A stretch of DNA of 64,000 bases, from the NCBI RefSeq assembly GCF_030656345.1, contig NZ_JAUSNR010000023.1, positions 62,001 to 126,000 on the forward strand. Reading direction: 5' to 3'. Positions 1 to 64,000 of this stretch are shown here, in pieces (position 1 is the stretch's first letter; each line of letters opens with the position of its first letter). Under the pieces are notes generated by a model. That model was given only the letters and a program-made list of their open reading frames with translations, searched no databases and was not told the DNA's origin. The stretch comes from Pseudotabrizicola sp. (lineage in GTDB: Bacteria > Pseudomonadota > Alphaproteobacteria > Rhodobacterales > Rhodobacteraceae). The position numbers and the translations under genes were made by a program.

Positions 1-220
1 TTCGCGGGTCTTGGAACGTTGGGCCGGTATCCGCCCCCGCGCCCGCAGCCGCGCGCCGATGCTGGGCCCATGGCCGGGGCGGACGGGGGAGTTTATGGCC
101 AACGGCGGCTTCAAGATCGGCTTTGGCATGGCCCCGAAAGTGGCGCAGGTGATGGTTGATCTGGTGCTGGACGGGGTGGACCATGTGCCGGAGGGGTTCC
201 GGGTGGAGGCTTCGCTGTAA
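1..220 (+). CDS. C-terminal end of a DadA-type FAD-dependent oxidoreductase (partial)
   Basis: Only the last ~72 codons are present; the gene is cut by the left edge, with its frame starting at base 2. The tail reads through a proline/glycine-rich stretch (APMLGPWPGR), then MANGGFKIGFGMAPK and a short basic-acidic end. In my recollection this resembles the C-terminus of glycine/D-amino-acid oxidase (DadA-like) flavoproteins of Rhodobacteraceae, where this segment closes the FAD pocket. Substrate cannot be inferred from the fragment. It ends 68 bases before the convergent FMN reductase gene, and one copy of the GGAGTATTT repeat fills the gap. Confidence 0.6.
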   Translation, partial: SRVLERWAGIRPRARSRAPMLGPWPGRTGEFMANGGFKIGFGMAPKVAQVMVDLVLDGVDHVPEGFRVEASL

Positions 221-242
221 GCGATGGACTGTCGATAGCGCC

Positions 243-287
243 GGGGGCTCTGCCCCCGGGCCCCCGGAGTATTTTTGTCAAGATGAA
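243..287 (+). repeat. GGAGTATTT repeat copy 1 with GC hairpin (terminator-like)
   Basis: A GGGGGC-TCT-GCCCCC hairpin (243-257) is followed by a C-rich spacer, then GGAGTATTTTTG and CAAGATGAA (266-286). The T-run after the hairpin looks like an intrinsic terminator for the upstream oxidoreductase gene. It abuts the stop codon of the convergent FMN reductase. Confidence 0.7.
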
Positions 288-288
288 G

Positions 289-825
289 TCAGCGGGCAGT
301 TTCGGCGCGCAGGAGCTGCATGAGTTCCGTCAGACTCTTTTGCGCGCGGTCGTCCTTGAGCCGGCCCTGATCATCGAAGGCTGCGCCGGAGTTCGCGATG
401 AACACTTCTGGCCCGGGCAGCAGGCGCGGGCGGAACGGCACAAGGCAATGGCGCAGCGAGAACTGCGACCGCTCGCCCCCCGCACGCCCTGCGGCGGCGG
501 ACAGGATCGCCACCGGCTTGTCCCGCCAGGGCGCGCCCTTGGTGCGGCTGACCCAGTCGAGCGCGTTTTTCAGCACGCCCGACAGGTTCTTGTTATACTC
601 TGGCGTGCTGATCACCACTGCATCGGCGGCGGTGATCTGGTCGGCAAGTGTCTGCACCTCGGGCGGCATTCCCGCTGCCTCCAGATCGCCATCGTAAAGC
701 GGCAGGCGCAGGTTGCCGTCGACAAAGGTGCAAGCGCCGAAGGCGCGCACCGAGTCAAGCATCAGCATGCGGTTGGTAGAGGCGGCGCGCAGCGAACCGC
801 AAAGGCCAAGCAGGGTCGGGGTCAT
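289..825 (-). CDS. NADPH-dependent FMN reductase family flavoprotein
   Basis: 178-residue flavodoxin-fold protein. The N-terminal LLGLCGSLRAAS loop is the FMN phosphate-binding motif, and the STPEYNKNLSGVLKNALDW segment (about residues 75-95) is the hallmark of the FMN_red (chromate/azo/quinone reductase) family. It should use NAD(P)H to reduce flavin or quinones in the cytoplasm; the physiological substrate is unknown. The start is an ATG whose ATGA overlaps the stop of lrgB, so it is the last gene of an lrgA-lrgB-reductase operon and probably translationally coupled. A role in redox protection alongside the Lrg membrane proteins is inference. Confidence 0.85.
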   Translation of the reverse strand: MTPTLLGLCGSLRAASTNRMLMLDSVRAFGACTFVDGNLRLPLYDGDLEAAGMPPEVQTLADQITAADAVVISTPEYNKNLSGVLKNALDWVSRTKGAPWRDKPVAILSAAAGRAGGERSQFSLRHCLVPFRPRLLPGPEVFIANSGAAFDDQGRLKDDRAQKSLTELMQLLRAETAR

Positions 826-1550
826 GGCAATCCTTGGGTAAAGAGGGAGAGGGCAAGGGGCGCGACCAGCGCCGTCGCAATGGCATTCAGCGCCATGCCA
901 AGCGCGGCAAAGGCCCCGGCGGTCGGATGCACCTGTAGCGCACGGGCGGTGCCGATGCCATGGCTGGTCAGCCCCACCGCAAAACCGCGCGCCCGCCAGT
1001 CGCGCAAGGCAAGCAGGTTTAACAGCGGCGTCGCCACCACCGCCCCGGTGATACCGGTCAGGATCACCAGCACCGCCGTCAGCGTCGGCGACCCGCCGAT
1101 GCGTTCGGCAATGCCGATGGCCACCGGGGCAGTCGCCGACTTGGGCGCAAGCGAGGCCAGCACCGTGGCATCCACCCCCAGCGCCGCCCCGATGGCCAGT
1201 GCCGACAGCGCGGCGGTCACAGACCCTGCAACCAGCGCCGCGAGCACCGGCCACAGCGCCCGGCGCAGTCGGGGCAGGCTGTCGTAGAGCGGCAGGGCCA
1301 GCGCCACCGTCGCCGGACCCAGCAGGAAATGGACAAACTGCGCGCCCTCAAAATACGTGGCATAGGGCGTGGCGGTCAGGTGCAGCAGCACCGCCAGCAG
1401 TGCCACGGCGATCAGCACCGGGTTGACCACAGGCGTCCGCCCCGCCAGCCGGAAACAGGCATCCCCCAGCGCATAAGCCGCCAGCGTCGCGGTCAGCCAC
1501 AACAACGGGCCTTGCGACAGATAGCTCCAGATATCGGCGAAATCAGTCAT
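822..1550 (-). CDS. lrgB: LrgB/CidB/YohK family membrane protein
   Basis: 242 residues, strongly hydrophobic with about 6-8 membrane segments. The PKSATAPVAIGIAERIGG stretch (about residues 135-152) is the conserved LrgB signature, and a second conserved GIGTARALQ motif lies near residue 200. LrgB partners LrgA in the inner membrane. The pair was first described as holin/antiholin-like, while homologues act as glycolate/glycerate (plant PLGG1) or pyruvate transporters, so export or import of a small organic acid is a fair alternative. It overlaps lrgA by 8 bases and the FMN reductase by 4, which implies one transcript. Confidence 0.92.
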   Translation of the reverse strand: MTDFADIWSYLSQGPLLWLTATLAAYALGDACFRLAGRTPVVNPVLIAVALLAVLLHLTATPYATYFEGAQFVHFLLGPATVALALPLYDSLPRLRRALWPVLAALVAGSVTAALSALAIGAALGVDATVLASLAPKSATAPVAIGIAERIGGSPTLTAVLVILTGITGAVVATPLLNLLALRDWRARGFAVGLTSHGIGTARALQVHPTAGAFAALGMALNAIATALVAPLALSLFTQGLP

Positions 1551-1896
1551 CGTGCGACCCTGTCAGCCGGGCGACTCCGGCAAAGGTCAGCGCCCCCACG
1601 GCAATGGCAAGGATGGTGGAGACCACCACCGCCAGTGCGATGGCAGCAGTCTGGTCGCCCAGCGTGGCGAAGTGCCCCACCACCCCCACCCCGGCAGGCA
1701 CGAACAGCAGCGACAGATGCGCGAGGATGCCCTGCGCCGTGGGCCGCACAAGGGCCGCAAAGCGCGGGGATGCCACCAGCGCCGCCAGCATCAGCACCAT
1801 CCCAAGCACCGGGCCGGGCAGCGGCAGAGGCAGGGCACGGGCGAGGGTTTCGCCGACCAGCTGAAAGGTCAGTATCGCGATCAGGGCGTGAAGCAT
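1543..1896 (-). CDS. lrgA: LrgA/CidA family holin-like membrane protein
   Basis: 117 residues with four predicted membrane helices. The LPGPVLGMVLML segment in helix 2 and the LLFVPAGVGVV segment in helix 3 are typical of the CidA/LrgA family. It is thought to form oligomers with LrgB in the cytoplasmic membrane, affecting murein hydrolase activity or transport of small acids. It is the first gene of a three-gene operon with lrgB and an FMN reductase. No regulator (LytR/LysR type) is adjacent. Length and topology are normal for the family. Confidence 0.9.
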   Translation of the reverse strand: MLHALIAILTFQLVGETLARALPLPLPGPVLGMVLMLAALVASPRFAALVRPTAQGILAHLSLLFVPAGVGVVGHFATLGDQTAAIALAVVVSTILAIAVGALTFAGVARLTGSHDD

Positions 1897-1949
1897 CGGC
1901 GCGGCCTCTGGTTGTTTCGGGCAAGCCTAAGGCCCCGCGCGCAAAAGGA

Positions 1950-1977
1950 AAGGGCGGCTGGTCTCACAGCCGCCCTT
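1950..1977 (-). terminator. Hairpin terminator downstream of the polytopic membrane protein gene
   Basis: A perfect 11-bp stem (AAGGGCGGCTG with CAGCCGCCCTT) and a 6-nt loop lie just after the stop at 1995. Read on the minus strand the stem is followed by a T-rich run (TTTCCTTTTG). On the plus strand only TTG follows, so the minus-strand gene is the likely client. Confidence 0.7.
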
Positions 1978-1994
1978 TTGTCGAAATACGCCGG

Positions 1995-3200
1995 TTACTC
2001 GGCCGGAACCGCCTGCGACTGCGGCAGGCCGAAATGGCGGCGGTTCAGCGCCAGCAGCAGGACCAGCATGGCGATCTGCACCGCCACCAGCACTGCAGTC
2101 AGCCCCCAGTAGACAGTACCGAACTTGGCAACCAGACCCGCACCCACCAGCGCCTTGTTGATCCAGAACTGCATCAGCACTGCCAGCCCGACCCCGGGGC
2201 AGACCAGACCATAAGCCCCCGCCGACGGCGTGGCAGAGCGCATGAACCGGCCCACATAGCCATGCTGCCGCATCATCGACAATCCAAGGCCGAGGAAGCC
2301 GATCTGCACCGCCAGCAACGCGGTCAGCAGCCAAAGGTCATCACCCGGTGCCGCATGCACGCCGAAATGCACATGCAGCCCGTGGTTTTGCCGCAGCATC
2401 AGGATGCCCAACACCGCCATCAGCGGCACGATGTTCATCAGCGTCGGGATCTGGTCCTCTACCACCCCATGCTGCAACAGCGCGACCACGCCCAGCACCA
2501 CTCCCACCGCCGCCCAGACCACGGCGATCACCAGCAGCACCGTGGACAACACCAGCGCAATCCCTGCGACAGTGGACGAGGCGGACAGCGCCGCCGGGGC
2601 CGACATGCCGACACCGATCATCCCCAGCGCAAAAGCGGGCTGCACCTGCAGGAACGACCCGGCGCGGGACATGTCAAACCGCCCCGCCACCGACAGCCGC
2701 GCCAGATGCGCGCCCATCATCCGCAGGGTCATCACCGCAAGGCCGCCAAAGGCCAGCAGCGCCAGCGGGAACAGATATTCCACCACGCTCCACAGCCCCG
2801 GCACAAAGGCCAGACCGGCGGAGAAGCTGACATTCACAGTCATGCCCAGCATCAGGGGCAGGCCGAACAGCCCGGCCCCGGCATTGGACGCTTGCACCGT
2901 GGCGAACGCAGGCGAGCGCTTGAACGCGCCGTAGCGGCGCAGGTTCCAGACCATCAGCCGCACATGTTGCACGGCGAAAAACCCAAGGCCCAGATAGGCC
3001 AGAATGATCATCGCCTGTTGCAGCGGGTTGCCCGCGGCAAAGGCGCGCGCCACATCTTCAAACACCGGCACCGGCTGGCCGGGATGCGGCACCCACATGT
3101 AAAGCCAGAGGAAGAACGTAACCGCAATCCCGCCTGCCCCCAGTGCAGACAGGAAATAGGGCGGCGACCATTGGTCGGCAGGACGGGTCAGGGATGGCAT
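1995..3200 (-). CDS. Polytopic membrane protein, TsoY-like (TDT/SLAC1-like topology)
   Basis: 401 residues with about ten hydrophobic segments spread evenly along the chain, no signal peptide and a short polar tail. Opening motifs (PPYFLSALGAGG, WVPHPGQPVPVFED) and an internal FVPGLWSVVEYLFP segment match, from memory, a Rhodobacteraceae family annotated TsoY; I am not certain of that name. Overall layout recalls the tellurite-resistance/dicarboxylate (SLAC1/TehA) fold. Substrate is unknown. Its promoter region carries an ATTC-N8-GAAT dyad, the operator pattern reported for the persulfide-responsive ArsR-type repressor SqrR, which would place the protein in sulfur or sulfide metabolism (inference). 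It is followed by a strong hairpin terminator, so it is probably monocistronic. Confidence 0.6.
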   Translation of the reverse strand: MPSLTRPADQWSPPYFLSALGAGGIAVTFFLWLYMWVPHPGQPVPVFEDVARAFAAGNPLQQAMIILAYLGLGFFAVQHVRLMVWNLRRYGAFKRSPAFATVQASNAGAGLFGLPLMLGMTVNVSFSAGLAFVPGLWSVVEYLFPLALLAFGGLAVMTLRMMGAHLARLSVAGRFDMSRAGSFLQVQPAFALGMIGVGMSAPAALSASSTVAGIALVLSTVLLVIAVVWAAVGVVLGVVALLQHGVVEDQIPTLMNIVPLMAVLGILMLRQNHGLHVHFGVHAAPGDDLWLLTALLAVQIGFLGLGLSMMRQHGYVGRFMRSATPSAGAYGLVCPGVGLAVLMQFWINKALVGAGLVAKFGTVYWGLTAVLVAVQIAMLVLLLALNRRHFGLPQSQAVPAE

Positions 3201-3216
3201 GATGGGCCTCTTACAA

Positions 3217-3232
3217 ATTCACAATCATGAAT
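3217..3232 (-). promoter_or_regulatory. SqrR/BigR-like operator dyad ATTC-N8-GAAT
   Basis: ATTCA-N6-TGAAT, a perfect 5-bp dyad, lies 17-32 bases upstream of the start codon of the TsoY-like gene. A further TGAATA direct repeat adjoins it (3228-3239). ATTC-N8-GAAT is the pattern described for SqrR of Rhodobacter capsulatus. The site would overlap the promoter or leader, as expected for a repressor. Confidence 0.5.
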
Positions 3233-3328
3233 ATGAATATGGAAGCCCCCTGCGTCAATGCAACAGGCGGGCGGCGGACAAGGTGTCGCGGGGCCGCCGT
3301 CCGGCCGTCCGGTTGGCTTTTTGCGATG

Positions 3329-3787
3329 TCAGACCGCGCGCTGGAATGTCAGCGTTGTCACCCGGTCATAGCCGGGATGGCTGCTGCGCCCCGCCACTGT
3401 GAACCCCATGGCGCGAAAGGCGGCGTGGTTCTCGACCAGCTCGATCCGGGTCTGCAGTTCCAGCACTCGCAGACCCATGGCGCGGGCGCGTGTGGCAGCG
3501 GTCTCGACCAGCGCCCGGGCCAGACCCTTGCCCTGCTGCGCCTCCGCCACCGCCAGCTTGCCAAGATACAGCGCCTGCGGCTTTGCCGTCAGGATCATGC
3601 ACGCCACCGGCGGCGTGCCGGTCACCCAGACCTCGCCGGTCCGGGCCTGCACCGCAATCGCCTCTGCGGTCAGGGTCAGCATTGATGAGGGCGGATCGAT
3701 CCGCCCCTCCATAAACGCGAATTCCTGCCGGATCAGCTGCAGGATGGCGGTCCAGTCATAGGGGTCGGTGGCGCGGATGGGGGTCAT
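3329..3787 (-). CDS. GNAT family N-acetyltransferase
   Basis: 152 residues. The central LYLGKLAVAEAQQGKGLARAL region (about residues 72-92) is the acetyl-CoA binding motif A of GCN5-related acetyltransferases (Q/RxxGxG/A). The following ELQTRIELVENHAAFRAMGF stretch is the conserved C-terminal part including the residue that aligns with the catalytic Tyr/Phe region. The acceptor substrate cannot be predicted. The chosen ATG follows a clean family N-terminus (MTPIRATDPYDW); in-frame upstream sequence lacks GNAT character. It is divergent from smc, with 182 bases between them. Confidence 0.85.
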   Translation of the reverse strand: MTPIRATDPYDWTAILQLIRQEFAFMEGRIDPPSSMLTLTAEAIAVQARTGEVWVTGTPPVACMILTAKPQALYLGKLAVAEAQQGKGLARALVETAATRARAMGLRVLELQTRIELVENHAAFRAMGFTVAGRSSHPGYDRVTTLTFQRAV

Positions 3788-3969
3788 CTGATCGGGTCTT
3801 TGGGAATGGCACTGCCGGTCCGGCCACAAGATGCCAAACCAATCCGCCCGGCAAGGGGCCAACATCTTGGGGATAACCGGCACCATACCGCCAGATACGG
3901 GGGTTGCCCTGTTGACTCTGCCCCCGCCAATGCCCGACCATTCCCATCTTGCGACTCAAAGAGGCACAG

Positions 3970-6900
3970 GTGCGTTTTTCCCGGATACGGCTCAACGGCT
4001 TCAAAAGCTTTGTCGACCCCACGGATCTGGTGATCCATGAGGGGTTGACCGGCGTGGTCGGGCCGAACGGCTGTGGCAAGTCGAACCTGCTGGAGGCGTT
4101 GCGCTGGGTCATGGGCGAAAACCGCCCCACCGCGATGCGCGGCGGCGGGATGGAAGATGTGATCTTTGCCGGAGCCGCCACGCGCGGCGCGCGGCACTTT
4201 GCCGAAGTCTCGATCGTGATCGACAATCAGGACCGGCTGGCACCATCGGGCTTCAACGATGCTGACACCATTGAAATCGTGCGCCGGATCACCCGCGATG
4301 CAGGCTCCGCCTATAAGGCCAATGCCAAGGATGTGCGCGCCCGCGATGTGCAGATGCTGTTTGCCGATGCCTCCACCGGGTCGCATTCCCCGGCCTTGGT
4401 GCGGCAGGGCCAGATCTCGGAACTGATCAACGCCAAACCCAAATCGCGCCGCCGCATACTGGAAGAGGCCGCTGGCATCTCCGGCCTTTATGCCCGCCGG
4501 CATGAGGCAGAGCTGAAACTGTCTGGCGCGGAACAGAATCTGCTGCGCGTTGATGATGTGCTGGAAGGGCTGGCGCAACAGGTCGCCACCCTGACCCGTC
4601 AGGCAAGGCAAGCCGCCCGCTACCGCGAGATTGGCGAAGAGCTGCGCCGGTCGGAAGGGATGCTGTTGTTCCGCCGCTGGCGCGAGGCCGATCTGGCCCG
4701 GGCCGAGGCCGAAGCGCAGCTGCGTGACCGTCTGATCGCCGCAGGAAAGGCCGACGCAGCCGCCCGCGCCAGCACCAAGGCCCGCGAGGCGCGCGAAGAC
4801 GCCCTGCCGCCCAAGCGCGAGGAAGAGGCGGTGGCGGCGGCCATCCTGCAACGCCTTGTCCTGCAACGCGATGCGCTTGGCGATCAGGAAGCCCGCGCCA
4901 TGCAGCTGATCGAAACCCTGCGCGGCCGCATCACCCAGCTTGACCGCGATATGGAGCGTGAGTCCGGCCTGAACCGCGACGCAGGCGAAACCATCAGCCG
5001 TCTGGACTGGGAAATCGAGCAACTGCTGCGCGCCAATGAAGGCCACGATGACCGGCTGGCCGAGGCCGCCGAGGCCGCGCGTGACGCGGGGGCAATCCTG
5101 TCCGATCGCGAAACCCTGCTGTCGCAGGCCACCGAAGACTCGGCCCGCCTCGCCGCCCGTCACCAGTCGGTGCAGCGCCTGCTGTCCGACACCCGCGCCA
5201 CGGTTGACCGGGCCGAGGCCGAAGCCGACCGCGCGCGGGCCATGGTGGACACCGCCGCCGAAGCCGTTGAGGCTGCCGCTGAAGCCTATGCCAGTGCCAC
5301 CGAAGCGCAGGAAGACGCCGCAGCGCTGGCCGAAGCCGCCGAAGAAGCGCTGGACCAGACCGAAGCCGCCCGCGCCGAGGCGCAGGGTCGTGAGGCCGAC
5401 GCCCGCGCCGCCCGTGGTGAGGCCGAAGGCGAGGCCAACGCCCTGCGTGCCGAAGTCGCGGCTTTGGCGCGCCTCGTGGACCGTGAATCGCAGGCGGGCC
5501 ACCAGTTGCTTGACCGCCTGACGGTGGAACCCGGCTTTGAAAAGGCGCTCGGTGCCGCCCTGTCCGATGACCTGCGTGCGCCGGAAGTGGGTGCCGATGC
5601 GCGCTCCGGCTGGGCTATGCTGCCCGGCTATGACGACACCGCGCCCTTGCCCGCAGGCGCGCAGCCGCTGGCCCGCCATGTCGGCGCGCCCGATGTGCTG
5701 GACCGCAGGCTCAGCCAGATCGGGCTGGTCGGCCGCGCGCAGGGGGCTGCCCTGCAAGCCGCCCTGCGCCCCGGCCAACGCCTTGTCAGCGTTGAGGGCG
5801 ATCTGTGGCGCTGGGACGGGTTCCGCGCCTCTGCCGAAGATGCCCCCTCTGCCGCCGCCGCCCGCTTGCAACAGCTCAACCGTCTGGTGCAGCTGAAACG
5901 CGATCTGGAAGAGGTAGCGGCCCGCGCCGAAGGGGCCAAGCGCGCGCATGAGGCGTTGCAGGCCCGCCTCGCCGATCTGGCCCGCGCCGACCAGATGGCC
6001 CGCGACGCCCGCCGCGCCGCCGATGCCCGCGTCACCGAAGCCAACCGCACCGCTGCCCGCGCCGAAGCCGAAGCCTCCATCACCGGGGGCAAACTGGACT
6101 CCGCCCACCTCGCCGTCGCGCGGTATGAGGATGAGGCGATGGCCGCCCGCAGCCGCCTGCGCGAGGCCGAAGGCAATGCGACCGACCTGCCCGACCTCGA
6201 TGCCGCGCGCGACCGGGTCGAAGCGGCCAAGGTCGCGGTTGAGGCCGCCCGTCTGGCCATGCTCACCCGCCGCTCTGCCCATGACGAGTTGCGTCGCGAA
6301 GGCGAAGCCCGCGTGCGGCGCCGTCAGGAAGCGACCAAGGAACTGTCCGGCTGGCGTCACCGTCTGGACACGGCGGAAAAGCGCAGCGCCGAACTTGCCG
6401 AACGCCGCGCCGAAACCCAGGAAGAGCTGGAAGAGGCCAGCGCCGCCCCCGAAGAACTCGCCGCCAAGCGCGAAGAACTGTCGGATGCCATCGACACGGC
6501 TGAGGCCCGCCGCCGCAAAGCCGCCGATGTATTGACCGAAGCCGAAACCGCGCTGCGAGAGGCGCAGCTGACCGAACGAGACGCCGAACGCCTGAACGGC
6601 GAGGCGCGCGAGGCGCGCGCCCGGGCCGAGGCGCGCAACGACGCCGCCCGCGAAACCGTGGCCTATGCCGCCGAGCGCATCGCTGAGGACGCGGACTGCA
6701 CCCCGGCAGACCTGCTCGCCTCGCTCAAGGTCGACCCTGACAAGATGCCGGACGCCGACAGCCTCGACACCGACGTGCAGCGCCTGAAGCGCCAGCGCGA
6801 AGCCTTGGGCGCGGTCAACCTGCGCGCCGAAGACGACATGGCCACGGTCGCAGGCGAACACGCCACGCTGCTGAAAGAAAAGACCGACCTTGAAGAGGCG

Positions 6901-7425
6901 ATCAAGAAGCTGCGCGCCGGGATTTCCGGCCTGAACAAAGAGGGCCGCGAACGTCTGCTGACCGCCTTTGAACAGGTCAACCAGAACTTCGCCACCCTGT
7001 TCACCCATCTGTTCGGCGGGGGAGAGGCGCGGCTGGTGCTGGTCGAATCCGATGATCCGCTGGAGGCGGGGCTGGAAATCATGTGCCAACCCCCCGGCAA
7101 GAAACTCGCCACCCTGTCGCTGCTATCGGGCGGCGAACAGACACTCACCGCACTGGCCCTGATCTTCGGCGTCTTCCTCGCCAACCCCGCCCCGATCTGC
7201 GTGCTCGATGAGGTTGATGCGCCATTGGATGACGCCAACGTCACCCGGTTCTGCGACCTGCTGGACGAGATGGCCCGCCGCACCGAAACCCGCTTCCTGA
7301 TCATCACCCACCACGCCGTCACCATGGCGCGGATGGACCGGCTGTTCGGCGTCACCATGGCCGAACAGGGCGTCAGCCAGCTGGTCAGCGTCGATCTGAA
7401 AAAGGCCGAGGCGCTGGTGGCATGA
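3970..7425 (+). CDS. smc: Chromosome segregation protein SMC
   Basis: About 1151 residues, the full length of alphaproteobacterial SMC. N-terminal FSRIRLNGFKSFVDPTDL and Walker A (GPNGCGKSN, residues 32-40) are followed by two long Ala/Glu/Arg-rich coiled coils separated by a compact hinge (near residue 518). The C-terminal head holds the signature LLSGGEQTLTALAL (near 1050) and Walker B CVLDEVDAPLDD (near 1077). It dimerises and, with ScpA/ScpB, condenses and aligns the chromosome using ATP. I chose the GTG because SMCs normally begin right before R-F-S-R-(I/L)-R-L; an in-frame ATG lies 21 bases upstream at 3949. It is translationally coupled to the next gene by an ATGA overlap. Confidence 0.96.
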   Translation: MRFSRIRLNGFKSFVDPTDLVIHEGLTGVVGPNGCGKSNLLEALRWVMGENRPTAMRGGGMEDVIFAGAATRGARHFAEVSIVIDNQDRLAPSGFNDADTIEIVRRITRDAGSAYKANAKDVRARDVQMLFADASTGSHSPALVRQGQISELINAKPKSRRRILEEAAGISGLYARRHEAELKLSGAEQNLLRVDDVLEGLAQQVATLTRQARQAARYREIGEELRRSEGMLLFRRWREADLARAEAEAQLRDRLIAAGKADAAARASTKAREAREDALPPKREEEAVAAAILQRLVLQRDALGDQEARAMQLIETLRGRITQLDRDMERESGLNRDAGETISRLDWEIEQLLRANEGHDDRLAEAAEAARDAGAILSDRETLLSQATEDSARLAARHQSVQRLLSDTRATVDRAEAEADRARAMVDTAAEAVEAAAEAYASATEAQEDAAALAEAAEEALDQTEAARAEAQGREADARAARGEAEGEANALRAEVAALARLVDRESQAGHQLLDRLTVEPGFEKALGAALSDDLRAPEVGADARSGWAMLPGYDDTAPLPAGAQPLARHVGAPDVLDRRLSQIGLVGRAQGAALQAALRPGQRLVSVEGDLWRWDGFRASAEDAPSAAAARLQQLNRLVQLKRDLEEVAARAEGAKRAHEALQARLADLARADQMARDARRAADARVTEANRTAARAEAEASITGGKLDSAHLAVARYEDEAMAARSRLREAEGNATDLPDLDAARDRVEAAKVAVEAARLAMLTRRSAHDELRREGEARVRRRQEATKELSGWRHRLDTAEKRSAELAERRAETQEELEEASAAPEELAAKREELSDAIDTAEARRRKAADVLTEAETALREAQLTERDAERLNGEAREARARAEARNDAARETVAYAAERIAEDADCTPADLLASLKVDPDKMPDADSLDTDVQRLKRQREALGAVNLRAEDDMATVAGEHATLLKEKTDLEEAIKKLRAGISGLNKEGRERLLTAFEQVNQNFATLFTHLFGGGEARLVLVESDDPLEAGLEIMCQPPGKKLATLSLLSGGEQTLTALALIFGVFLANPAPICVLDEVDAPLDDANVTRFCDLLDEMARRTETRFLIITHHAVTMARMDRLFGVTMAEQGVSQLVSVDLKKAEALVA

Positions 7426-7772
7426 TCACCGCGCTGCGGGAGGCGGGCTTTCTGGCGGTCGAGGCCGAAGGCGACAGATGCCACGCCCGGCTCTGGGCCA
7501 GCTCGGTCGATTTCACCGCCACGCCGGATGGCGATCACTGGCAGCTTGCCCTGCACTGGCCGGTCCGCGCCTCCGCCGCACAGCGCGCGGAGTGGTCCGC
7601 CACCCACCCGACCGCCCCGATGGACATCCACAACGGCGAAACCCGCCTGACGATGCGGGTGGCGAAAGATGACCCGCAAAGCCTGCCGCTCTGGGCTGCC
7701 CTGGCCGAAGAGGCCGTCGCGCAACTGATCCGCTGGCGTCGGGCCCAACGCCAACCGGGGGAAGGCTACTGA
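7422..7772 (+). CDS. Conserved hypothetical protein coupled to smc
   Basis: 116 residues, soluble, no signal peptide or membrane segment. It is rich in Trp (six) and Ala, with a central Asp/Asn turn (MDIHNGETRLTMRV) and an amphipathic C-terminal helix (PLWAALAEEAVAQLIRWRRAQ). I do not recognise a named domain. Its ATG overlaps the smc stop (ATGA), so it is very likely co-translated with SMC. A chromosome-related role is suggested only by that coupling. Codon usage is like its neighbours, so it is a real gene rather than a read-through artefact. Confidence 0.75.
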   Translation: MITALREAGFLAVEAEGDRCHARLWASSVDFTATPDGDHWQLALHWPVRASAAQRAEWSATHPTAPMDIHNGETRLTMRVAKDDPQSLPLWAALAEEAVAQLIRWRRAQRQPGEGY

Positions 7773-7820
7773 ACCGGGCCATCGGCGCGCTGGACCCGCC
7801 CGTGCCGCACAGGCCCTGCA

Positions 7821-7874
7821 TTGCAGCTTTCAAAAATACTCCGGGGGAGTCCGCAGGACGGGGGCAGCGCCCCC
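7821..7874 (-). repeat. GGAGTATTT repeat copy 2 with GC hairpin (terminator-like)
   Basis: Read on the minus strand, a GGGGGC-GCT-GCCCCC hairpin (7874-7860) is followed by a C-rich spacer, then GGAGTATTTTTG and AAAGCTGCAA (7842-7821). It lies between the convergent smc operon and the lytic transglycosylase gene and reads in the direction of the latter. Confidence 0.7.
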
Positions 7875-7941
7875 CAACGCCGAGGCAAAGGCCTCTTTGC
7901 CTTTGCCGAGACATCGTGTGCGGCGCAGCCGCTCCGTCAAA

Positions 7942-9093
7942 TCACAGCGCGTCCAAAAGCGCGCGCGTTGGCCAGGCATCGGCGGGCAGCTCCAGCCGGA
8001 CCTGCTCTTTCTGAACCGCCGCGCGGGTGCCCGATCCGAGAATGCCGTCGATCTTGCCCACATCGTGGCCGCGCGCTGCCAGCTTTTCCTGCAGCCGCAT
8101 CATCTGGGCATCGTCCAGCCCCGGATCGGGATTGCCCGCAGCAAACACCGGCGCGCCTTCCAGCCTTGTGGCGAAATAGGCGGCGGTCAGCACATAGGTA
8201 AAGCTCTGGTTCCAGTCGAACAGCGTGTGAAAATTCGGATATGCCAGAAAGGCCGGCCCGCCACGCCCCTGCGGCAGGATCAGCGAGGCCATCCCCTGCG
8301 GCAGTGCCTCGCGTCCCGAAACGCCCATCGCCTGCCACTCCGCCACCGGCAGTTGCACCTCCAGCCCAGACAGGCCCCAATCCATCTGTGCGGGCACCGT
8401 CACCTCGGCCAGCCACGGCTGCCCCGCCTGCCAGCCATGGTGCTGTAACAGGCGCGCCCCCGACAGCAACGCATCGGGCACCGACGTTTTCAGCGTCACA
8501 TGCCCGTCGCCGTCGCCATCTACCCCGCGCGCCAGAATATCGGCGGGCAGCATCTGCACCATGCCGATCTCTCCGGCCCATGCGCCTGTGGTGTCGGTCG
8601 AAAGGTCACCCTTGGCATGCAGCGCAATCGCCGCCAGAATCTGCGGCTGAAACAGCTCCGGCCGCCGGCAGTCATGGCCCAAAGTCACCAGCGCATCGCG
8701 GGTGTTGAAATCGCCCTGCACCGCGCCGTAATCGGTCTCAAACGCCCAGAACGCCAACAGGATGCCCTTTGGCACCCCGTACTCCGCCGCGGCCCGGTCA
8801 AAGATTGCGGCATGTTGCGCCCCAAGCGCGCGGCCCCGGTCCAGCCGTGCGGCGGAAATCAGCCGCCGGGCAAAATCGGTGAAGCTCATCCGGAATACGC
8901 CCTGCGACCGGTCGGCGCGCAAAACGCCGTCATCAATGCGTGAGCCCGCCAGATAACTGCGGGCCGCGTCTTCCGGCAGGCCCGACGCCACTGCCTCGGC
9001 AGTCATTGCGGCGGTGAAATCCGACAGCGCCCCTCCACAAGGGGCAGCAAGGGCGGGGCCGCTCATCAAAGCGAAGGCGAGGGCGATACGCAT
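7942..9093 (-). CDS. Lytic murein transglycosylase (MltB family) with peptidoglycan-binding domain
   Basis: 383 residues. Residues 1-17 form a signal peptide (cleavage after ALA), so the enzyme is periplasmic. The catalytic domain carries the MltB-type active-site segment AFWAFETDYG, with the general acid Glu at residue 119, and the later GAWAGEIGMVQMLPADIL motif. Residues about 320-383 form a PG_binding_1 domain (LQEKLAARGHDVGKIDGILG). It cleaves the MurNAc-GlcNAc bond of peptidoglycan to give 1,6-anhydro ends. No lipobox is visible, so it is probably soluble, unlike E. coli MltB. cbiB starts upstream on the same strand and ends 10 bases before this start. Confidence 0.93.
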   Translation of the reverse strand: MRIALAFALMSGPALAAPCGGALSDFTAAMTAEAVASGLPEDAARSYLAGSRIDDGVLRADRSQGVFRMSFTDFARRLISAARLDRGRALGAQHAAIFDRAAAEYGVPKGILLAFWAFETDYGAVQGDFNTRDALVTLGHDCRRPELFQPQILAAIALHAKGDLSTDTTGAWAGEIGMVQMLPADILARGVDGDGDGHVTLKTSVPDALLSGARLLQHHGWQAGQPWLAEVTVPAQMDWGLSGLEVQLPVAEWQAMGVSGREALPQGMASLILPQGRGGPAFLAYPNFHTLFDWNQSFTYVLTAAYFATRLEGAPVFAAGNPDPGLDDAQMMRLQEKLAARGHDVGKIDGILGSGTRAAVQKEQVRLELPADAWPTRALLDAL

Positions 9094-9103
9094 GGCGCGA
9101 AGC

Positions 9104-10003
9104 CTAGATCAGCGCCACACAGCCGACAAGCACCAGCATCAGGCCCCATGCCCGCCACAATGCGCGGCAGGCGGCATCCACATCCTCAGGCCCCGCATCT
9201 CGCCGCCCCTCGGGCCAGACCCATGGGAATTCCGACATCACCCCATGGTAGGCGCGCGGTCCCGACAGCGCCACGTCCAGCACCACCGCCATCGCCGCCT
9301 CGGGCCAGCCCGCATTCGGACTGCGGTGCAAGGGCGCATCGCGCAGAATGGGCCGCGCCTGCCACCAGCCATGCGACACCGCGATCAGCAACGCCGTCAG
9401 CCGCGCCGGGATCAGGTTCAGCAGGTCGTCAAACCGCGCCGCGGCCCAGCCGAATTCCTCATGCCGTTCGGTGCGATGGCCGATCATGCTGTCAGCGGTA
9501 TTGGTCATCTTGTAGATCAGCATCAACGGCAAGCCACCGACCAGAAACCAGAACGCGGGCGCAATCACCCCGTCCGACAGGTTTTCGGCTGCGCTCTCAA
9601 TCGCCGCCCGCGCCACCGCCGGTTCGTCCAGCGCCGCCGTGTCGCGCCCGACGATCATCGCCACCGCCCGCCGACCGCCGGGCAGCGACTGGCGCAAGCC
9701 ATCCGCTACCGCGCGCACATGATCGACCAGCGATTTCTGCGCCAGCAGGATCGCGGCCGCAATCCCCTCCAGCAGCCCGAAATCCGGCACCCAGGCAATC
9801 AACTGCCCCAGCCCGTAAGCCCCCAGCACCATCAGCCCCAGTGCCGCGATCCCCTTGGCCCGGCGTTGCCTGCCGGCATTCAGCCGCTGGTCCAGAACGC
9901 TGACCACACGCCCCATCAGCACCGCCGGATGCGGGACCCTGTCCCAGATCGCGCGCGGTTCGCCAAAGGCGGCATCGAGCAGCATGGCAAGAAACAGGAT
10001 CAT
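9104..10003 (-). CDS. cbiB: Adenosylcobinamide-phosphate synthase CbiB/CobD
   Basis: 299 residues, integral membrane protein with about four to five helices. Conserved features are the N-terminal LLDAAFGEP and HPAVLMGRV motifs, the [17 protein letters not shown] segment (about residues 140-156) and the [24 protein letters not shown] region. It attaches (R)-1-amino-2-propanol (phosphate) to adenosylcobyric acid, a late step of cobalamin synthesis. The start I chose ([11 protein letters not shown]) matches the family; a longer reading starting 27 bases upstream lacks support. No other cobalamin biosynthesis gene is adjacent, although a cobalamin adenosyltransferase occurs near 46.6 kb. Confidence 0.92.
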
Positions 10004-10268
10004 CTGGCATCCCCCTCGGCGCAGGCACACCCCCGCCTGACGCAGGCTTTACACCACCGATTCGCGCGGCAACAGGGGGTGGCAGGACCGGGCTGGCGTT
10101 GCGGCTGTTGCACCGCGCGCCGGAATGACCCGCATCACCGCGATTTGATGCGTTGCCGGGAACTGTCACCTGATTGACTTGCTTTTAACAGATTGTGGGC
10201 CAGACTGTAAAAGGGTGCTCAGACCATGACATGTCGGTCTGTGATCAGATCGACGAAAGGGGGGTAAG

Positions 10269-10619
10269 GTGCTGGAATTTCTGCCGCAAGACATTCGTGA
10301 CGGGCTGGACGCCGCCCGCAAGCGCGAGGCCAAGCGCAAATCCCGCCTGCGGGTTCAGGTGGGCGAAGCGGTGTTCCCGGTGTTGCGCTTCTGGCACGAT
10401 GGATTTGTGCTCGATGGCGACCTGACCCCGCATCTGCGCGGGCTGGTCGATGTTTACGATGGATCGAACCACATCTTCCAATGCCTGATCGTCGCGTCGA
10501 GTCTGGAAAACGGCGATCTGGTCTGCGAATTCAAACGCTCTACCGCTGTGATGGACAAGGCCCCGCTGGATTTCTGGCGCGATGAAAACGCGCCGGTGGG
10601 CTTTCTGCCGCGTGCATGA
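10269..10619 (+). CDS. Conserved hypothetical protein, weakly PilZ-like
   Basis: 116 residues beginning at a GTG preceded by a GGGGTAAG ribosome binding site. An Arg/Lys-rich stretch (ARKREAKRKSRLRV, residues 15-28) leads into a beta-rich body (VFPVLRFWHDGFVL, LVDVYDGSNHIFQCLIVAS). Arg pairs followed by a D-G-S turn loosely recall PilZ c-di-GMP domains (RxxxR then D/NxSxxG), but the final Gly is missing, so I do not assign that function. No membrane segment or signal. It is convergent with the C-S lyase gene. Orthologues are, as far as I recall, common and unnamed in Rhodobacteraceae. Confidence 0.7.
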   Translation: MLEFLPQDIRDGLDAARKREAKRKSRLRVQVGEAVFPVLRFWHDGFVLDGDLTPHLRGLVDVYDGSNHIFQCLIVASSLENGDLVCEFKRSTAVMDKAPLDFWRDENAPVGFLPRA

Positions 10620-10657
10620 CCGCAGGGCAGGGGCCTGAACGGCCCCCGCCGCGCGGT

Positions 10658-11830
10658 TTACTGCAGATCACCAAAGGCCGTCTTCAGCCGGGCCACCGCC
10701 TCTTCCACCCGCGCACGCGGCGTGGCGATGTTGAACCGCAGATAGCTTTCGCCTCCGGTCCCAAAGGTCTCGCCATGGTTGGCACAGATCTGCGCGGCCT
10801 TTTCCACCCGCGCCTTGAACTCGGTGGGGGCCATGCCCGTTCCGGTGAAATCCACCCAGGACAGATAGGTCGCCTCCAGCGGCATCGAGCGCAGGCCCGG
10901 AATCGCATTCACCCCGTCATCAAACAGCCGCCGGTTGCCATCCAGATAGGCCACCAGCGCATCAACCCAGACCGCGCCTTCGGGCGAATAGGCGGCTTCG
11001 GCCATATGCATGCCAAAGGAATTTGGCGAAATGCCCAAAGCCATGATCCGCGCCGCAAACTTCGCCCGCAGGGCAGGGTCGGCGATGATCACATTTCCGA
11101 TATGCGCGCCGGCAATGTTGAAGGTCTTGGTCGAGGCGGTCAGCATCACCAGCCGGTCGGCGCAATCAGGTGCCACCAGCGGCATCGCATGATGTTTGTG
11201 CCCCGGCATCACCAGATCATGGTGGATCTCGTCCGAAATCAGGATCAGATCATGCCGCTTGCAGAAATCGGCCACGCCGCGCAGCTCATCCAAAGTCCAG
11301 ACCCGCCCGCCCGGATTGTGCGGCGAACACAGGATCAGCATCCGCTCCCCCCCGGTCATCTGCGCATCCCATGCGGCGAAATCCATCTCGTGCCGCCCGT
11401 TCACCACGGCCAGCGGGCATTCCACCACCACACGCCCCGCCGCTTTGATGGTGCGGGCAAAGGCGTGGTACACCGGGGTCATCAGCACCACCCCGTCACC
11501 GGGCTGCGTAAAGGCATCCACCACCAGCCCGGTCGCGTTGACCAGACCATGCGTGGTAAAGATGTGGTCGGGGTCCAGCGCCCAGCCGTGCCGGGTCTGC
11601 ATCCACCAGCGGATCGCCTCACGGTACCCCGCATCATCGCCGTAATATCCGTAAACCCCGTGGGCGGCCATTTTCTCTACCGCAGCCTGCACACAGTGCG
11701 GCGGGCGGAAATCCATGTCCGCCACCCACATCGACAACCCCTTGTCGGCAGGCACGCCATACAGGCGCTCCATCATGTCCCATTTCACCGAATGGGTGCC
11801 GAAGCGGTTGATCTGATCGTCGAAATCCAT
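10658..11830 (-). CDS. MalY/PatB family PLP-dependent cystathionine beta-lyase-like aminotransferase
   Basis: 390 residues, fold type I PLP enzyme. The Schiff-base Lys is K235 in the TASTKTFNIAGAHIGN motif. Other family marks are WVADMDF near the N-terminus, the YHAF loop, and CSPHNPGGRVW with the ring-stacking and Asp (SDEIHHD) residues. MalY/PatB proteins cleave C-S bonds of cystathionine or other cysteine conjugates to pyruvate, ammonia and a thiol. The ATG chosen has a good GAAGGAAAAGG site 8-10 bases upstream; the longer open frame from 11890 has none of the family sequence. It is divergent from the deformylase cluster, with 175 bases between. Substrate remains unknown. Confidence 0.9.
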   Translation of the reverse strand: MDFDDQINRFGTHSVKWDMMERLYGVPADKGLSMWVADMDFRPPHCVQAAVEKMAAHGVYGYYGDDAGYREAIRWWMQTRHGWALDPDHIFTTHGLVNATGLVVDAFTQPGDGVVLMTPVYHAFARTIKAAGRVVVECPLAVVNGRHEMDFAAWDAQMTGGERMLILCSPHNPGGRVWTLDELRGVADFCKRHDLILISDEIHHDLVMPGHKHHAMPLVAPDCADRLVMLTASTKTFNIAGAHIGNVIIADPALRAKFAARIMALGISPNSFGMHMAEAAYSPEGAVWVDALVAYLDGNRRLFDDGVNAIPGLRSMPLEATYLSWVDFTGTGMAPTEFKARVEKAAQICANHGETFGTGGESYLRFNIATPRARVEEAVARLKTAFGDLQ

Positions 11831-12005
11831 GAAGTCGCCTTTTCCTTCGGGTCGCTTGTTCCGGTTATATGGGTTCAGCCGGAAAGTCATCCCGAGCTAC
11901 CCCTGCTGATCGGGGAATTGATCTCGCGAAGGCGCAAAAGGCGGAACACATTTCCTGCCCCGTCAGACTCTTGCGCGAATACCCCTCGCACCGTAAATCA
12001 TCCCC

Positions 12006-12521
12006 ATGATCCGCCCCATCCTGATCCATCCTGATCCCCGCCTCAAGAAGCCCTGTGATACAGTGGCGGTCTTCGATGGCGATTTGCGCAAACTTGCCGC
12101 AGATATGTTCGACACGATGTATGATGCGCCCGGCATCGGCCTTGCCGCGCCACAGGTCGGAGTCATGCAGCGCCTGCTGGTGATGGATTGCATAAAGGAC
12201 GGCCCGCCGCGCCCGATGGCGCTGATCAACCCGCGCGTGGTCTGGTCGTCAGAGGATCTGTCCAGCTATGAGGAAGGCTGCCTGTCGATCCCCGACCAAT
12301 ACGCAGAGGTGCGCCGCCCGGCCGAGGTTCGGGTGGTATGGCAGGCGCTGGACGGGTCCGAGCAGGAAGAACAGTTCGACGGGTTGTGGTCCACCTGCGT
12401 GCAGCATGAAATCGACCATCTGAACGGCAAGCTGTTCATTGACTATCTGGGCCCGCTCAAACGCCAGATGATCACCCGCAAGATGGAAAAGCTGAAGCGC
12501 GAACGCGCGCGGCAGTCCTGA
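12006..12521 (+). CDS. def: Peptide deformylase (first, canonical copy)
   Basis: 171 residues with all three deformylase motifs intact: GIGLAAPQVG (43-52), EGCLSIP with metal-ligand Cys92, and QHEIDHLNG with ligands His134/His138 and catalytic Glu135. It removes the formyl group from the initiator Met of nascent proteins at the ribosome, needing Fe2+ or similar. It heads a four-gene run def-def2-def-like-fmt in which formylation and deformylation enzymes are encoded together; the next ATG begins immediately after its stop. This copy is the best candidate for the essential housekeeping enzyme. Confidence 0.97.
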   Translation: MIRPILIHPDPRLKKPCDTVAVFDGDLRKLAADMFDTMYDAPGIGLAAPQVGVMQRLLVMDCIKDGPPRPMALINPRVVWSSEDLSSYEEGCLSIPDQYAEVRRPAEVRVVWQALDGSEQEEQFDGLWSTCVQHEIDHLNGKLFIDYLGPLKRQMITRKMEKLKRERARQS

Positions 12522-13022
12522 ATGGCCGTCCTTCCCATCCTCACATGGCCTGATCCGCGCCTTGCCACCCCCTGCCTGCCGGTGGGGGATGAGGATGTGA
12601 TGCAGCTTGCCATCGACATGCTGGACACCATGTACAACGCCCCCGGTCGCGGGCTGGCGGCACCGCAGGTCGGGGTGCTCAAGCGCCTGTTCGTGATGGA
12701 TGTGACGTGGAAAGAGGGCGCGCCTGCCCCTTGCATCGTGATCAATCCGCAGATCCGGTGGCGGTCAGATGACACCGCCACCGGACCCGAAGGCTGCCTG
12801 TCGATCCCCGGCATCAGCACCGACATCACCCGCGCCACCCAGATCCGCATGGCATGGACCGATCAGCATGGCCGCGCGCATGACGAAACCCTGACGGGTT
12901 TCGCCGCGATCTGCGCCCAGCACGAATATGACCATCTTGACGGCATCGTTACCTTTGACCGCTTGGCCCCCGACCTGCGCGCCGCCGCACAGACGGCTTA
13001 TCTGGACCAGTCCCCCACATGA
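12522..13022 (+). CDS. def: Second peptide deformylase
   Basis: 166 residues, paralogous to the preceding gene. Motif 1 is GRGLAAPQVG (Ile to Arg compared with the first copy), motif 2 EGCLSIPG keeps Cys92, and motif 3 QHEYDHLDG keeps His134, Glu135 and His138, so the protein should be catalytically competent. It starts at the base after the first deformylase stop codon and overlaps the third by 4 bases, so the array is one transcript. It lacks the long basic C-terminal helix of copy 1, which suggests altered ribosome docking (inference). Specialised substrate preference or redundancy are both possible. Confidence 0.93.
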   Translation: MAVLPILTWPDPRLATPCLPVGDEDVMQLAIDMLDTMYNAPGRGLAAPQVGVLKRLFVMDVTWKEGAPAPCIVINPQIRWRSDDTATGPEGCLSIPGISTDITRATQIRMAWTDQHGRAHDETLTGFAAICAQHEYDHLDGIVTFDRLAPDLRAAAQTAYLDQSPT

Positions 13023-13519
13023 CCCGCCCCTGTATTCCATGGCCGCACCCGGTGCTGCGCACCCCCGCCGCCGATGTGGCGGGCATCACTGATGACATCC
13101 GCGCGATCTGGGATGAGATGGTGCAGGTCATGGACGCGATGCCCGGCTACGGCCTCGCCGCCGTGCAGATCGGGGTGCCGTTGCGTCTGGCGGTTGTCGA
13201 TTGCTCCGACGCGCGCGGTCAGGCGATCCGCATGGCCAACCCCGAGGTTCTGCACGCCAGCGGCCAGCTGCGCGAGCATGAAGAGGCCAGCCCGAACCTG
13301 CCGGGTGTTTCGGCGGTCATCAAACGCCCCCGCGCGGTGACGGTGCGTTACCTCAACGATCAGGGCGTGATCGAGGACCGTGATTTCATCAACCTGTGGG
13401 CCACGTCCGTACAGCACCAGATCGACCATCTGGCGGGCAAGATGTATTTCGACCGCCTGTCGCCGGTGAAACGCAAGATGCTGATCGCCAAAGCCGAAAA
13501 GGCGCGCAAACGGGTATGA
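13019..13519 (+). CDS. Deformylase-like protein lacking catalytic residues
   Basis: 166 residues, third tandem copy of the deformylase fold. Motif 1 survives as [10 protein letters not shown], but the metal-ligand Cys of EGCLS is replaced (EASPNLPG, Ser91 at that place), and HExxDH has become HQIDH, i.e. catalytic Glu changed to Gln134. The two metal His residues (133, 137) and the basic C-terminal helix ([16 protein letters not shown]) are kept. The reading frame is intact, with ATGA overlaps on both sides, so it is translated and not a decayed pseudogene. From family knowledge the enzyme should be inactive; a ribosome-binding or regulatory pseudoenzyme role is inference. Confidence 0.88.
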
Positions 13520-14412
13520 AAATCATCTTCATGGGCACGCCCGGGTTTTCCGTCCCGGTGCTGGAGGCGCTTGCCGCACGGCATGAAATCGTCGCCGTTT
13601 ATACCCAGCCCCCGCGCCCCGCCGGACGCGGCAAGGCCGATCGCCCCAGTCCGGTGCATCAAAAGGCACTGGCCCTTGGCCTGCCTGTCCGCCACCCCGC
13701 TCGGCTGAAAGACCCCGCCGATCAGGCGGAGTTTGCCGCGCTGAATGCCGATATCGCCGTCGTCGTCGCCTATGGTCTGATCCTGCCGCAAGCGGTGCTT
13801 GATGCGCCCCGGCTGGGCTGCCTGAACATCCACGCCAGTCTGTTGCCCCGCTGGCGTGGGGCGGCCCCGATTCACCGCGCGATCATGGCGGGCGATGCCA
13901 CGACCGGCGTCTGCATCATGCAGATGGAGGCGGGGCTGGATACCGGGCCCGTGCTGATGCGGCAGGAAACGGCAATCGGCGCAGAGGAAACCACCGCCGA
14001 TCTGCACGACCGCCTGTCTGCCATGGGTGCCGCGCTGATCGTGCGGGGTCTGGACCAACTGCCCGACCTGACGCCGGACCCGCAGCCGGAAACCGGCGTC
14101 ACCTACGCCACCAAGATCGACAAGCTGGAAGCCCGGATCGATTTCACCCAAGCCGCCACAATCGTCGACCGCCAGATCCGCGGCCTGTCGCCCTTTCCCG
14201 GCGCATGGGTGCAGATCGGGGGGGAGCGGGTGAAGCTCCTCCGTTCCCGCCTTGCCATGGGCACCGGCGGGCCCGGTCAGGTGCTGCACGGCTTCACCAT
14301 CGCCTGCGGCACCGGCGCGGTAGAGGTCACAGAGGCGCAGCGCGAAGGCAAACGCCCGATGCCCGCCGTCGAGGTGCTCAAAGGTTTGCGCCTGCCCGAC
14401 CGGCTGGACTAG
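13516..14412 (+). CDS. fmt: Methionyl-tRNA formyltransferase
   Basis: 298 residues, normal length. The N-terminal formyl-transferase domain starts [19 protein letters not shown]. The catalytic triad region [17 protein letters not shown] contains Asn104 and His106 with Asp following in the AGDATTG motif region. The C-terminal OB-like domain (about 205-298) binds the tRNA. It transfers formyl from 10-formyl-tetrahydrofolate to initiator Met-tRNA. The ATG overlaps the stop of the inactive deformylase-like gene (ATGA), so it is translationally coupled to the def array, extending the usual def-fmt pairing. Confidence 0.97.
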
Positions 14413-14463
14413 CCTTTCCGCCCCCGGGGCCCCATATGGGGAGAGACAACCGGAAGGCCAGCT

Positions 14464-14706
14464 ATGCCCATCATTGCCCTGATCATCATCGGTGCCGCCG
14501 CAGGGTTCATTGCAACCCGGATGATGAAACTTGAAACTGATGTGCTGACGACGGTGGCCATCGGCGTGTTCGGCGCGCTGATTGGCGGCTTTGCGCTGCG
14601 GTTTCTGATCACCATCACCGGCTGGCTGGCCGGCTTTGTCGGTGCCGTTCTGGGCGCGCTGGTGCTGATCTGGCTGTGGAAAACCTACGTCTCGCGACCC
14701 AAGTAA
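14464..14706 (+). CDS. GlsB/YeaQ/YmgE family small membrane protein
   Basis: 80 residues with three hydrophobic segments and Gly-rich turns (GAAAGFIATRMM, GVFGALIGGFALRF, GFVGAVLGALVLIWLW). This is the transglycosylase-associated protein family (YeaQ/YmgE/GlsB), found in inner membranes and often induced by stress; molecular function is not established. It lies 51 bases after fmt on the same strand and is followed by a convergent TetR gene. A ribosome binding site (GGAAGG) precedes the ATG. The usual C-terminal variation of the family is seen here as a short TYVSRPK tail. Confidence 0.8.
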   Translation: MPIIALIIIGAAAGFIATRMMKLETDVLTTVAIGVFGALIGGFALRFLITITGWLAGFVGAVLGALVLIWLWKTYVSRPK

Positions 14707-14712
14707 GCCCTT

Positions 14713-15234
14713 CTAGGTCAGCCGCTTCACCGCATCCTTCAGCTTGAACCCCCGGTCCCCGGCAGCCTGCCACAGCAACTGCCCCTGCCATGCCGCGAAC
14801 AGCAGCGCCGCCGCCTCGCGCCCCTTGGCCCCGCCACCCAGCCGCACGGCAAGCGCCTGCTCCACCCGCACCCGCCACGCCATCGCGCGCAGCCGCAAGG
14901 TGGGGTCGTCCAGATGCCGGACCAGCAGGGGCAGGTCCGCCGCATCGCCCGATGCCTCCCCCAAGGCCTTGACCAGCATCTGCGCGCCCTTGACCGACAG
15001 GTCCGACAGGCCCTCGGCCGTATCCGTCGCCCGGTCCAGCGCATCCCAGCCATCCAGCAGGGCGGCGCGCACCATCCCCTCCTGACTGCCATAACGCTGC
15101 ACCAACGTGGGGGCTGCAAGGCCAGTGGCGCGCGACACCGCGCCAAAGCTGGCCGCCCGTTCGCCGGACAGGGCCATCAGGGCGCGGATACTGGCAAACA
15201 CCACCGGGTCGGGGATAAGTTTTGAACGGGACAT
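14713..15234 (-). CDS. TetR/AcrR family transcriptional regulator
   Basis: 173 residues. Residues about 10-55 form the TetR DNA-binding domain (FASIRALMALSGERAASFGAV then SRATGLAAPTLVQRYGSQEGM), with recognition helix around APTLVQRYG. The C-terminal ligand domain is helical and unassigned. It probably autoregulates from the 39-base gap before the TRIC-family gene end. Its target and inducer are unknown; neighbours are small membrane proteins and rnhA, which give no clue. The C-terminal region is shorter than in typical TetR proteins (about 200 residues). Confidence 0.82.
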   Translation of the reverse strand: MSRSKLIPDPVVFASIRALMALSGERAASFGAVSRATGLAAPTLVQRYGSQEGMVRAALLDGWDALDRATDTAEGLSDLSVKGAQMLVKALGEASGDAADLPLLVRHLDDPTLRLRAMAWRVRVEQALAVRLGGGAKGREAAALLFAAWQGQLLWQAAGDRGFKLKDAVKRLT

Positions 15235-15273
15235 CCCGTAAATGTAAACGCCCGTTCAGCCTGCACGCAAGAC

Positions 15274-15918
15274 CTATCGCTTGGGTGGCAGCGTCCGGGC
15301 CGGGCGGGGGCGGTAAACCGGCAGCCGCCAGCCAAACACCAGACTGCCCGCCCGCAAGGTCAGCGTTACCAGCGCACAGGCGAGCAGTTCCAGCCCGCCC
15401 GCAGCCCCAAGCCGTTCTGCCACCAATGCAGCCACCCCCCCGGCAAAGGCGCAGGATACGTACAGCTCGCCCTGTTTCAGCACCAAGGGCACCTCGTTGC
15501 ACACCACATCGCGCATCAGCCCGCCCATGCAGCCCGTCACCATTCCCATGATCAGCACCACCGGCCAGCCCATGCCCGCCCCCATCGCCGCCGCGACCCC
15601 GGCAGGCACCGCCACCGCCAAGGCACAGGCGTCCAGCCACAGGATAGCGCGGTAGCGGCTTTCCAGCAGGTGGGCGGCAAAGAACACCACCACCGCCGCC
15701 AGCGTTGCCACCCCCAGCATCATCGGGTCCACAATCCAGAACACATCACGGTCAAGGATCACATCGCGCAGCGTGCCGCCGCCGGTTGCCGTAAGACTGG
15801 CGATGAAGATGAAGCCCACGATATCCAGCTGCGCCCGGCTGGCGACCAAGGCCCCGGTCAGCGCAAACACCGCGACCGAGGCATAATCGAGAAATGGCAA
15901 CAACCACAGCAGGGTCAT
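15274..15918 (-). CDS. TRIC/UPF0126 family cation-channel-like membrane protein
   Basis: 214 residues with seven predicted helices arranged as a duplicated three-helix unit plus one. Each repeat carries the glycine-kink signature: [20 protein letters not shown] in the first and [19 protein letters not shown] in the second. Bacterial TRIC homologues form trimeric K+-permeable channels; the physiological role in proteobacteria (YicG type) is unclear. Its ATG overlaps the rnhA stop (ATGA), so the two are co-translated although functionally unrelated as far as is known. Length is standard. Confidence 0.9.
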
Positions 15919-16376
15919 GGCTTGCCCGGCTTGAACGGGGCCATCCCGGCGCGGGCCAGCGCATCGGCGCGTTCATTCTCTACATGCCCCGCATGGCCCT
16001 TGATCCAGCGCCATTCCACCGTGTGGCGTTCCTGCGCCGCTTCCAGCCGCTGCCACAGCTCGATGTTCTTGACCGGCTTGTTGTCGGCGGTCTTCCAGCC
16101 CCGGCGCTTCCAGCTGTGAATCCAGGTGGTGACCCCGTTCTTCACATAGGCGCTGTCGGTCACGATGATCAGGTCCGACGGGCGCGACAACGCCTCCAGC
16201 GCGGAAATCGCCGCCATCAGTTCCATCCGGTTGTTGGTGGTATCGGCCTCACCGCCCTGCAGCTCGCGGGTTTTCAGAACCGCCTCGCCGTCGCGCGCGA
16301 TCATCAGCACCCCCCAGCCGCCGGGGCCGGGATTGCCGGAGCACGCTCCATCAGTATAGGCATAAAGCTGGGGCAT
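15915..16376 (-). CDS. rnhA: Ribonuclease HI
   Basis: 153 residues. All acidic active-site positions are visible: Asp in [16 protein letters not shown], Glu in NNRMELMAA, Asp in [11 protein letters not shown] and the His/Asp pair in [18 protein letters not shown]. It cuts the RNA strand of RNA-DNA hybrids (R-loops, Okazaki primers). The start chosen gives the standard [11 protein letters not shown]-terminus; upstream in-frame codons do not match the family. It is followed with a 4-base overlap by the TRIC-family gene. Confidence 0.96.
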
Positions 16377-16436
16377 GTCGGATCCTTGTGGCTGGTGCAT
16401 GCGATAGGCCGGGCCGCAGGCTGGGTCAACCACCGG

Positions 16437-16889
16437 TCACAACGCGATGGGCACCGCAAGGCAGGCCAGCACCACCAATGTCAGCCCGATCCGCAGCCGC
16501 AGCCACCAATCCGGCGCGGTGCCCATTTTCCAGAAATGCCAGTCCAGCAGCAGCAACCCGACAAAGCCGGCAAACAGGTTCACCGCCGCATCTCCCGGGC
16601 TGCCGTTCACCATGAAAAACGCCCAGAGCGCCGGGGCGACCGACAGGATATAGCCCACGGCCGCCTCTGGCCCCGCCGCGCGCGTGGCAAAGCCCCACAG
16701 CACGCCGGACATGAATGACAGGATCACCGTGCCATAGGTCAGGCTGACATAGGTGCCAATGAACAGCGGCCGCATGAACTGCCCGGCCCAGCCCGCCAGC
16801 CCCGGCGACAGCGCCGTCGCCGCGCCCCAGACAAAGGGGATCAGCCCGGCCACCCCAAGGATCAGGGCCGTTCTCGGAATAGGCTCCAC
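16437..16889 (-). CDS. DUF3429 family membrane protein
   Basis: 150 residues with four to five hydrophobic helices. The pattern PRTALILGVAGLIPFVWGA, the central TYGTVILSFMSGVLWGFA and WHFWKMGTAPDWWLRLRIGLT match DUF3429, a small inner-membrane family of unknown function. No signal peptide. It precedes rnhA on the same strand with a 60-base gap. Expression as part of the rnhA/TRIC run is plausible but not shown. Confidence 0.8.
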   Translation of the reverse strand: MEPIPRTALILGVAGLIPFVWGAATALSPGLAGWAGQFMRPLFIGTYVSLTYGTVILSFMSGVLWGFATRAAGPEAAVGYILSVAPALWAFFMVNGSPGDAAVNLFAGFVGLLLLDWHFWKMGTAPDWWLRLRIGLTLVVLACLAVPIAL

Positions 16890-16999
16890 TACAATACCCG
16901 CTCAAATGACATGGACCGCAAGTGATAGTCGGCCTGCCCGCAGGGTCCAGCCATCCGTGCCAAAATGGCGGCGCTGTTGCCGGACTGCCATGGATTGGC

Positions 17000-17031
17000 A
17001 AAAATGAAGGACGGGCAAATGCCCGTCCTTC
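17000..17031 (-). terminator. Strong intrinsic terminator of the VPLPA-CTERM gene
   Basis: A perfect 12-bp stem (GAAGGACGGGCA with its complement) and a 2-nt loop are followed, on the minus strand, by ATTTTT. It lies 80 bases after the stop of the upstream minus-strand gene, so that gene is the client and is likely a single-gene transcript. Confidence 0.85.
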
Positions 17032-17110
17032 CATCTACTCGTTACGCAACCCGTCATCTGCTGACCCTGCGGTCCGGAAACCCCGGACTCGTGTCCTGCA
17101 AGTGGTGGTG

Positions 17111-17755
17111 TCAGGCCTGACGCTTGCGACGGCGCAGCGCCGCCAGACCGCCCAGAGCGCCGATCAGCAGGAAGCCACCAGCCGGCAGCGGTACCACAGA
17201 CGGAGCAGGCGTGCCGTAGACTGCAAGGCTTGCCGATGTCAGTTTGAAATTGTCTGCACCAAGCGTCTCTTCGGAAAACCAGAAAGTAAGCGTGCCTGTC
17301 AGCAGTGACGTCGCGAATGCGTTGATCCAGCCGGTATCGGTTGCTGCGGAAAGGGTGAAGGTCTGCGGGGAATTTGGATCACGCAGAACCGCAAAGTAGT
17401 CGTCAAACGACGCGCCGCTGTTCGACCCCTGAACGCGCACACGCCATGTCTCGGCAAGGCCGAACAGACCATTCGGTCCGGCACCACTGAACGCAAGCGT
17501 CAGCGCCAGGCTTTCAACCGTGGCACCGATCTGCAGGGCGGAAAAGTTGAAGCTGTCGAAAAAACGCCCCGAGCTCTGGTCGGAGACGGTCACATAGTTG
17601 CCCGACAAAGCGTCAGTGCCGCCAGGGTTCACATTGCCGGGGTTCGATCCGTAATTGTGGGTAAAGCTGCCCAGCTGGACAGTAGCGGCAGACGCAGGCG
17701 ACAGCAGGGCTGCACATAGTGCAACGGCAACGCCGAAGGATGACAGAACGCGCAT
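17111..17755 (-). CDS. Secreted VPLPA-CTERM sorting domain protein
   Basis: 214 residues. An N-terminal signal peptide (about residues 1-23, ending PASA) is followed by a Ser/Thr/Gly/Asn-rich beta body with no Cys. The C-terminus has the full sorting tripartite: VPLPAGG, a hydrophobic helix (FLLIGALGGLAAL) and RRRKRQA. This is the VPLPA variant of PEP-CTERM signals, expected to be processed by an exosortase at the inner membrane before display or secretion. No exosortase gene is in the window. The body resembles generic surface/exopolysaccharide-associated proteins, and I assign no ligand. It has its own strong terminator. Confidence 0.85.
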   Translation of the reverse strand: MRVLSSFGVAVALCAALLSPASAATVQLGSFTHNYGSNPGNVNPGGTDALSGNYVTVSDQSSGRFFDSFNFSALQIGATVESLALTLAFSGAGPNGLFGLAETWRVRVQGSNSGASFDDYFAVLRDPNSPQTFTLSAATDTGWINAFATSLLTGTLTFWFSEETLGADNFKLTSASLAVYGTPAPSVVPLPAGGFLLIGALGGLAALRRRKRQA

Positions 17756-17968
17756 AGGTATTCCTTTATTTGGTCGGTAGCAGAGCGGGGCAACACGGAA
17801 CTGTGTTCACCCCTTTGTTACCCGCCAAATCCGCGGTCACAAAATTTTACCGATTATTGTCCCGTGTCAGGCGCCACTAAGGGCTGACAGCGCGTGTCGT
17901 CGTGCCCCGGTGGACAAAGCCAGCTGTCCGACCGTTTCAAAGGGCGGCATTCCGAGCGCGAGGCGGCT

Positions 17969-18922
17969 TCAGACTGATTCGCGTAAAATGCGCGGCACTT
18001 TGAATTCCACGTTTTCCTGCGCGGTTTCCACCAGCTCTACCGTGGTGGCAAAGCGGGCGCGGAAGGCGTCGATCACCTCGTTCACCAGCACCTCGGGCGC
18101 GCTTGCCCCGGCGGTGATGCCGACCGAAGCGATGCCTTCCAGCGCCCGCCAGTCGATATCGGTCGCCCGCTGGATCAGCTGCGAATAGGCGCAGCCCGCA
18201 GCCGACCCCACTTCAACCAGCCGCCGGGAGTTCGATGAATTCGGCGCCCCGATCACCAGCAGTGCATCAATGCGCGGCGCAATCGCCTTGACTGCCATCT
18301 GGCGGTTGGTGGTGGCGTAGCAGATATCTTCATGCGCGGGCGCATGGATCGCGGGAAACCGCGCCTTCAGCGCCGCCGCGATATCTGCCGTGTCATCGAC
18401 CGACAGCGTGGTCTGGGTGATAAAGGCCAGCTTTGCCGGATCGCGCACGCACAACCCCGCCACATCGGCGACGGTTTCCACCAGCAGCACCTCGCCTTCC
18501 GGCAGTTGCCCCATGGTGCCCACGGTTTCGGGGTGCCCGGCATGGCCGATCATGATCATCTGCAACCCGGCCTCATGATGCCGCGCGGCCTCGTTGTGTA
18601 CTTTGGTCACCAGCGGGCAGGTGGCATCCACCGCGATCATCTCGCGCCGCGCAGCCTCTGCCGGGACGGCTTTGGGCACCCCATGGGCCGAAAACACCAC
18701 CGGGCGATCGGGCGGGCAGTCGTCGAGTTCCTCGACAAACACAGCACCTTGGGCACGCAAGGCATCGACCACGAATTTGTTGTGCACGATCTCGTGCCGC
18801 ACATAGACCGGCGCGCCCCATTTGATCAGCGCCAGTTCGACAATCTTGATCGCCCGGTCCACCCCGGCGCAAAACCCGCGCGGAGCGGCAAGATAAAGAT
18901 GCAGGGGCGGCAGATCGGTCAT
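17969..18922 (-). CDS. ispH: 4-hydroxy-3-methylbut-2-enyl diphosphate reductase
   Basis: 317 residues. The three iron-sulfur cluster Cys are in [13 protein letters not shown] (Cys18), [11 protein letters not shown] and [10 protein letters not shown]. The conserved His-Pro-Glu motif ([14 protein letters not shown]) holds the proton-donating Glu, and [10 protein letters not shown] binds diphosphate. It performs the last step of the MEP pathway, giving IPP and DMAPP using ferredoxin/flavodoxin electrons. I start at the ATG giving [12 protein letters not shown]; the open frame extends 51 bases further upstream without family similarity. In many alphaproteobacteria ispH sits next to rnhA; here other genes separate them. 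Confidence 0.96.
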
Positions 18923-18996
18923 GGCGGGCCTTTTGGCGTCAGGGTCCCCCAGAGGTAAGGCGAACCGGCCCACAGGTCCAGCCCTCGCCGTGGGCT

Positions 18997-19434
18997 TTAC
19001 CCCCAGATCCCCAGCCCGATCAGCGCCACCACGGCGTAACGCGCGGTCTTGGCAATCGCCACCAGCGCCAGAAAGCGGGGCAGGGGCACCCGCAACGCCC
19101 CCGACAACGCCACGATGAAATCACCCCCCGGTGCCCAGCTGAGCAACAGCGCCCAGACGCCCCAGCGCCCGAACCAGCGCTCGGCCCGCGCCTGCCGCTC
19201 TGGCGTCAGCCCCAGCCAGCGCGCCCCCCGCGCCCCGCCCAGACCCCGGCCCAAGGCATAGGTGATGCAAGACCCAAGGATATTGCCGACCGAGGCCACC
19301 CCCACCAGCGCCACAACCGGCAGCGTGCCCTGCGCCATCAGCGCCAGAAACACCACTTCGGACTGGAAGGGGATAGGAGTCGCCGCCAGCAAAGCCGCCA
19401 CGAACAGCCCAAGCAGGGAGGTGCCGGTCAGCAC
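18997..19434 (-). CDS. YqaA/DedA-family (SNARE-associated, VTT domain) membrane protein
   Basis: 145 residues with about four helices. The [17 protein letters not shown] opening, the [18 protein letters not shown] loop and the C-terminal [21 protein letters not shown] re-entrant segment are hallmarks of the small YqaA branch of the DedA superfamily. Family members are implicated in lipid flipping and envelope homeostasis; this small subfamily is not characterised. It lies 74 bases upstream of ispH on the same strand, so co-transcription is possible. Function beyond family level cannot be given. Confidence 0.82.
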
Positions 19435-19530
19435 CGCTTGTCACCCGGTCGCATGATATGAAACACCCCCGTCATCCCGCCCCACCTAGGGCGGTCACGC
19501 GCCAAGGTCCAGCGGGTCACACCGTCGCAA

Positions 19531-20289
19531 TCAGGCCCCGGTCTCTGCCCGGAACCGTGCGGCCCAGGTCCGGCTGACCGCATCCGCCAGTTTCGCGGTC
19601 GGCAGCGCAATTCCATCGGAAAGCGACCGCTCCAGCCCCAAAGCCTCCAGCACCCCGGCCAGCACCACAAGCGGTGCGCGCGACAGATCATCATAGCTGA
19701 TCCGGTGCGGCACCACGCCTTCGCGTGCAAACCATGCAGCCCATGCGGCATCATCGGCGAACATCTCGGCAACATGGCGGGCGATGGCACCGGCATCATA
19801 AACCTGCTCCTGTGGGGGAGACAGGCGTTCGAGTTCTGTGCCATCCGGTGCCCGGTGCCACAGGCCGGACTGCTCGGCCTTCAGACGGGAGACCGCCTGA
19901 TCAATCTTGTCGGGTCGTGTCAGGTGAACATACAGGATCTTGCCGAAAGCGGTCTCCAGCCGGGCGGTGTCAGTCGGCAACCCCGGATGCAGTTCGGCCA
20001 GCTTTTGCAGGAAGAAATCCACGCTGTGCCGCTGCAGGCGCAGGCCGAACAGCCCGGTATCGCCGGTGCCACTGGCCCGTGCGGCGTCGAATGCTGCCAC
20101 CAGCTGGGCATATTCAGTCGGAAAAAGGGTCGCGGACAGGCCGTGATCTTCCAGCCAGGCCGCGACCGAGGGTTCGTGAAAATGCGAATCCGGCAGGCCA
20201 GCCTTGCCTGTCGCCTGCAGCAACCGGCACAGAAATGTGCTGCCGCTTCTGGGGCTGGTGCAGATGATCAACGCCTGATACCGCGACAT
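19531..20289 (-). CDS. Stf0-type sulfotransferase
   Basis: 252 residues. The 5-prime-phosphosulfate loop is ICTSPRSGSTFLCRLL (residues 9-24) and the 3-prime-phosphate motif is HLTRPDKIDQAVSRLKA (about 123-139), both as in the Stf0 (trehalose/LPS sulfotransferase, NodH-like) family. It would transfer sulfate from PAPS to a hydroxyl of a carbohydrate or lipid. The acceptor is unknown; no glycan cluster is nearby. It appears to be a single-gene unit, with the NYN gene upstream on the same strand after a terminator. Confidence 0.88.
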   Translation of the reverse strand: MSRYQALIICTSPRSGSTFLCRLLQATGKAGLPDSHFHEPSVAAWLEDHGLSATLFPTEYAQLVAAFDAARASGTGDTGLFGLRLQRHSVDFFLQKLAELHPGLPTDTARLETAFGKILYVHLTRPDKIDQAVSRLKAEQSGLWHRAPDGTELERLSPPQEQVYDAGAIARHVAEMFADDAAWAAWFAREGVVPHRISYDDLSRAPLVVLAGVLEALGLERSLSDGIALPTAKLADAVSRTWAARFRAETGA

Positions 20290-20334
20290 ACACCTTTGCC
20301 CATATTGTTGTGCCCAAGGGCGGCAGTCTACGGC

Positions 20335-20357
20335 AAAACGGGGCGCTTTCGCGCCCC
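20335..20357 (-). terminator. Intrinsic terminator of the NYN-domain gene
   Basis: A 7-bp GC stem (GGGGCGC, 4-nt loop, GCGCCCC) lies directly after the stop at 20363 and is followed by GTTTT on the minus strand. It separates the NYN gene from the downstream sulfotransferase. Confidence 0.7.
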
Positions 20358-20362
20358 ATCTT

Positions 20363-20941
20363 TTATTTCACCATTTCGCCCGCATCCTCACGCTCGCCCA
20401 TCGGGCGTGGTTCGCGCGGCGGGCGGCCGATCACATCGCGCAGCTCTTCCAGTTCGATGAAATTGTCGCACTGACGGCGCAGCTCGTCAGCGATCATCGG
20501 CGGCTGGCTGCGGATGGTCGACACAACCGACACGCGCACGCCCTGACGTTGCAGACTCTCGATCAGTGGCCGGAAATCCCCATCACCGGAAAACAGAACG
20601 ATATGATCCACACGCGGCGCAAGTTCCATGGCATCGACGGCCAGTTCGATATCCATGTTCCCCTTGACCTTCCGCCGGCCCTGGCTGTCAGTATATTCCT
20701 TGGCCGGTTTGGTCACCATGGTAAAGCCGTTGTAATGCAGCCAGTCCACCAGCGGGCGGATCGGCGAATACTCGTCATTTTCAAGCAATGCGGTGTAGTA
20801 AAACGCCCGCAACAATTTGCCCCGGCGCATGAATTCCTGCCGCAGAAGCTTGTAGTCGATATCAAACCCCAACGCTTTGGCCGCTGCGTAAAGGTTTGAT
20901 CCGTCAATGAACAGCGCAAGCCGTTCGTCCTTGTAAAACAT
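20363..20941 (-). CDS. LabA-like NYN domain protein (DUF88), putative RNase
   Basis: 192 residues. The NYN/PIN-like acidic residues are in LALFIDGSNLYAAAKALG, GNMDIELAVDAMEL and IVLFSGDGDFRPLIESL, the set thought to bind a metal in this family. The C-terminal tail (PPREPRPMGEREDAGEMVK) is polar and probably disordered. Members are predicted metal-dependent ribonucleases. The ATG chosen gives MFYKDERLALFID, with a good site just upstream; the longer frame is unsupported. It is divergent from folK with 172 bases between. The RNA substrate is unknown. Confidence 0.88.
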   Translation of the reverse strand: MFYKDERLALFIDGSNLYAAAKALGFDIDYKLLRQEFMRRGKLLRAFYYTALLENDEYSPIRPLVDWLHYNGFTMVTKPAKEYTDSQGRRKVKGNMDIELAVDAMELAPRVDHIVLFSGDGDFRPLIESLQRQGVRVSVVSTIRSQPPMIADELRRQCDNFIELEELRDVIGRPPREPRPMGEREDAGEMVK

Positions 20942-21113
20942 TGAGTTGTCCCCTCGAAAATCTTGTCCCCGTCGCGCCAATATGTGAGTGGTCGGTCGGT
21001 AAGTGTGTGAGTGATAATCTGGTGATCGAAATCAGCGCTGTATAAGGACAGGTTCTGATATCAGGCCGGAACACCCTGCCGCAAGCTGGTCTATACGAAA
21101 GTGTAACACTATC

Positions 21114-21689
21114 ATGCAGAACAGAATGCAAGCTCTGGTTGCGCTCGGCGCCAATCTGCCTTTTGACGCGGCCTCGCCTGACCAGATCATCACGGATGCA
21201 TTAAATTGCCTTGGCAATTCTTGGTATAAAGTTAGGCGCAAAAGCCGCCTGTTCAAGACGCCTGCCTATCCAAAAGGCTCCGGTCCCGACTATGTGAACG
21301 CAGCCGCCGTGCTGGATATTGCGTCCGATTCCGACCCGCAGGCGGTTTTGCGCCACCTGCATGACATTGAGGCGCGGTTTGGCCGCCGACGCGACACCCG
21401 CTGGGGCACGCGCACGCTGGATATCGACCTGCTGGCAGTCGGTGGTCTTGTCGCGCCCGATCCCGCCACGCAGACCCGGTGGCGCAACCTGCCGCCTGCC
21501 GATCAGGCGCGCCTGACGCCGGATCAGCTGATCCTGCCGCATCCGCGCCTGCAGGACCGCGCCTTTGTGCTGGTGCCGCTGGCCGAAGTTGCCCCCGATT
21601 GGGTTCACCCTCTGTTGCAGCGCAGTGTCCTGCAGATGCTGGATGCGCTTTCCTCCGCAGATCGCGCCGAAGTCCGGGCAATCGTCTGA
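21114..21689 (+). CDS. folK: 2-amino-4-hydroxy-6-hydroxymethyldihydropteridine pyrophosphokinase
   Basis: 191 residues. The HPPK signature appears as RWGTRTLDIDLL (about residues 94-105), with the metal-binding Asp pair, preceded by SRLFKTPAYPKGSGPDYVNAA. HPPK passes pyrophosphate from ATP to the pterin alcohol in folate synthesis. folB and folP, its usual partners, are not in the window. A second in-frame ATG at 21126 would give MQALVALGAN, closer to the usual N-terminus, so the start may be 12 bases later. rpoZ follows 92 bases downstream. Confidence 0.93.
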   Translation: MQNRMQALVALGANLPFDAASPDQIITDALNCLGNSWYKVRRKSRLFKTPAYPKGSGPDYVNAAAVLDIASDSDPQAVLRHLHDIEARFGRRRDTRWGTRTLDIDLLAVGGLVAPDPATQTRWRNLPPADQARLTPDQLILPHPRLQDRAFVLVPLAEVAPDWVHPLLQRSVLQMLDALSSADRAEVRAIV

Positions 21690-21781
21690 TTCCGGGCCCC
21701 GTCTGATTCCGGGGTTGTCAAGGCCCGGCATCACGCGTAAGTACACCCTTTCCATGCCCCCAAGACCTACTGGAGTCGTCC

Positions 21782-22135
21782 ATGGCCCGCGTGACGGTTG
21801 AAGACTGCGTTGACAAGGTTCCGAACCGGTTCGAACTGGTGATGCTCGCCGCCCATCGGGCGCGCGAAATCCAGTCCGGCTCGCCTCTGACCATTGATCG
21901 CGACAATGACAAGAACCCGGTCGTCGCCCTGCGCGAGATCGCCGATGAAACCCAGTCGGCAGAATCGCTGCGCGAACGGATGATCGAAAGCCATCAGACC
22001 CAGATTGAGGTTGATGAGCCGGAAGATGATCAGATGGCACTGCTGATGTCGGGCGAGATTGACCGCCCGATGCAGGACGACATGTCCGAAGAAAAGCTGC
22101 TGCGCGCCCTGATGGAAGCTCAAGGCGAACTCTAG
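21782..22135 (+). CDS. rpoZ: RNA polymerase omega subunit
   Basis: 117 residues. The N-terminal [22 protein letters not shown] and AAHRAREI segments are the conserved omega fold that clamps the beta-prime C-terminus. The acidic C-terminal half ([12 protein letters not shown] and onward) is the usual alphaproteobacterial extension. It is followed after 28 bases by the rsh gene, the conserved rpoZ-spoT arrangement, which ties an RNA polymerase subunit that helps sense ppGpp in E. coli to the ppGpp enzyme. Confidence 0.96.
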
Positions 22136-22163
22136 AACCGGGGGGAACCCCGTTTCAGGGGCG

Positions 22164-24284
22164 ATGATGATCGACGTAGAAGACCTCATCGCCCTTGTCC
22201 GGAACTACAATCCGCGCACCAATGCCGATCTGATCCGCCGCGCCTATGCCTACGGCATGGCCATGCACGAAGGTCAGATGCGAAAATCGGGTGAACCCTA
22301 TTTCACCCATCCCGTCGCCGTTGCGGCCATCCTGACTGAACAGCGGCTGGATGATGCGACTATCGTGACGGCGCTGCTGCACGACACCATCGAAGACACC
22401 AAATCCACCTATACCGAGGTTGAACGTCAGTTCGGCCAGGAAGTGGCCGAACTGGTCGATGGCGTCACCAAGCTGACCAACCTGCAACTGTCCTCCACCG
22501 AAACCCAGCAGGCGGAGAACTTCCGCAAGCTGTTCATGGCGATGTCCAAGGATCTGCGGGTCATTCTGGTCAAATTGGCCGACCGTCTGCACAACATGCG
22601 CACGATCAAAAGCATGAACGTGGAAAAGCAGGCGCAGAAGGCCCGCGAGACCATGGAAATCTATGCGCCGCTGGCCGGGCGCATGGGCATGCAATGGATG
22701 CGTGAAGAGCTGGAGGATCTGTCCTTCAAGGTTCTGAATCCCGATGCCCGCAACTCCATCATCCGCCGCTTTCTGACCCTGCAACGTGAAGCGGGCGATG
22801 TGGTCCACAAGATCACCGCAGATATCCGGTTCGAGCTGGAAAAGGTGGAACTGGAGGCGACGGTTTATGGTCGCGCCAAGAAGCCCTATTCGATCTGGCG
22901 CAAGATGCAGGAAAAGGATCTGGCGTTTTCGCGCCTGTCCGACATCTACGGTTTCCGTATCATCTGCGCGTCCGTGGCCGACTGCTACCGCATCCTTGGG
23001 GTGATCCATCAACGCTGGCGGTCGGTGCCGGGCCGGTTCAAGGATTACATCAGCCAGCCCAAATCCAACGGCTACCGTTCGATCCACACCACCGTTTCCG
23101 GCCGCGACGGCAAGCGGGTCGAGGTGCAGATCCGCACCCGCGAAATGCACGAGGTGGCAGAGGCCGGGGTCGCCGCGCACTGGGCCTACCGCGAAGGCGT
23201 GCGCGCCCAGAACCCGTTTGCCATTGATCCCGGCAAATGGATCGCGTCGATGACCGAACGCTTTGATGAAGGCGATCACGACGAGTTTCTGGAACACGTC
23301 AAGATGGAGATGTATTCCGATCAGGTGTTCTGCTTCACGCCCAAGGGTGATGTGGTGCAACTGCCGCGCGGGGCCACGCCGCTGGATTACGCCTATTCCA
23401 TCCACACCCGCATCGGCAATTCCTGCGTCTCGGCCAAGGTTGACGGCATCCGCGTGCCGCTGTGGACCCGGCTGAAAAACGGCCAGTCGGTCGAGATTAT
23501 CACCGCCGAAGGCCAGCGCCCGCAATCCAGCTGGATCGACATCGTGACCACCGGCCGCGCCAAGGCCGCGATCCGCAAATCGCTGCGCGAAGAGGACAAG
23601 GGCCGCTTTATCAAACTGGGGCAGGAACTTGCCCGCGCGGCCTTTGATCATGTTGGCAAGAAGGCATCGGAAAAGGCGCTGCGTACCGCCGCCAAAATGC
23701 TGGGCCTGTCGGATCAGGAAGATCTGCTGGCCCGGCTCGGCTCTGCCGAACTGACCGCGCGCCGCGTGGTCGAAACGCTGTACCCGGAACTGGCCCGCGC
23801 CGATCTGGAGGTGGTGGATGCCACCCGCCCGGTGCTGGGCCTGTCCGATGATCAGGCCTTCCGCCGCGCGCCCTGCTGCCAGCCGGTGCCGGGCGAACGC
23901 ATCGTCGGCATCACCTATCGCGGCAAGGGCGTGGTCGCGCACGCCATCGATTGCCCCGCGCTGGAAGAGTTCGAGGAACAGACCGACCGCTGGGTCGATC
24001 TGGCCTGGCACTCCGGACGCCATGCTGCAGTGCATACTGTGACAATGGAAATGACCATTGCAAACGATGCCGGCGTTTTGGGTCGCATTTGCACCTTGAT
24101 CGGCGAGCAGCGCGCCAATATCTCTGACCTGAGGTTTACAGACCGCAAGCCGGACTTTTATCGTCTGATTGTCGATGTAGACCTTCGCGATGTCGAACAT
24201 CTGCATATGGTGATGACGGCGCTTGAGGCGGAAACCGATGTCGCCCAGGTGTCGCGCAATCGCGATAAAACCCGCAAGCCATAG
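22164..24284 (+). CDS. spoT: Bifunctional (p)ppGpp synthetase/hydrolase (RelA/SpoT homologue)
   Basis: 706 residues, the single long Rsh of alphaproteobacteria. Order of domains: HD hydrolase (FTHPVAVAAIL and LLHDTIED, residues about 45-80), synthetase (RFKDYISQPKSNGYRSIHTTV near 290-311), TGS (VFCFTPKGDVVQLPRGATPLDYAY near 385-410), helical/zinc-finger-like segment (APCCQPVPGERIVG), and a C-terminal ACT domain. It makes ppGpp on starvation and hydrolyses it otherwise. Both active sites look intact. Tandem ATG codons leave the start uncertain by one residue. Confidence 0.97.
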   Translation: MMIDVEDLIALVRNYNPRTNADLIRRAYAYGMAMHEGQMRKSGEPYFTHPVAVAAILTEQRLDDATIVTALLHDTIEDTKSTYTEVERQFGQEVAELVDGVTKLTNLQLSSTETQQAENFRKLFMAMSKDLRVILVKLADRLHNMRTIKSMNVEKQAQKARETMEIYAPLAGRMGMQWMREELEDLSFKVLNPDARNSIIRRFLTLQREAGDVVHKITADIRFELEKVELEATVYGRAKKPYSIWRKMQEKDLAFSRLSDIYGFRIICASVADCYRILGVIHQRWRSVPGRFKDYISQPKSNGYRSIHTTVSGRDGKRVEVQIRTREMHEVAEAGVAAHWAYREGVRAQNPFAIDPGKWIASMTERFDEGDHDEFLEHVKMEMYSDQVFCFTPKGDVVQLPRGATPLDYAYSIHTRIGNSCVSAKVDGIRVPLWTRLKNGQSVEIITAEGQRPQSSWIDIVTTGRAKAAIRKSLREEDKGRFIKLGQELARAAFDHVGKKASEKALRTAAKMLGLSDQEDLLARLGSAELTARRVVETLYPELARADLEVVDATRPVLGLSDDQAFRRAPCCQPVPGERIVGITYRGKGVVAHAIDCPALEEFEEQTDRWVDLAWHSGRHAAVHTVTMEMTIANDAGVLGRICTLIGEQRANISDLRFTDRKPDFYRLIVDVDLRDVEHLHMVMTALEAETDVAQVSRNRDKTRKP

Positions 24285-24327
24285 CGCATCCGCGCAGGCA
24301 GGGCACGACAGGGAAGGGGACTGAACG

Positions 24328-25005
24328 GTGGTGTTTCGTCGCCGCAACAAACGGTCATGGCCGGAACGGCTCAAGGCGCTGGTCTATCCGCAAGGCGGAT
24401 GGCTGCGTGCGGGCTACTATGTCTGGCACCGTCTGACCCGGCTGCCCGATCCACCGCACCGGATTGCGCGCGGCATCTTTGCCGGCGTGTTCATCTCGTT
24501 CACCCCGCTGTTTGGGCTGCATTTCTTTGCTTCGGCTCTGCTGGCGTTTCTGATGCGTGGCAATATCATCGCGTCGATCTTCGCCACCTTCTTCGGCAAC
24601 CCGATCACCTTTCCGATCATCGCCGTGACCTCGGTGCAGCTGGGGCACTGGATACTGGATACCGGGGTGGATGCCGTGCCCGCCCGCCTGATTCTGACCG
24701 CCTTTACCAGTGCGGGGGGCGAGATCTGGTCGAACATCCTTGCCACCTTTACCGGCGACCCGGCGCAATGGGGCAAGTTGCGCCATTTCTACTACGGTCT
24801 GTTCAAACCTTACCTTGTCGGCGGCATCCTGCCCGGACTGCTTGCGGCGACGGTGTGTTATTACATCAGCCTGCCGGTCATTCTGGGCTATCAGAAGCTG
24901 CGGCAGAAAAAGCGGCGTGAGCGGGCGGAAAACCTGCGCGAACGCGCCGCCGCCCGGCTGCGCGCCCGGCAGTCGGCCGATGACGGCGCATCGGGTGGCA
25001 CCTGA
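24328..25005 (+). CDS. DUF2062 membrane protein (first copy)
   Basis: 225 residues starting at a GTG (GTG-GTG-TTT). An N-terminal basic region leads to PDPPHRIARGIFAGVFISFTPLFG, then RGNIIASIFATFFGNPITFP, the DUF2062 signatures; three to four membrane helices, ending in a very Arg/Lys-rich tail. Function is unknown; the fold is shared with putative glycosyltransferase-associated membrane proteins. It follows rsh by 43 bases and is followed by a clear paralogue, so this is a tandem duplication conserved within the spoT-pdxJ interval. Confidence 0.82.
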   Translation: MVFRRRNKRSWPERLKALVYPQGGWLRAGYYVWHRLTRLPDPPHRIARGIFAGVFISFTPLFGLHFFASALLAFLMRGNIIASIFATFFGNPITFPIIAVTSVQLGHWILDTGVDAVPARLILTAFTSAGGEIWSNILATFTGDPAQWGKLRHFYYGLFKPYLVGGILPGLLAATVCYYISLPVILGYQKLRQKKRRERAENLRERAAARLRARQSADDGASGGT

Positions 25006-25169
25006 CCCCGCCATGACCCACCGCACAGCACCCGGCTACGGTCACGAAACCCTGTCAATGGCTGGACATTTCTGACGTGCCAGTCACATCGAGTTCATGT
25101 ATTGCGGCTTTTGTCAGGCCAGATGCTGCACCGCCCCGCGGCGCGGCAGTGGTTTAAGCGAGGAAGAAC

Positions 25170-25886
25170 GTGGTTTTCAAAAGGCGCGACCGGCGCGGCT
25201 GGCTGGCTTGGGTGCGGGAGATGTTCTACCCGACCGGGGGTTTCCGCCGTGCGACCCAATACGTCATCCACCGCATGCGCCGCCTGCCTGACCGCCCGCA
25301 CCGCATCGCGCGCGGCGTGTTCGCGGGCAGCCTGATCGGGTTTCTGCCGCTGCCGGGTCTGCAGTTCCTGGGGGCCTGGGGGCTGGCCTGGGCCATGCGG
25401 GGCAATGTGCTGGCCGCCTTGCTGGCCACCTTCAACTCTAACCCGATCACCACACCGTTCTTCGCGGTAGGCGCGATTTCACTGGGCCACTGGATGCTGG
25501 GCATCGACACGCCGCTGACCGCTGAAGCCATCGGCGATGGCTTTGGACGCGCGGGCACCGAGATCTGGCACAATTTTCTGGCCATCTTTGGCCCCGAGCA
25601 CATGCATTGGGACGGGCTGGCGCAGTTCTGGTCCGATATCTACCTGCCCTATTTCATCGGGGCGCTGGGGCCGGGCATCCTGCTCAGCCTGATCTGCTAT
25701 TACATCACCATCCCGCTGGTCGAGGCGTATCAAAAGGCCCGCGTCGCCAAGTTCAAGGAACGCAGCGACAAGCGGCTGGCTTTGCGCGAACGGCTGGCAG
25801 CCCTCGCCCTGCGCGGCGCGGATGCGGCAAAAGACCCTGTACCGGGCACAAAACAAGGGGATGACGACACCCCGCCCGCAGCCTAA
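25170..25886 (+). CDS. DUF2062 membrane protein (second copy)
   Basis: 238 residues, GTG start preceded by GAGGAAGAAC. It is paralogous to the preceding protein over its whole length (MVFKRRDRRGW, PDRPHRIARGVFAGSLIGFLP, RGNVLAALLATFNSNPITTP), but differs in a Phe/Leu-rich first helix and in the acidic rather than basic end of the tail. Three to four membrane helices. Function unknown. It lies 28 bases before pdxJ, and co-transcription with it is probable. Divergence between the two copies suggests they form a heteromeric pair or act on different substrates (inference). Confidence 0.82.
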   Translation: MVFKRRDRRGWLAWVREMFYPTGGFRRATQYVIHRMRRLPDRPHRIARGVFAGSLIGFLPLPGLQFLGAWGLAWAMRGNVLAALLATFNSNPITTPFFAVGAISLGHWMLGIDTPLTAEAIGDGFGRAGTEIWHNFLAIFGPEHMHWDGLAQFWSDIYLPYFIGALGPGILLSLICYYITIPLVEAYQKARVAKFKERSDKRLALRERLAALALRGADAAKDPVPGTKQGDDDTPPAA

Positions 25887-25914
25887 CCTCTGACCAAATG
25901 ACAGGAGGCGCCCC

Positions 25915-26667
25915 ATGACACAGACCGGCAAACTCAGGCTCGGGATCAACATCGACCACGTGGCCACCCTGCGCAACGCCCGCGGCGCGGCATGGCCAGA
26001 CCCGCTGCGCGCGGCCCTGCTGGCGCAGGCCGCGGGGGCCGATGGCATCACCGCCCACCTGCGCGAAGACCGCCGCCACATCCGCGACGCCGATATGGCC
26101 GCGCTGAAAGCGGGCATCAGCATTCCGCTGAACTTTGAATGCGGGGCCACCGATGAGATGCAGGCGATCTGCCTTGCGACCAGGCCCCACGCCATCTGCC
26201 TGGTGCCCGAACGGCGCGAAGAGCGCACGACCGAAGGCGGGCTGGACGTCGCGGGGGACGAATCCCGCCTTGCCACCTTTATCACCCCGCTGCGCGGCGC
26301 AGGCGCAAGGGTCAGCATGTTCATCGGCCATGATCTGCGCCAGATCGAAGCTTCGGCCCGCATCGGGGCTGCAGTGGTGGAACTGCACACCGGGCTGTAT
26401 TCCGATCTGCACGCCGAAGGTCGCGATGATGAGGCCGAAGCCGAACTGAATGCGCTGCGGCAAGGGGCGGCGCTGGCCCATTCCCTTGGACTTGAGGTGC
26501 ATGCCGGCCATGGCCTGACCTTCGCCAATGTCACCCCCGTCGCCGCCATCCCGCAGGTGGTGGAGCTGAACATCGGCCATTTCCTGATCGGCGAGGCGGT
26601 GTTCACCGGCCTTGGCCCGGCCATCGCGGAAATGCGTCGGTTGATGGATGCGGCGCGGGGGCTGTAG
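25915..26667 (+). CDS. pdxJ: Pyridoxine 5'-phosphate synthase
   Basis: 250 residues, a TIM barrel. Conserved active-site motifs are [15 protein letters not shown] (residues about 10-24), [21 protein letters not shown] and VHAGHGLTF near the C-terminus, plus the phosphate loop [13 protein letters not shown]. It condenses 1-deoxyxylulose 5-phosphate with 3-amino-2-oxopropyl phosphate to pyridoxine 5-phosphate. A good AGGAGG-type site precedes the ATG. It is in the widespread pdxJ-acpS-lepB-rnc-era-recO block, with one small secreted protein gene inserted before acpS. Confidence 0.97.
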
Positions 26668-26696
26668 GCGTGGTGCCGGTGGCAGAGGGTGACAAG

Positions 26697-27182
26697 ATGA
26701 GTATTTGGGAAAGGTGCAATTGGCAGGGGCGCGGCCTGCCGGCAAGTGCGGCGGCAGTGGCCCTGTCGCTGGCGCTTGGCCTGCCCGCCACGGCGCAGGA
26801 TGTGGCAGACTGTGACTGGCGCGGTGCGGCGCAGGCCATTGCCGAACCGTGGGAGGACAACACCGCCACTTTCGCCAACGGCGCGGTCCGGCTGGCGGTG
26901 ATGGATGTGATGGAACCGGCCGCCGCGGCCTATCATCTGCTGATCCTGTCGCCGCCCCACGCCGAACTGGGCGAGCGTCAGTGCCGCGTGATGTCGGCGC
27001 AAGGCAGTTTCGGTTTTGCCGGTCTGTCGGTGCTGGGGGCGACGGCCACCTACGATCCCGCCACCGGGCTGACCGTGACCCTGCCGGCAAAGCGCTGGTC
27101 TGACGGCGATGTGTTCACCGATACCGCGTTGCATGTCACCATCAATCAGGCCACCGGGGCCATCACCGGGCGGCTGGATTAG
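26697..27182 (+). CDS. Secreted hypothetical protein; start region is a repeat copy
   Basis: 161 residues as read from this ATG. A Leu/Ala-rich signal-like segment ([15 protein letters not shown], about residues 21-35) precedes a beta-rich body with two Cys ([10 protein letters not shown] and RQCRVM) that could form a disulfide in the periplasm. No named domain recognised. Oddly, the first seven codons and the start codon itself fall in a copy of the dispersed GGAGTATTT repeat, giving an atypical N-terminus ([11 protein letters not shown]) for a signal peptide. An alternative GTG at 26670 is in frame. The 5-base gap to acpS implies co-transcription with pdxJ and acpS. Confidence 0.7.
26699..26719 (+). 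repeat. GGAGTATTT repeat copy 3, overlapping a start codon
   Basis: GAGTATTTGGG then AAAGGTGCAA, without a strong upstream GC hairpin. The AAGATG just before GAGTATTT gives the ATG of the secreted protein gene, so part of the repeat is translated. Confidence 0.6.
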
Positions 27183-27186
27183 CGCG

Positions 27187-27609
27187 ATGATACTGGGCAT
27201 CGGCAGTGATCTCGCCAATATCGAGCGGATTGAGGCAACGCTGGCCCGCTTTGGCGACCGGTTCCGCGACCGGGTTTTCACCGAGCGTGAACAGCGCAAG
27301 GCCGCCAGCCGCCCGCATGGTGTGGCCGCCACCTATGCCAAACGCTGGGCCGCGAAAGAGGCGTGCTCCAAGGCGCTTGGCACCGGGCTGCGCATGGGCA
27401 TTGCGTGGAAAGACATGGCGGTGACCAATCTGTCGACCGGCCAGCCGGTGATGCACCTGACCGGCTGGGCTGCAGACCGCTTGCTGCGCATGACCCCGCC
27501 GGGGCATGAGGCGGTGATCCACGTCACCCTGACCGATGATCACCCTTGGGCGCAGGCCTTTGTGGTGATAGAAGCCCGGCCCCTGGCCGGGCCGCCCGCC
27601 GCGCCCTGA
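27187..27609 (+). CDS. acpS: Holo-[acyl-carrier-protein] synthase
   Basis: 140 residues. The two AcpS motifs are visible: [13 protein letters not shown] (residues 4-16, with the metal-binding Asp) and [16 protein letters not shown] (about 58-73, with the catalytic Glu). It transfers 4-phosphopantetheine from CoA to the ACP Ser, activating fatty acid synthesis. It starts 5 bases after the preceding secreted protein gene. The C-terminus ([11 protein letters not shown]) is a few residues longer than typical. It opens the acpS-lepB-rnc-era-recO run. Confidence 0.95.
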
Positions 27610-27671
27610 ACTTGACTCGGGCCGGATGCGGGCGCATGTAGCGGCCCGAAGAACAGCAAGGTGGATAAAGA

Positions 27672-28460
27672 ATGGCCAGCAAGGCAAAAGAAGATGGCGG
27701 CATCGTCGAGACGATCAAGACGGTGGTCTATGCCCTGTTGATTGCAGGCATCTTCCGGACCTTGTTCTTTCAGCCGTTCTGGATTCCGTCGGGCAGCATG
27801 AAGGACACGCTGCTGATCGGCGACTTTCTGTTCGTCAACAAGATGGCCTATGGCTACAGCCGCTATTCCTGCCCCTTTGCCGCCTGCCCGTTTTCCGGTC
27901 GCCTGTTCTTCAGCGAGCCGGAACGCGGCGATGTGGTGGTGTTCCGTCATCCGGTCAACGGGTCTGACTTCATCAAGCGTCTGATCGGCATGCCCGGCGA
28001 TACCGTGCAGATGCGCGGCGGCATGGTTTATCTGAACGGCACCGAAGTGCCGCAGGAAGACGCGGGCCAGTTTGCCGAGCTCTATGAACAGCAAGGCCCG
28101 ATGGGCCATCTGCCGCGCTGCGAAAACGGCCCCGTCGGGCAGGGCGACACCTGCATCAAGTCGCGCGCGCGCGAAACCCTGCCGGGCGGGCGCACGCATG
28201 ATGTGCTCAACATCGACAGCAATGGCGCGGGCGATAACACCGATGTGTTCACCGTGCCGGCCGGGCATTACTTCTTCATGGGCGACAACCGCGACAATTC
28301 GCAGGACAGCCGCTTTGTGCAGGCCGTCGGCGGTGTGGGCTTTGTGCCCGCCGATCACCTGATCGGCCGCGCCGACCGGATCATGTTCTCGTCCGCCGGG
28401 CGGTCGATGCTGTATTTCTGGACCTGGCGCTCCGATCGCTTCTTCAAGGCGGTGGAATGA
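27672..28460 (+). CDS. lepB: Signal peptidase I
   Basis: 262 residues. One N-terminal membrane helix (about 17-33), then box [17 protein letters not shown] with nucleophile Ser42, box [14 protein letters not shown] with general base Lys102, and box [14 protein letters not shown] Cys-containing insert ([13 protein letters not shown], residues 65-77), common in alphaproteobacteria, precedes box C. It cleaves signal peptides at the outer face of the inner membrane, and would process the several secreted proteins in this window. Its stop overlaps rnc (ATGA). Confidence 0.97.
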
Positions 28461-29143
28461 GGCTGGCTGCGGACCTAAAGGCCTTTGAAGGCCGGATCGG
28501 GCACAGCTTCCACACGCCCGAACTGCTGGTCCGCGCTGTGACCCATGCGTCCTTGTCGTCCCAGACCCGGCCCGACAACCAGCGGTTGGAATTTTTAGGC
28601 GACCGGGTGCTGGGCCTTGTGATGGCCGAAGCCTTGCTAGGCGCCGATGTCGCGGCGAGCGAGGGGCAGCTTGCCCCGCGCTTCAACGCCATGGTGCGCA
28701 AGGAAACCTGCGCCGATGTCGCCCGCGCGATTGGTCTGGGCGAGGTGATGAAGCTGGGCCGCTCTGAAATGCTCTCCGGCGGGCGCCGCAAAGAGGCGCT
28801 GCTTGGCGACGCGATGGAAGCGCTGATTGCCGCCGTCTATCTGGACGGCGGGTTTGACGCCGCCCGCGCCATGGTGCTGCGGCTCTGGTCTGACCGCATC
28901 GGCGCCGTGGACCATGACGCCCGCGACCCCAAGACCGCCCTGCAGGAATGGGCGCAGGCCCGTGGCATGGCCCCGCCTGCCTATACACAGACCGGGCGCA
29001 CCGGCCCGGACCATCAACCGATATTCACCGTCGAAGTGACGCTGGACAACGGCGCGCGCGAAGCCGCCCGCGCAGGCTCCAAACGCATCGCCGAACAACA
29101 GGCCGCCCGCGCTTTGCTGGCAAGGCTGGAGCAAGAGACATGA
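28457..29143 (+). CDS. rnc: Ribonuclease III
   Basis: 228 residues. The nuclease domain has the signature [21 protein letters not shown] (about residues 38-58), with the metal-binding acidic residues, and [18 protein letters not shown]-terminal double-stranded RNA binding domain (about 155-225) ends in [17 protein letters not shown]. It processes rRNA precursors and structured RNAs, and could act on the long inverted repeats seen elsewhere in this window. ATGA overlaps link it to lepB upstream and era downstream. Confidence 0.97.
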
Positions 29144-30057
29144 CAGACACACCCACCCGCGCCGGCTTTGTCGCCCTGATCGGCGAGCCCAATGCCGGCA
29201 AATCCACGTTGCTGAACCGCATGGTGGGGGCCAAGGTCTCTATCGTGACGCATAAGGTGCAGACCACCCGCACCCGGATCAGGGGGGTGGCGATGGAGGG
29301 GCAGGCGCAGATCGTCTTTGTCGATACGCCCGGCCTGTTCCGCCCGCGCCGCCGTCTGGACCGCGCCATGGTCAAGGCCGCATGGGGTGGGGCGTCGGAC
29401 GCTGATGTGATCGTGTTGATGATCGAGGCGCACCGGGGCATGACCGAAGGTGTCTCTGCCATCATCGACCGTATGCGGGACGTGATGCCGCAGGGCCAGC
29501 CGGTGGCGCTTGCCATCAACAAGATCGACCGGGTGAAATCCGAGGTGCTGCTGGCACTGGCCGAAAAGCTGAACGAGGCGTTTCCCTTCGCGAAAACCTT
29601 CATGATCAGCGCCGAGAAGGGCTACGGCGTCAAGGATCTGCGCGAATGGCTGGCCGAGCAGATCCCGACCGGCCCGTGGTTCTATCCCGAAGACCAGATC
29701 GCCGATCTGCCGATGCGGATGATCGCGGCGGAAATGACCCGCGAAAAACTGACCCTGCGCCTGCACGAGGAACTGCCCTACCAGCTGACGGTCGAGACCG
29801 AAAAGTGGGAGGATAAATCCGACGGATCGACCCGCATCGACCAGATCGTCTATGTCATGCGTGATGGCCACAAGGGCATCGTGCTGGGCAACAAGGGCGA
29901 AACCATCAAGGCCATCGGCTCTGCCGCCCGCGCCGATATCTCGGAATTTCTGGGCCGCACCGTGCACCTGTTCCTGCAGGTCAAGGTCCGTCCGAACTGG
30001 CTGGATGAGCCTGAGCGCTATTCCGAAATGGGGCTGGACTTCAAGGACGGCGACTGA
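29140..30057 (+). CDS. era: GTPase Era
   Basis: 305 residues. G1 loop GEPNAGKST (15-23), G3 DTPGL, G4 NKID and G5 SAEKG are all present, followed by a KH domain with the GxxG loop [11 protein letters not shown] near residue 250. Era binds 16S rRNA and helps mature the small ribosomal subunit. It overlaps the rnc stop, the classic rnc-era coupling. Length and motifs are normal; no anomaly seen. Confidence 0.97.
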
Positions 30058-30060
30058 CGC

Positions 30061-30399
30061 ATGGCGGAGGATATCCGGCTCAAGACCGATCTGTGGGTCT
30101 CGGCCTATCTCAACCGCCTGCGCCTTGCCGACATTCCGGCCTATGTCACCCGCAAGGGCGACCCGACGGCGGGCACTGTGCTGGTCAAGGTCGCGCTGCT
30201 CGACGGCACCGCCCGCGCCTTTGAACGCGGCTATGACCTGACCACCGGCACCCGGCTCTGGCGGCTGATGGCCGAGGGGCCGGAGCGTGAGGTTGATGAA
30301 ATGCTCACCCGCGCAGGCGCGCGCGACCCCGACCTGTGGGTGATCGAGCTGGAACATCGCGCGGGCCGCACCCTGCTGGACGAAGACGGCCTGAGCTGA
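30061..30399 (+). CDS. DUF1491 family protein
   Basis: 112 residues, soluble. The sequence (LKTDLWVSAYLNRLRLADIPAYVTRKGDPTAG and onward, with EREVDEMLTRAGARDPDLWVIELE) fits DUF1491, which to my knowledge is restricted to alphaproteobacteria and frequently lies between era and recO. Two-layer alpha/beta composition, no membrane segment or Cys. Function is unknown; location suggests ribosome or DNA-repair context, but this is only positional. It begins 3 bases after era. Confidence 0.85.
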   Translation: MAEDIRLKTDLWVSAYLNRLRLADIPAYVTRKGDPTAGTVLVKVALLDGTARAFERGYDLTTGTRLWRLMAEGPEREVDEMLTRAGARDPDLWVIELEHRAGRTLLDEDGLS

Positions 30400-30455
30400 C
30401 CGACGCGGCCCGTGATCCGCTTGCAAGCCGCGACAGCACCCTGCAAAGATCAGCC

Positions 30456-31181
30456 ATGGAATGGCGTGAAGACGGGGTGCTCTTGTCCATGCGCCCGCAT
30501 GGCGAAGGCTCTGCAATCATAGAGGTGTTTACCAGCGGCCATGGCCGCCACTTCGGCGTGGTCCGGGGCGGGGCATCGCGCAAACGCGCGCCGCTGCTGC
30601 AACCCGGCGCGCAACTGGACCTCACGTGGCGGGCGCGGCTGGATGACCAGATCGGCAGCTTTCTGGCCGAACCTGTGCACTCGCGCGCCGCCGTGCTGGA
30701 AAGCCCGCTGGCGCTTGCCGGCCTCACCGCCGCCTGCGCGCTCTTGCACCTCAGTCTGGCCGAGCGGGACCCGCACCCGCAGCTCTACCGCCGCACGCTG
30801 TCACTCATGGATGCGATGGCGGGCGGGGCCGACTGGATCGGCGATTACATGCGGTGGGAATTGCTGCTGCTTGATGAAATCGGCTTCGGCCTTGATCTCA
30901 CGCGCTGCGCCGTCACCGGCCAGCGCGACGATCTGGCATACGTCAGCCCGCGCACCGGCCGCGCTGTCAGCCGGGGTGCCGCCGGGGACTGGGCCCCGAA
31001 ACTGCTGCCGCTGCCGCAGGCCTTGATGGGGCAGGGGCCGGTGACGGGGGCCGAGGCGGCACAGGCCCTCGCCATCACCGGCCATTTTCTGGCCCGCGAA
31101 CTCGCCTCTGAAACCCGCGCATCGGCTTTGCCCGACTCGCGCAGCCGCTTGCTGGCCCGGCTCGGTCGCATCAGCCCCTAA
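30456..31181 (+). CDS. recO: DNA repair protein RecO
   Basis: 241 residues. The N-terminal OB fold (MEWREDGVLLSMRPHGEGSAIIEVFT) is diagnostic, followed by a helical C-terminal domain (GDYMRWELLLLDEIGFGLDLTRCAVTGQ). The zinc-binding Cys cluster of some RecO proteins is reduced to one Cys, as is usual in this group. RecO, with RecR, loads RecA onto SSB-coated gaps (RecFOR pathway). It is the last gene of the acpS-lepB-rnc-era-DUF1491-recO run. The ATG giving MEWREDG is the family start. Confidence 0.95.
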   Translation: MEWREDGVLLSMRPHGEGSAIIEVFTSGHGRHFGVVRGGASRKRAPLLQPGAQLDLTWRARLDDQIGSFLAEPVHSRAAVLESPLALAGLTAACALLHLSLAERDPHPQLYRRTLSLMDAMAGGADWIGDYMRWELLLLDEIGFGLDLTRCAVTGQRDDLAYVSPRTGRAVSRGAAGDWAPKLLPLPQALMGQGPVTGAEAAQALAITGHFLARELASETRASALPDSRSRLLARLGRISP

Positions 31182-31271
31182 ATCACCCCGGCGACTCACA
31201 AACGACCTGAAATGTCGCAGCCGTCGCAGACCCGCTGCCATATCCTTGGGCAGATGGGGGCCGAGACAGAT

Positions 31272-32483
31272 ATGGCCAGCAAATTCATCCCCCTCCACCT
31301 GAAACACGCGCCGACCCCAAGGGTTGAGAACTTTGCGTTGCTTTCAGGGATGGAAGCCGCCGTGCGCGGCATGCTGGTGTCGGCGATGCCGCTTGCAGTC
31401 TACGACGCCCTGGGCAGCGCCGAGGCGACCTCATCGGCCTATTTCGTCGCCGGGATCGTGTCGATGATCTGGGGGCTGATGGTGCCCTGGGCCACCCGCC
31501 ACATTCCGCGCCGCTGGATGTATACGCTGGGTTGCGGGCTGTATCTGATCGGCATGGGCCTTGCGGTCATTGGCACCGGCTGGGCGCTGCCGCTGGCGGT
31601 AATGTGTCTGGCGATGGCCACGGCGACCACATTCGTCTGCCTGAACGCCTATATCCTCGATTACATCGACCGTCAGAACCTAGGCCGCAGCCAGTCGATG
31701 CAGATGGTGTTTTCCGCCGGGCCATGGGCCGTGGGGCCCTTGCTTGGGGTCTGGCTGCGCAGCGTCTGGGCACCCTTGCCGTTTCTGGTGGCGGGCGCTT
31801 GCGCGATCGCGCTGCTGGTCGCGTTCTGGGTGCTGCGCTTAGGCAATGGCAAGCAGATCAGCCGCGCCAAAGGCCCCGCCGCCAACCCCCTCGCGTATCT
31901 GGGCCGGTTCTTCGCGCAACCTCGCCTGATTGCCGGATGGCTGTTCGCCGTGATGCGGTCATGCGGCTGGTGGGTCTATGTGGTCTACCTGCCGATTTTC
32001 TGCATCGAGGCGGGTCTGGGCGACAAGGTCGGCGGCGTCGCGCTGTCGCTGTCGAACGCGCTGTTGTTCGCCTCGCCCCTCATGCTGCGCCACGCCCGCG
32101 CCGCTTCGGTCCGCCGCACCGTGCGCTTTGCCTTCGGGGCCTGCGGGCTGCTGTTCGTCGCCGCCGCTTTGGTGGCCCCCCTGCCATGGGCCACGGTCGC
32201 GGCCTGCATGGCGGCAGCGGTGTTTCTTGTGCTGCTCGACATCGTCGGCGGCCTGCCCTTCCTGATGGCGGTCAAACCATCGGAGCGGACAGAGATGTCA
32301 GCCGTCTATTCCAGCTTCCGCGACGTGTCCGGCATCCTGACCCCCGGGGCAGCATGGCTGGTGCTGCTGGTCGCCCCCTTGCCGGGCATCTTTGCCGCCG
32401 CAGGGGCAGGCCTGCTGACCGCATGGGTGATCTCGGGCCGACTTCACCCCCGTCTGGGTGCCGCGCGCGGGCAGGCCACCTGA
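31272..32483 (+). CDS. MFS family transporter
   Basis: About 403 residues with twelve predicted helices and a central loop (LRLGNGKQISRAKGPAANP) separating two six-helix halves. The motif between helices 2 and 3 (WATRHIPRRWMYTLGCGL) matches the loose G-x-L-(A/S)-D/R pattern of the major facilitator superfamily. Substrate is unknown. The start could also be at 31254 or 31212; 31272 (MASKFIPLHLK) gives a short cytoplasmic N-terminus. It is followed by an inverted pair of GGAGTATTT repeats separating it from the convergent mcd gene. Confidence 0.82.
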   Translation: MASKFIPLHLKHAPTPRVENFALLSGMEAAVRGMLVSAMPLAVYDALGSAEATSSAYFVAGIVSMIWGLMVPWATRHIPRRWMYTLGCGLYLIGMGLAVIGTGWALPLAVMCLAMATATTFVCLNAYILDYIDRQNLGRSQSMQMVFSAGPWAVGPLLGVWLRSVWAPLPFLVAGACAIALLVAFWVLRLGNGKQISRAKGPAANPLAYLGRFFAQPRLIAGWLFAVMRSCGWWVYVVYLPIFCIEAGLGDKVGGVALSLSNALLFASPLMLRHARAASVRRTVRFAFGACGLLFVAAALVAPLPWATVAACMAAAVFLVLLDIVGGLPFLMAVKPSERTEMSAVYSSFRDVSGILTPGAAWLVLLVAPLPGIFAAAGAGLLTAWVISGRLHPRLGAARGQAT

Positions 32484-32519
32484 CCTGAGAGCGTGGCGAG
32501 ACGGCGGACGTCGCAAGAT

Positions 32520-32540
32520 GAGTATTTTCATCAAGATGAA
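32520..32540 (+). repeat. GGAGTATTT repeat copy 4 (left arm of an inverted pair)
   Basis: GAGTATTTTCA then TCAAGATGAA, downstream of the MFS gene. Together with copy 5 it forms a near-perfect inverted repeat (19 of 21 positions) with a 23-nt loop between convergent genes. Confidence 0.75.
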
Positions 32541-32563
32541 ATCGAAAGCGCAGCACTTTCCCA

Positions 32564-32584
32564 TTCATCTTGACAAAAATACTC
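32564..32584 (-). repeat. GGAGTATTT repeat copy 5 (right arm of an inverted pair)
   Basis: On the minus strand it reads GAGTATTTTTG then TCAAGATGAA. It is the mirror of copy 4; the pair can fold into a long hairpin that would act as a bidirectional terminator for the MFS and mcd genes. Confidence 0.75.
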
Positions 32585-32693
32585 AAATTCCACCCTTTAT
32601 GCGGGGAAAAACAATAGAAAACTGTAAGCCTCGTAAAGCCAAGCCATTGATATCAAGCGATACCATTGGCCTCCCCTTGTGTTGCACGCCCCC

Positions 32694-34361
32694 TCAGTCC
32701 AGCAGGCGCCGCGCAATCACCTGCGCCTGAATCTCAGCCGCCCCTTCAAAGATGTTGAGAATCCGCGCGTCGCACAGAATGCGGCTGATCTGATATTCCA
32801 GCGCAAAACCGTTGCCGCCATGGATCTGCAAGGCATTGTCCGCCGCCGCCCAGGCCACCCGCGCGCCCAAGAGCTTGGCCATCCCCGCCTCGAGATCGCA
32901 GCGCTTGTCATGGTCCTTCTGCCAGGCGCTGAAATAGGTCAGCTGGCGGGCCACCATGATCTCGACCGCCATCATCGCCAGCTTGCCCGCCACGCGCGGG
33001 AAGTCGATCAGCGGCTTGCCGAACTGCTTGCGATCCTCGGCATAGCCCATCCCCACATCCAGCGCGTTTTGTGCCACGCCGATGGCACGGGCGGCGGTCT
33101 GGATACGGGCGGATTCGAAGGTCTGCATCAGCTGCTTGAAGCCCTGCCCCTCCACCCCGCCCAGCAGGTTTTCACCCTTCACTTTGAAGTCGTCAAAATT
33201 GACGGTGTATTCCTTCATCCCACGATAGCCGAGCACTTCAATCTCGCCGCCCGACAGGCCGGGATCGACAAACGGGGCCTCATCGGTGCCGGGGGTCTTT
33301 TCGGCCAGAAACATCGACAGCCCGCGATAATCGCTGGTCGCATCCACACTGCGCGCCAGCACCGTCATCACATGGGTGCGGGCGGCATGGGTGATCCAGG
33401 TCTTGTTGCCGGTGAGGGTCCAATCCTCGCCATCCCGCCGCGCCCGGGTGCGCAAGGCCCCAAGGTCGGACCCGGTGTTCGGCTCGGTGAACACTGCCGT
33501 GGGCAGGATTTCCCCGCTGGCCAGCTTTGGCAGCCACTGCGCTTTTTGCGCGTCGGTGCCGCCGCACAGGATCAGCTCGGCCGCGATCTCGGACCGGGTG
33601 CCCAAAGAGCCCACGCCTATATAGCCGCGCGACAGCTCTTCCGACACCACCACCATGCTGGCCTTGGACAGGCCAAACCCGCCGAATTCTTCCGGAATGG
33701 TTAGGCCAAACACCCCCATTTCCGCCAGCTGGTCGATCACCGACATCGGGATCAGCTCATCTTTAAGGTGCCATTCATGCGCGAAAGGCGTCACCTGTTC
33801 GGCGGCAAAGCGGCGGAACTGGTCGCGGATCATCTCCAGCTCTTCGTCCAGCCCTGTCGCGCCAAAGGTGGCGTTGGCGCGGGACTCGCGCATCAGCGCC
33901 ACCAGACGGCTGCGGGCCGCAGTGGTGTTGCCCTGCGCCATCAGGGTCAGTGCTGCGTCGCCCCATGCGACAGGCTCAAGCCCCAGATCCTGCAGCCGCG
34001 CAATCTCTCCCTGACTCATCGGGATGCCGCCGTGGATCTGGTTCAGGTATTCGCCATAAGCGATCTGCAGGATCAGCCCCTCCATCTCGGCAAACCGGCC
34101 GTCCTCCTGCAACCGGGCGGCCCAGGCCTGCATCTGGCGCAGCGCTTCGGTATAGGTGGCCAGCCAGGACAGTGCATGGGCGGCGTACTGATGCTGCTCC
34201 ATCGCGGCGGATGAGACTTTGCCCGCGACACTTACCATGGCACGCAGGTTTTCGCGGCCATGCGCGAACACCGCCTCGACCTCGGGCAGGGCCTGTGCGG
34301 TCAGCGCCAGCAGATCCGCCAGCAGCGGGGAGGTCGGTTGGGTCTGTCCGTCATGGGCCAT
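32694..34361 (-). CDS. mcd: (2S)-Methylsuccinyl-CoA dehydrogenase
   Basis: 555 residues, unusually long for an acyl-CoA dehydrogenase because of an N-terminal extension of about 170 residues (MAHDGQTQPTSPLLADLLAL onward), which is the mark of Mcd in the ethylmalonyl-CoA pathway. The dehydrogenase core shows VFTEPNTGSDLGALRTRA (flavin/substrate region), FESARIQTAARAIG, QFGKPL and the C-terminal IHGGNGF motif. Mcd oxidises methylsuccinyl-CoA to mesaconyl-CoA and hands electrons to ETF, whose genes are in this window. It indicates acetyl-CoA assimilation without isocitrate lyase. Specific Mcd assignment rests on length and remembered similarity. Confidence 0.88.
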   Translation of the reverse strand: MAHDGQTQPTSPLLADLLALTAQALPEVEAVFAHGRENLRAMVSVAGKVSSAAMEQHQYAAHALSWLATYTEALRQMQAWAARLQEDGRFAEMEGLILQIAYGEYLNQIHGGIPMSQGEIARLQDLGLEPVAWGDAALTLMAQGNTTAARSRLVALMRESRANATFGATGLDEELEMIRDQFRRFAAEQVTPFAHEWHLKDELIPMSVIDQLAEMGVFGLTIPEEFGGFGLSKASMVVVSEELSRGYIGVGSLGTRSEIAAELILCGGTDAQKAQWLPKLASGEILPTAVFTEPNTGSDLGALRTRARRDGEDWTLTGNKTWITHAARTHVMTVLARSVDATSDYRGLSMFLAEKTPGTDEAPFVDPGLSGGEIEVLGYRGMKEYTVNFDDFKVKGENLLGGVEGQGFKQLMQTFESARIQTAARAIGVAQNALDVGMGYAEDRKQFGKPLIDFPRVAGKLAMMAVEIMVARQLTYFSAWQKDHDKRCDLEAGMAKLLGARVAWAAADNALQIHGGNGFALEYQISRILCDARILNIFEGAAEIQAQVIARRLLD

Positions 34362-34409
34362 GGCGTGAGTCCTGTTCTTGAGTCTGTGGGTTCATCTGAG
34401 CTAATCATT

Positions 34410-34426
34410 TTGCAGTCGCAGCGCAA
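34410..34426 (-). promoter_or_regulatory. TTGC-N9-GCAA dyad upstream of mcd
   Basis: TTGC and GCAA half sites sit 49-65 bases before the mcd start. TTGC/GCAA half sites occur in operators of regulators of acyl-CoA metabolism (RamB/PccR type), but spacing differs and chance occurrence is quite possible. Confidence 0.25.
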
Positions 34427-34562
34427 CTTAATTTCAACGTAAACCGGGTCAACTGATGGAAAGTGTCGCGGTCAATCTGCCGCAGATGTGCATCCGCAAC
34501 TAGTTTTTGCTGCATATGCCAAAGGGGTTTTCATTTCCCCACGCGCGGGCGATGCAGGGAGC

Positions 34563-35348
34563 ATGACCGAGTCTCTCATCCTTCATATCTCTGCCGGGCA
34601 GGGCCTCTGGCCTCTGCTTGCCGCACTGGCCGTGACCCTGTTTGCCGGCTTTGTCAAAGGCGCGGTCGGCTTTGCGATGCCGCTGATCATGATCTCGGCG
34701 TTTTCCGCCTTTCTGCCGCCCGAGGTGGCGCTGGCCGGGCTTATCCTGCCGACTCTGATCACAAATTTCAGTCAGGCCTTCCGGCAGGGGGTCGGCCCGG
34801 CAAAGGCGACGGCCTGGGCGTACCGGCGCTTTCTGATCGGCACCGTGGTCTTTATCGCCATTGCGGCGCAGTTCTTCGATCTGATCCCGCGCGACGCTTA
34901 TCTGCTGCTGCTGGGCGTGCCGGTCACCGCCTTTGCGGCGTTGCAGCTGGCCGGGGTGCCGCTGGCGCTGCGGCTGCATCACCGGACCCGCGCCGAATGG
35001 GTGCTGGGGGTGATCGGGGGCCTCTATGGCGGGGTGTCGGGCATCTGGGGGCCGCCGCTGCTGGTGTATCTGTTGTCGATCAACGCCCCGAAGCTGGAGG
35101 CGATCCGGGCGCAGGGCGTGGTGTTCCTGATCGGTGCGGTGGCGTTGCTGGTGGCGCATCTGGGCACCGGGCTGGCCAATGCGCAGACACTGGCCTTTTC
35201 TGCGGCGCTGGTGGTGCCGGCGCAGATCGGGATGGTGCTGGGCTACCGGCTGCAGGACCGGCTGCCACAGGCGCGGTTCCGGCGCTGGACGCAAGCGCTG
35301 CTGGTGGTGACGGGGATGAACCTGATCCTGCAGGCGCTGGTGGCTTAG
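34563..35348 (+). CDS. TSUP (TauE/SafE) family membrane protein
   Basis: 261 residues, about eight helices with duplicated halves. The FAGFVKGAVGFAMPLIM (about residues 27-43) and VIGGLYGGVSGIWGPPLLVYLLS (about 148-170) repeats are the TSUP signatures. Family members export or import sulfite, sulfoacetate, taurine-derived or other organic anions; the substrate here is not evident. The ATG chosen gives MTESLILHISAGQG; an open frame from 34488 is longer but unlikely. It is divergent from mcd and convergent with pckA, and a GGAGTATTT repeat follows its stop by about 20 bases. Confidence 0.86.
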   Translation: MTESLILHISAGQGLWPLLAALAVTLFAGFVKGAVGFAMPLIMISAFSAFLPPEVALAGLILPTLITNFSQAFRQGVGPAKATAWAYRRFLIGTVVFIAIAAQFFDLIPRDAYLLLLGVPVTAFAALQLAGVPLALRLHHRTRAEWVLGVIGGLYGGVSGIWGPPLLVYLLSINAPKLEAIRAQGVVFLIGAVALLVAHLGTGLANAQTLAFSAALVVPAQIGMVLGYRLQDRLPQARFRRWTQALLVVTGMNLILQALVA

Positions 35349-35367
35349 GGCGGAAGCGCTCCGCGCG

Positions 35368-35390
35368 GGAGTATTTAGGAAAGGTGCAAA
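35368..35390 (+). repeat. GGAGTATTT repeat copy 6
   Basis: GGAGTATTTAGG then AAAGGTGCAAA, preceded by GCGCTCCGCGC, a short GC hairpin. It lies 20 bases after the TSUP gene stop. Confidence 0.75.
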
Positions 35391-35395
35391 TGCAA

Positions 35396-35424
35396 AGCGC
35401 CCGCGTGGGGGGCACGCGGGCGCT
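35396..35424 (-). terminator. Perfect 12-bp hairpin between TSUP gene and pckA
   Basis: AGCGCCCGCGTG, a 5-nt loop of G, and the exact complement. On the minus strand it is followed by TTTGCATTTGC, so it probably terminates pckA. Confidence 0.65.
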
Positions 35425-35426
35425 GA

Positions 35427-35476
35427 GTATGGTCAGGGTATGATCAACGTATGCTTTACGTATGGCAAACGTAGGG
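35427..35476. repeat. Phased GTATG repeats (period about 11 bp), first locus
   Basis: GTATGG, GTATGA, GTATGC, GTATGG and GTAGGG begin at 35428, 35438, 35449, 35460 and 35471: five units spaced 10-11 bases, i.e. one per helical turn. The last two units form ACGT-ATGGCAA-ACGT. It sits just beyond the pckA stop. Confidence 0.6.
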
Positions 35477-35490
35477 CTGTCTGTGCGGGG

Positions 35491-37089
<1,599 letters not shown>

Positions 37090-37142
37090 TCTGCAAGCTC
37101 CCGTTGCCCGCGCCGCAGCGCGGACTGATTTCGGTCCGAATT

Positions 37143-37167
37143 CGGTATCCGGGCCAATAGGATACCG
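37143..37167 (-). promoter_or_regulatory. Perfect dyad CGGTATCC-N9-GGATACCG upstream of pckA
   Basis: 8-bp perfect arms with a 9-base spacer, 54-78 bases upstream of the pckA start. It could be an operator or a hairpin in the pckA leader. Confidence 0.5.
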
Positions 37168-37242
37168 GCGGCAGTCCAGGGCCATTGGCCACCACAGCCC
37201 GCGTATAACACAGCGATGACATATCGGAACAGGCAGCATGGC

Positions 37243-37280
37243 CGCAGTTAGCGCAACCATCGGCAGTTTAGCGCAACCAT
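37243..37280. promoter_or_regulatory. Two direct copies of GCAGTT(T)AGCGCAACCAT, 20-bp period
   Basis: The units end in identical GCGCAACCAT at 37251-37260 and 37271-37280, two helical turns apart. GTTAGCGC resembles LacI-type half sites such as those of CceR, a regulator of carbon flow in Rhodobacter, but neither copy is a full palindrome. Placement between pckA and chvI makes a shared operator possible. Confidence 0.4.
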
Positions 37281-37449
37281 TTCCGGTCCTTCTGTGGAAG
37301 TGAGGCAAATTAGCCATTCCTTGGCAATTATCTTGCCTGATGGGAACCGAAAGCCGGGTGATTCGCAGTTCCCTGTTGATTCCGTTAACGGTTCCAAGGA
37401 TCATGGTAAAAAAATAAACCTATCGGGCAGTCACAAGGAAACTCACACC

Positions 37450-38151
37450 ATGGCAAGGATCGCCCTTGTTGACGACGACAGGAATATCCTGACGTCGGTC
37501 GCAATGACACTGGAAGCCGAAGGGTTCGAGGTTGAAACCTATAACGACGGGCAGTCGGCCTATGATGCGTTCACGCGCAGAATGCCCGACATGGCGGTGC
37601 TTGACATCAAGATGCCGCGCATGGACGGGATGGATCTGCTGCAACGCATCCGTCAGAAGACCAGCATGCCGGTCATCTTCCTGACATCCAAGGATGACGA
37701 GATTGACGAAGTGCTCGGCCTGCGGATGGGAGCCGACGACTATGTGAAAAAGCCGTTCAGCCAGCGTCTGCTGGTCGAACGCATCCGTGCCCTGCTGCGC
37801 CGGCAGGATGCCATCGCCACCGGCGAGGTGGCGGTCACTGAAGAAACCAAGATCATGGACCGTGGCCATTTGCGGATGGACCCGCTGCGCCATTCCGTCA
37901 GCTGGAAGGGGCTTGATGTCTCGCTGACCGTGACCGAATTCATGCTGTTGCAGGCCCTTGCCCAGCGTCCCGGCTTTGTCAAATCGCGCGATCAGCTGAT
38001 GGACGTGGCCTATGACGATCAGGTCTATGTCGATGACCGCACCATCGACAGCCATATCAAGCGTCTGCGCAAGAAGATGCGCTCGGTGGACGATGAGTTT
38101 TCGGCCATCGAAACGCTGTATGGCATTGGCTATCGTTACAACGAAGCATGA
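37450..38151 (+). CDS. chvI: Response regulator ChvI (OmpR family)
   Basis: 233 residues. Receiver domain with acidic pocket DDD (8-10), phosphoacceptor Asp52 in [12 protein letters not shown], Thr/Ser switch FLTSKDDE and Lys in DDYVKKPFS; then an OmpR winged helix (about 130-230, [29 protein letters not shown]). With ChvG it controls envelope, acid and exopolysaccharide responses in alphaproteobacteria. Position next to chvG-hprK-rapZ-PTS is the canonical order, which supports ChvI over other OmpR members. chvG overlaps its stop by ATGA. The start codon follows an AAGGAA site. Confidence 0.95.
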
Positions 38152-39851
38152 CCGCGATGCCCCAGGCCGGCCTCAGGGACGCGCAGACCCCCAAGGGCGG
38201 TGACGTCCTTTTGAGTGAGGATTGGGTCTCGCCTGAGGCTGCCGATCCGACCCTGCGCAAAAGCCGGGGCTGGCTGGGGCTGGTATCGCTGAACCGTTCG
38301 CCGCTGGCGCGCAAGATCATCATCTTCAACCTGATGGCGCTGCTGGTGCTGGTTGCGGGGGTGTTGTTCCTCAACCCGTTCCGCGACAGTCTGGTGGTGC
38401 AGCGCGAACAGGCCTTCGTGACCGAAGCACAGCTGGTGGCCGATGTGTTCGAAGCCCGCCTGCCTGCCGAAGGCGTGGTCGATATGGGCGCCGACAGCCG
38501 GTTTGCCCGGTCGATCGGCGATATCAGCCTCAGCTCCGGCACCTCGATCTTTGTGATCGACAAGGATGGCCGGGTGGTCGGCTCTGCCACCGGGGCGATC
38601 AAGGTTCCGGTCAACGGGCAAAAGCAATCGACCCTGATCACCGACTTTCTGAATGGCGTCTGGGAAAACGCGTCCAATCTGGTGTCCTCGGGTGGCGGGC
38701 GCGGGGCCGCGATCAACCCCGAAAGTCTGGCGCGCGCCCTGTTTGAACGGGCGATGGCCGGGCAGACGGCGGTGAACCTTGGCACCGGGGCGCAGGGTGG
38801 GGCGCTGTTTTCGGTGGTCAGCCCGGTGGAGCGCGCGGGTGAGGTGCTGGCCGTCGTCGCCCTGATCAGCGCCGAGGGCGAGATTGACGCGCTGGTGCGC
38901 AACGAACGCGAACAGATATTGCAGATGTTTCTGGTGGCGCTGCTGGTGTCCATCGGCCTTAGCCTGGTGCTGGCCTCTACCATCGCCAACCCGCTGTCGG
39001 ATCTGGCGGCAGCGGCAGAGCTGGGCCATGACCGTGATGCGCGCAAGATGCAGCCGGGGCGCATCCGTATCCCCGATCTTGCCGGTCGCCCCGATGAAAT
39101 CGGGCGGCTGTCGGTCGCCCTGCGCGGCATGGTGGCGGCGCTTTACGACCGCATCGACGCCAATGAACAATTCGCCGCCGATGTGGCGCATGAAATCAAG
39201 AACCCGCTGGCCAGCCTGCGGTCTGCCGTGGCCTCGCTGCATATGGCCAAGCGCGATGATCACCGCACCCGCCTGCTGGAGGTGATCGACCATGACGTGC
39301 GCCGGCTTGATCGTCTGGTCAGCGACATTTCCAACGCCTCGCGGCTCGACAGCGAATTGGTCAAGGAAGAGGAAGAGACTTTCAACCTGACCAAGACCCT
39401 GACCAATCTGTGCGAATATCTGGGCCAGCAGGCCGGTGAAAAGGGTGTCGAGCTGATCACCGATTTCCCCGCCGACCCGATCCTGATTTCCGGGCTGGAG
39501 GCGCGTCTGGCGCAGGTGTTTGTCAACCTGATCACCAATGCGGTGTCCTTCTGCGACGAAGGCGATGCCGTGCGGGTCTGGACCCGCAAGCGCGACAACC
39601 GCGTGCTGGTCGTGGTCGAAGACACCGGCCCCGGCATCCCCGAACAGGCGCTGACCAAGGTGTTCAAGCGGTTCTATTCCGAACGCCCGCAAGGCCAGTT
39701 CGGCAACAACTCCGGGCTTGGCCTGTCGATCTCGAAACAGATCGTCGAGGCACATGGCGGCGTGATCTGGGCCGAAAACATCCGCCCCACCAATGCCGAT
39801 GCCACATCCGACCCGCTGGGCGCACGCTTCATCGTCGGCCTGCCGGTCTGA
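38148..39851 (+). CDS. chvG: Sensor histidine kinase ChvG
   Basis: 567 residues. A cytoplasmic N-terminus precedes a membrane helix (about 56-76), a periplasmic sensor region to about residue 255, a second helix ([18 protein letters not shown]) and HAMP. HisKA carries the phosphorylated His near residue 348 in [16 protein letters not shown]; the ATPase domain shows NLITNAVSF (N box), [14 protein letters not shown] (G1) and [16 protein letters not shown] (G2). It autophosphorylates and activates ChvI. The periplasmic domain in homologues is inhibited by ExoR; no exoR is in the window. hprK follows after 24 bases. Confidence 0.95.
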
Positions 39852-39875
39852 GGCCGGGGGCAGGTCGGGGCGCGC

Positions 39876-40298
39876 ATGACCGAAGCACTGACCCTCCACG
39901 CCACCACCGTCGCCTTTGAGGATCGCGCCATCCTGCTGACCGGCGCGTCGGGCAGCGGGAAATCTTCACTGGCGCTGCAGCTTATGGCGATTGGTGCCAC
40001 TTTGGTCGCCGATGACCAGACCGTGCTGACCCTGCACGGCAGCCGGATCATCGCCACCTGCCCCGCCGCCATTGCCGGGATGATTGAGGCGCGCGGCGTC
40101 GGCCTTTTGAATGCCCCGCATCTGGCGCAGGCCAGCGTGGCAATGGTGGTCGATCTGGACCGCGCCCAGACCGACCGTCTGCCGGTGCATAAGGATATCA
40201 CCATATTGCGACAGCGGCTTTCCCTTGTACTTGGCAGCAAATCGGCCCATTTTCCTTCTTCACTCAAGCACTATGTTCTGTTTGGGCGACGGGATTAG
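39876..40298 (+). CDS. hprK: HPr kinase/phosphorylase, short alphaproteobacterial form
   Basis: 140 residues, only the C-terminal kinase domain of the Gram-positive enzyme. P-loop GASGSGKSS (residues 23-31) and the [10 protein letters not shown] signature (about 70-80) are present; the N-terminal regulatory domain is absent, as is normal here. It phosphorylates a Ser of HPr using ATP and so links energy state to PTS regulation. HPr encoded four genes downstream keeps Ser46. Its end overlaps an alternative in-frame rapZ start at 40273. Confidence 0.93.
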
Positions 40299-40311
40299 CA
40301 GGCTGGAAAAC

Positions 40312-41247
40312 GTGGCAGACACCGCTCATCTTCACGCACCGGACCATCAGGTGGTTCTGGTGACGGGCCCGTCCGGGGCCGGCAGATCCACCGCCGTCAA
40401 CGCGCTGGAGGATCTGGGGTATGAGGTGATCGACAACCTGCCGCTGTCGCTTGTTCCCCGGCTGATCGACGGGCCGCCGACCGCGCAGCCGCTGGCGCTT
40501 GGCCTTGATGTCCGCAACCGCGATTTTGCCGCCTCCAGCCTGATCGAGCTGATCGACCGGCTGACCCGCGATCCGCGGGTGCAACTGACCGTGCTCTACC
40601 TCGATTGCCAGCCTGCCGTGCTGGTGCAGCGCTACAGCGAAACCCGCCGCCGCCACCCGCTTGCCCCCAGCGACAGCCCCGAAGCCGGGATCGAGCGTGA
40701 GATTGACCTGCTTGCCCCGATCCGCGCCCGCGCCGACCACCTGATCGACACCACCGAACTGACCGTGCACGGCCTCAAGGCCGAAGTCGCGCGCTGGTTT
40801 GCGCAAGGGCAGGGGCCCAGCCTGTCGGTCTCGGTGCAAAGTTTCAGCTACAAACGCGGCGTGCCGCGCGGTGTCGATCTGGTTTTTGACTGCCGTTTTC
40901 TGCGCAATCCGCATTGGGAACCGGCCCTGCGCAGCCTCGATGGCCGCGATTCGCCAGTGGTGGACCACATCAGCGCCGACCCCCGCTTCCCGGAATTCAC
41001 CCACAAGGTGAGCGATCTGATCAGCTTTCTCCTTCCGGCCCATCTGGAGGAAGGACGATCACATGTCAGCATTGCGTTCGGGTGTACCGGGGGGCAACAC
41101 AGGTCCGTTGCCGTAGCGGAAATGATGGCTGACACCCTTGCACAGTCTGGCTGGGCAGTGTCAAAACGACATCGGGAACTGGAACGGCGCAACGGCGTTG
41201 ATCCACTTGCCACTGGCCCGCAGGCAACAAAGGTGGACGGCGTGTGA
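40312..41247 (+). CDS. rapZ: RNase adapter protein RapZ (YvcJ family nucleotide-binding protein)
   Basis: 311 residues from a GTG with an AGGCTGGAAAA site. Walker A is [10 protein letters not shown] (about 18-27) with Arg where most ATPases have Lys. Conserved [19 protein letters not shown] follows, and the C-terminal RNA-binding half has [27 protein letters not shown] and [17 protein letters not shown]. In enterobacteria RapZ controls GlmZ/GlmS decay; in alphaproteobacteria the role is less clear, and the gene is always beside hprK and PTS components. An in-frame ATG at 40273 would add 13 residues. Its stop overlaps the EIIA start. Confidence 0.92.
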
Positions 41248-41639
41248 TCGGAATCGTGATCGTGGCACATGGCGGCCTTGCGCGCGAATACCTCGCCGCG
41301 GTCGAGCATGTCGTGGGCCCGCAATCCGGCATGCGCGCCATCTCTATCGAGGATGATCACGACCGCGCCGGCAAACAGGCCGAGATCTGCGGCGCGGCCG
41401 ATGCGGTCGATCTGGGGGCAGGGGTGGTGGTGGTCACCGATATGTTCGGCGGCTCGCCCTCCAACCTGTCGCTGATGGCCTGCTGCGGCCCCGACCGCCG
41501 GATCATCTACGGCGCAAACCTGCCGATGCTGATCAAGCTGGCCAAAACCCGCGATGTCCCGGTCGCCGAGGCGGTGGCCGCCGCTCTGGATGCCGGCCGC
41601 AAATACATCAACAGCCTTGATTTGGGCGGAGGGGCCTGA
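41244..41639 (+). CDS. PTS EIIA domain protein, mannose family (regulatory)
   Basis: 131 residues, GTG start overlapping the rapZ stop. Phosphoacceptor His9 lies in [33 protein letters not shown] is the second family motif. It accepts phosphate from HPr but no EIIB/EIIC sugar permease is encoded here, so it is thought to be a regulatory output, for example signalling to ChvG/ChvI or transcription factors. Stand-alone EIIA(Man)-like proteins in this setting are typical of alphaproteobacteria. HPr begins 2 bases after its stop. Confidence 0.93.
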
Positions 41640-41641
41640 AA

Positions 41642-41911
41642 TTGGCGGATAAAACCCTGCATATCGTCAATGAAAAGGGTCTGCACGCCCGCGCCAGCGC
41701 CCGCTTTGTCGAGGTGGTCGAAGCGCATGACGCACAGGCACAGGTGTCCAAGGACGGGATGACCGTGTCGGGCGATTCGATCATGGGGCTTTTGATGTTG
41801 GCAGCCTCTCGCGGAACCTCTATTGAAGTACGAACCACAGGGGCCGACGCGGACCCATTGGCAGAGGCACTTTGCGCGCTGGTGGCCAACCGTTTCGGAG
41901 AAGATTACTGA
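41642..41911 (+). CDS. ptsH: Phosphocarrier protein HPr
   Basis: 89 residues. His15 in EKGLHARASARFVE accepts phosphate from EI; Ser46 in SGDSIMGLLML is the HPr-kinase target, so both control sites are kept. The only sensible start is a TTG, preceded by GGCGGAGGGG, implying restrained translation or coupling to the EIIA gene ending 2 bases before. EI (ptsP-type) is not in the window. It completes the hprK-rapZ-EIIA-HPr group. Confidence 0.95.
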   Translation: MADKTLHIVNEKGLHARASARFVEVVEAHDAQAQVSKDGMTVSGDSIMGLLMLAASRGTSIEVRTTGADADPLAEALCALVANRFGEDY

Positions 41912-41943
41912 GCCACAAGGTGGTGCAGAAAGGCCGACGGATC

Positions 41944-42825
41944 GTGACCGAACATCCGCAGATCGACACCCATATCCGCAACGGGGCCCGCAGCGGGCCG
42001 CCTGACCGGCCCTATGACATGCGCCGACTGTCCTATGCCGGCAGCTTTTCCAACCCGGTCAAGGCCGGGTCCATCCGGGCCATCGAATGGCTGACCGCCA
42101 AGATCACCCTGCTGCGCCTGATCCGCGAATTTGAACGCGCCGGAGCCCCCTTCGGCTCGCCGTTCTGGCCCAAGGCCCTGCGCCATATGGGCATCCGCAT
42201 CGACACCCCGCCGGAAGAGGTGGCGCATATTCCGCCCACCGGCCCGGTTGTGGTGGTGTCAAACCACCCGCATGGTCTGGTCGATGGCATGATCCTGGCC
42301 GAAATCGTCAACCGGGTGCGGTCTGACTTCAAGATCTTGACCCGCTCCCTGCTGACCGGCATACCGGAAGTTGAGCAGTTCATGATCCCGGTCCCTTTCC
42401 CGCATGAAGAAAACGCGCGCGAGGCGGGGCTGGTCATGCGCAATGAAACGATGGACCATCTGCGGCGCGGCGGTGTGATCATCCTGTTCCCCGCCGGCAA
42501 GGTCGCGATGTCCGAAGGGTTCTTCGGCCCGGCGGTTGAATCGGAATGGAATGTGTTTACCCACAAGATGATCCAGCGGTCGGGGGCCACCATCGTGCCG
42601 GTGCATTTCACCGGCCAGAACAGCCGGTTGTTCCTGATCGCCAACAAACTGTCTGACACCCTGCGTCAGGGCCTGTTGCTTTATGAAATCAAGCGCGCAC
42701 TGTTCAAACCACAGCGCCCCTTCATCGGGGCCGCGATTCCGGCGTCAGAGCTGGAAAAATGGGAAGGCAACCCGCGTGGTTTTCTGGCATGGCTGCGCCA
42801 GCACACGCTCGATCTGGGGCGATAG
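41944..42825 (+). CDS. Lysophospholipid acyltransferase family protein (PlsC/OlsA-like)
   Basis: About 293 residues. The acyltransferase motif is VVVSNHPHGLVDGMILAEIV, a variant of NHX4D, followed by RGGVIILFPAGKVAMSEG (the FPEG-equivalent block) and GATIVPVHFTGQNSRLF. It probably acylates a lysolipid (phosphatidic acid, ornithine lipid or similar) at the inner membrane. I start at a GTG with an AAAGG site; GTG codons at 41920/41923 and ATG at 42018 are alternatives. It follows HPr by 32 bases but is functionally unrelated as far as known. A hairpin with T-run follows the stop. Confidence 0.84.
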   Translation: MTEHPQIDTHIRNGARSGPPDRPYDMRRLSYAGSFSNPVKAGSIRAIEWLTAKITLLRLIREFERAGAPFGSPFWPKALRHMGIRIDTPPEEVAHIPPTGPVVVVSNHPHGLVDGMILAEIVNRVRSDFKILTRSLLTGIPEVEQFMIPVPFPHEENAREAGLVMRNETMDHLRRGGVIILFPAGKVAMSEGFFGPAVESEWNVFTHKMIQRSGATIVPVHFTGQNSRLFLIANKLSDTLRQGLLLYEIKRALFKPQRPFIGAAIPASELEKWEGNPRGFLAWLRQHTLDLGR

Positions 42826-42830
42826 CGGGC

Positions 42831-42854
42831 GCGCAGAAAATGCGCCGGATTTTT
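42831..42854 (+). terminator. Intrinsic terminator of the acyltransferase gene
   Basis: GCGCA-GAAAA-TGCGC stem-loop followed by CGGATTTTT, 5 bases after the stop codon. An A/T-rich palindrome (GATTTTT with AAAAATC) adjoins and may serve the convergent gene. Confidence 0.6.
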
Positions 42855-42882
42855 CGCAGAAAAATCGCGGCGTAAATCCCTG

Positions 42883-43758
42883 TCAGCGCGTCGGCACCGG
42901 CACCTCGCCGCGATAGTCGTAAAAGCCGCGCTGGGTCTTGCGGCCCAGCCAGCCGGCCTCGACATATTTGGTAAGCAGCGGGCAAGGCCGGTATTTGGTA
43001 TCGGCCAACCCGTCATGCAGCACGTTCATGATGGCAAGGCAGGTGTCCAGCCCGATGAAATCCGCCAGCTCCAGTGGCCCCATCGGATGATTGGCCCCCA
43101 GCTTGAGCGACTCGTCGATCGATTTGACCGAACCCACCCCTTCATACAGCGTATAGACCGCTTCGTTGATCATCGGCATCAGAATGCGGTTGACGATGAA
43201 GGCCGGGAAATCCTCGGCGCTGGCCGCCGTCTTGCCCAGCTTGCGCACCACCGCATGCATTGCATCCCATGTCTCCTGATCGGTGGCGATGCCCCGGATC
43301 AGTTCCACCAGCTGCATCACCGGCACCGGGTTCATGAAGTGGAAACCCATGAACTTTTCCGGCCGGTCGGTGCGGCTGGCCAGCCGGGTGATCGAGATCG
43401 ACGACGTGTTCGAGGTCAGAATCGTATGCGGTTTCAGATGCGGCAGCAGGTCTTCAAAGATTGCCTGCTTCACCGTCTCGCGCTCGGTCGCGGCTTCGAT
43501 GATCAGATCACAGGGGCCGACCTCGGCCAGCACCAGTGTGGTCTTGATCCGCGCCATGGCAGCGGCCTTGTCCTCGGCGCTGACCTTGCCGCGCGCGACC
43601 TGCCGTTCGATATTGCGGTCGATGATCGAAATGGCATTGCTCAACGCCGCTTCGTTCACATCGGTCAGGATCACATCATAACCGGCCAGCGCAAAGACAT
43701 GCGCAATGCCATTGCCCATCTGCCCGGCCCCGACCACGCCCACGCTTGCTATGTCCAT
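42883..43758 (-). CDS. hbd: 3-Hydroxybutyryl-CoA dehydrogenase
   Basis: 291 residues. Rossmann motif VGVVGAGQMGNGIAHVFA (residues 6-23), catalytic His/Glu region FHFMNPVPVMQLVELIRG, and C-terminal domain NHPMGPLELADFIGLDTCL. It interconverts acetoacetyl-CoA and 3-hydroxybutyryl-CoA with NAD(P). With ETF and Mcd it fits short-chain acyl-CoA metabolism and the ethylmalonyl-CoA pathway. In related bacteria it usually follows etfB-etfA directly; here a DUF6473 gene on the other strand intervenes. The start MDIASVG gives the standard N-terminus. Confidence 0.95.
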   Translation of the reverse strand: MDIASVGVVGAGQMGNGIAHVFALAGYDVILTDVNEAALSNAISIIDRNIERQVARGKVSAEDKAAAMARIKTTLVLAEVGPCDLIIEAATERETVKQAIFEDLLPHLKPHTILTSNTSSISITRLASRTDRPEKFMGFHFMNPVPVMQLVELIRGIATDQETWDAMHAVVRKLGKTAASAEDFPAFIVNRILMPMINEAVYTLYEGVGSVKSIDESLKLGANHPMGPLELADFIGLDTCLAIMNVLHDGLADTKYRPCPLLTKYVEAGWLGRKTQRGFYDYRGEVPVPTR

Positions 43759-43918
43759 GCCCGTTGTCCTTCTTTGCTCTTGGCGCAACCTTATGCGCGG
43801 GGCTCCGACGGGGCAAGGGCGCTGCATTGCGGCGCAATTGCCTCAAAAGCCGGATTTAGCGCTTTGGTAACGGGAATCGGCAAGGCTGGCCACGGGTGAC
43901 TAAACTGTGGTGGGTGTG

Positions 43919-44746
43919 ATGACATTTGAATATCCGGGCGACGGGTCGCTCGACTATTACCCATGCCGATATGGCATGTCGCGTGTTGCGTTCCGCGGGC
44001 CGCGCCGCGATCTGGACCGTCCCTTTGTCGTCATGCTGGGCGGCACCGAAACCTATGGCAAATTCGTGCCGGAACCCTATCCGGCACTGGTCGAGGCGGC
44101 CACCGGGTTGCGGGTGGTCAATCTGGGTGTCGTCAACGCCGGGCTTGACCTTTATCTCAAAGACCCGTCGGTGCTCGACATCGCGGCGCGTGCCCGGCTG
44201 GCCGTGGTGCAGGTCGTCGGGGCGCAGAACCTCAGCAACCGCTTCTACACCGTGCATGCCCGCCGCAATGACCGCTTTCTCTCCGCCTCGCCGGTGCTGC
44301 GCAACATGTACCGCGAGGTGGATTTTACCGAATTCAGTTTCACCCGTCACATGCTGCACGCGCTGCAGGCCCTGTCCGCCGACCGGTTCGAGGTGGTGGC
44401 CGAAGAGCTGCGCACCGCCTGGGTGGCACGGATGAAAACGCTGCTGTCCTCGCTGCCCTGTCCGACGGTCCTGCTGTGGATCGCCAGTGCCCCGCCACCG
44501 ATGCCGGGGCGGCGGTCTGATCTGTCCAGCGATCCGTTGCTGGTCGATGCCGAAATGGTGGCCGCCCTGCGCGCCCGTGTCACCTGTTACGCCGAGATTG
44601 TGGCTTCGCCCGACGCCCGGGCCTATGGCACCACTGGCATGGCGTTCTCGGCGCTGGATCATCCGGCGGCGCTGTCGCTGCCCGGGCCGGCGGTCCACCG
44701 CCAGATCGCCGATCAACTGGGGCCAGAGCTTGTGCGCCTGCTGTAA
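43919..44746 (+). CDS. DUF6473 family protein
   Basis: 275 residues, soluble. The opening FEYPGDGSLDYYPCRYGMSRVAFRGP region, LGGTETYGKFV and the C-terminal PGPAVHRQIADQL match, from memory, the DUF6473 family of Rhodobacteraceae. A Gly-Gly-Thr-Glu turn and an alternating alpha/beta pattern suggest a GDSL/SGNH-like or Rossmann-type fold, but I see no convincing catalytic triad. An in-frame GTG lies 12 bases upstream. It is convergent with etfA and divergent from hbd, inserted in the normally contiguous etf-hbd block. Function is unknown. Confidence 0.75.
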   Translation: MTFEYPGDGSLDYYPCRYGMSRVAFRGPRRDLDRPFVVMLGGTETYGKFVPEPYPALVEAATGLRVVNLGVVNAGLDLYLKDPSVLDIAARARLAVVQVVGAQNLSNRFYTVHARRNDRFLSASPVLRNMYREVDFTEFSFTRHMLHALQALSADRFEVVAEELRTAWVARMKTLLSSLPCPTVLLWIASAPPPMPGRRSDLSSDPLLVDAEMVAALRARVTCYAEIVASPDARAYGTTGMAFSALDHPAALSLPGPAVHRQIADQLGPELVRLL

Positions 44747-44753
44747 ATGCAAA

Positions 44754-44776
44754 CGGGCACCCGCATGGGATGCCCG
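44754..44776 (-). terminator. Hairpin between DUF6473 gene and etfA
   Basis: CGGGCA-CCC-GCAT-GGG-A-TGCCCG, about nine paired bases with one bulge, in the 54-base convergent gap. On the minus strand it is followed by TTTGCATTT, consistent with an etfA terminator. Confidence 0.45.
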
Positions 44777-44800
44777 CCGCAAAGACGCGCTGTCAAAGCC

Positions 44801-45724
44801 TTACAGCTTTTCCGTCAGCTCCGGCAGAATCGTGAACAAGTCCCCAACCAGCCCGTAATCGGCGACCTGGAAAATCGGGGCCTCTTCATCCTTGTTGATG
44901 GCAACAATCACCTTGCTGTCCTTCATGCCCGCAAGGTGCTGAATTGCCCCGGAAATCCCGACGGCCACATAGAGCTTGGGGGCCACGACCTTGCCGGTCT
45001 GCCCGACCTGCCAGTCGTTTGGCGCATAGCCCGAGTCGACCGCCGCCCGGCTTGCGCCAACCGCAGCGCCCAGCTTGTCGGCCAAGCCCTCGATCAGGCG
45101 GAAGTTCTCCTCCGACCCCAGACCACGCCCGCCTGATACGACAATTCCCGCGCTGGTCAGCTCGGGCCGGTCGGATGAGGCCACCTTGTCCTCCACCCAG
45201 GACGACAGCGCCTCGACCGGGCCGCTCACCGGCTCCACCGGGGCCGATCCGCCCATGCCCACGCCGGTAAAGCCCGCCGTCCGGATGGTCATCACCTTGG
45301 TCGCATCCGACGATTTCACCGTTTGGATCGCGTTCCCGGCATAGATCGGGCGCTCGAACGTGTCGGCATCCACCACGGCGGTCACATCCGACAGCACCAT
45401 CACATCCAGCAGCGCCGCAACGCGTGGCATCACGTTCTTGCAAAACGCGGTCGAGGCACCGGCAATATGGGAATAGTCTCCCGCCAAAGACACGATCAGC
45501 GCCGCGGTCGATTCCGCGAGGCCGTGGCAATAGGCGTGGTCGCCGGCGAACAGCACCTTCGCCACGCCCTCCAGCTTGGCTGCCTCGGCGGCAGCGGCGT
45601 CGCCGCCCTGGCCCGCCACCAGCACATGCACATCGCCCAGCGATGTCACGGCCGCAACCGTCTTGGCAACCGCATCGGTGGCAAGTTGCCCGTCATTCAC
45701 ATCGGCCAGAAGCAGAACAGCCAT
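44801..45724 (-). CDS. etfA: Electron transfer flavoprotein alpha subunit
   Basis: 307 residues. The C-terminal FAD domain carries SGGRGLGSEENFRLIEGLAD, GASRAAVDSGY, QVGQTGKVVAPKLYVAVGISGAIQH, the full ETF-alpha signature. With EtfB it collects electrons from acyl-CoA dehydrogenases, such as the Mcd encoded at 32.7 kb, and passes them to ETF-ubiquinone oxidoreductase. It begins inside the etfB stop (TGATG overlap), so expression is coupled one to one. Length is normal. Confidence 0.97.
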   Translation of the reverse strand: MAVLLLADVNDGQLATDAVAKTVAAVTSLGDVHVLVAGQGGDAAAAEAAKLEGVAKVLFAGDHAYCHGLAESTAALIVSLAGDYSHIAGASTAFCKNVMPRVAALLDVMVLSDVTAVVDADTFERPIYAGNAIQTVKSSDATKVMTIRTAGFTGVGMGGSAPVEPVSGPVEALSSWVEDKVASSDRPELTSAGIVVSGGRGLGSEENFRLIEGLADKLGAAVGASRAAVDSGYAPNDWQVGQTGKVVAPKLYVAVGISGAIQHLAGMKDSKVIVAINKDEEAPIFQVADYGLVGDLFTILPELTEKL

Positions 45725-46485
45725 CAGATCACCCCCGCTTCGTCTTTGAGTTTCGCAATCAGCTGGTCGACCGAGCCCACCTTGATCCCGGCTTTGCGGC
45801 CCGCAGGCTCAACCGTTTTCACCACCGACAGGCGCGGCGTGACATCCACGCCGTAGTCGGCAGGGGTCTTGGCGGCCAGAGGCTTGGCCTTGGCCTTCAT
45901 GATATTGGGCAGCGATGCATAGCGCGGCTCGTTCAGGCGCAGGTCGGCAGTGACAATCGTCGGCAGCTTCACCGAAATCGTCTGCAACCCGCCGTCCACT
46001 TCGCGCGTCACTTTTGCCGTGTCGCCCTCGATCACCAGCTCGCTGGCGAAGGTCGCCTGCGACCAGCCCAGCAGGGCCGACAGCATCTGCCCGGTGGCAT
46101 TCATGTCATTGTCGATGGCCTGCTTGCCACAGATCACCAGCCCCGGCGCCTCTTCGCGCACCACGGCCGCCAGCAGCTTGGCCACGGCCAGCGGCTCGAT
46201 GTCGGTCTGCACAGTGTCGGTCGCCTCGATCAGGATGGCGCGGTCGGCCCCCATTGCAAGCGCGGTGCGCAGCGTTTCCTGAGATTGCTTGACCCCGATC
46301 GACACCACGACAACCTCGGTCGCGACGCCCTTTTCCTTCAGCCGGATCGCCTCTTCAACGGCAATCTCGTCGAACGGATTCATCGACATCTTCACATTGG
46401 CCAGATCGACACCGCTACCGTCCGCTTTCACGCGCACTTTCACGTTGTAGTCGATCACACGTTTGACAGGCACCAGCACCTTCAT
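45724..46485 (-). CDS. etfB: Electron transfer flavoprotein beta subunit
   Basis: 253 residues. It begins [20 protein letters not shown] and contains the ETF-beta signature [23 protein letters not shown] plus [22 protein letters not shown], the AMP-binding region. The recognition loop ([17 protein letters not shown]) near residue 195 contacts dehydrogenase partners. Promoter is probably in the 116-base gap before the pduO gene, which lies upstream on the same strand. Confidence 0.97.
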
Positions 46486-46601
46486 CGACGCAAATCTCCT
46501 ATAGGTTCAAGCTCTCTGCATGGGTAACTAGCGGGTCTTCACCGCCCATAACAGTGCAAAATCGACGCGAGGCACGCCCGGAACGCCACGTTGCCCCGTG
46601 A

Positions 46602-47174
46602 TCAGCGGGTCAACCCCGGCACCCACAGCACATCGGCGCGGCCATCGTCATTGGCAATCCGCCCGGCCACAAAGAACCAGTCCGACAGCCGGTTCAGATA
46701 TTTCACCGCTTCGGCGTTCACCTCTTCCAGCGTGCCCAGTTCCACCACCAGCCGCTCGGCCCGGCGGCAGACGGTGCGGCACAGGTGCAGCTGTGCCGCG
46801 AGCGCCGACCCGCCGGGCAGGATAAAGCTGCGCAGCGGCGTCAGCCGGGCATTCCAGGCGTCAATCTCATGCTCCAGCCGGGTGACCTGCGACTCGATCA
46901 TGCGCAGCGGGGTGTAGGACAGATCCTTGTCGTTGTGCATGTCCGGCGTGCACAGATCCGCGCCCAGATCGAACAGATCGTTGGAAATCCGCGCCAGTGC
47001 GGCATCCATCTCGCCATCCGCGTACTGGCGGGCCAGCCCCACGGTGGCATTGGTCTCATCCACCGTGCCATAGGCCGACACGCGCAGCGAATGCTTGGCC
47101 ACCCGCGCGCCATTGCCCAGTGCGGTTTCCCCGGCATCCCCGGTCCTGGTGTAGATTTTCGACAGAACGACCAT
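46602..47174 (-). CDS. pduO: Cob(I)yrinic acid a,c-diamide adenosyltransferase, PduO type
   Basis: 190 residues, four-helix bundle. The ATP-binding N-terminus KIYTRTGDAGETALGNG and the RTVCRRAERLVVEL helix near residue 130 are diagnostic. It adds the adenosyl group to cobalamin, needed by ethylmalonyl- and methylmalonyl-CoA mutases of the ethylmalonyl-CoA pathway, which fits mcd in this window. In Rhodobacteraceae it commonly sits upstream of etfBA as here. The small two-helix protein gene precedes it by 3 bases. Confidence 0.94.
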   Translation of the reverse strand: MVVLSKIYTRTGDAGETALGNGARVAKHSLRVSAYGTVDETNATVGLARQYADGEMDAALARISNDLFDLGADLCTPDMHNDKDLSYTPLRMIESQVTRLEHEIDAWNARLTPLRSFILPGGSALAAQLHLCRTVCRRAERLVVELGTLEEVNAEAVKYLNRLSDWFFVAGRIANDDGRADVLWVPGLTR

Positions 47175-47177
47175 GCC

Positions 47178-47384
47178 TCAGCCTCCTTTGCTGCGCAGAT
47201 AGGCAAAGCCCACGATCAACACCACCGCCAGCGCCTGCGCGGCAATGCGGTAGCGCATCAGCCGGTTGGCATGTTTGCGGTTGAAATCACCGCCTTTGGC
47301 AAAGCCCCCGATTCCGATCATCAGAATGACCAGAACCCCAAGGCTGGCCACGGCAGCCAGAATGAACAGCGGATCATCAAGCAT
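47178..47384 (-). CDS. Small twin-transmembrane (HIG1-type) protein
   Basis: 68 residues: two hydrophobic helices (LFILAAVASLGVLVILMIGI and QALAVVLIVGFAYL) separated by a basic loop, GGDFNRKHANRLMRYRI. The (N/D)R-x-M-R-x-R-(V/I) pattern fits the hypoxia-induced HIG1 family, whose members stabilise respiratory oxidases; assignment is by pattern only. Three candidate ATGs exist; I choose MLDDPLF because AAAGGGGA lies at proper distance. It precedes pduO by 3 bases in one operon. Confidence 0.75.
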   Translation of the reverse strand: MLDDPLFILAAVASLGVLVILMIGIGGFAKGGDFNRKHANRLMRYRIAAQALAVVLIVGFAYLRSKGG

Positions 47385-47480
47385 GGGCATCCCCTTTTCC
47401 TGTCCGCATGACTTAGGCGTCAATCGCGCAAAAGCGAAGGCGAAATGTGACGGGGCACCGATCTCAAAGCCGCTCCGCGG

Positions 47481-47502
47481 GGAGTATTTATAAAAGGTGC
47501 AA
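47481..47502 (+). repeat. GGAGTATTT repeat copy 7 (left arm of inverted pair)
   Basis: GGAGTATTTATA then AAAGGTGCAA, preceded by CGCTCCGCG. It forms an inverted pair with copy 8, with a 23-nt loop. Flanking genes here both read on the minus strand, so this pair is not at a convergent junction. Confidence 0.75.
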
Positions 47503-47525
47503 CGTCAAAGGCCTGTCTCCAGCCC

Positions 47526-47547
47526 TTGCAGCTTTCAAAAATACTCC
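47526..47547 (-). repeat. GGAGTATTT repeat copy 8 (right arm of inverted pair)
   Basis: On the minus strand GGAGTATTTTTG then AAAGCTGCAA, preceded by GCTCCGCG. It lies 128 bases beyond the SDR gene stop and could terminate it. Confidence 0.75.
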
Positions 47548-47674
47548 CCGCGGAGCGTCCGACGCCACAGCCAACGCCACGCATAGGTCCTGCCGATACA
47601 GTCCCGCATCCCGTGGCAACGCCGCCGAGCGGGGGCTCGATGCCCCCCGAGGCGGCTCCTTTGCCGCAGGCACT

Positions 47675-48499
47675 TCACCCCTTGGCAATCAGCCAGTCCA
47701 GCGCGCGGGTCGGCAGAATACGGCGCAGAAACCCCATCAGATGGGTCGGCGTTGTGACATAATACCGCGCCCGCGGCCGGGGGCTTTCCAGCGCATGGAT
47801 CAGTTTTCTGGTCACCGCACTGGCCGGCAGCTCAAACCTGTCAGGCCCGCGGTCGCCGTACAGCCGCCCGCGCAGGCTGGCGTATTCCTCCGCACGGGCG
47901 GAGTTTTCCCAGTCGACCCATTTTTCGAAATGCGCAATCGCATTGGCGCGGATGCGGCTGGTCACCGGGCCGGGTTCGATCAGGCTGACCAAAATCCCGG
48001 TGCCCTGCATTTCGATCCGCAGCACGTCGCTCAGCCCTTCCAGTGCGAATTTGGTCGACACGTAAGCGCCGCGCCATTTGATCCCGACCAGCCCCAGCAC
48101 CGATGAGCAATTGACGATCCGACCATGGCCCTGCGCCCGCATCACCGGAATCACCCGGCGGGTCAGGTCATGCGGGCCGAACAGATTGGTCTCGAAAATC
48201 TCGCGCAGCGCACCGCGCGGCAGATCTTCCACCGCGCCCGGACAGGCAAAGGCCCCGTTGTTGTACAGCGCATCCAACGTCCCGCCCGTCGCCGCCAGCA
48301 CCTGTGCCAGCGCCGCGTCAAGGCTGGCCTCATCGGCGTAATCCAGCCTCGGGCTGTCAAAGCCTTCCGCGATCAGCCGGTCGCAATCGGCCTGCTGACG
48401 GCAGCTGGCAAACACCCGCCAGCCCCGCGCCCGCAGCGCCCGCGCCGCATCAAGCCCGATGCCCGACGAACACCCGGTAATAAGAATCGATTGTCCCAT
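47675..48499 (-). CDS. Short-chain dehydrogenase/reductase
   Basis: 274 residues, classical SDR. Cofactor loop TGCSSGIGLDAARAL (residues 7-21), NNGAFACPGAVED, catalytic Ser in NCSSVLGL, and the YVSTK Tyr/Lys pair near 150. The C-terminus (PRARYYVTTPTHLMGFLRRILPTRALDWLIAK) is long and basic with an amphipathic helix, suggesting membrane association as in retinol/hydroxysteroid-type SDRs. The substrate is unknown. The chosen ATG starts MGQSILITG, the family norm. Confidence 0.9.
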   Translation of the reverse strand: MGQSILITGCSSGIGLDAARALRARGWRVFASCRQQADCDRLIAEGFDSPRLDYADEASLDAALAQVLAATGGTLDALYNNGAFACPGAVEDLPRGALREIFETNLFGPHDLTRRVIPVMRAQGHGRIVNCSSVLGLVGIKWRGAYVSTKFALEGLSDVLRIEMQGTGILVSLIEPGPVTSRIRANAIAHFEKWVDWENSARAEEYASLRGRLYGDRGPDRFELPASAVTRKLIHALESPRPRARYYVTTPTHLMGFLRRILPTRALDWLIAKG

Positions 48500-48591
48500 G
48501 CTCTGCCCGTTTGTTTTTTCCCTGCTTAGGGCGAAACAACCGGGCCGCAAAGCGGTTTTGCGTGCAGGCAGGGCGCGGGCAACGTAGCTGA

Positions 48592-49080
48592 CTATGGGGC
48601 CGTATCGCTCAGGAAGGACATCGACATGAACCCGTCAATGCCATCGCCTTCCACCCGGACCCGCGCCCAGCCGTTGCTTTCGACGCCGACCACCGTCACA
48701 GCCTCGCCCCGGCGCAGGGTGTCCATGACCGCATCCCGCGTCGACGGGCCGACGCGCACGTTGACGGCCTGCGCGCTCACATAACGCACAGTGGCCCCGG
48801 TAACGGTGGCCCCGGTATCAGCGGCATTTTCGGACACCTGTGCCACATCCGCAGGCGCGGATTGCATCATCACCGGCTGAGCGGTACCGAAAGACACCGG
48901 CATGACCGCAGCCTCGGCAGCCGCCCCCAAAGGCGCACTGTCCTCGACCACCGGCAGCGCGACCCGCACCGGGGCATTTGCCGCCTCCACAAGGCCAAGG
49001 CGCTTTTGCCCCCGGTCCTGCCCACCGATCTGAAGCGTCAGAAACAGACCTGCACACAGCAGCAACAGCATACGGATCAT
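48592..49080 (-). CDS. Secreted SH3-domain (SH3b) protein
   Basis: 162 residues. An N-terminal hydrophobic segment (MLLLLCAGLFLTLQIG) is a signal peptide or anchor; a low-complexity Ala/Val-rich linker follows, then a bacterial SH3 domain (about 98-160, VNVRVGPSTRDAVMDTLRRGEAVTVVGVESNGWARVRV). Such domains bind peptidoglycan or proteins in the periplasm. It is divergent from parC with 163 bases between. No catalytic domain, so probably an envelope-binding accessory protein. A single Cys in the leader is not in a clear lipobox. Confidence 0.82.
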   Translation of the reverse strand: MIRMLLLLCAGLFLTLQIGGQDRGQKRLGLVEAANAPVRVALPVVEDSAPLGAAAEAAVMPVSFGTAQPVMMQSAPADVAQVSENAADTGATVTGATVRYVSAQAVNVRVGPSTRDAVMDTLRRGEAVTVVGVESNGWARVRVEGDGIDGFMSMSFLSDTAP

Positions 49081-49243
49081 TCGGGCACCCTGAATCTTGA
49101 ACGTCGAAAAGCGATGGGACAGCGGTCTTCACATCCCATCACACCGCCTCAACCCCCTGTGATGCAAAAAGTTCCCGTTGCGCCGCCTTCCCCCCGCACA
49201 TTTCCGTCTGGACCGGCAGCGCCCTGCGGATTACACCACCCCC

Positions 49244-51547
<2,304 letters not shown>

Positions 51548-51554
51548 CCACCCC

Positions 51555-51625
51555 CTCATCGCTTCCTTCGGGCGCTTTTCGGTCCCGCATGAGGCCAGCG
51601 AAGAGCGCCCGAAGGAAGCGATGAG
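51555..51625. terminator. 25-bp inverted repeat between parC and bhcR
   Basis: Arms 51555-51579 and 51601-51625 match at 24 of 25 positions, with a 21-nt loop. It begins 8 bases after the parC stop, lies between convergent genes, and probably ends transcription in both directions. The left arm carries CTTTTC on the plus strand. Confidence 0.7.
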
Positions 51626-51656
51626 CGCGCGGCTCAGGGTGGGGAAAAGCCGCCCG

Positions 51657-52472
51657 TCAGGGCTGCACGCCCCCGGTCGCCTCTGTCACCTGATCCGCCG
51701 CCGCCCGCACCAGCCCGCCGATCCGTTCGGCATCTTCCAGCGCTATACGGAATGCCGGGCCGGACACCGACAGCCCCGCCACCGGCTCGCCATGGCTGTT
51801 GAAGACCGGGGCCGCCACGCAGCGCATACCGGGCGCGCGCTCCTGATCGTCAATCGCATATCCGCGCGCGCGGGTGGCCGCCAGATCGCGCATCAGGTCG
51901 GCCTCGGTGCCCAGCGTCAGGGCGGTAAACCGCTCCAGCCCCTTGCGCTCGATCACCCGTTTCACCCTGATTTCGCCGTACCAGGCCAGCAGCGCCTTGC
52001 CGATGCCCGACACATGCATCGGGGCCTTGGTGCCGGGCGGGAAAAACGCGCGGATCGCCTCATGCGTTTCGACCTGCGACAGGAACAGAACCTCATCCCC
52101 GGCCTCGATCCCCAGATTGGCGGTCTCACCACTGTCGCGCATCAGCATGTCCATCGGGTGCCGGGCGCGTTCCACCACTTTGGTGCGCCGCAGGAATGTG
52201 CTGCCCACGCGGAACGCGCCGGGGCCGACATGCCACAGTTGCCCGCCGTCTTCGGCCTCGACCATGTCATGGCCCTGCAGGGTGACCAGCGCGCGGAACA
52301 CCGTCGCCACCGCCTCGCCACTTTCCGCCGCCAGTTCTGACAGTGACAATCCGGGCTTTGCCGCCACCAGTTCCAGCAGCATCAACCCCCGGTCCAGCGC
52401 CTGCACCGTGTTCTGGTCGGTCTTGTCAAGAAACGCCTTGGGGCGGCCGCGCGGGCGGGGGGTATTGGCCAT
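51657..52472 (-). CDS. bhcR: IclR-family regulator BhcR
   Basis: 271 residues. N-terminal winged helix (about 20-85: VQALDRGLMLLELVAAKPGLSLSELAAESG, then ATVFRALVTL) and a C-terminal IclR effector domain (YGEIRVKRVIERKGLERFT, CVAAPVFNSHGEPVAGLSVSGP). It is divergent from bhcA, and the regulator in this position in Paracoccus is BhcR, which senses glyoxylate and controls the cluster. Assignment to BhcR rests on the adjacent complete bhcABCD set. Confidence 0.92.
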   Translation of the reverse strand: MANTPRPRGRPKAFLDKTDQNTVQALDRGLMLLELVAAKPGLSLSELAAESGEAVATVFRALVTLQGHDMVEAEDGGQLWHVGPGAFRVGSTFLRRTKVVERARHPMDMLMRDSGETANLGIEAGDEVLFLSQVETHEAIRAFFPPGTKAPMHVSGIGKALLAWYGEIRVKRVIERKGLERFTALTLGTEADLMRDLAATRARGYAIDDQERAPGMRCVAAPVFNSHGEPVAGLSVSGPAFRIALEDAERIGGLVRAAADQVTEATGGVQP

Positions 52473-52623
52473 GTCTCACCTTTGGGGTTTTGATGAAAAA
52501 CGCTTACCGTCTGATATAATTGTAAAATAGCATGGCCTCTCATAAATGAAAAACCTTTTCGAAAAAATTGTCCCCCTGTGCCACTTCGCCTAAGATGGGC
52601 CAACAGCGCTTGGAGGAGCCGTC
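52473..52623. promoter_or_regulatory. bhcR-bhcA divergent promoter region
   Basis: 151 bases, markedly A/T-rich compared with surroundings. It includes TGATATAATTGTAAAATAGC (52512-52531, -10-like) and a perfect palindrome TTTTCGAAAA (52556-52565), a candidate BhcR operator, plus the bhcA ribosome site TTGGAGGAG. Confidence 0.6.
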
Positions 52624-53814
52624 ATGCAGTCCCAGAACCCCGTCTTCATCCCCGGCCCCACGAATATTCCCGAGACCATCCGCAAGGCCTGCGACCTGCC
52701 CACCCTTGACCACCGCTCCCCTGCCTTCGCTCGGCTGTTCCGCCCGGCAGTTGAAGGCGTCCGCCGGGTGTTGAAGATGGCCGAGGGCGAGGTGATCCTG
52801 CTTCCCTCCACCGGCACCGGCGGCTGGGAGGCCGCGATCACCAACACCCTGTCCCCCGGCGACACCGTGCTGGCCGCCCGCTTCGGCATGTTCAGCCACC
52901 GCTGGATCGACCTGTGCCAACGCCACGGCCTGACCGTGCAGATCATCGAGGTGCCATGGGGGCAGGGTGCCCCATTGGACAAGATTGAGGCCGCGCTAAG
53001 GGCCGACACCACCGGCACCATCAAAGCCGTGCTCGCCACCCATAACGAGACCGCCACCGGCGTGCGGTCCGACATCGCAGGCCTGCGCCGCGCGATGGAC
53101 GCGGCGGGCCATGCGGCGATGCTGATGGTTGACGGCGTGTCCTCGATCGGCTCGATGCCGTTCGAGATGGGGGCATGGGGCGTCGACATCGCGGTGGCAG
53201 GCAGCCAGAAGGGCTTCATGTTGCCCGCTGGTCTGGCGATTGTCGGGGTCAGCCCGAAAGCACTGCAGGCGATGGACACGGCCACCCTGCCGCGCACGTT
53301 CTTTGATTTCAAGGACATGCTGAAAAGCTATGCCGCAGGCGGCTTTCCCTATACCCCGCCCGTCGGGCTGATCGCCGGTCTGGCCCGCGCGATTGAGATG
53401 CTGGAGGATGAGGGGCTGGACGCCGTCTACGCCCGCCATCACCGCCTTGCGACCGGCGTGCGCCGTGCCGTTGCCGCATGGGGGATGACGCCCTGCGCTG
53501 CGTCGCCGGACCTGTACTCGGACACCGTCACCGCCGTTGTGGTGCCCGAAGGCTGCAACGGTACCGATCTGGTGAAGCTGGCTGCCGAGAAATACGACGT
53601 GGCCTTTGGCGTGGGCTTGGGTGAGGTGGCCGGAAAAGTGTTCCGCATCGGCCACTTGGGCATGCTGACCGATGTCATGGTGCTGTCCGGCCTTGCCACG
53701 GCTGAAATGTGCATGGCCGATCTGGGCTGGCCGATCACGCTGGGGTCCGGCGTGGCGGCGGCGCAGGAGTATTATCGCGGGTCATCTGTCGCAATGGCAA
53801 TGGCCGCGGAGTGA
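52624..53814 (+). CDS. bhcA: Aspartate-glyoxylate aminotransferase BhcA
   Basis: 396 residues, class V PLP aminotransferase related to serine-glyoxylate transaminases. The N-terminus FIPGPTNIPETIRKAC, the STGTGGWEAAITNTLSPGD cofactor segment and Schiff-base Lys196 in VAGSQKGFMLPAGLA are clear. In the beta-hydroxyaspartate cycle it aminates glyoxylate to glycine using aspartate, giving oxaloacetate. It is the first gene of bhcA-B-C-D; a repeat element and a hairpin separate it from bhcB by about 100 bases. Codon choice is C-ending here, whereas the next genes prefer G. Confidence 0.93.
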   Translation: MQSQNPVFIPGPTNIPETIRKACDLPTLDHRSPAFARLFRPAVEGVRRVLKMAEGEVILLPSTGTGGWEAAITNTLSPGDTVLAARFGMFSHRWIDLCQRHGLTVQIIEVPWGQGAPLDKIEAALRADTTGTIKAVLATHNETATGVRSDIAGLRRAMDAAGHAAMLMVDGVSSIGSMPFEMGAWGVDIAVAGSQKGFMLPAGLAIVGVSPKALQAMDTATLPRTFFDFKDMLKSYAAGGFPYTPPVGLIAGLARAIEMLEDEGLDAVYARHHRLATGVRRAVAAWGMTPCAASPDLYSDTVTAVVVPEGCNGTDLVKLAAEKYDVAFGVGLGEVAGKVFRIGHLGMLTDVMVLSGLATAEMCMADLGWPITLGSGVAAAQEYYRGSSVAMAMAAE

Positions 53815-53838
53815 GGCGGATGCCCCGGGGCTCTGCCC

Positions 53839-53907
53839 GTCGCCGGCTGGTTCTCGAACCAGTGGCGCACCAACCGGCGACCCCGGGATATTTAAGAACA
53901 GATGAAA
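53839..53907 (+). repeat. GGAGTATTT repeat copy 9 with hairpin, inside the bhc operon
   Basis: A stem GTCGCCGG / CCGGCGAC (53839-53846, 53874-53881) encloses a CTGGTT-CTCG-AACCAG hairpin, followed by GGATATTTAAG and AACAGATGAAA (53886-53907). The motif ends 9 bases before the bhcB start. It may cause partial termination or RNA processing between bhcA and bhcB. Confidence 0.6.
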
Positions 53908-53916
53908 GGCGGGACG

Positions 53917-54888
53917 ATGAAGGATCTGGAGCCGATGTATATTCCGACGTTTGATGACGTGATCGCGGCGCATGACCGTATCCGCCCGCATATCCACCGC
54001 ACGCCGGTGCTGACGTCGAGCTATTTCAATGAGTTGGTGGGCACCGAGCTGTTTTTCAAATGCGAGAATTTCCAGAAGGCCGGGGCGTTCAAGGTGCGCG
54101 GGGCCTGTAATGCGGTGTTTGGCTTGACCGAAGATCAGGCGCGGCTGGGGGTTTGCACCCATTCCAGCGGCAACCACGCGCTTTCGCTGTCATACGCAGC
54201 GGGGCGGCGCGGGATACCGTGCAACGTGGTGATGCCGCGCACGGCACCGCAGGCCAAGAAGGATGCGGTGCGGGGCTATGGCGGGGTGATCACGGAATGT
54301 GAGCCATCCACCAGCAGTCGCGAGGCGGTGTTCGCGCAGGTGCAGGCGCAGACCGGAGGCGAGTTTGTACACCCCTACAATGACCCGAGGGTGATTGCCG
54401 GGCAAGCCACCTGTTCGCGCGAACTGCTTGAACAGGTTGAGGAATTGGATTGTGTGATTGCGCCGATTGGCGGCGGCGGGATGATTTCCGGCACCTGCCT
54501 GACCATGAGCGCGGTGGCCCCCGGGGTGGATGTTTACGCCGCCGAGCCGCAGAATGCCGATGACGCTTACCGCAGCTTCAAGGCGGGCCGGATCATTGCC
54601 GATGACGCGCCTGAAACGGTGGCTGACGGGTTGAAGGTGCCGCTGAAGGATCTGACGTGGCATTTTGTGTCGCACCATGTGACCGATATCTTCACCGCCA
54701 CGGAAGAGGAGATCATCGAGGCGATGAAGTTGACCTGGCAGCGGATGAAGATTGTGATGGAGCCAAGCTGCGCTGTGCCGCTTGCCACCATATTGAAAAA
54801 CAAGGATGTTTTCCGGGGGCGGCGCGTGGGCGTCATCATCACCGGGGGGAACGTCGATCTGGACACTTTGCCTTGGATGAAAGGGTAA
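53917..54888 (+). CDS. bhcB: beta-Hydroxyaspartate dehydratase BhcB
   Basis: 323 residues from this ATG; ATGs at 53902 and 53935 are in frame, and the latter (MYIPTFDDV), preceded by GGAG, matches the known Paracoccus N-terminus as I recall it. Fold type II PLP enzyme of the serine/threonine dehydratase family: Lys59 in GAFKVRGACNAV, the SSGNHALSLSYAA loop and phosphate cup IGGGGMISG. It dehydrates erythro-beta-hydroxyaspartate to iminosuccinate, the third cycle step. Codon usage (TTG, GGG, GCG) differs from bhcA. Confidence 0.94.
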   Translation: MKDLEPMYIPTFDDVIAAHDRIRPHIHRTPVLTSSYFNELVGTELFFKCENFQKAGAFKVRGACNAVFGLTEDQARLGVCTHSSGNHALSLSYAAGRRGIPCNVVMPRTAPQAKKDAVRGYGGVITECEPSTSSREAVFAQVQAQTGGEFVHPYNDPRVIAGQATCSRELLEQVEELDCVIAPIGGGGMISGTCLTMSAVAPGVDVYAAEPQNADDAYRSFKAGRIIADDAPETVADGLKVPLKDLTWHFVSHHVTDIFTATEEEIIEAMKLTWQRMKIVMEPSCAVPLATILKNKDVFRGRRVGVIITGGNVDLDTLPWMKG

Positions 54889-54892
54889 CACC

Positions 54893-56056
54893 ATGAACAC
54901 GCACGCAGATTTCGAAGGGTTTGAAGTGGGCTATGACATTCCGGCCCTGCCGGGGATGGATGAGGCCGATATCCAGACGCCTTGCCTTGTGCTGGATCTG
55001 GACGCTTTGGAGCGCAATATCAAGAAGATGGGCGACTATGCCCGCGCCCATGGCATGCGCCACCGGGTGCATGGCAAGATGCACAAATCGGTTGATGTGG
55101 CCTTGTTGCAGGAGCGGCTTGGCGGGTCGGTCGGGGTGTGCTGCCAGAAGGTATCGGAGGCCGAGGTGTTTGCCCGGGGCGGCATCAAGGATGTGCTGGT
55201 CAGCAATCAGGTGCGCGATCCGGCCAAGATCGACCGTCTGGCGCGGATGCCGAAATTGGGTGCAAGAACAATTGTTTGCGTGGATATGCTGGACAATGTG
55301 GCCGACCTGTCGGCGGCGGCGGTGCGGCATGGGACGACGATTGAGTGCCTGGTAGAGATCGACTGCGGGGCCGGGCGTTGCGGGGTGAAGACCACGCCGG
55401 AGGTGGTGGCGATTGCGCAGGCGATTGATGCCGCACCGGGGCTGAAATTTGCGGGCCTTCAGGCCTATCAGGGTGCGATGCAGCACATGGACAGCTACGC
55501 CGACCGCAAGGCCAAGATTGATCTGGCGGTGGCGCAGGTCAAGGACGCTGTGGAGGGGCTGAAGGCTGTGGGCCTTGAGTGTGACATCGTGGGCGGTGGT
55601 GGCACCGGCAGCTATTATTTTGAAAGCAATTCAGGCGTTTACAATGAGTTGCAGTGCGGCAGCTATGCGTTCATGGATGCCGATTATGGCCGGATTCTGG
55701 ACAAGGACGGCCAGCGGATTGATCAGGGCGAATGGGAGAATGCGCTGTTCATCCTGACCTCTGTGATGTCCCATGCGAAGGCCGACAAGGCCATTGTGGA
55801 TGCCGGATTGAAGGCGCAATCGGTCGATTCCGGGCTGCCGGTGATCTTTGGGCGCACGGATGTGACCTATGTCAAATGCAGTGACGAACATGGCGTGGTG
55901 GATGATCCGGCGGGGGTGCTCAAGGTCAATGACAAGCTGCGGCTGGTGCCCGGGCACTGCGACCCGACCTGCAATGTGCACGACTGGTACGTGGGGGTGC
56001 GGGGTGGCCGCGTCGAGGCGGTCTGGCCGGTGTCTGCCCGGGGCAAGGCGTATTGA
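54893..56056 (+). CDS. bhcC: beta-Hydroxyaspartate aldolase BhcC
   Basis: 387 residues, fold type III PLP enzyme of the D-threonine aldolase group. The N-terminal alanine-racemase-like barrel has the PLP Lys in RHRVHGKMHKSVDV (about residue 62) and IDCGAGRCGV; the C-terminal region has the divalent-metal ligands in VPGHCDPTCNVHDWYVGV. It condenses glycine with glyoxylate to (2R,3S)-beta-hydroxyaspartate, the cycle's C-C bond-forming step. It starts 4 bases after bhcB. A phased repeat separates it from bhcD. Confidence 0.94.
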   Translation: MNTHADFEGFEVGYDIPALPGMDEADIQTPCLVLDLDALERNIKKMGDYARAHGMRHRVHGKMHKSVDVALLQERLGGSVGVCCQKVSEAEVFARGGIKDVLVSNQVRDPAKIDRLARMPKLGARTIVCVDMLDNVADLSAAAVRHGTTIECLVEIDCGAGRCGVKTTPEVVAIAQAIDAAPGLKFAGLQAYQGAMQHMDSYADRKAKIDLAVAQVKDAVEGLKAVGLECDIVGGGGTGSYYFESNSGVYNELQCGSYAFMDADYGRILDKDGQRIDQGEWENALFILTSVMSHAKADKAIVDAGLKAQSVDSGLPVIFGRTDVTYVKCSDEHGVVDDPAGVLKVNDKLRLVPGHCDPTCNVHDWYVGVRGGRVEAVWPVSARGKAY

Positions 56057-56070
56057 GATGAAAATTCAAC

Positions 56071-56121
56071 GTATGGTCTGGGTCTGGCGCGCGTATGGTG
56101 CGCGTATGGCAAACGTCATGA
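56071..56121. repeat. Phased GTATGG repeats, second locus (between bhcC and bhcD)
   Basis: GTATGG begins at 56071, 56092 and 56104, with GTCATG at 56115 and a weak unit at 56081: spacings of about 10-12 bases. It shares ACGT-like CGTATGGCAAACGT with the locus at 35459. No hairpin of note. Confidence 0.5.
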
Positions 56122-56134
56122 CGTGGGTGCAGGC

Positions 56135-57094
56135 ATGAGGATTGTGCCGGAAGCGCTGATTGCGGGCCTTGTCTCGCCCGAAGATGCCTTTGCGGCGGTG
56201 GAGGCGGTGTTTGCCGCCATGTCGCGCGGCGAGGCCTATAACTTCGACGTGGTGCGTGAGGCACTGGGTGAGGGGCGGCAGTATGGCTTCAAGTCGGGGC
56301 TGGACCGGGCTGGCGGGCAGTTGGGGGTGAAGGCCGGGGGGTACTTTCCCGGCAATGCGGCGCGCGGGATCATCAACCACCAGTCGACCGTGTTTCTATT
56401 CGACCCCGAGACCGGGCGGCCGACGGCCATGGTCGGCGGCGGGTTGCTGACCGCGCTGCGCACGGCGGCGGCGGCGGCGATTTCCATCGACCGGCTGGCG
56501 CGGCGGGATGCGAAGGTTCTGGGCATGGTGGGGGCGGGGCATCAGGCCGGGTTCCAACTGCGCGCAGCGGCGCGGGTGCGGGGGTTCGAGCGGGTGATCG
56601 GCTGGAACCTGCACCCCGAGATGCTGGACCGGCTGGGCGCGATTGCCGCAGAGCTTGGGGTGCCGTTTGAGGCGGTGCCCTTGGCGCGGATGGTGGAGGC
56701 GGATGTGATCGTGACGATCACCTCGTCGCCCGCTGCCAGCCTGTTGAGTGCCCATGTGTCCCCCGGCACTCATCTGGCCTGCATGGGCACCGATACGAAG
56801 GGCAAGCAGGAGGTGGAGCCGGCGCTGCTGGGCCGGGCCTCGGTGTTCACCGATGAGATTGCGCAAGCGGTGAGCATTGGTGAGGCGCAGCATGCGGTGG
56901 CGGCGGGTCTGCTGGACGCGACCGCGATCACGCCTTTGGGCGATGTGATCACCGGCGCGCATCCCGGGCGGCGGACGGAGGACGAGATCACGCTGTTTGA
57001 CGGTACCGGCGTGGGCTTGCAGGATCTGGCGGTGGCGGCGATGGCGGTGCGCCGGGCGGAGGAGCGCGGGCAGGGGGCGGTGGTGGAGGTCTGA
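56135..57094 (+). CDS. bhcD: Iminosuccinate reductase BhcD
   Basis: 319 residues, ornithine cyclodeaminase/mu-crystallin family. NAD(P) Rossmann loop VLGMVGAGHQAGFQLRAA (about 128-145), substrate region GGQLGVKAGGYFPGN and SIGEAQHAV. It reduces iminosuccinate to aspartate, regenerating the amino donor used by BhcA and closing the cycle. The start giving MRIVPEALIAG fits the family; a GTG lies 12 bases upstream. Codons are strongly G-ending. Confidence 0.92.
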   Translation: MRIVPEALIAGLVSPEDAFAAVEAVFAAMSRGEAYNFDVVREALGEGRQYGFKSGLDRAGGQLGVKAGGYFPGNAARGIINHQSTVFLFDPETGRPTAMVGGGLLTALRTAAAAAISIDRLARRDAKVLGMVGAGHQAGFQLRAAARVRGFERVIGWNLHPEMLDRLGAIAAELGVPFEAVPLARMVEADVIVTITSSPAASLLSAHVSPGTHLACMGTDTKGKQEVEPALLGRASVFTDEIAQAVSIGEAQHAVAAGLLDATAITPLGDVITGAHPGRRTEDEITLFDGTGVGLQDLAVAAMAVRRAEERGQGAVVEV

Positions 57095-57191
57095 GGTCCG
57101 CTTAGGGCCGGAAACCTTGTCCGGGTGACAAAGCCGCGCTTGCGCACACGGCAGTGGCGTGCTGATCCTGCCGCGCGGAACGAGGTGCAGC

Positions 57192-58166
57192 ATGCGGGTT
57201 TTCATCAACGGATTTGGCCGGATCGGGCGTTCTGTCCTGCGGGCCTGGGCGGCTGCCCCATCGCTGTGGCCGGGGCTGGAGGTGGTGGGCATCAACGACA
57301 TCGCCGCACCCGAGATGTGCGCGCATCTGTTCGAATATGACAGCGTGTTCGGGCCATGGCGCGGCACGGTGGCGCTGGAACACGGCGTGCTGGTGGTGAA
57401 CGGGCGGGCGATCCCGCTGCACCGGGCGGCGGATCTGTCGGGGCTGGATCTGCGGGGCGTCGATGTGGTGATGGAATGCACCGGGCGGGCCGACTGCCAT
57501 GAGGTGGCGGCACGCGGGGTGCGGGCGGGGGCGCGGCGGGTGCTGATCTCGGGTCCGTCGCAGGCGGCAGAGGTGACGGTGGTGCTGGGGGCGAATGACG
57601 AGGTGCTGACGGATCAGCAGATCGTGTCGAACGCGTCGTGCACCACCAATGCGCTGGCCCCGCTGGCGCGGTTGATCCACCGCGAATGGGGGGTGGTGAC
57701 CGGGTCGATGACCACGATCCATTGCTACACCGGCAGCCAGCCCACGGTCGATGCCCCGGCGGCGGATTATGCGCGGTCGCGCGCCGCCGCCCTGTCGATG
57801 GTGCCGACCACCACCAGCGCCTCGCGCCTGCTGGACCATGTGCTGCCCCAGATTGCCGGGCGGATCGAGGGGTCGGCGGTGCGGGTGCCGGTGGCCAGCG
57901 TGTCTTGCGTCGATCTGGCGGTGATGACGCAGCGGCCGGTGACGGTTGATGCCGTCAACGCGGCGTTTCATGCGGCGGGCGGGGTGATCGGGGTGACCGA
58001 CCGGGCGCTGGTGTCGACCGATCTGCGGGCCCGGCCTGAGAGCATCGTGATGGCCACGCCGGAAACCCGGGTGACCCAAGGCGGGATGCTGCGGGTGTTT
58101 GGCTGGTATGACAATGAATGGGGATTTTCCAACCGGATGCTGGATGTGGCCTTGCGGATGGGGTGA
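57192..58166 (+). CDS. Glyceraldehyde-3-phosphate dehydrogenase paralogue
   Basis: 324 residues. NAD loop FINGFGRIGRSVLRAW at the N-terminus and nucleophile Cys in NASCTTNALAP; the base His is in MTTIHCYTGSQPTVDAP. The region following differs from canonical enzymes: RSRAAALSMVPTTTSASRLL replaces the RGAAQNIIPSSTGAAKAV-type phosphate-binding loops. It may be a gluconeogenic GAPDH, an erythrose-4-phosphate dehydrogenase or use another substrate. It follows bhcD by 97 bases on the same strand and has its own intrinsic terminator, so co-transcription with bhc is possible. Confidence 0.85.
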   Translation: MRVFINGFGRIGRSVLRAWAAAPSLWPGLEVVGINDIAAPEMCAHLFEYDSVFGPWRGTVALEHGVLVVNGRAIPLHRAADLSGLDLRGVDVVMECTGRADCHEVAARGVRAGARRVLISGPSQAAEVTVVLGANDEVLTDQQIVSNASCTTNALAPLARLIHREWGVVTGSMTTIHCYTGSQPTVDAPAADYARSRAAALSMVPTTTSASRLLDHVLPQIAGRIEGSAVRVPVASVSCVDLAVMTQRPVTVDAVNAAFHAAGGVIGVTDRALVSTDLRARPESIVMATPETRVTQGGMLRVFGWYDNEWGFSNRMLDVALRMG

Positions 58167-58191
58167 TCCGGACCACAGGTGATCTGATTGA

Positions 58192-58213
58192 GCACCTTCG
58201 GTGCAAGCTTTTT
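58192..58213 (+). terminator. Intrinsic terminator of the GAPDH paralogue
   Basis: GCACC-TTC-GGTGC hairpin followed by AAGCTTTTT, 25 bases after the stop codon. Confidence 0.75.
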
Positions 58214-58251
58214 AGTCGCTTTCGGGCGCTTCGGCCCTCGGCTCCGCTGAT

Positions 58252-58296
58252 GGGGGCGCTGCCCCCAAACCCTCGGAGTATTTGAAAAAGCTGCAA
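58252..58296 (+). repeat. GGAGTATTT repeat copy 10 with GC hairpin
   Basis: GGGGGC-GCT-GCCCCC hairpin (58252-58266) then GGAGTATTTG and AAAAAGCTGCAA (58275-58296). It is the left part of an inverted pair with copy 11. Confidence 0.75.
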
Positions 58297-58320
58297 AGCC
58301 AAACTGCGGACATTGAGGCC

Positions 58321-58341
58321 TGCACCTTTCTGAAATACTCC
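58321..58341 (-). repeat. GGAGTATTT repeat copy 11 (right arm of inverted pair)
   Basis: On the minus strand GGAGTATTTCAG then AAAGGTGCA, preceded by GCGCACCGCGCGG. It lies 20 bases beyond the stop of the minus-strand reductase gene and, with copy 10, would give a bidirectional terminator at a convergent junction. Confidence 0.75.
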
Positions 58342-58361
58342 CGCGCGGTGCGCTTCCGAAC

Positions 58362-59597
58362 TTAGTGGCGTGGGGGACGGGTCTCATCTGTGCGAGGCGT
58401 CAGGCCGTAGCGCGCGGCGATGGCCCAGACGTGGGGCGGGATCATGTTTTTCATCCGCGCCGGATGGCTGCGGCGCAGATGGAGGATGGTCTCGACGGCT
58501 TTCATTTCCACCCGCGCGCGGGCGAATTCGAGGCCCTTCGGGCCGAAGTGGCGTTGCAGGATGCTGACCAGCGGGCGCAGCCAGTTCGGCATGCGGCGCA
58601 GCGGCAGGCCGCCGGCGGCGCGGGCGGTGTTTTGCAGGAAGCCTTTCACTGCCGCTTCGCGCTTGCCCGTCGAGGTAAGCGGGGCGGTGGTCAGCCGGTC
58701 CTTGATCAGCGCCAGCAGTGCGGCACCCCGGTCGTTGCGGGCGATGATCCATTGATCGCCGTCGCCGCCCATATAGCCCACGGTGATATCGGCCAGACGG
58801 TTGGTGTAATCGACGCAGGTCTTGCAGGTCATCGGGAAGAAATCGGCAGGCAGCTGGCTGATGGGCAGTTGCAGGAAGGGGATGAACCGTGGCTTGCGGC
58901 CATCGTCAAACCGCAACTCCACCCGGAAGTCGGCGCGGAATTCGAGGTAGCTGATGGTTTCGGGGGCGGGGTCGAGCAGGTTCAGGAAGGTGTGGAAGTT
59001 CGCGGTTGTGGTGTTGTCGGAGCAGGGGGTGCCGATGATGGTGAGGGCCTCAAACCCCAGTTCGGATTCGAGCGCGCGCAGGGCGTAGGTCTGGCAGGGG
59101 ATGCCGATCATCGCCAGCCGCTTGTATCCGGCGGCGCGGGCGGGTTCGAGCAGGGCAAGGGTGGGGGCCCAGCCCATGCGCATGCCGCGGGCTTGGGCCA
59201 TGTCGGCGGGGTTGGTGATGAGGGCGGGCAGCGGTTTCCAGCGGTCCGCCGGGTCGGGCAGGACGGTCAGTACGGCATCGACCAGCCTGCGCTCCAGCAG
59301 CGTGGCGGCGAGGGTGGTGGTGATGCCGGTCCATTGTGCGCCGGGGGCCGGGGGGGTGAGGCGGGCGCGCAGCATGGTGTGGGTGACGCCGAAGAACGCC
59401 TCATCCGTGCCCGGGGTGGCGGTGCGGCCGTGCACCGCTTGTTCCAGCGCAGGGTAGTCGGGGGCGATGAACTGGCAGGCGCGGCCACAGGCGCGGCCAT
59501 CGCCAAGGCGCGAGACGCCGCAATCGGTGCAGAGCCCGTCGCGCGGGCCGCCGGGGAGGGTGGGGATCTGCGGGCCGGGGCGGGTGTGGTCGAACAT
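58362..59597 (-). CDS. FrhB/BciB-type flavo-iron-sulfur reductase (F420 hydrogenase beta-subunit family)
   Basis: 411 residues. Cys residues in LCTDCGVSRLGDGRACGRAC (about 28-46) and CKTCVDYTNRLADITVGYMGG near residue 265 should bind [4Fe-4S] clusters; the FrhB N- and C-terminal domains bracket IGIPCQTYALRALE. Members include BciB, the ferredoxin-dependent divinyl chlorophyllide 8-vinyl reductase, of similar length. No photosynthesis gene is nearby, so BciB is a candidate only; formate/methanogen-like F420 use is unlikely in this lineage. The ATG has an AGGAG site. GNAT gene is divergent, 99 bases away. Confidence 0.75.
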   Translation of the reverse strand: MFDHTRPGPQIPTLPGGPRDGLCTDCGVSRLGDGRACGRACQFIAPDYPALEQAVHGRTATPGTDEAFFGVTHTMLRARLTPPAPGAQWTGITTTLAATLLERRLVDAVLTVLPDPADRWKPLPALITNPADMAQARGMRMGWAPTLALLEPARAAGYKRLAMIGIPCQTYALRALESELGFEALTIIGTPCSDNTTTANFHTFLNLLDPAPETISYLEFRADFRVELRFDDGRKPRFIPFLQLPISQLPADFFPMTCKTCVDYTNRLADITVGYMGGDGDQWIIARNDRGAALLALIKDRLTTAPLTSTGKREAAVKGFLQNTARAAGGLPLRRMPNWLRPLVSILQRHFGPKGLEFARARVEMKAVETILHLRRSHPARMKNMIPPHVWAIAARYGLTPRTDETRPPRH

Positions 59598-59696
59598 GGC
59601 ATCTCCTGTCACACAGATGACAATAGGGGTGTCAGATTAAAATGACAGTGCCTTGTGTGGCGGGGCGGTGCTAGGCTGCCGGAAAAGGGGATACAG

Positions 59697-60134
59697 ATGC
59701 AGATACGCAAGCCGGAGGCCGGGGATTTTGAGGCGTGGTCGGCGCTGTATGCAGGCTATGCGGCGTTTTACGGCGTGGCGCAGAGTGAGGCGATGCGGGG
59801 GCAGGTGTGGGAGTGGATCCACGATCCGGGGCATGAGGTGCAGGCGCTGGTGGCCGAGGCGGATGGCCGGTTGCTGGGGCTGGCGCATTTCCGGGCCTTT
59901 GCGCGGCCCTTGTCGGCCAGCAGCGGCGGATTTCTGGATGATCTGTTTGTCAGCGAGGATGCGCGTGGCAGCGGCGCTGCCGCCGCGCTGATCGCCGGGG
60001 TCGAGGCCGAGGGGCGGCGCAGGGGCTGGACGGTGATCCGTTGGATCACCGCCGAGAGCAATGACCGGGCGCGGGGGCTGTATGACCGGGTGGCTGGCCG
60101 CACGCCTTGGGTGACCTATGATCTGAAGCTGTAG
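59697..60134 (+). CDS. GNAT family N-acetyltransferase
   Basis: 145 residues. Motif A reads FLDDLFVSEDARGSGAAAALIAGVEAEGRRRG (about 80-112) with the R/QxxGxA acetyl-CoA loop; ITAESNDRARGLYDRVAGRTPWVTYDLKL ends the domain with the conserved Tyr. An AAAAGGGG site precedes the ATG. Substrate unknown. It is divergent from the FrhB-like gene and convergent with the permease of the ureide operon. Longer in-frame starts (59655) are not supported. Confidence 0.86.
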   Translation: MQIRKPEAGDFEAWSALYAGYAAFYGVAQSEAMRGQVWEWIHDPGHEVQALVAEADGRLLGLAHFRAFARPLSASSGGFLDDLFVSEDARGSGAAAALIAGVEAEGRRRGWTVIRWITAESNDRARGLYDRVAGRTPWVTYDLKL

Positions 60135-60180
60135 CGGTCGAGGTCACAAGCCGCAGGAGCGGCTTGTGACAAGGCTGGCT

Positions 60181-61596
60181 TTACTCGCCCGCGTTTTCGG
60201 GCAGCACCAGATTGAGGGTGATGGCAATGGCCGCCGCAGGCAGCAGGCCCGAAGTCAGCAGGATCTGCGCGGTCTGGCCCATGTGTTGCAGGGCCTCTGG
60301 CACCAGTTGCAGGCCGAGGCTGACCGACAGGGCGGTGGCAAAGATCACCATGTTGCGGCGGTTCCATTTCACATCCGACAGCATGCTGACGCCCGCGGCA
60401 CAGACCATGCCGAACATCACCACCACGCCGCCGCCCAGCACGTTGATCGGCACCGTGTTGATGGCGGCACCGATCTTTGGCACCAGACCGCAGAGGATCA
60501 GGAAGATCGCGCCGATGGTCACCACATGGCGGCTCATCAGCCCGGTCATCGCGATCAGGCCGACATTCTGGCTGAACGAGGTGTTGGGCAAGCCGCCGAA
60601 GATGCCGGCGATGGCCGAACCTGCGCCATCGGCGAAGGTGGCACCCTCGATTTCCTTGTCGGTCGCCTCACGTCCGGCGCCGCCCTTGGTGATGCCCGAC
60701 ACGTCGCCGACCGTCTCGATCGCAGAGATCAGCGCCATGAAGCACATGCCGATGATGATGGCGGCGTTGAATTCGATGCCCCAGCGGAACGGGTTGGGCA
60801 GGGCGAACAGCCCGGCGCGTTCCACGGCGGTAAAGCTGACCTGTCCCATGAACAGCGCGACGACATAGCCCGCCAGAATGCCGACCAGCACCGCCGCCAC
60901 CGCCATGAAGCCACGGGTGAAGAACTTGATGGCGAGGGTGACGCAGATCACGACCAGCGCCGGGAACCATTGGGCAAAGCTGCCGAAGCTGACCGCATCC
61001 CAGTTCACCGGCACGCCAGCGGCATTGGCCTCGGCAATCGCGCGCATTCCGGCTTCCATCGCGGGCACGCCGCCCGCCGCATATTGAATGCCGACGCGGA
61101 CCAGCGCCAGACCGATCATCAGGACGATCAGCCCGGTCACAAGCGGCGGCAGGGCATAGCGGATGCGCCCGATCAGGAAGCCGAGAAAGAAGTGGAAGAT
61201 GCCGCCGAAGACCACCCCGGTCATCAACCCGGCCAGACCGGCCGAGCCCAGACCGGCGACTGCCGGGATCATGACCGGCACAAAGGCAAAGGACGTGCCC
61301 TGCACGATTGGCAGCTTTGCCCCCACCGGGCCGACGCCGATGGTCTGGAACAGGGTGGCCACCCCGGCAAACAGCATCGACATCTGGATCATGTAGGTCA
61401 TGTCCGGAAAGCCGAGCGCGGCCTGATCAGACCCGAAGCCGATGCCAGCCGCACCGCAGACGATGATGGCGGGGGTGACGTTCGAGACGAACATTGCCAG
61501 CACGTGCTGGATACCCAGCGGAATGGCGCGCCCGAGGGCGGGCATGTAGTCAGGATCGCGGAGCTGCTCCGGCGTTCCCATGGCGGAACTTGTCAT
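60181..61596 (-). CDS. NCS2 family purine (urate/xanthine) permease
   Basis: 471 residues with about 14 helices. NCS2 motifs include QGTSFAFVPVMIP (the QGx-type motif near residue 99) and the ALISAIETVGDVSGITK segment (about 291-307), with conserved Glu. GGLPNTSFSQNVGLIAMTG follows. It is the last gene of a puuE-allE-allA-permease operon, so urate, xanthine or allantoin-related purines are the likely cargo. The chosen start MTSSAMGTPEQL removes an upstream low-complexity region. Confidence 0.9.
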   Translation of the reverse strand: MTSSAMGTPEQLRDPDYMPALGRAIPLGIQHVLAMFVSNVTPAIIVCGAAGIGFGSDQAALGFPDMTYMIQMSMLFAGVATLFQTIGVGPVGAKLPIVQGTSFAFVPVMIPAVAGLGSAGLAGLMTGVVFGGIFHFFLGFLIGRIRYALPPLVTGLIVLMIGLALVRVGIQYAAGGVPAMEAGMRAIAEANAAGVPVNWDAVSFGSFAQWFPALVVICVTLAIKFFTRGFMAVAAVLVGILAGYVVALFMGQVSFTAVERAGLFALPNPFRWGIEFNAAIIIGMCFMALISAIETVGDVSGITKGGAGREATDKEIEGATFADGAGSAIAGIFGGLPNTSFSQNVGLIAMTGLMSRHVVTIGAIFLILCGLVPKIGAAINTVPINVLGGGVVVMFGMVCAAGVSMLSDVKWNRRNMVIFATALSVSLGLQLVPEALQHMGQTAQILLTSGLLPAAAIAITLNLVLPENAGE

Positions 61597-61675
61597 CTGT
61601 GTATCCTCTCCCTTGGGCTTTTGGTCGGTCCGTCGGGGCGGCCCTGTGGCCCGGACGGTCAGAAGCGCCCCCTCC

Positions 61676-62170
61676 TCAGGGCGCGCGCACCGTCCAGCTT
61701 TTGCTGTAGCGGTGTTCTTCGAGGTTGGGCGTGGGACCGATGCGGTCAACCACGGCGAAAAGCCCGTTGGTGGCAGGCGCGCCGGGGGCCTGCAGCGGGG
61801 TCAGCACGCCGTGCCAGGTGCCGCGGTGCAGGTTGATGCCTTGCGCGCCGTTGGTCAGGAAGGCGAGCGGTGTGGCATCAAGGCTGCGCGCGACGATGAT
61901 CAGAAACGGGTGTGGGGTCATCGGGATAAAGGCCTGAGAGCCATCGGGGTGACGCTCGATCAGGTCGAAGCTGTAGGGCAGGGCGCGCGGTTCGGCCTTG
62001 AAGATGGAGATCCCCGCGCTGCCCTGTGCGCCGAAATCGAGCGTGGCGCGGTCGTGGTGGCGCTGGCACATCCCTTCGTTGATCAGCCGGAAATCGCCGG
62101 TGGCATCGAGGATGTCGCCATAGGGGGCGAAGGCTTCGGCGGTGAGGGGCTGCGGCTTGATCACCGGCAT
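61676..62170 (-). CDS. allA: Ureidoglycolate lyase
   Basis: 164 residues. Family features: IKPQPLTAEAFAPYGDIL at the start, NEGMCQRHHD, ISIFKAEPRALPYSFDLIERHP, the SQAFIPM segment and NLHRGTWHGVLTPL near the C-terminus. It splits (S)-ureidoglycolate to glyoxylate and urea, so it feeds glyoxylate directly to the bhc cycle encoded about 5 kb away. GGGAGG-type site precedes the ATG. An inverted repeat lies between it and allE upstream. Confidence 0.94.
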   Translation of the reverse strand: MPVIKPQPLTAEAFAPYGDILDATGDFRLINEGMCQRHHDRATLDFGAQGSAGISIFKAEPRALPYSFDLIERHPDGSQAFIPMTPHPFLIIVARSLDATPLAFLTNGAQGINLHRGTWHGVLTPLQAPGAPATNGLFAVVDRIGPTPNLEEHRYSKSWTVRAP

Positions 62171-62171
62171 G

Positions 62172-62245
62172 CGCTCTTCCCTCCCTTGCGGTCGCTCATC
62201 GCTGGGCGCCCGGACAGCGATGACGCCCGCAGGGGCGGAAGAGCG
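62172..62245. repeat. Imperfect inverted repeat between allE and allA
   Basis: Arms 62172-62203 and 62216-62245 (about 30 nt, several mismatches) with a 12-nt loop, in the 79-base gap inside the operon. The allA ribosome site falls at its base, so folding could modulate allA translation. Confidence 0.55.
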
Positions 62246-62249
62246 GCCC

Positions 62250-63092
62250 TCACCGTATTGCTCCAAAGGCACCGGGGCCACGCAGCTTGGCGTGGCGGTT
62301 GACGTCTTTGTATAGAAGGTAGCGGAACGGACCGGGGCCTGCGGCGTAGCAGGCTTGCGGGCAATAGGCGCGCAGCCACATGAAATCGCCTGCCTCGACC
62401 TCGACCCAGTCTTGATTGAGCTTGTAGACCGCCTTGCCCTGCAGCACGTAAAGCCCGTGTTCCATCACATGGGTTTCTTCAAACGGGATGGTGCCGCCGG
62501 GCTGGAAGGTGACGATGTTGACATGGGCATCGTGGCGCAGATCGGCGGGGTCGGCAAAGCGGGTGGTGCCCCAGACGTTGTTGGTGTCGGGCATGAAGGA
62601 CAAAGGCACGTCGCGTTCGTTGATGATGATGGGATCGGGGCGGGCGATGCCGGGGGCGGGTTCATAGATCTTGCGCAGCCAGTGGAAGCGGGCGGGGGAG
62701 TTGCCCTCGGCCAGCAGGGTCCAGCGGCTGCCTGCAGGGATATAGGCGTAGCCGCCCGCGTCCATCTCGTAGCCCTGACCGTCGATGGTCAGGGTGGCGA
62801 GGCCTTGGGTAAAGAACAGCCAGTGTTCGGCACCCTCTTCCGCGTCGGGCGCGTCAGAGCCGCCGCCGGGGGCGACCTCCATCACATATTGGCTGAAGGT
62901 TTCGGAAAACCCGCTCATCGGGCGGGCGATCATCCAGAGCCGGGTTTTGCGCCAGCCGGGCAGGGCGCTGGTGACGATGTCGGAGAAGCAGCCCTTTGGA
63001 ATGACGGCATAGGCGGTGGTGAACACGGCGCGGCCGGTCATCAGCTGGGTTTGCGGCGGCAGGCCGCCGGGGGGCGCGTAATACTGGGTCAT
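62250..63092 (-). CDS. allE: (S)-Ureidoglycine aminohydrolase
   Basis: 280 residues, bicupin. First cupin (about 60-140: EHWLFFTQGLATLTIDGQ and GGYAYIPAGSRW) and second (about 190-270: TFQPGGTIPFEETHVMEHGLYVLQGKAVY, metal-binding His/Glu set, and GDFMWLRAYCPQACYAAG) are intact. It hydrolyses (S)-ureidoglycine to ureidoglycolate and ammonia with Mn2+. Its ATG overlaps the stop of puuE (ATGA). The operon context makes this a near-certain purine catabolic enzyme. Confidence 0.95.
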   Translation of the reverse strand: MTQYYAPPGGLPPQTQLMTGRAVFTTAYAVIPKGCFSDIVTSALPGWRKTRLWMIARPMSGFSETFSQYVMEVAPGGGSDAPDAEEGAEHWLFFTQGLATLTIDGQGYEMDAGGYAYIPAGSRWTLLAEGNSPARFHWLRKIYEPAPGIARPDPIIINERDVPLSFMPDTNNVWGTTRFADPADLRHDAHVNIVTFQPGGTIPFEETHVMEHGLYVLQGKAVYKLNQDWVEVEAGDFMWLRAYCPQACYAAGPGPFRYLLYKDVNRHAKLRGPGAFGAIR

Positions 63093-64000
63093 GGCAAAAG
63101 ATCTTTCAGGCGCAGGGCGGCGATGCGTTCCACCTGTGCGCAGGCGGTGGTGAATTCGGTGGCGGTGTCATTGGCGATGCGGGCGTGGAATGCCGCGAGG
63201 ATGCTGTCTTTGGTATTGTCGCGCACGGCGATGATGAAGGGAAAGCCGTGCTTGGCCACGTAATCGGTGTTGAGCCGCGCGAAGGCCGCGCGTTCGGCAT
63301 CGGTCAGCGCATCGAGCGCCGCGCTGGCCTGTTCGGCGGTGGACTCGGGCGTCAGCCGTTTTGCGGCGGCGAGTTTGCCGGCAAGGTCGGGGTGCGCGGT
63401 CAGCACGCCCAGCTTTTCCGCCGGACCGGCGCTGCGGAACATCCGGGTCAGGGCAGAGTGCACCCCGGCGGCACAGTCATGCGCGGGGCCGAGTTCCAGA
63501 TCATGGGCGCGCTCTGCGATCCATGGGGAATGCTCATAGATGCTGCCGAAGCGTTCGACAAAGCGGGCTTTGGTCATCTGGCTGGGCCGTTCAAAGCGCT
63601 GGTGCGGGTGGGTTGCGGCCCAATGGCGGGCGATGTCGATGCGGCGGGGGAACCAGACGCCATCATGGCCCTGCGCATAATCGAGAAAGCGTTGCAGCCC
63701 CGCGAACTTGCCGGGCCGCCCGATCAGGCGGTTGTGCAAGCCGATGGAGAACATCTTGGCGCTGCCATCGGTGCCTTCGGCGTAGAGCGTGTCGAAGCTG
63801 TCTTTCAGGTATTGAAAGAACTGCTCGCCGGTGATGTAGCCCGGCGCGGTGGCGAAACGCATGTCGTTGGCCTCCAGCGTGTAGGGGATGACCAGCTGGT
63901 CATGGTCACCGACCTCGCGCCAATAGGGCAGGTCGTCATCGTAGGTGTCGGAAATCCATGCGAGTTTGCGCGTTTCGGCGGTCAGCTGTACCGTGTTCAT
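63089..64000 (-). CDS. puuE: Bifunctional allantoinase PuuE / OHCU decarboxylase (partial, N-terminus outside window)
   Basis: The last 303 codons are present. The N-terminal part (TYDDDLPYWREV, IPYTLEANDMRFA, FSIGLHNRLIGRPG) is the end of a polysaccharide-deacetylase-type allantoinase; from about residue 140 the segment FGSIYEHSPWIAERAH, HPDLAGKLAAAKRL and STAEQASAALDAL is 2-oxo-4-hydroxy-4-carboxy-5-ureidoimidazoline decarboxylase (UraD). The ATG at 64000 is almost certainly internal: full-length fusions have about 165 more N-terminal residues. It decarboxylates OHCU and opens allantoin, upstream of allE and allA. Confidence 0.9.
   Translation of the reverse strand: MNTVQLTAETRKLAWISDTYDDDLPYWREVGDHDQLVIPYTLEANDMRFATAPGYITGEQFFQYLKDSFDTLYAEGTDGSAKMFSIGLHNRLIGRPGKFAGLQRFLDYAQGHDGVWFPRRIDIARHWAATHPHQRFERPSQMTKARFVERFGSIYEHSPWIAERAHDLELGPAHDCAAGVHSALTRMFRSAGPAEKLGVLTAHPDLAGKLAAAKRLTPESTAEQASAALDALTDAERAAFARLNTDYVAKHGFPFIIAVRDNTKDSILAAFHARIANDTATEFTTACAQVERIAALRLKDLLP

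What the first reader, a model, noticed from the sequence alone, without database searches (positions are those of the whole stretch)
243..58341. Dispersed GGAGTATTT...AAGRTGMAA element family, at least eleven copies
Copies start near 266, 7842(-), 26699, 32520, 32584(-), 35368, 47481, 47547(-), 53886, 58275 and 58341(-). Each has GGAGTATTT (or GAG/GGATATTT), a 3-6 nt spacer, then AAGATGAA or AAGGTGCAA/AAGCTGCAA. Most are preceded by a short GC hairpin: GGGGGC-NCT-GCCCCC or CGC-TCC-GCG type. All but copy 3 (overlapping a start codon) are intergenic. The hairpin plus T-run looks like an intrinsic terminator, but conservation continues past the T-run into AAGRTGMAA, which a terminator does not need. 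That suggests an extra function (RNA 3-prime processing site, protein binding) or a mobile REP-like origin. Two sequence classes (GATGAA versus G(G/C)TGCAA) exist.
Basis: partly seen in the sequence, partly recalled or inferred. Interest (0 to 1): 0.72.

Follow-up and report, generated by a model that had tools for sequence, protein, structure and literature searches.

The report
Dialect-bearing repeats at gene ends
A short repeated DNA element sits just after many genes in this Rhodobacteraceae bacterium; some related species keep it at the same gene ends but spell half of it differently in most copies, which hints at an unknown molecule that reads it.

Summary
In detail: all eleven copies are present, and the motif occurs 103-170 times in this genome (by pattern) against 0 for the reversed pattern. 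It is a bipartite 21-bp element: constant half G(A/G)(G/A)TATTT, usually after a small GC hairpin; a fixed gap; then a class-specific half (A AAGATGAA, B AAG[GC]TGCAA, C ACAGATGA). Copies lie at gene 3' ends in either orientation, singly or as tail-to-tail pairs, 24 of 25 of one class. A terminator role is open: convergent gaps with the element have fewer other terminators (3 of 30 against 19 of 58), but 12 tandem singles are antisense and 17 of 27 sense ones end within 19 nt of, or overlap, the next predicted start. Main finding: species of the same genus keep the element at the same gene ends yet spell the second half differently in most copies (AAG[GC]TGCAA here, AAGCAGCAA in several relatives), while the few copies with a broken constant half in one relative keep the old spelling. 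Eight of 16 genus genomes hold 49-144 copies, the others 0-13. Best reading: a REP-like family maintained by an unidentified trans-acting reader. RAYT, ComEC and a GTA gene do not track it.

The parts
266..287 (+). class A element, single; directly before the stop codon of the convergent gene 289-825(-)
   Evidence: after the stop of the orthologous gene the element is class A in G161, AAGCAGCAA type in G150, class C in G153
241..259 (+). GC hairpin (CCGGGGGC-TCT-GCCCCCGG) upstream of copy 266
   Evidence: sequence, by eye
7821..7842 (-). class B element, single
   Evidence: AAGCAGCAA spelling after the orthologous gene in G150 and G161, and at the matching place in G149
26699..26719 (+). class B element overlapping the predicted start codon of the next gene (aagATGAGTATTT), no hairpin
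   Evidence: same arrangement in G150, G149, G153, G161; decayed in G152
32520..32540 (+). class A element, left arm of tail-to-tail pair
32564..32584 (-). class A element, right arm of pair (gap 23 nt)
35368..35389 (+). class B element, single, between a TauE-like gene and pckA
   Evidence: kept in G150, G149, G153, G161; decayed in G152; absent in G046
35356..35366 (+). hairpin GCGC-TCC-GCGC upstream of copy 35368
   Evidence: stems of this type pair above shuffled partners
47481..47502 (+). class B element, left arm of pair
47526..47547 (-). class B element, right arm of pair (gap 25 nt as scored)
   Evidence: in G149 one arm is intact with the new spelling, the other decayed with the old
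53886..53906 (+). class C element between bhcA and the next predicted gene, about 10 nt before its start codon
58275..58296 (+). class B element, left arm of pair
58320..58341 (-). class B element, right arm of pair (gap 25 nt as scored)

Best explanation
This is a REP-like family of short dispersed elements that sits at gene 3' ends and is read by a trans-acting, sequence-specific factor that has not been identified. Shown here: a bipartite site with fixed gaps; an upstream hairpin under pairing constraint in one hairpin type; singles plus same-class tail-to-tail pairs; 3'-end placement in both orientations; the same sites held across species of the genus; a change of the second half in most copies between species; few or no copies in half of the genus genomes. 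Inferred: a reader (binding DNA, or a single-stranded hairpin, possibly a nuclease that replicates or converts copies) recognises the constant half plus the class half. When its specificity changes, intact copies follow; when it is lost, copies decay. The 3'-end location would be where copies do least harm.
For: Copy number against 0 in reversed controls. Placement: 31 of 120 convergent, 43 of 388 tandem and 1 of 146 divergent gaps (Fisher 7e-8; 100 of the 116 sites are in these gaps). Of 25 tail-to-tail pairs 24 are same-class (0.40 expected); gaps 7-31 nt, 21 of 25 at 19-27. Hairpins of the stem-TCC-stem type: 62 of 106 pattern matches fully paired against 20.6 with shuffled partners, maximum 31 of 500 shuffles (a site can match more than once). 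Site retention: all 8 window loci have an element at the orthologous place in G150. Spelling of intact class B-type copies, AAG[GC]TGCAA to AAGCAGCAA: own 45 to 1, G153 5 to 0, G150 0 to 9, G161 0 to 4, G149 0 to 10 in 480 kb, while G149's 3 copies with a broken core all have the old spelling (Fisher 0.0035). G149 whole genome: 64 of 69 listed are new spelling (my count). Constant half GAGTATTT in 80-kb syntenic stretches: 5-11 in G150, G149, G153, G161, G151; 1-2 in G046, G152, G155, G160.
Against: No reader found. RAYT (Y1_Tnp) is absent from the other 15 genus genomes, so if the family is mobile its enzyme is unknown. No insertion with a target duplication was seen; the one clean presence/absence case (TauE/pckA in G046) reads as a deletion. 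Spacers vary between orthologous sites, against copying from a master; yet spacer and class base are coupled within class B (p = 0.001), for some copying. Tandem singles favour sense (27 to 12, p = 0.024), which a purely DNA-level element does not predict. With the element masked, convergent gaps that carry it have fewer canonical terminators (3 of 30 against 19 of 58, p = 0.02), as if it served as one; tandem gaps show no difference (5 of 41 against 52 of 285). The broken-core evidence is small: 3 in G149 (2-3 mismatches), 1 in G152, and in own the 2 one-mismatch copies are split, one of each spelling. Old-spelling intact copies persist (5 of 69 in G149, more in G150's partial list).
Confidence: 0.45

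Rival explanations
1. RNA-level element: hairpin plus GUAUUU marks an mRNA 3' end (termination or processing) and the second half is bound by a co-evolving RNA-binding protein, RNase or termination factor.
For: Convergent gaps with the element hold fewer other canonical terminators once it is masked: 3 of 30 against 19 of 58, p = 0.02; without masking 8 of 30, so in some copies the element itself scores as a terminator. Sense bias 27 to 12. Hairpin constraint. Placement at 3' ends.
Against: Twelve antisense tandem singles and several tandem pairs put the reverse complement into the transcript. 17 of 27 tandem sense singles end within 19 nt of, or overlap, the next predicted start, awkward for a full terminator though not for processing. 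No terminator depletion in tandem gaps. Few or no copies in half of the genus genomes.
Confidence: 0.32
2. Plain intrinsic terminators; the downstream half is incidental.
For: Hairpin followed by TATTT; 3'-end placement; terminator depletion in convergent gaps.
Against: The second half is conserved with fixed spacing and matched by class in pairs, and changes in concert between species, none of which a plain terminator needs; 20 of 116 copies are classed as having no GC hairpin.
Confidence: 0.08
3. DNA uptake-type motif (DUS/USS analogue, possibly used with GTA or competence).
For: Genome-specific dialects, as in Neisseriaceae DUS (PMC3630211, passages seen); inverted pairs.
Against: Copies are in the low hundreds rather than thousands and few overlap genes (12 of the classified sites). 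ComEC and the GTA TIM-barrel gene are present in zero-copy genomes (G155, G159, G160), and the GTA gene was not found in G161, which has 102 copies.
Confidence: 0.07
4. RAYT-driven REPIN family.
For: Inverted doublets, REP-like placement.
Against: Y1_Tnp in 18 of 149 genomes of the order and not tracking copies (G023 has 130 copies and none). Both own-genome hits look like Pseudomonas sequence (by eye). None in the other 15 genus genomes. No GTAG or CGTC enrichment.
Confidence: 0.03

Closest known systems
REP elements, GTAG and CGTC super-families (PMC3733652; abstract, passages and sections 6, 14, 15 read)
   Same: High-copy extragenic repeats with a hairpin, close to ORF 3' ends in convergent and tandem gaps, frequent inverted dimers; CGTC REPs also lack a dedicated transposase
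   Different: Here the conserved part is a non-palindromic 21-bp tail beside a variable hairpin; no GTAG or CGTC enrichment; the tail's spelling differs between species at retained sites
REPIN/RAYT (PMC2817692 and PMC8049555; passages only)
   Same: Inverted doublets with short spacers; long vertical persistence
   Different: No RAYT found in the genus; most singles show no partner remnant
DNA uptake sequence dialects of Neisseriaceae (PMC3630211; passages only)
   Same: Dialects that differ between related species at a few positions
   Different: Far fewer copies, at 3' ends, beside a hairpin; presence not tied to ComEC in the 16 genomes searched
Intrinsic terminator (general knowledge)
   Same: Hairpin followed by a short T-rich stretch after a stop codon; other terminators are rarer in convergent gaps that carry it
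   Different: Conserved second half with class-specific spelling; antisense copies; copies directly before start codons

Membership tests
GTAG/CGTC REP | unpaired GTAG or CGTC at one end of the palindrome | tested here: not met
   either strand, 40 nt upstream: GTAG in 10 of 116 (17.4 in shuffles), CGTC 38 of 116 (43.9)
REP (general) | many extragenic copies near ORF 3' ends, rare in divergent gaps | tested here: met
REP (general) | palindromic hairpin unit | tested here: met
   62 of 106 matches paired, 20.6 shuffled; but 20 of 116 copies classed by suffix as lacking a hairpin
REPIN/RAYT | RAYT (Y1_Tnp) gene in genome, flanked by the repeat | tested here: not met
REPIN | inverted doublets are the unit, singles are remnants | tested here: not met
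   2 of 62 singles have a clear partner remnant; 7 exceed the 95th percentile of shuffles where 3.1 are expected
Intrinsic terminator | takes the place of other terminators and ends transcription | tested here: inconclusive
   masked scan: convergent 3 of 30 against 19 of 58 (p = 0.02), tandem 5 of 41 against 52 of 285 (p = 0.51); transcription not measured
DNA uptake sequence | thousands of copies including coding sequence | tested here: not met
   103-170 exact copies genome-wide by pattern; 12 sites overlap called genes in the sample
DNA uptake sequence | promotes uptake via a receptor | not testable with these tools
   needs a transformation assay
Any Rfam family | score above gathering | tested here: not met
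   0 in the window; one sub-threshold match next to copy 58275

The most novel reading that the evidence does not exclude
An unknown sequence-specific reader, not a RAYT, maintains and re-spells a bipartite element at hundreds of gene ends in Rhodobacteraceae. Changes in its specificity sweep through the intact copies in place, leaving decayed copies as fossils of the previous dialect: a genome-wide dialect system at gene ends for which I found no counterpart in the searches made.
Probability: 0.35. Interest if true: 0.87.

Novelty: new variant of a known kind. Interest (0 to 1): 0.7.

Why it matters
If the dialect switch is real, some factor reads hundreds of gene ends and its specificity can change with the sites following. 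That means either a non-RAYT way of maintaining REP-like repeats, an open question for transposase-less REPs, or a new 3'-end recognition system in a large bacterial family. Sister species with different spellings, and those with few or no copies, are natural variants for finding the factor.

Tried and rejected
RAYT as driver: searched in own genome, 149 order genomes and 16 genus genomes; the two own hits sit in sequence that looks like Pseudomonas. ComEC and GTA_TIM as correlates: no pattern. tmRNA 3' ends as a test of a terminator role: no element within the roughly 160 nt printed, and part of the loci were printed unoriented, so uninformative. Rfam: nothing above gathering. Hairpin directly on a U-run as general rule: folding shows only loose pairing next to the core. 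Viral contigs: 39 IMG/VR stretches hold one class A form, not followed up. Literature, ten searches: no description of this element seen in the listings; of the 518 papers only 20 were listed; subscription papers are not held.

That scan counted the element's own hairpin and T-run. With the element masked convergent gaps show a deficit, which favours a termination role; I lowered the best explanation from 0.50 to 0.45 and raised the RNA-level rival from 0.25 to 0.32. Masking also removes room in short gaps, so the deficit may be partly an artefact.
Full report
The window (64.6% G+C) lies in contig C30 of a 4.70-Mb genome. Two genus relatives have contigs of the same length as named Pseudotabrizicola and Pseudorhodobacter records, so the genus is probably the Pseudotabrizicola group of Rhodobacteraceae (inference).

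Observation. All eleven copies are there. GGAGTATTT occurs 7 times against 0.07 expected. The full motif occurs 103 to 170 times genome-wide depending on the pattern, against none for the reversed pattern. In a 1.264-Mb sample (60 stretches of 20 kb plus the window; 27% of the genome, 20 of the stretches chosen mainly around known matches) I found 116 copies: 53 class A, 49 class B, 14 class C, with 0 in the reversed control. Of 111 GAGTATTT occurrences scored, 102 are followed by an A or B half and 9 are not, some of those near variants. The invariant letters of the halves are partly imposed by my patterns.

Anatomy. By suffix class most copies follow a small hairpin of one of several sequences (a GGGGG/CCCCC type, a stem-TCC-stem type and others); 20 of 116 follow an AT-ending sequence such as AAGAT instead. 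For the TCC type the stem triplets pair in 62 of 106 pattern matches, own and relatives together, against 20.6 with shuffled partners (a site can match more than once). Fifty of 116 copies form 25 tail-to-tail pairs with 7-31 nt between the halves, 21 of them 19-27; 24 pairs are same-class where a fraction of 0.40 is expected. One wide C pair (134 nt) and two head-to-head pairs also occur. Pair arms share spacer letters slightly above chance (39 of 75 against 30.1, p = 0.04). Of 62 singles, 2 have a clear partner remnant; 7 exceed the 95th percentile of shuffles where 3.1 are expected.

Place. With my own gene calls (1180 genes), copies are in 31 of 120 convergent, 43 of 388 tandem and 1 of 146 divergent gaps (Fisher 7e-8). 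Denominators count gaps of 40 bp or more; 16 of 116 sites overlap a called gene or lack a neighbour and are left out. Single copies in tandem gaps are 27 sense and 12 antisense (p = 0.024). In 10 of the 12 antisense ones the element ends 1-27 nt after the stop codon. Of the 27 sense ones, 17 end within 19 nt of, or overlap, the next predicted start (start choice is my caller's, but the copy after bhcA, about 10 nt before the next gene, has counterparts in several relatives).

Terminator or not. A crude scan for hairpin plus T-run found terminators in 8 of 30 convergent gaps with the element and 19 of 58 without, and in 12 of 41 and 52 of 285 tandem gaps (60-500 bp). Part of these hits are the element itself. 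With it masked the figures are 3 of 30 against 19 of 58 (p = 0.02) and 5 of 41 against 52 of 285 (p = 0.51). So in convergent gaps the element may stand in for a terminator, though masking also takes room away; in tandem gaps there is no sign of it. At the TauE/pckA gap a separate GC-rich inverted repeat follows the element and persists in G046, where the element is missing.

Across species. In 289 genomes spread over the class, the 285 outside the family show at most 2 matches each to the A/B pattern, 11 having any (only 3 other family members were in that draw, with 0, and class C was not tested there). In 149 genomes of the order, 41 have a match to the own-type pattern; with a wider pattern 46 have 10 or more matches by my count, while the reversed control never exceeds 4. 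The listed places show genome-specific spellings: CCAAGATGAA in G020 and G023, GCAAGATGAA in G118, GAAAGATGAA in G143, CCAAGAAGAA together with GAACAGAAGAA in G106, AAAGAGAAGAA in G078 (only first places per genome are listed).

Within the genus (16 genomes, anchored on pckA) the comparison is direct. After the TauE gene the element reads AAGGTGCAA here and in G153, AAGCAGCAA in G150, G149, G161 and G154; it is near-intact in G151, decayed in G152 and G159, and gone in G046. All 8 window loci have an element at the orthologous place in G150, and the seven class B copies among them all read AAGCAGCAA there. At the 266 locus the class itself differs: A here and in G161, AAGCAGCAA in G150, C in G153. 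At the 26699 locus G152 keeps a broken copy in the AAGGTGCAA spelling, and G046 a remnant close to it. Retention is lower in other relatives: several of the 8 loci are empty in G149, G153 and G161.

Counts for complete class B-type halves with an intact core, [GC]TGCAA to AGCAA type: own 45 to 1; G153 5 to 0; G150 0 to 9; G161 0 to 4; G151 0 to 4; G154 0 to 2; G152 0 to 1; G149 0 to 10 (480 kb). Broken cores: G149 3, all in the other spelling, with 2-3 mismatches, each behind a GC-rich sequence and two of them at the partner position of an intact copy (Fisher 0.0035); G152 1, other spelling; own 2 with one mismatch, one of each spelling; G161 1, current spelling. Three further hits (own 1, G151 1, both with three mismatches; G153 1 with two) lack these features and I take them as chance; the reversed control has 1 such hit in own. 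Genome-wide G149 has 64 of 69 in the new spelling by my count of the listing, so the change is not absolute, and G150's partial listing also holds old-spelling copies.

Copy number (pattern GAGTATTTN{2,5}AAGNNGMAA, which misses most class A and all class C copies): 105 here; G149 69, G150 144, G151 85, G153 119, G154 83, G161 102, G156 49; then G152 13, G157 6, G046 2, G158 1, and 0 in G155, G159, G160, G162. Four of the eight low genomes are only 82-87% complete, but G046, G152, G155 and G160 are 99-100%. In 80-kb syntenic stretches the bare constant half GAGTATTT is also rare in those four (1-2 against 5-11), so this is not only a matter of spelling. Class C-like copies persist there.

Reader. 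RAYT is in 18 of 149 order genomes without tracking copies and in none of the 15 other genus genomes. ComEC and GTA_TIM are each in 15 of 16 genus genomes, including zero-copy ones. No other gene was tested.

Mechanism. Shown: a bipartite, class-specific site held at gene ends and spelled differently between species. Inferred: a factor reads it. In-place change with differing spacers suggests selection or drive by a reader rather than copying of whole elements; the coupling of spacer and class base in class B (CAGA with G 11 of 12, GGGA with C 8 of 11; p = 0.001) suggests some copying too. I commit to a REP-like family with an unknown non-RAYT reader (0.45) over an RNA-level 3'-end element (0.32); the masked terminator scan moved these odds.

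Relation to known kinds. By habit it is a REP as described in PMC3733652: convergent and tandem 3' ends, inverted dimers. It shows no GTAG or CGTC enrichment and fails the RAYT test, so I call it a new variant and not a member of those super-families. Dialects resemble Neisseriaceae DUS (PMC3630211, passages), but numbers, location and gene correlates differ.

Noticed in passing
G000:C27 14729-18064 (L091) and G000:C12 123799-125705 (L092): Both loci look like Pseudomonas DNA by eye (RAYT-type gene with TAGGAGCGG-like palindromes in L091), although both contigs also carry the Rhodobacteraceae motif elsewhere; the assembly is rated 7.8% contaminated and these contigs may be chimeric.
   Followed up: partly
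G149: Seven GTA_TIM matches in one genome, six of them with very similar scores, suggesting several related prophage or GTA-like clusters.
   Followed up: no
window 7843-7941 and 58167-58274: Arrays of small GC-rich mini-hairpins between stop codon and element, recurring in relatives.
   Followed up: no
window 26697-26719; L080 5427; L083 10806: Elements preceded by AAGAT instead of a hairpin; the ATG inside AAGATGAGTATTT can serve as start codon of the next gene at 26699, and the arrangement is seen in four relatives.
   Followed up: partly
tmRNA locus L204, about 1851-1860: The end of the own tmRNA match contains TGCACCTTTT, complementary to the class B half, but G150 with the other spelling keeps TGCACCTT, so it does not covary.
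   Followed up: partly
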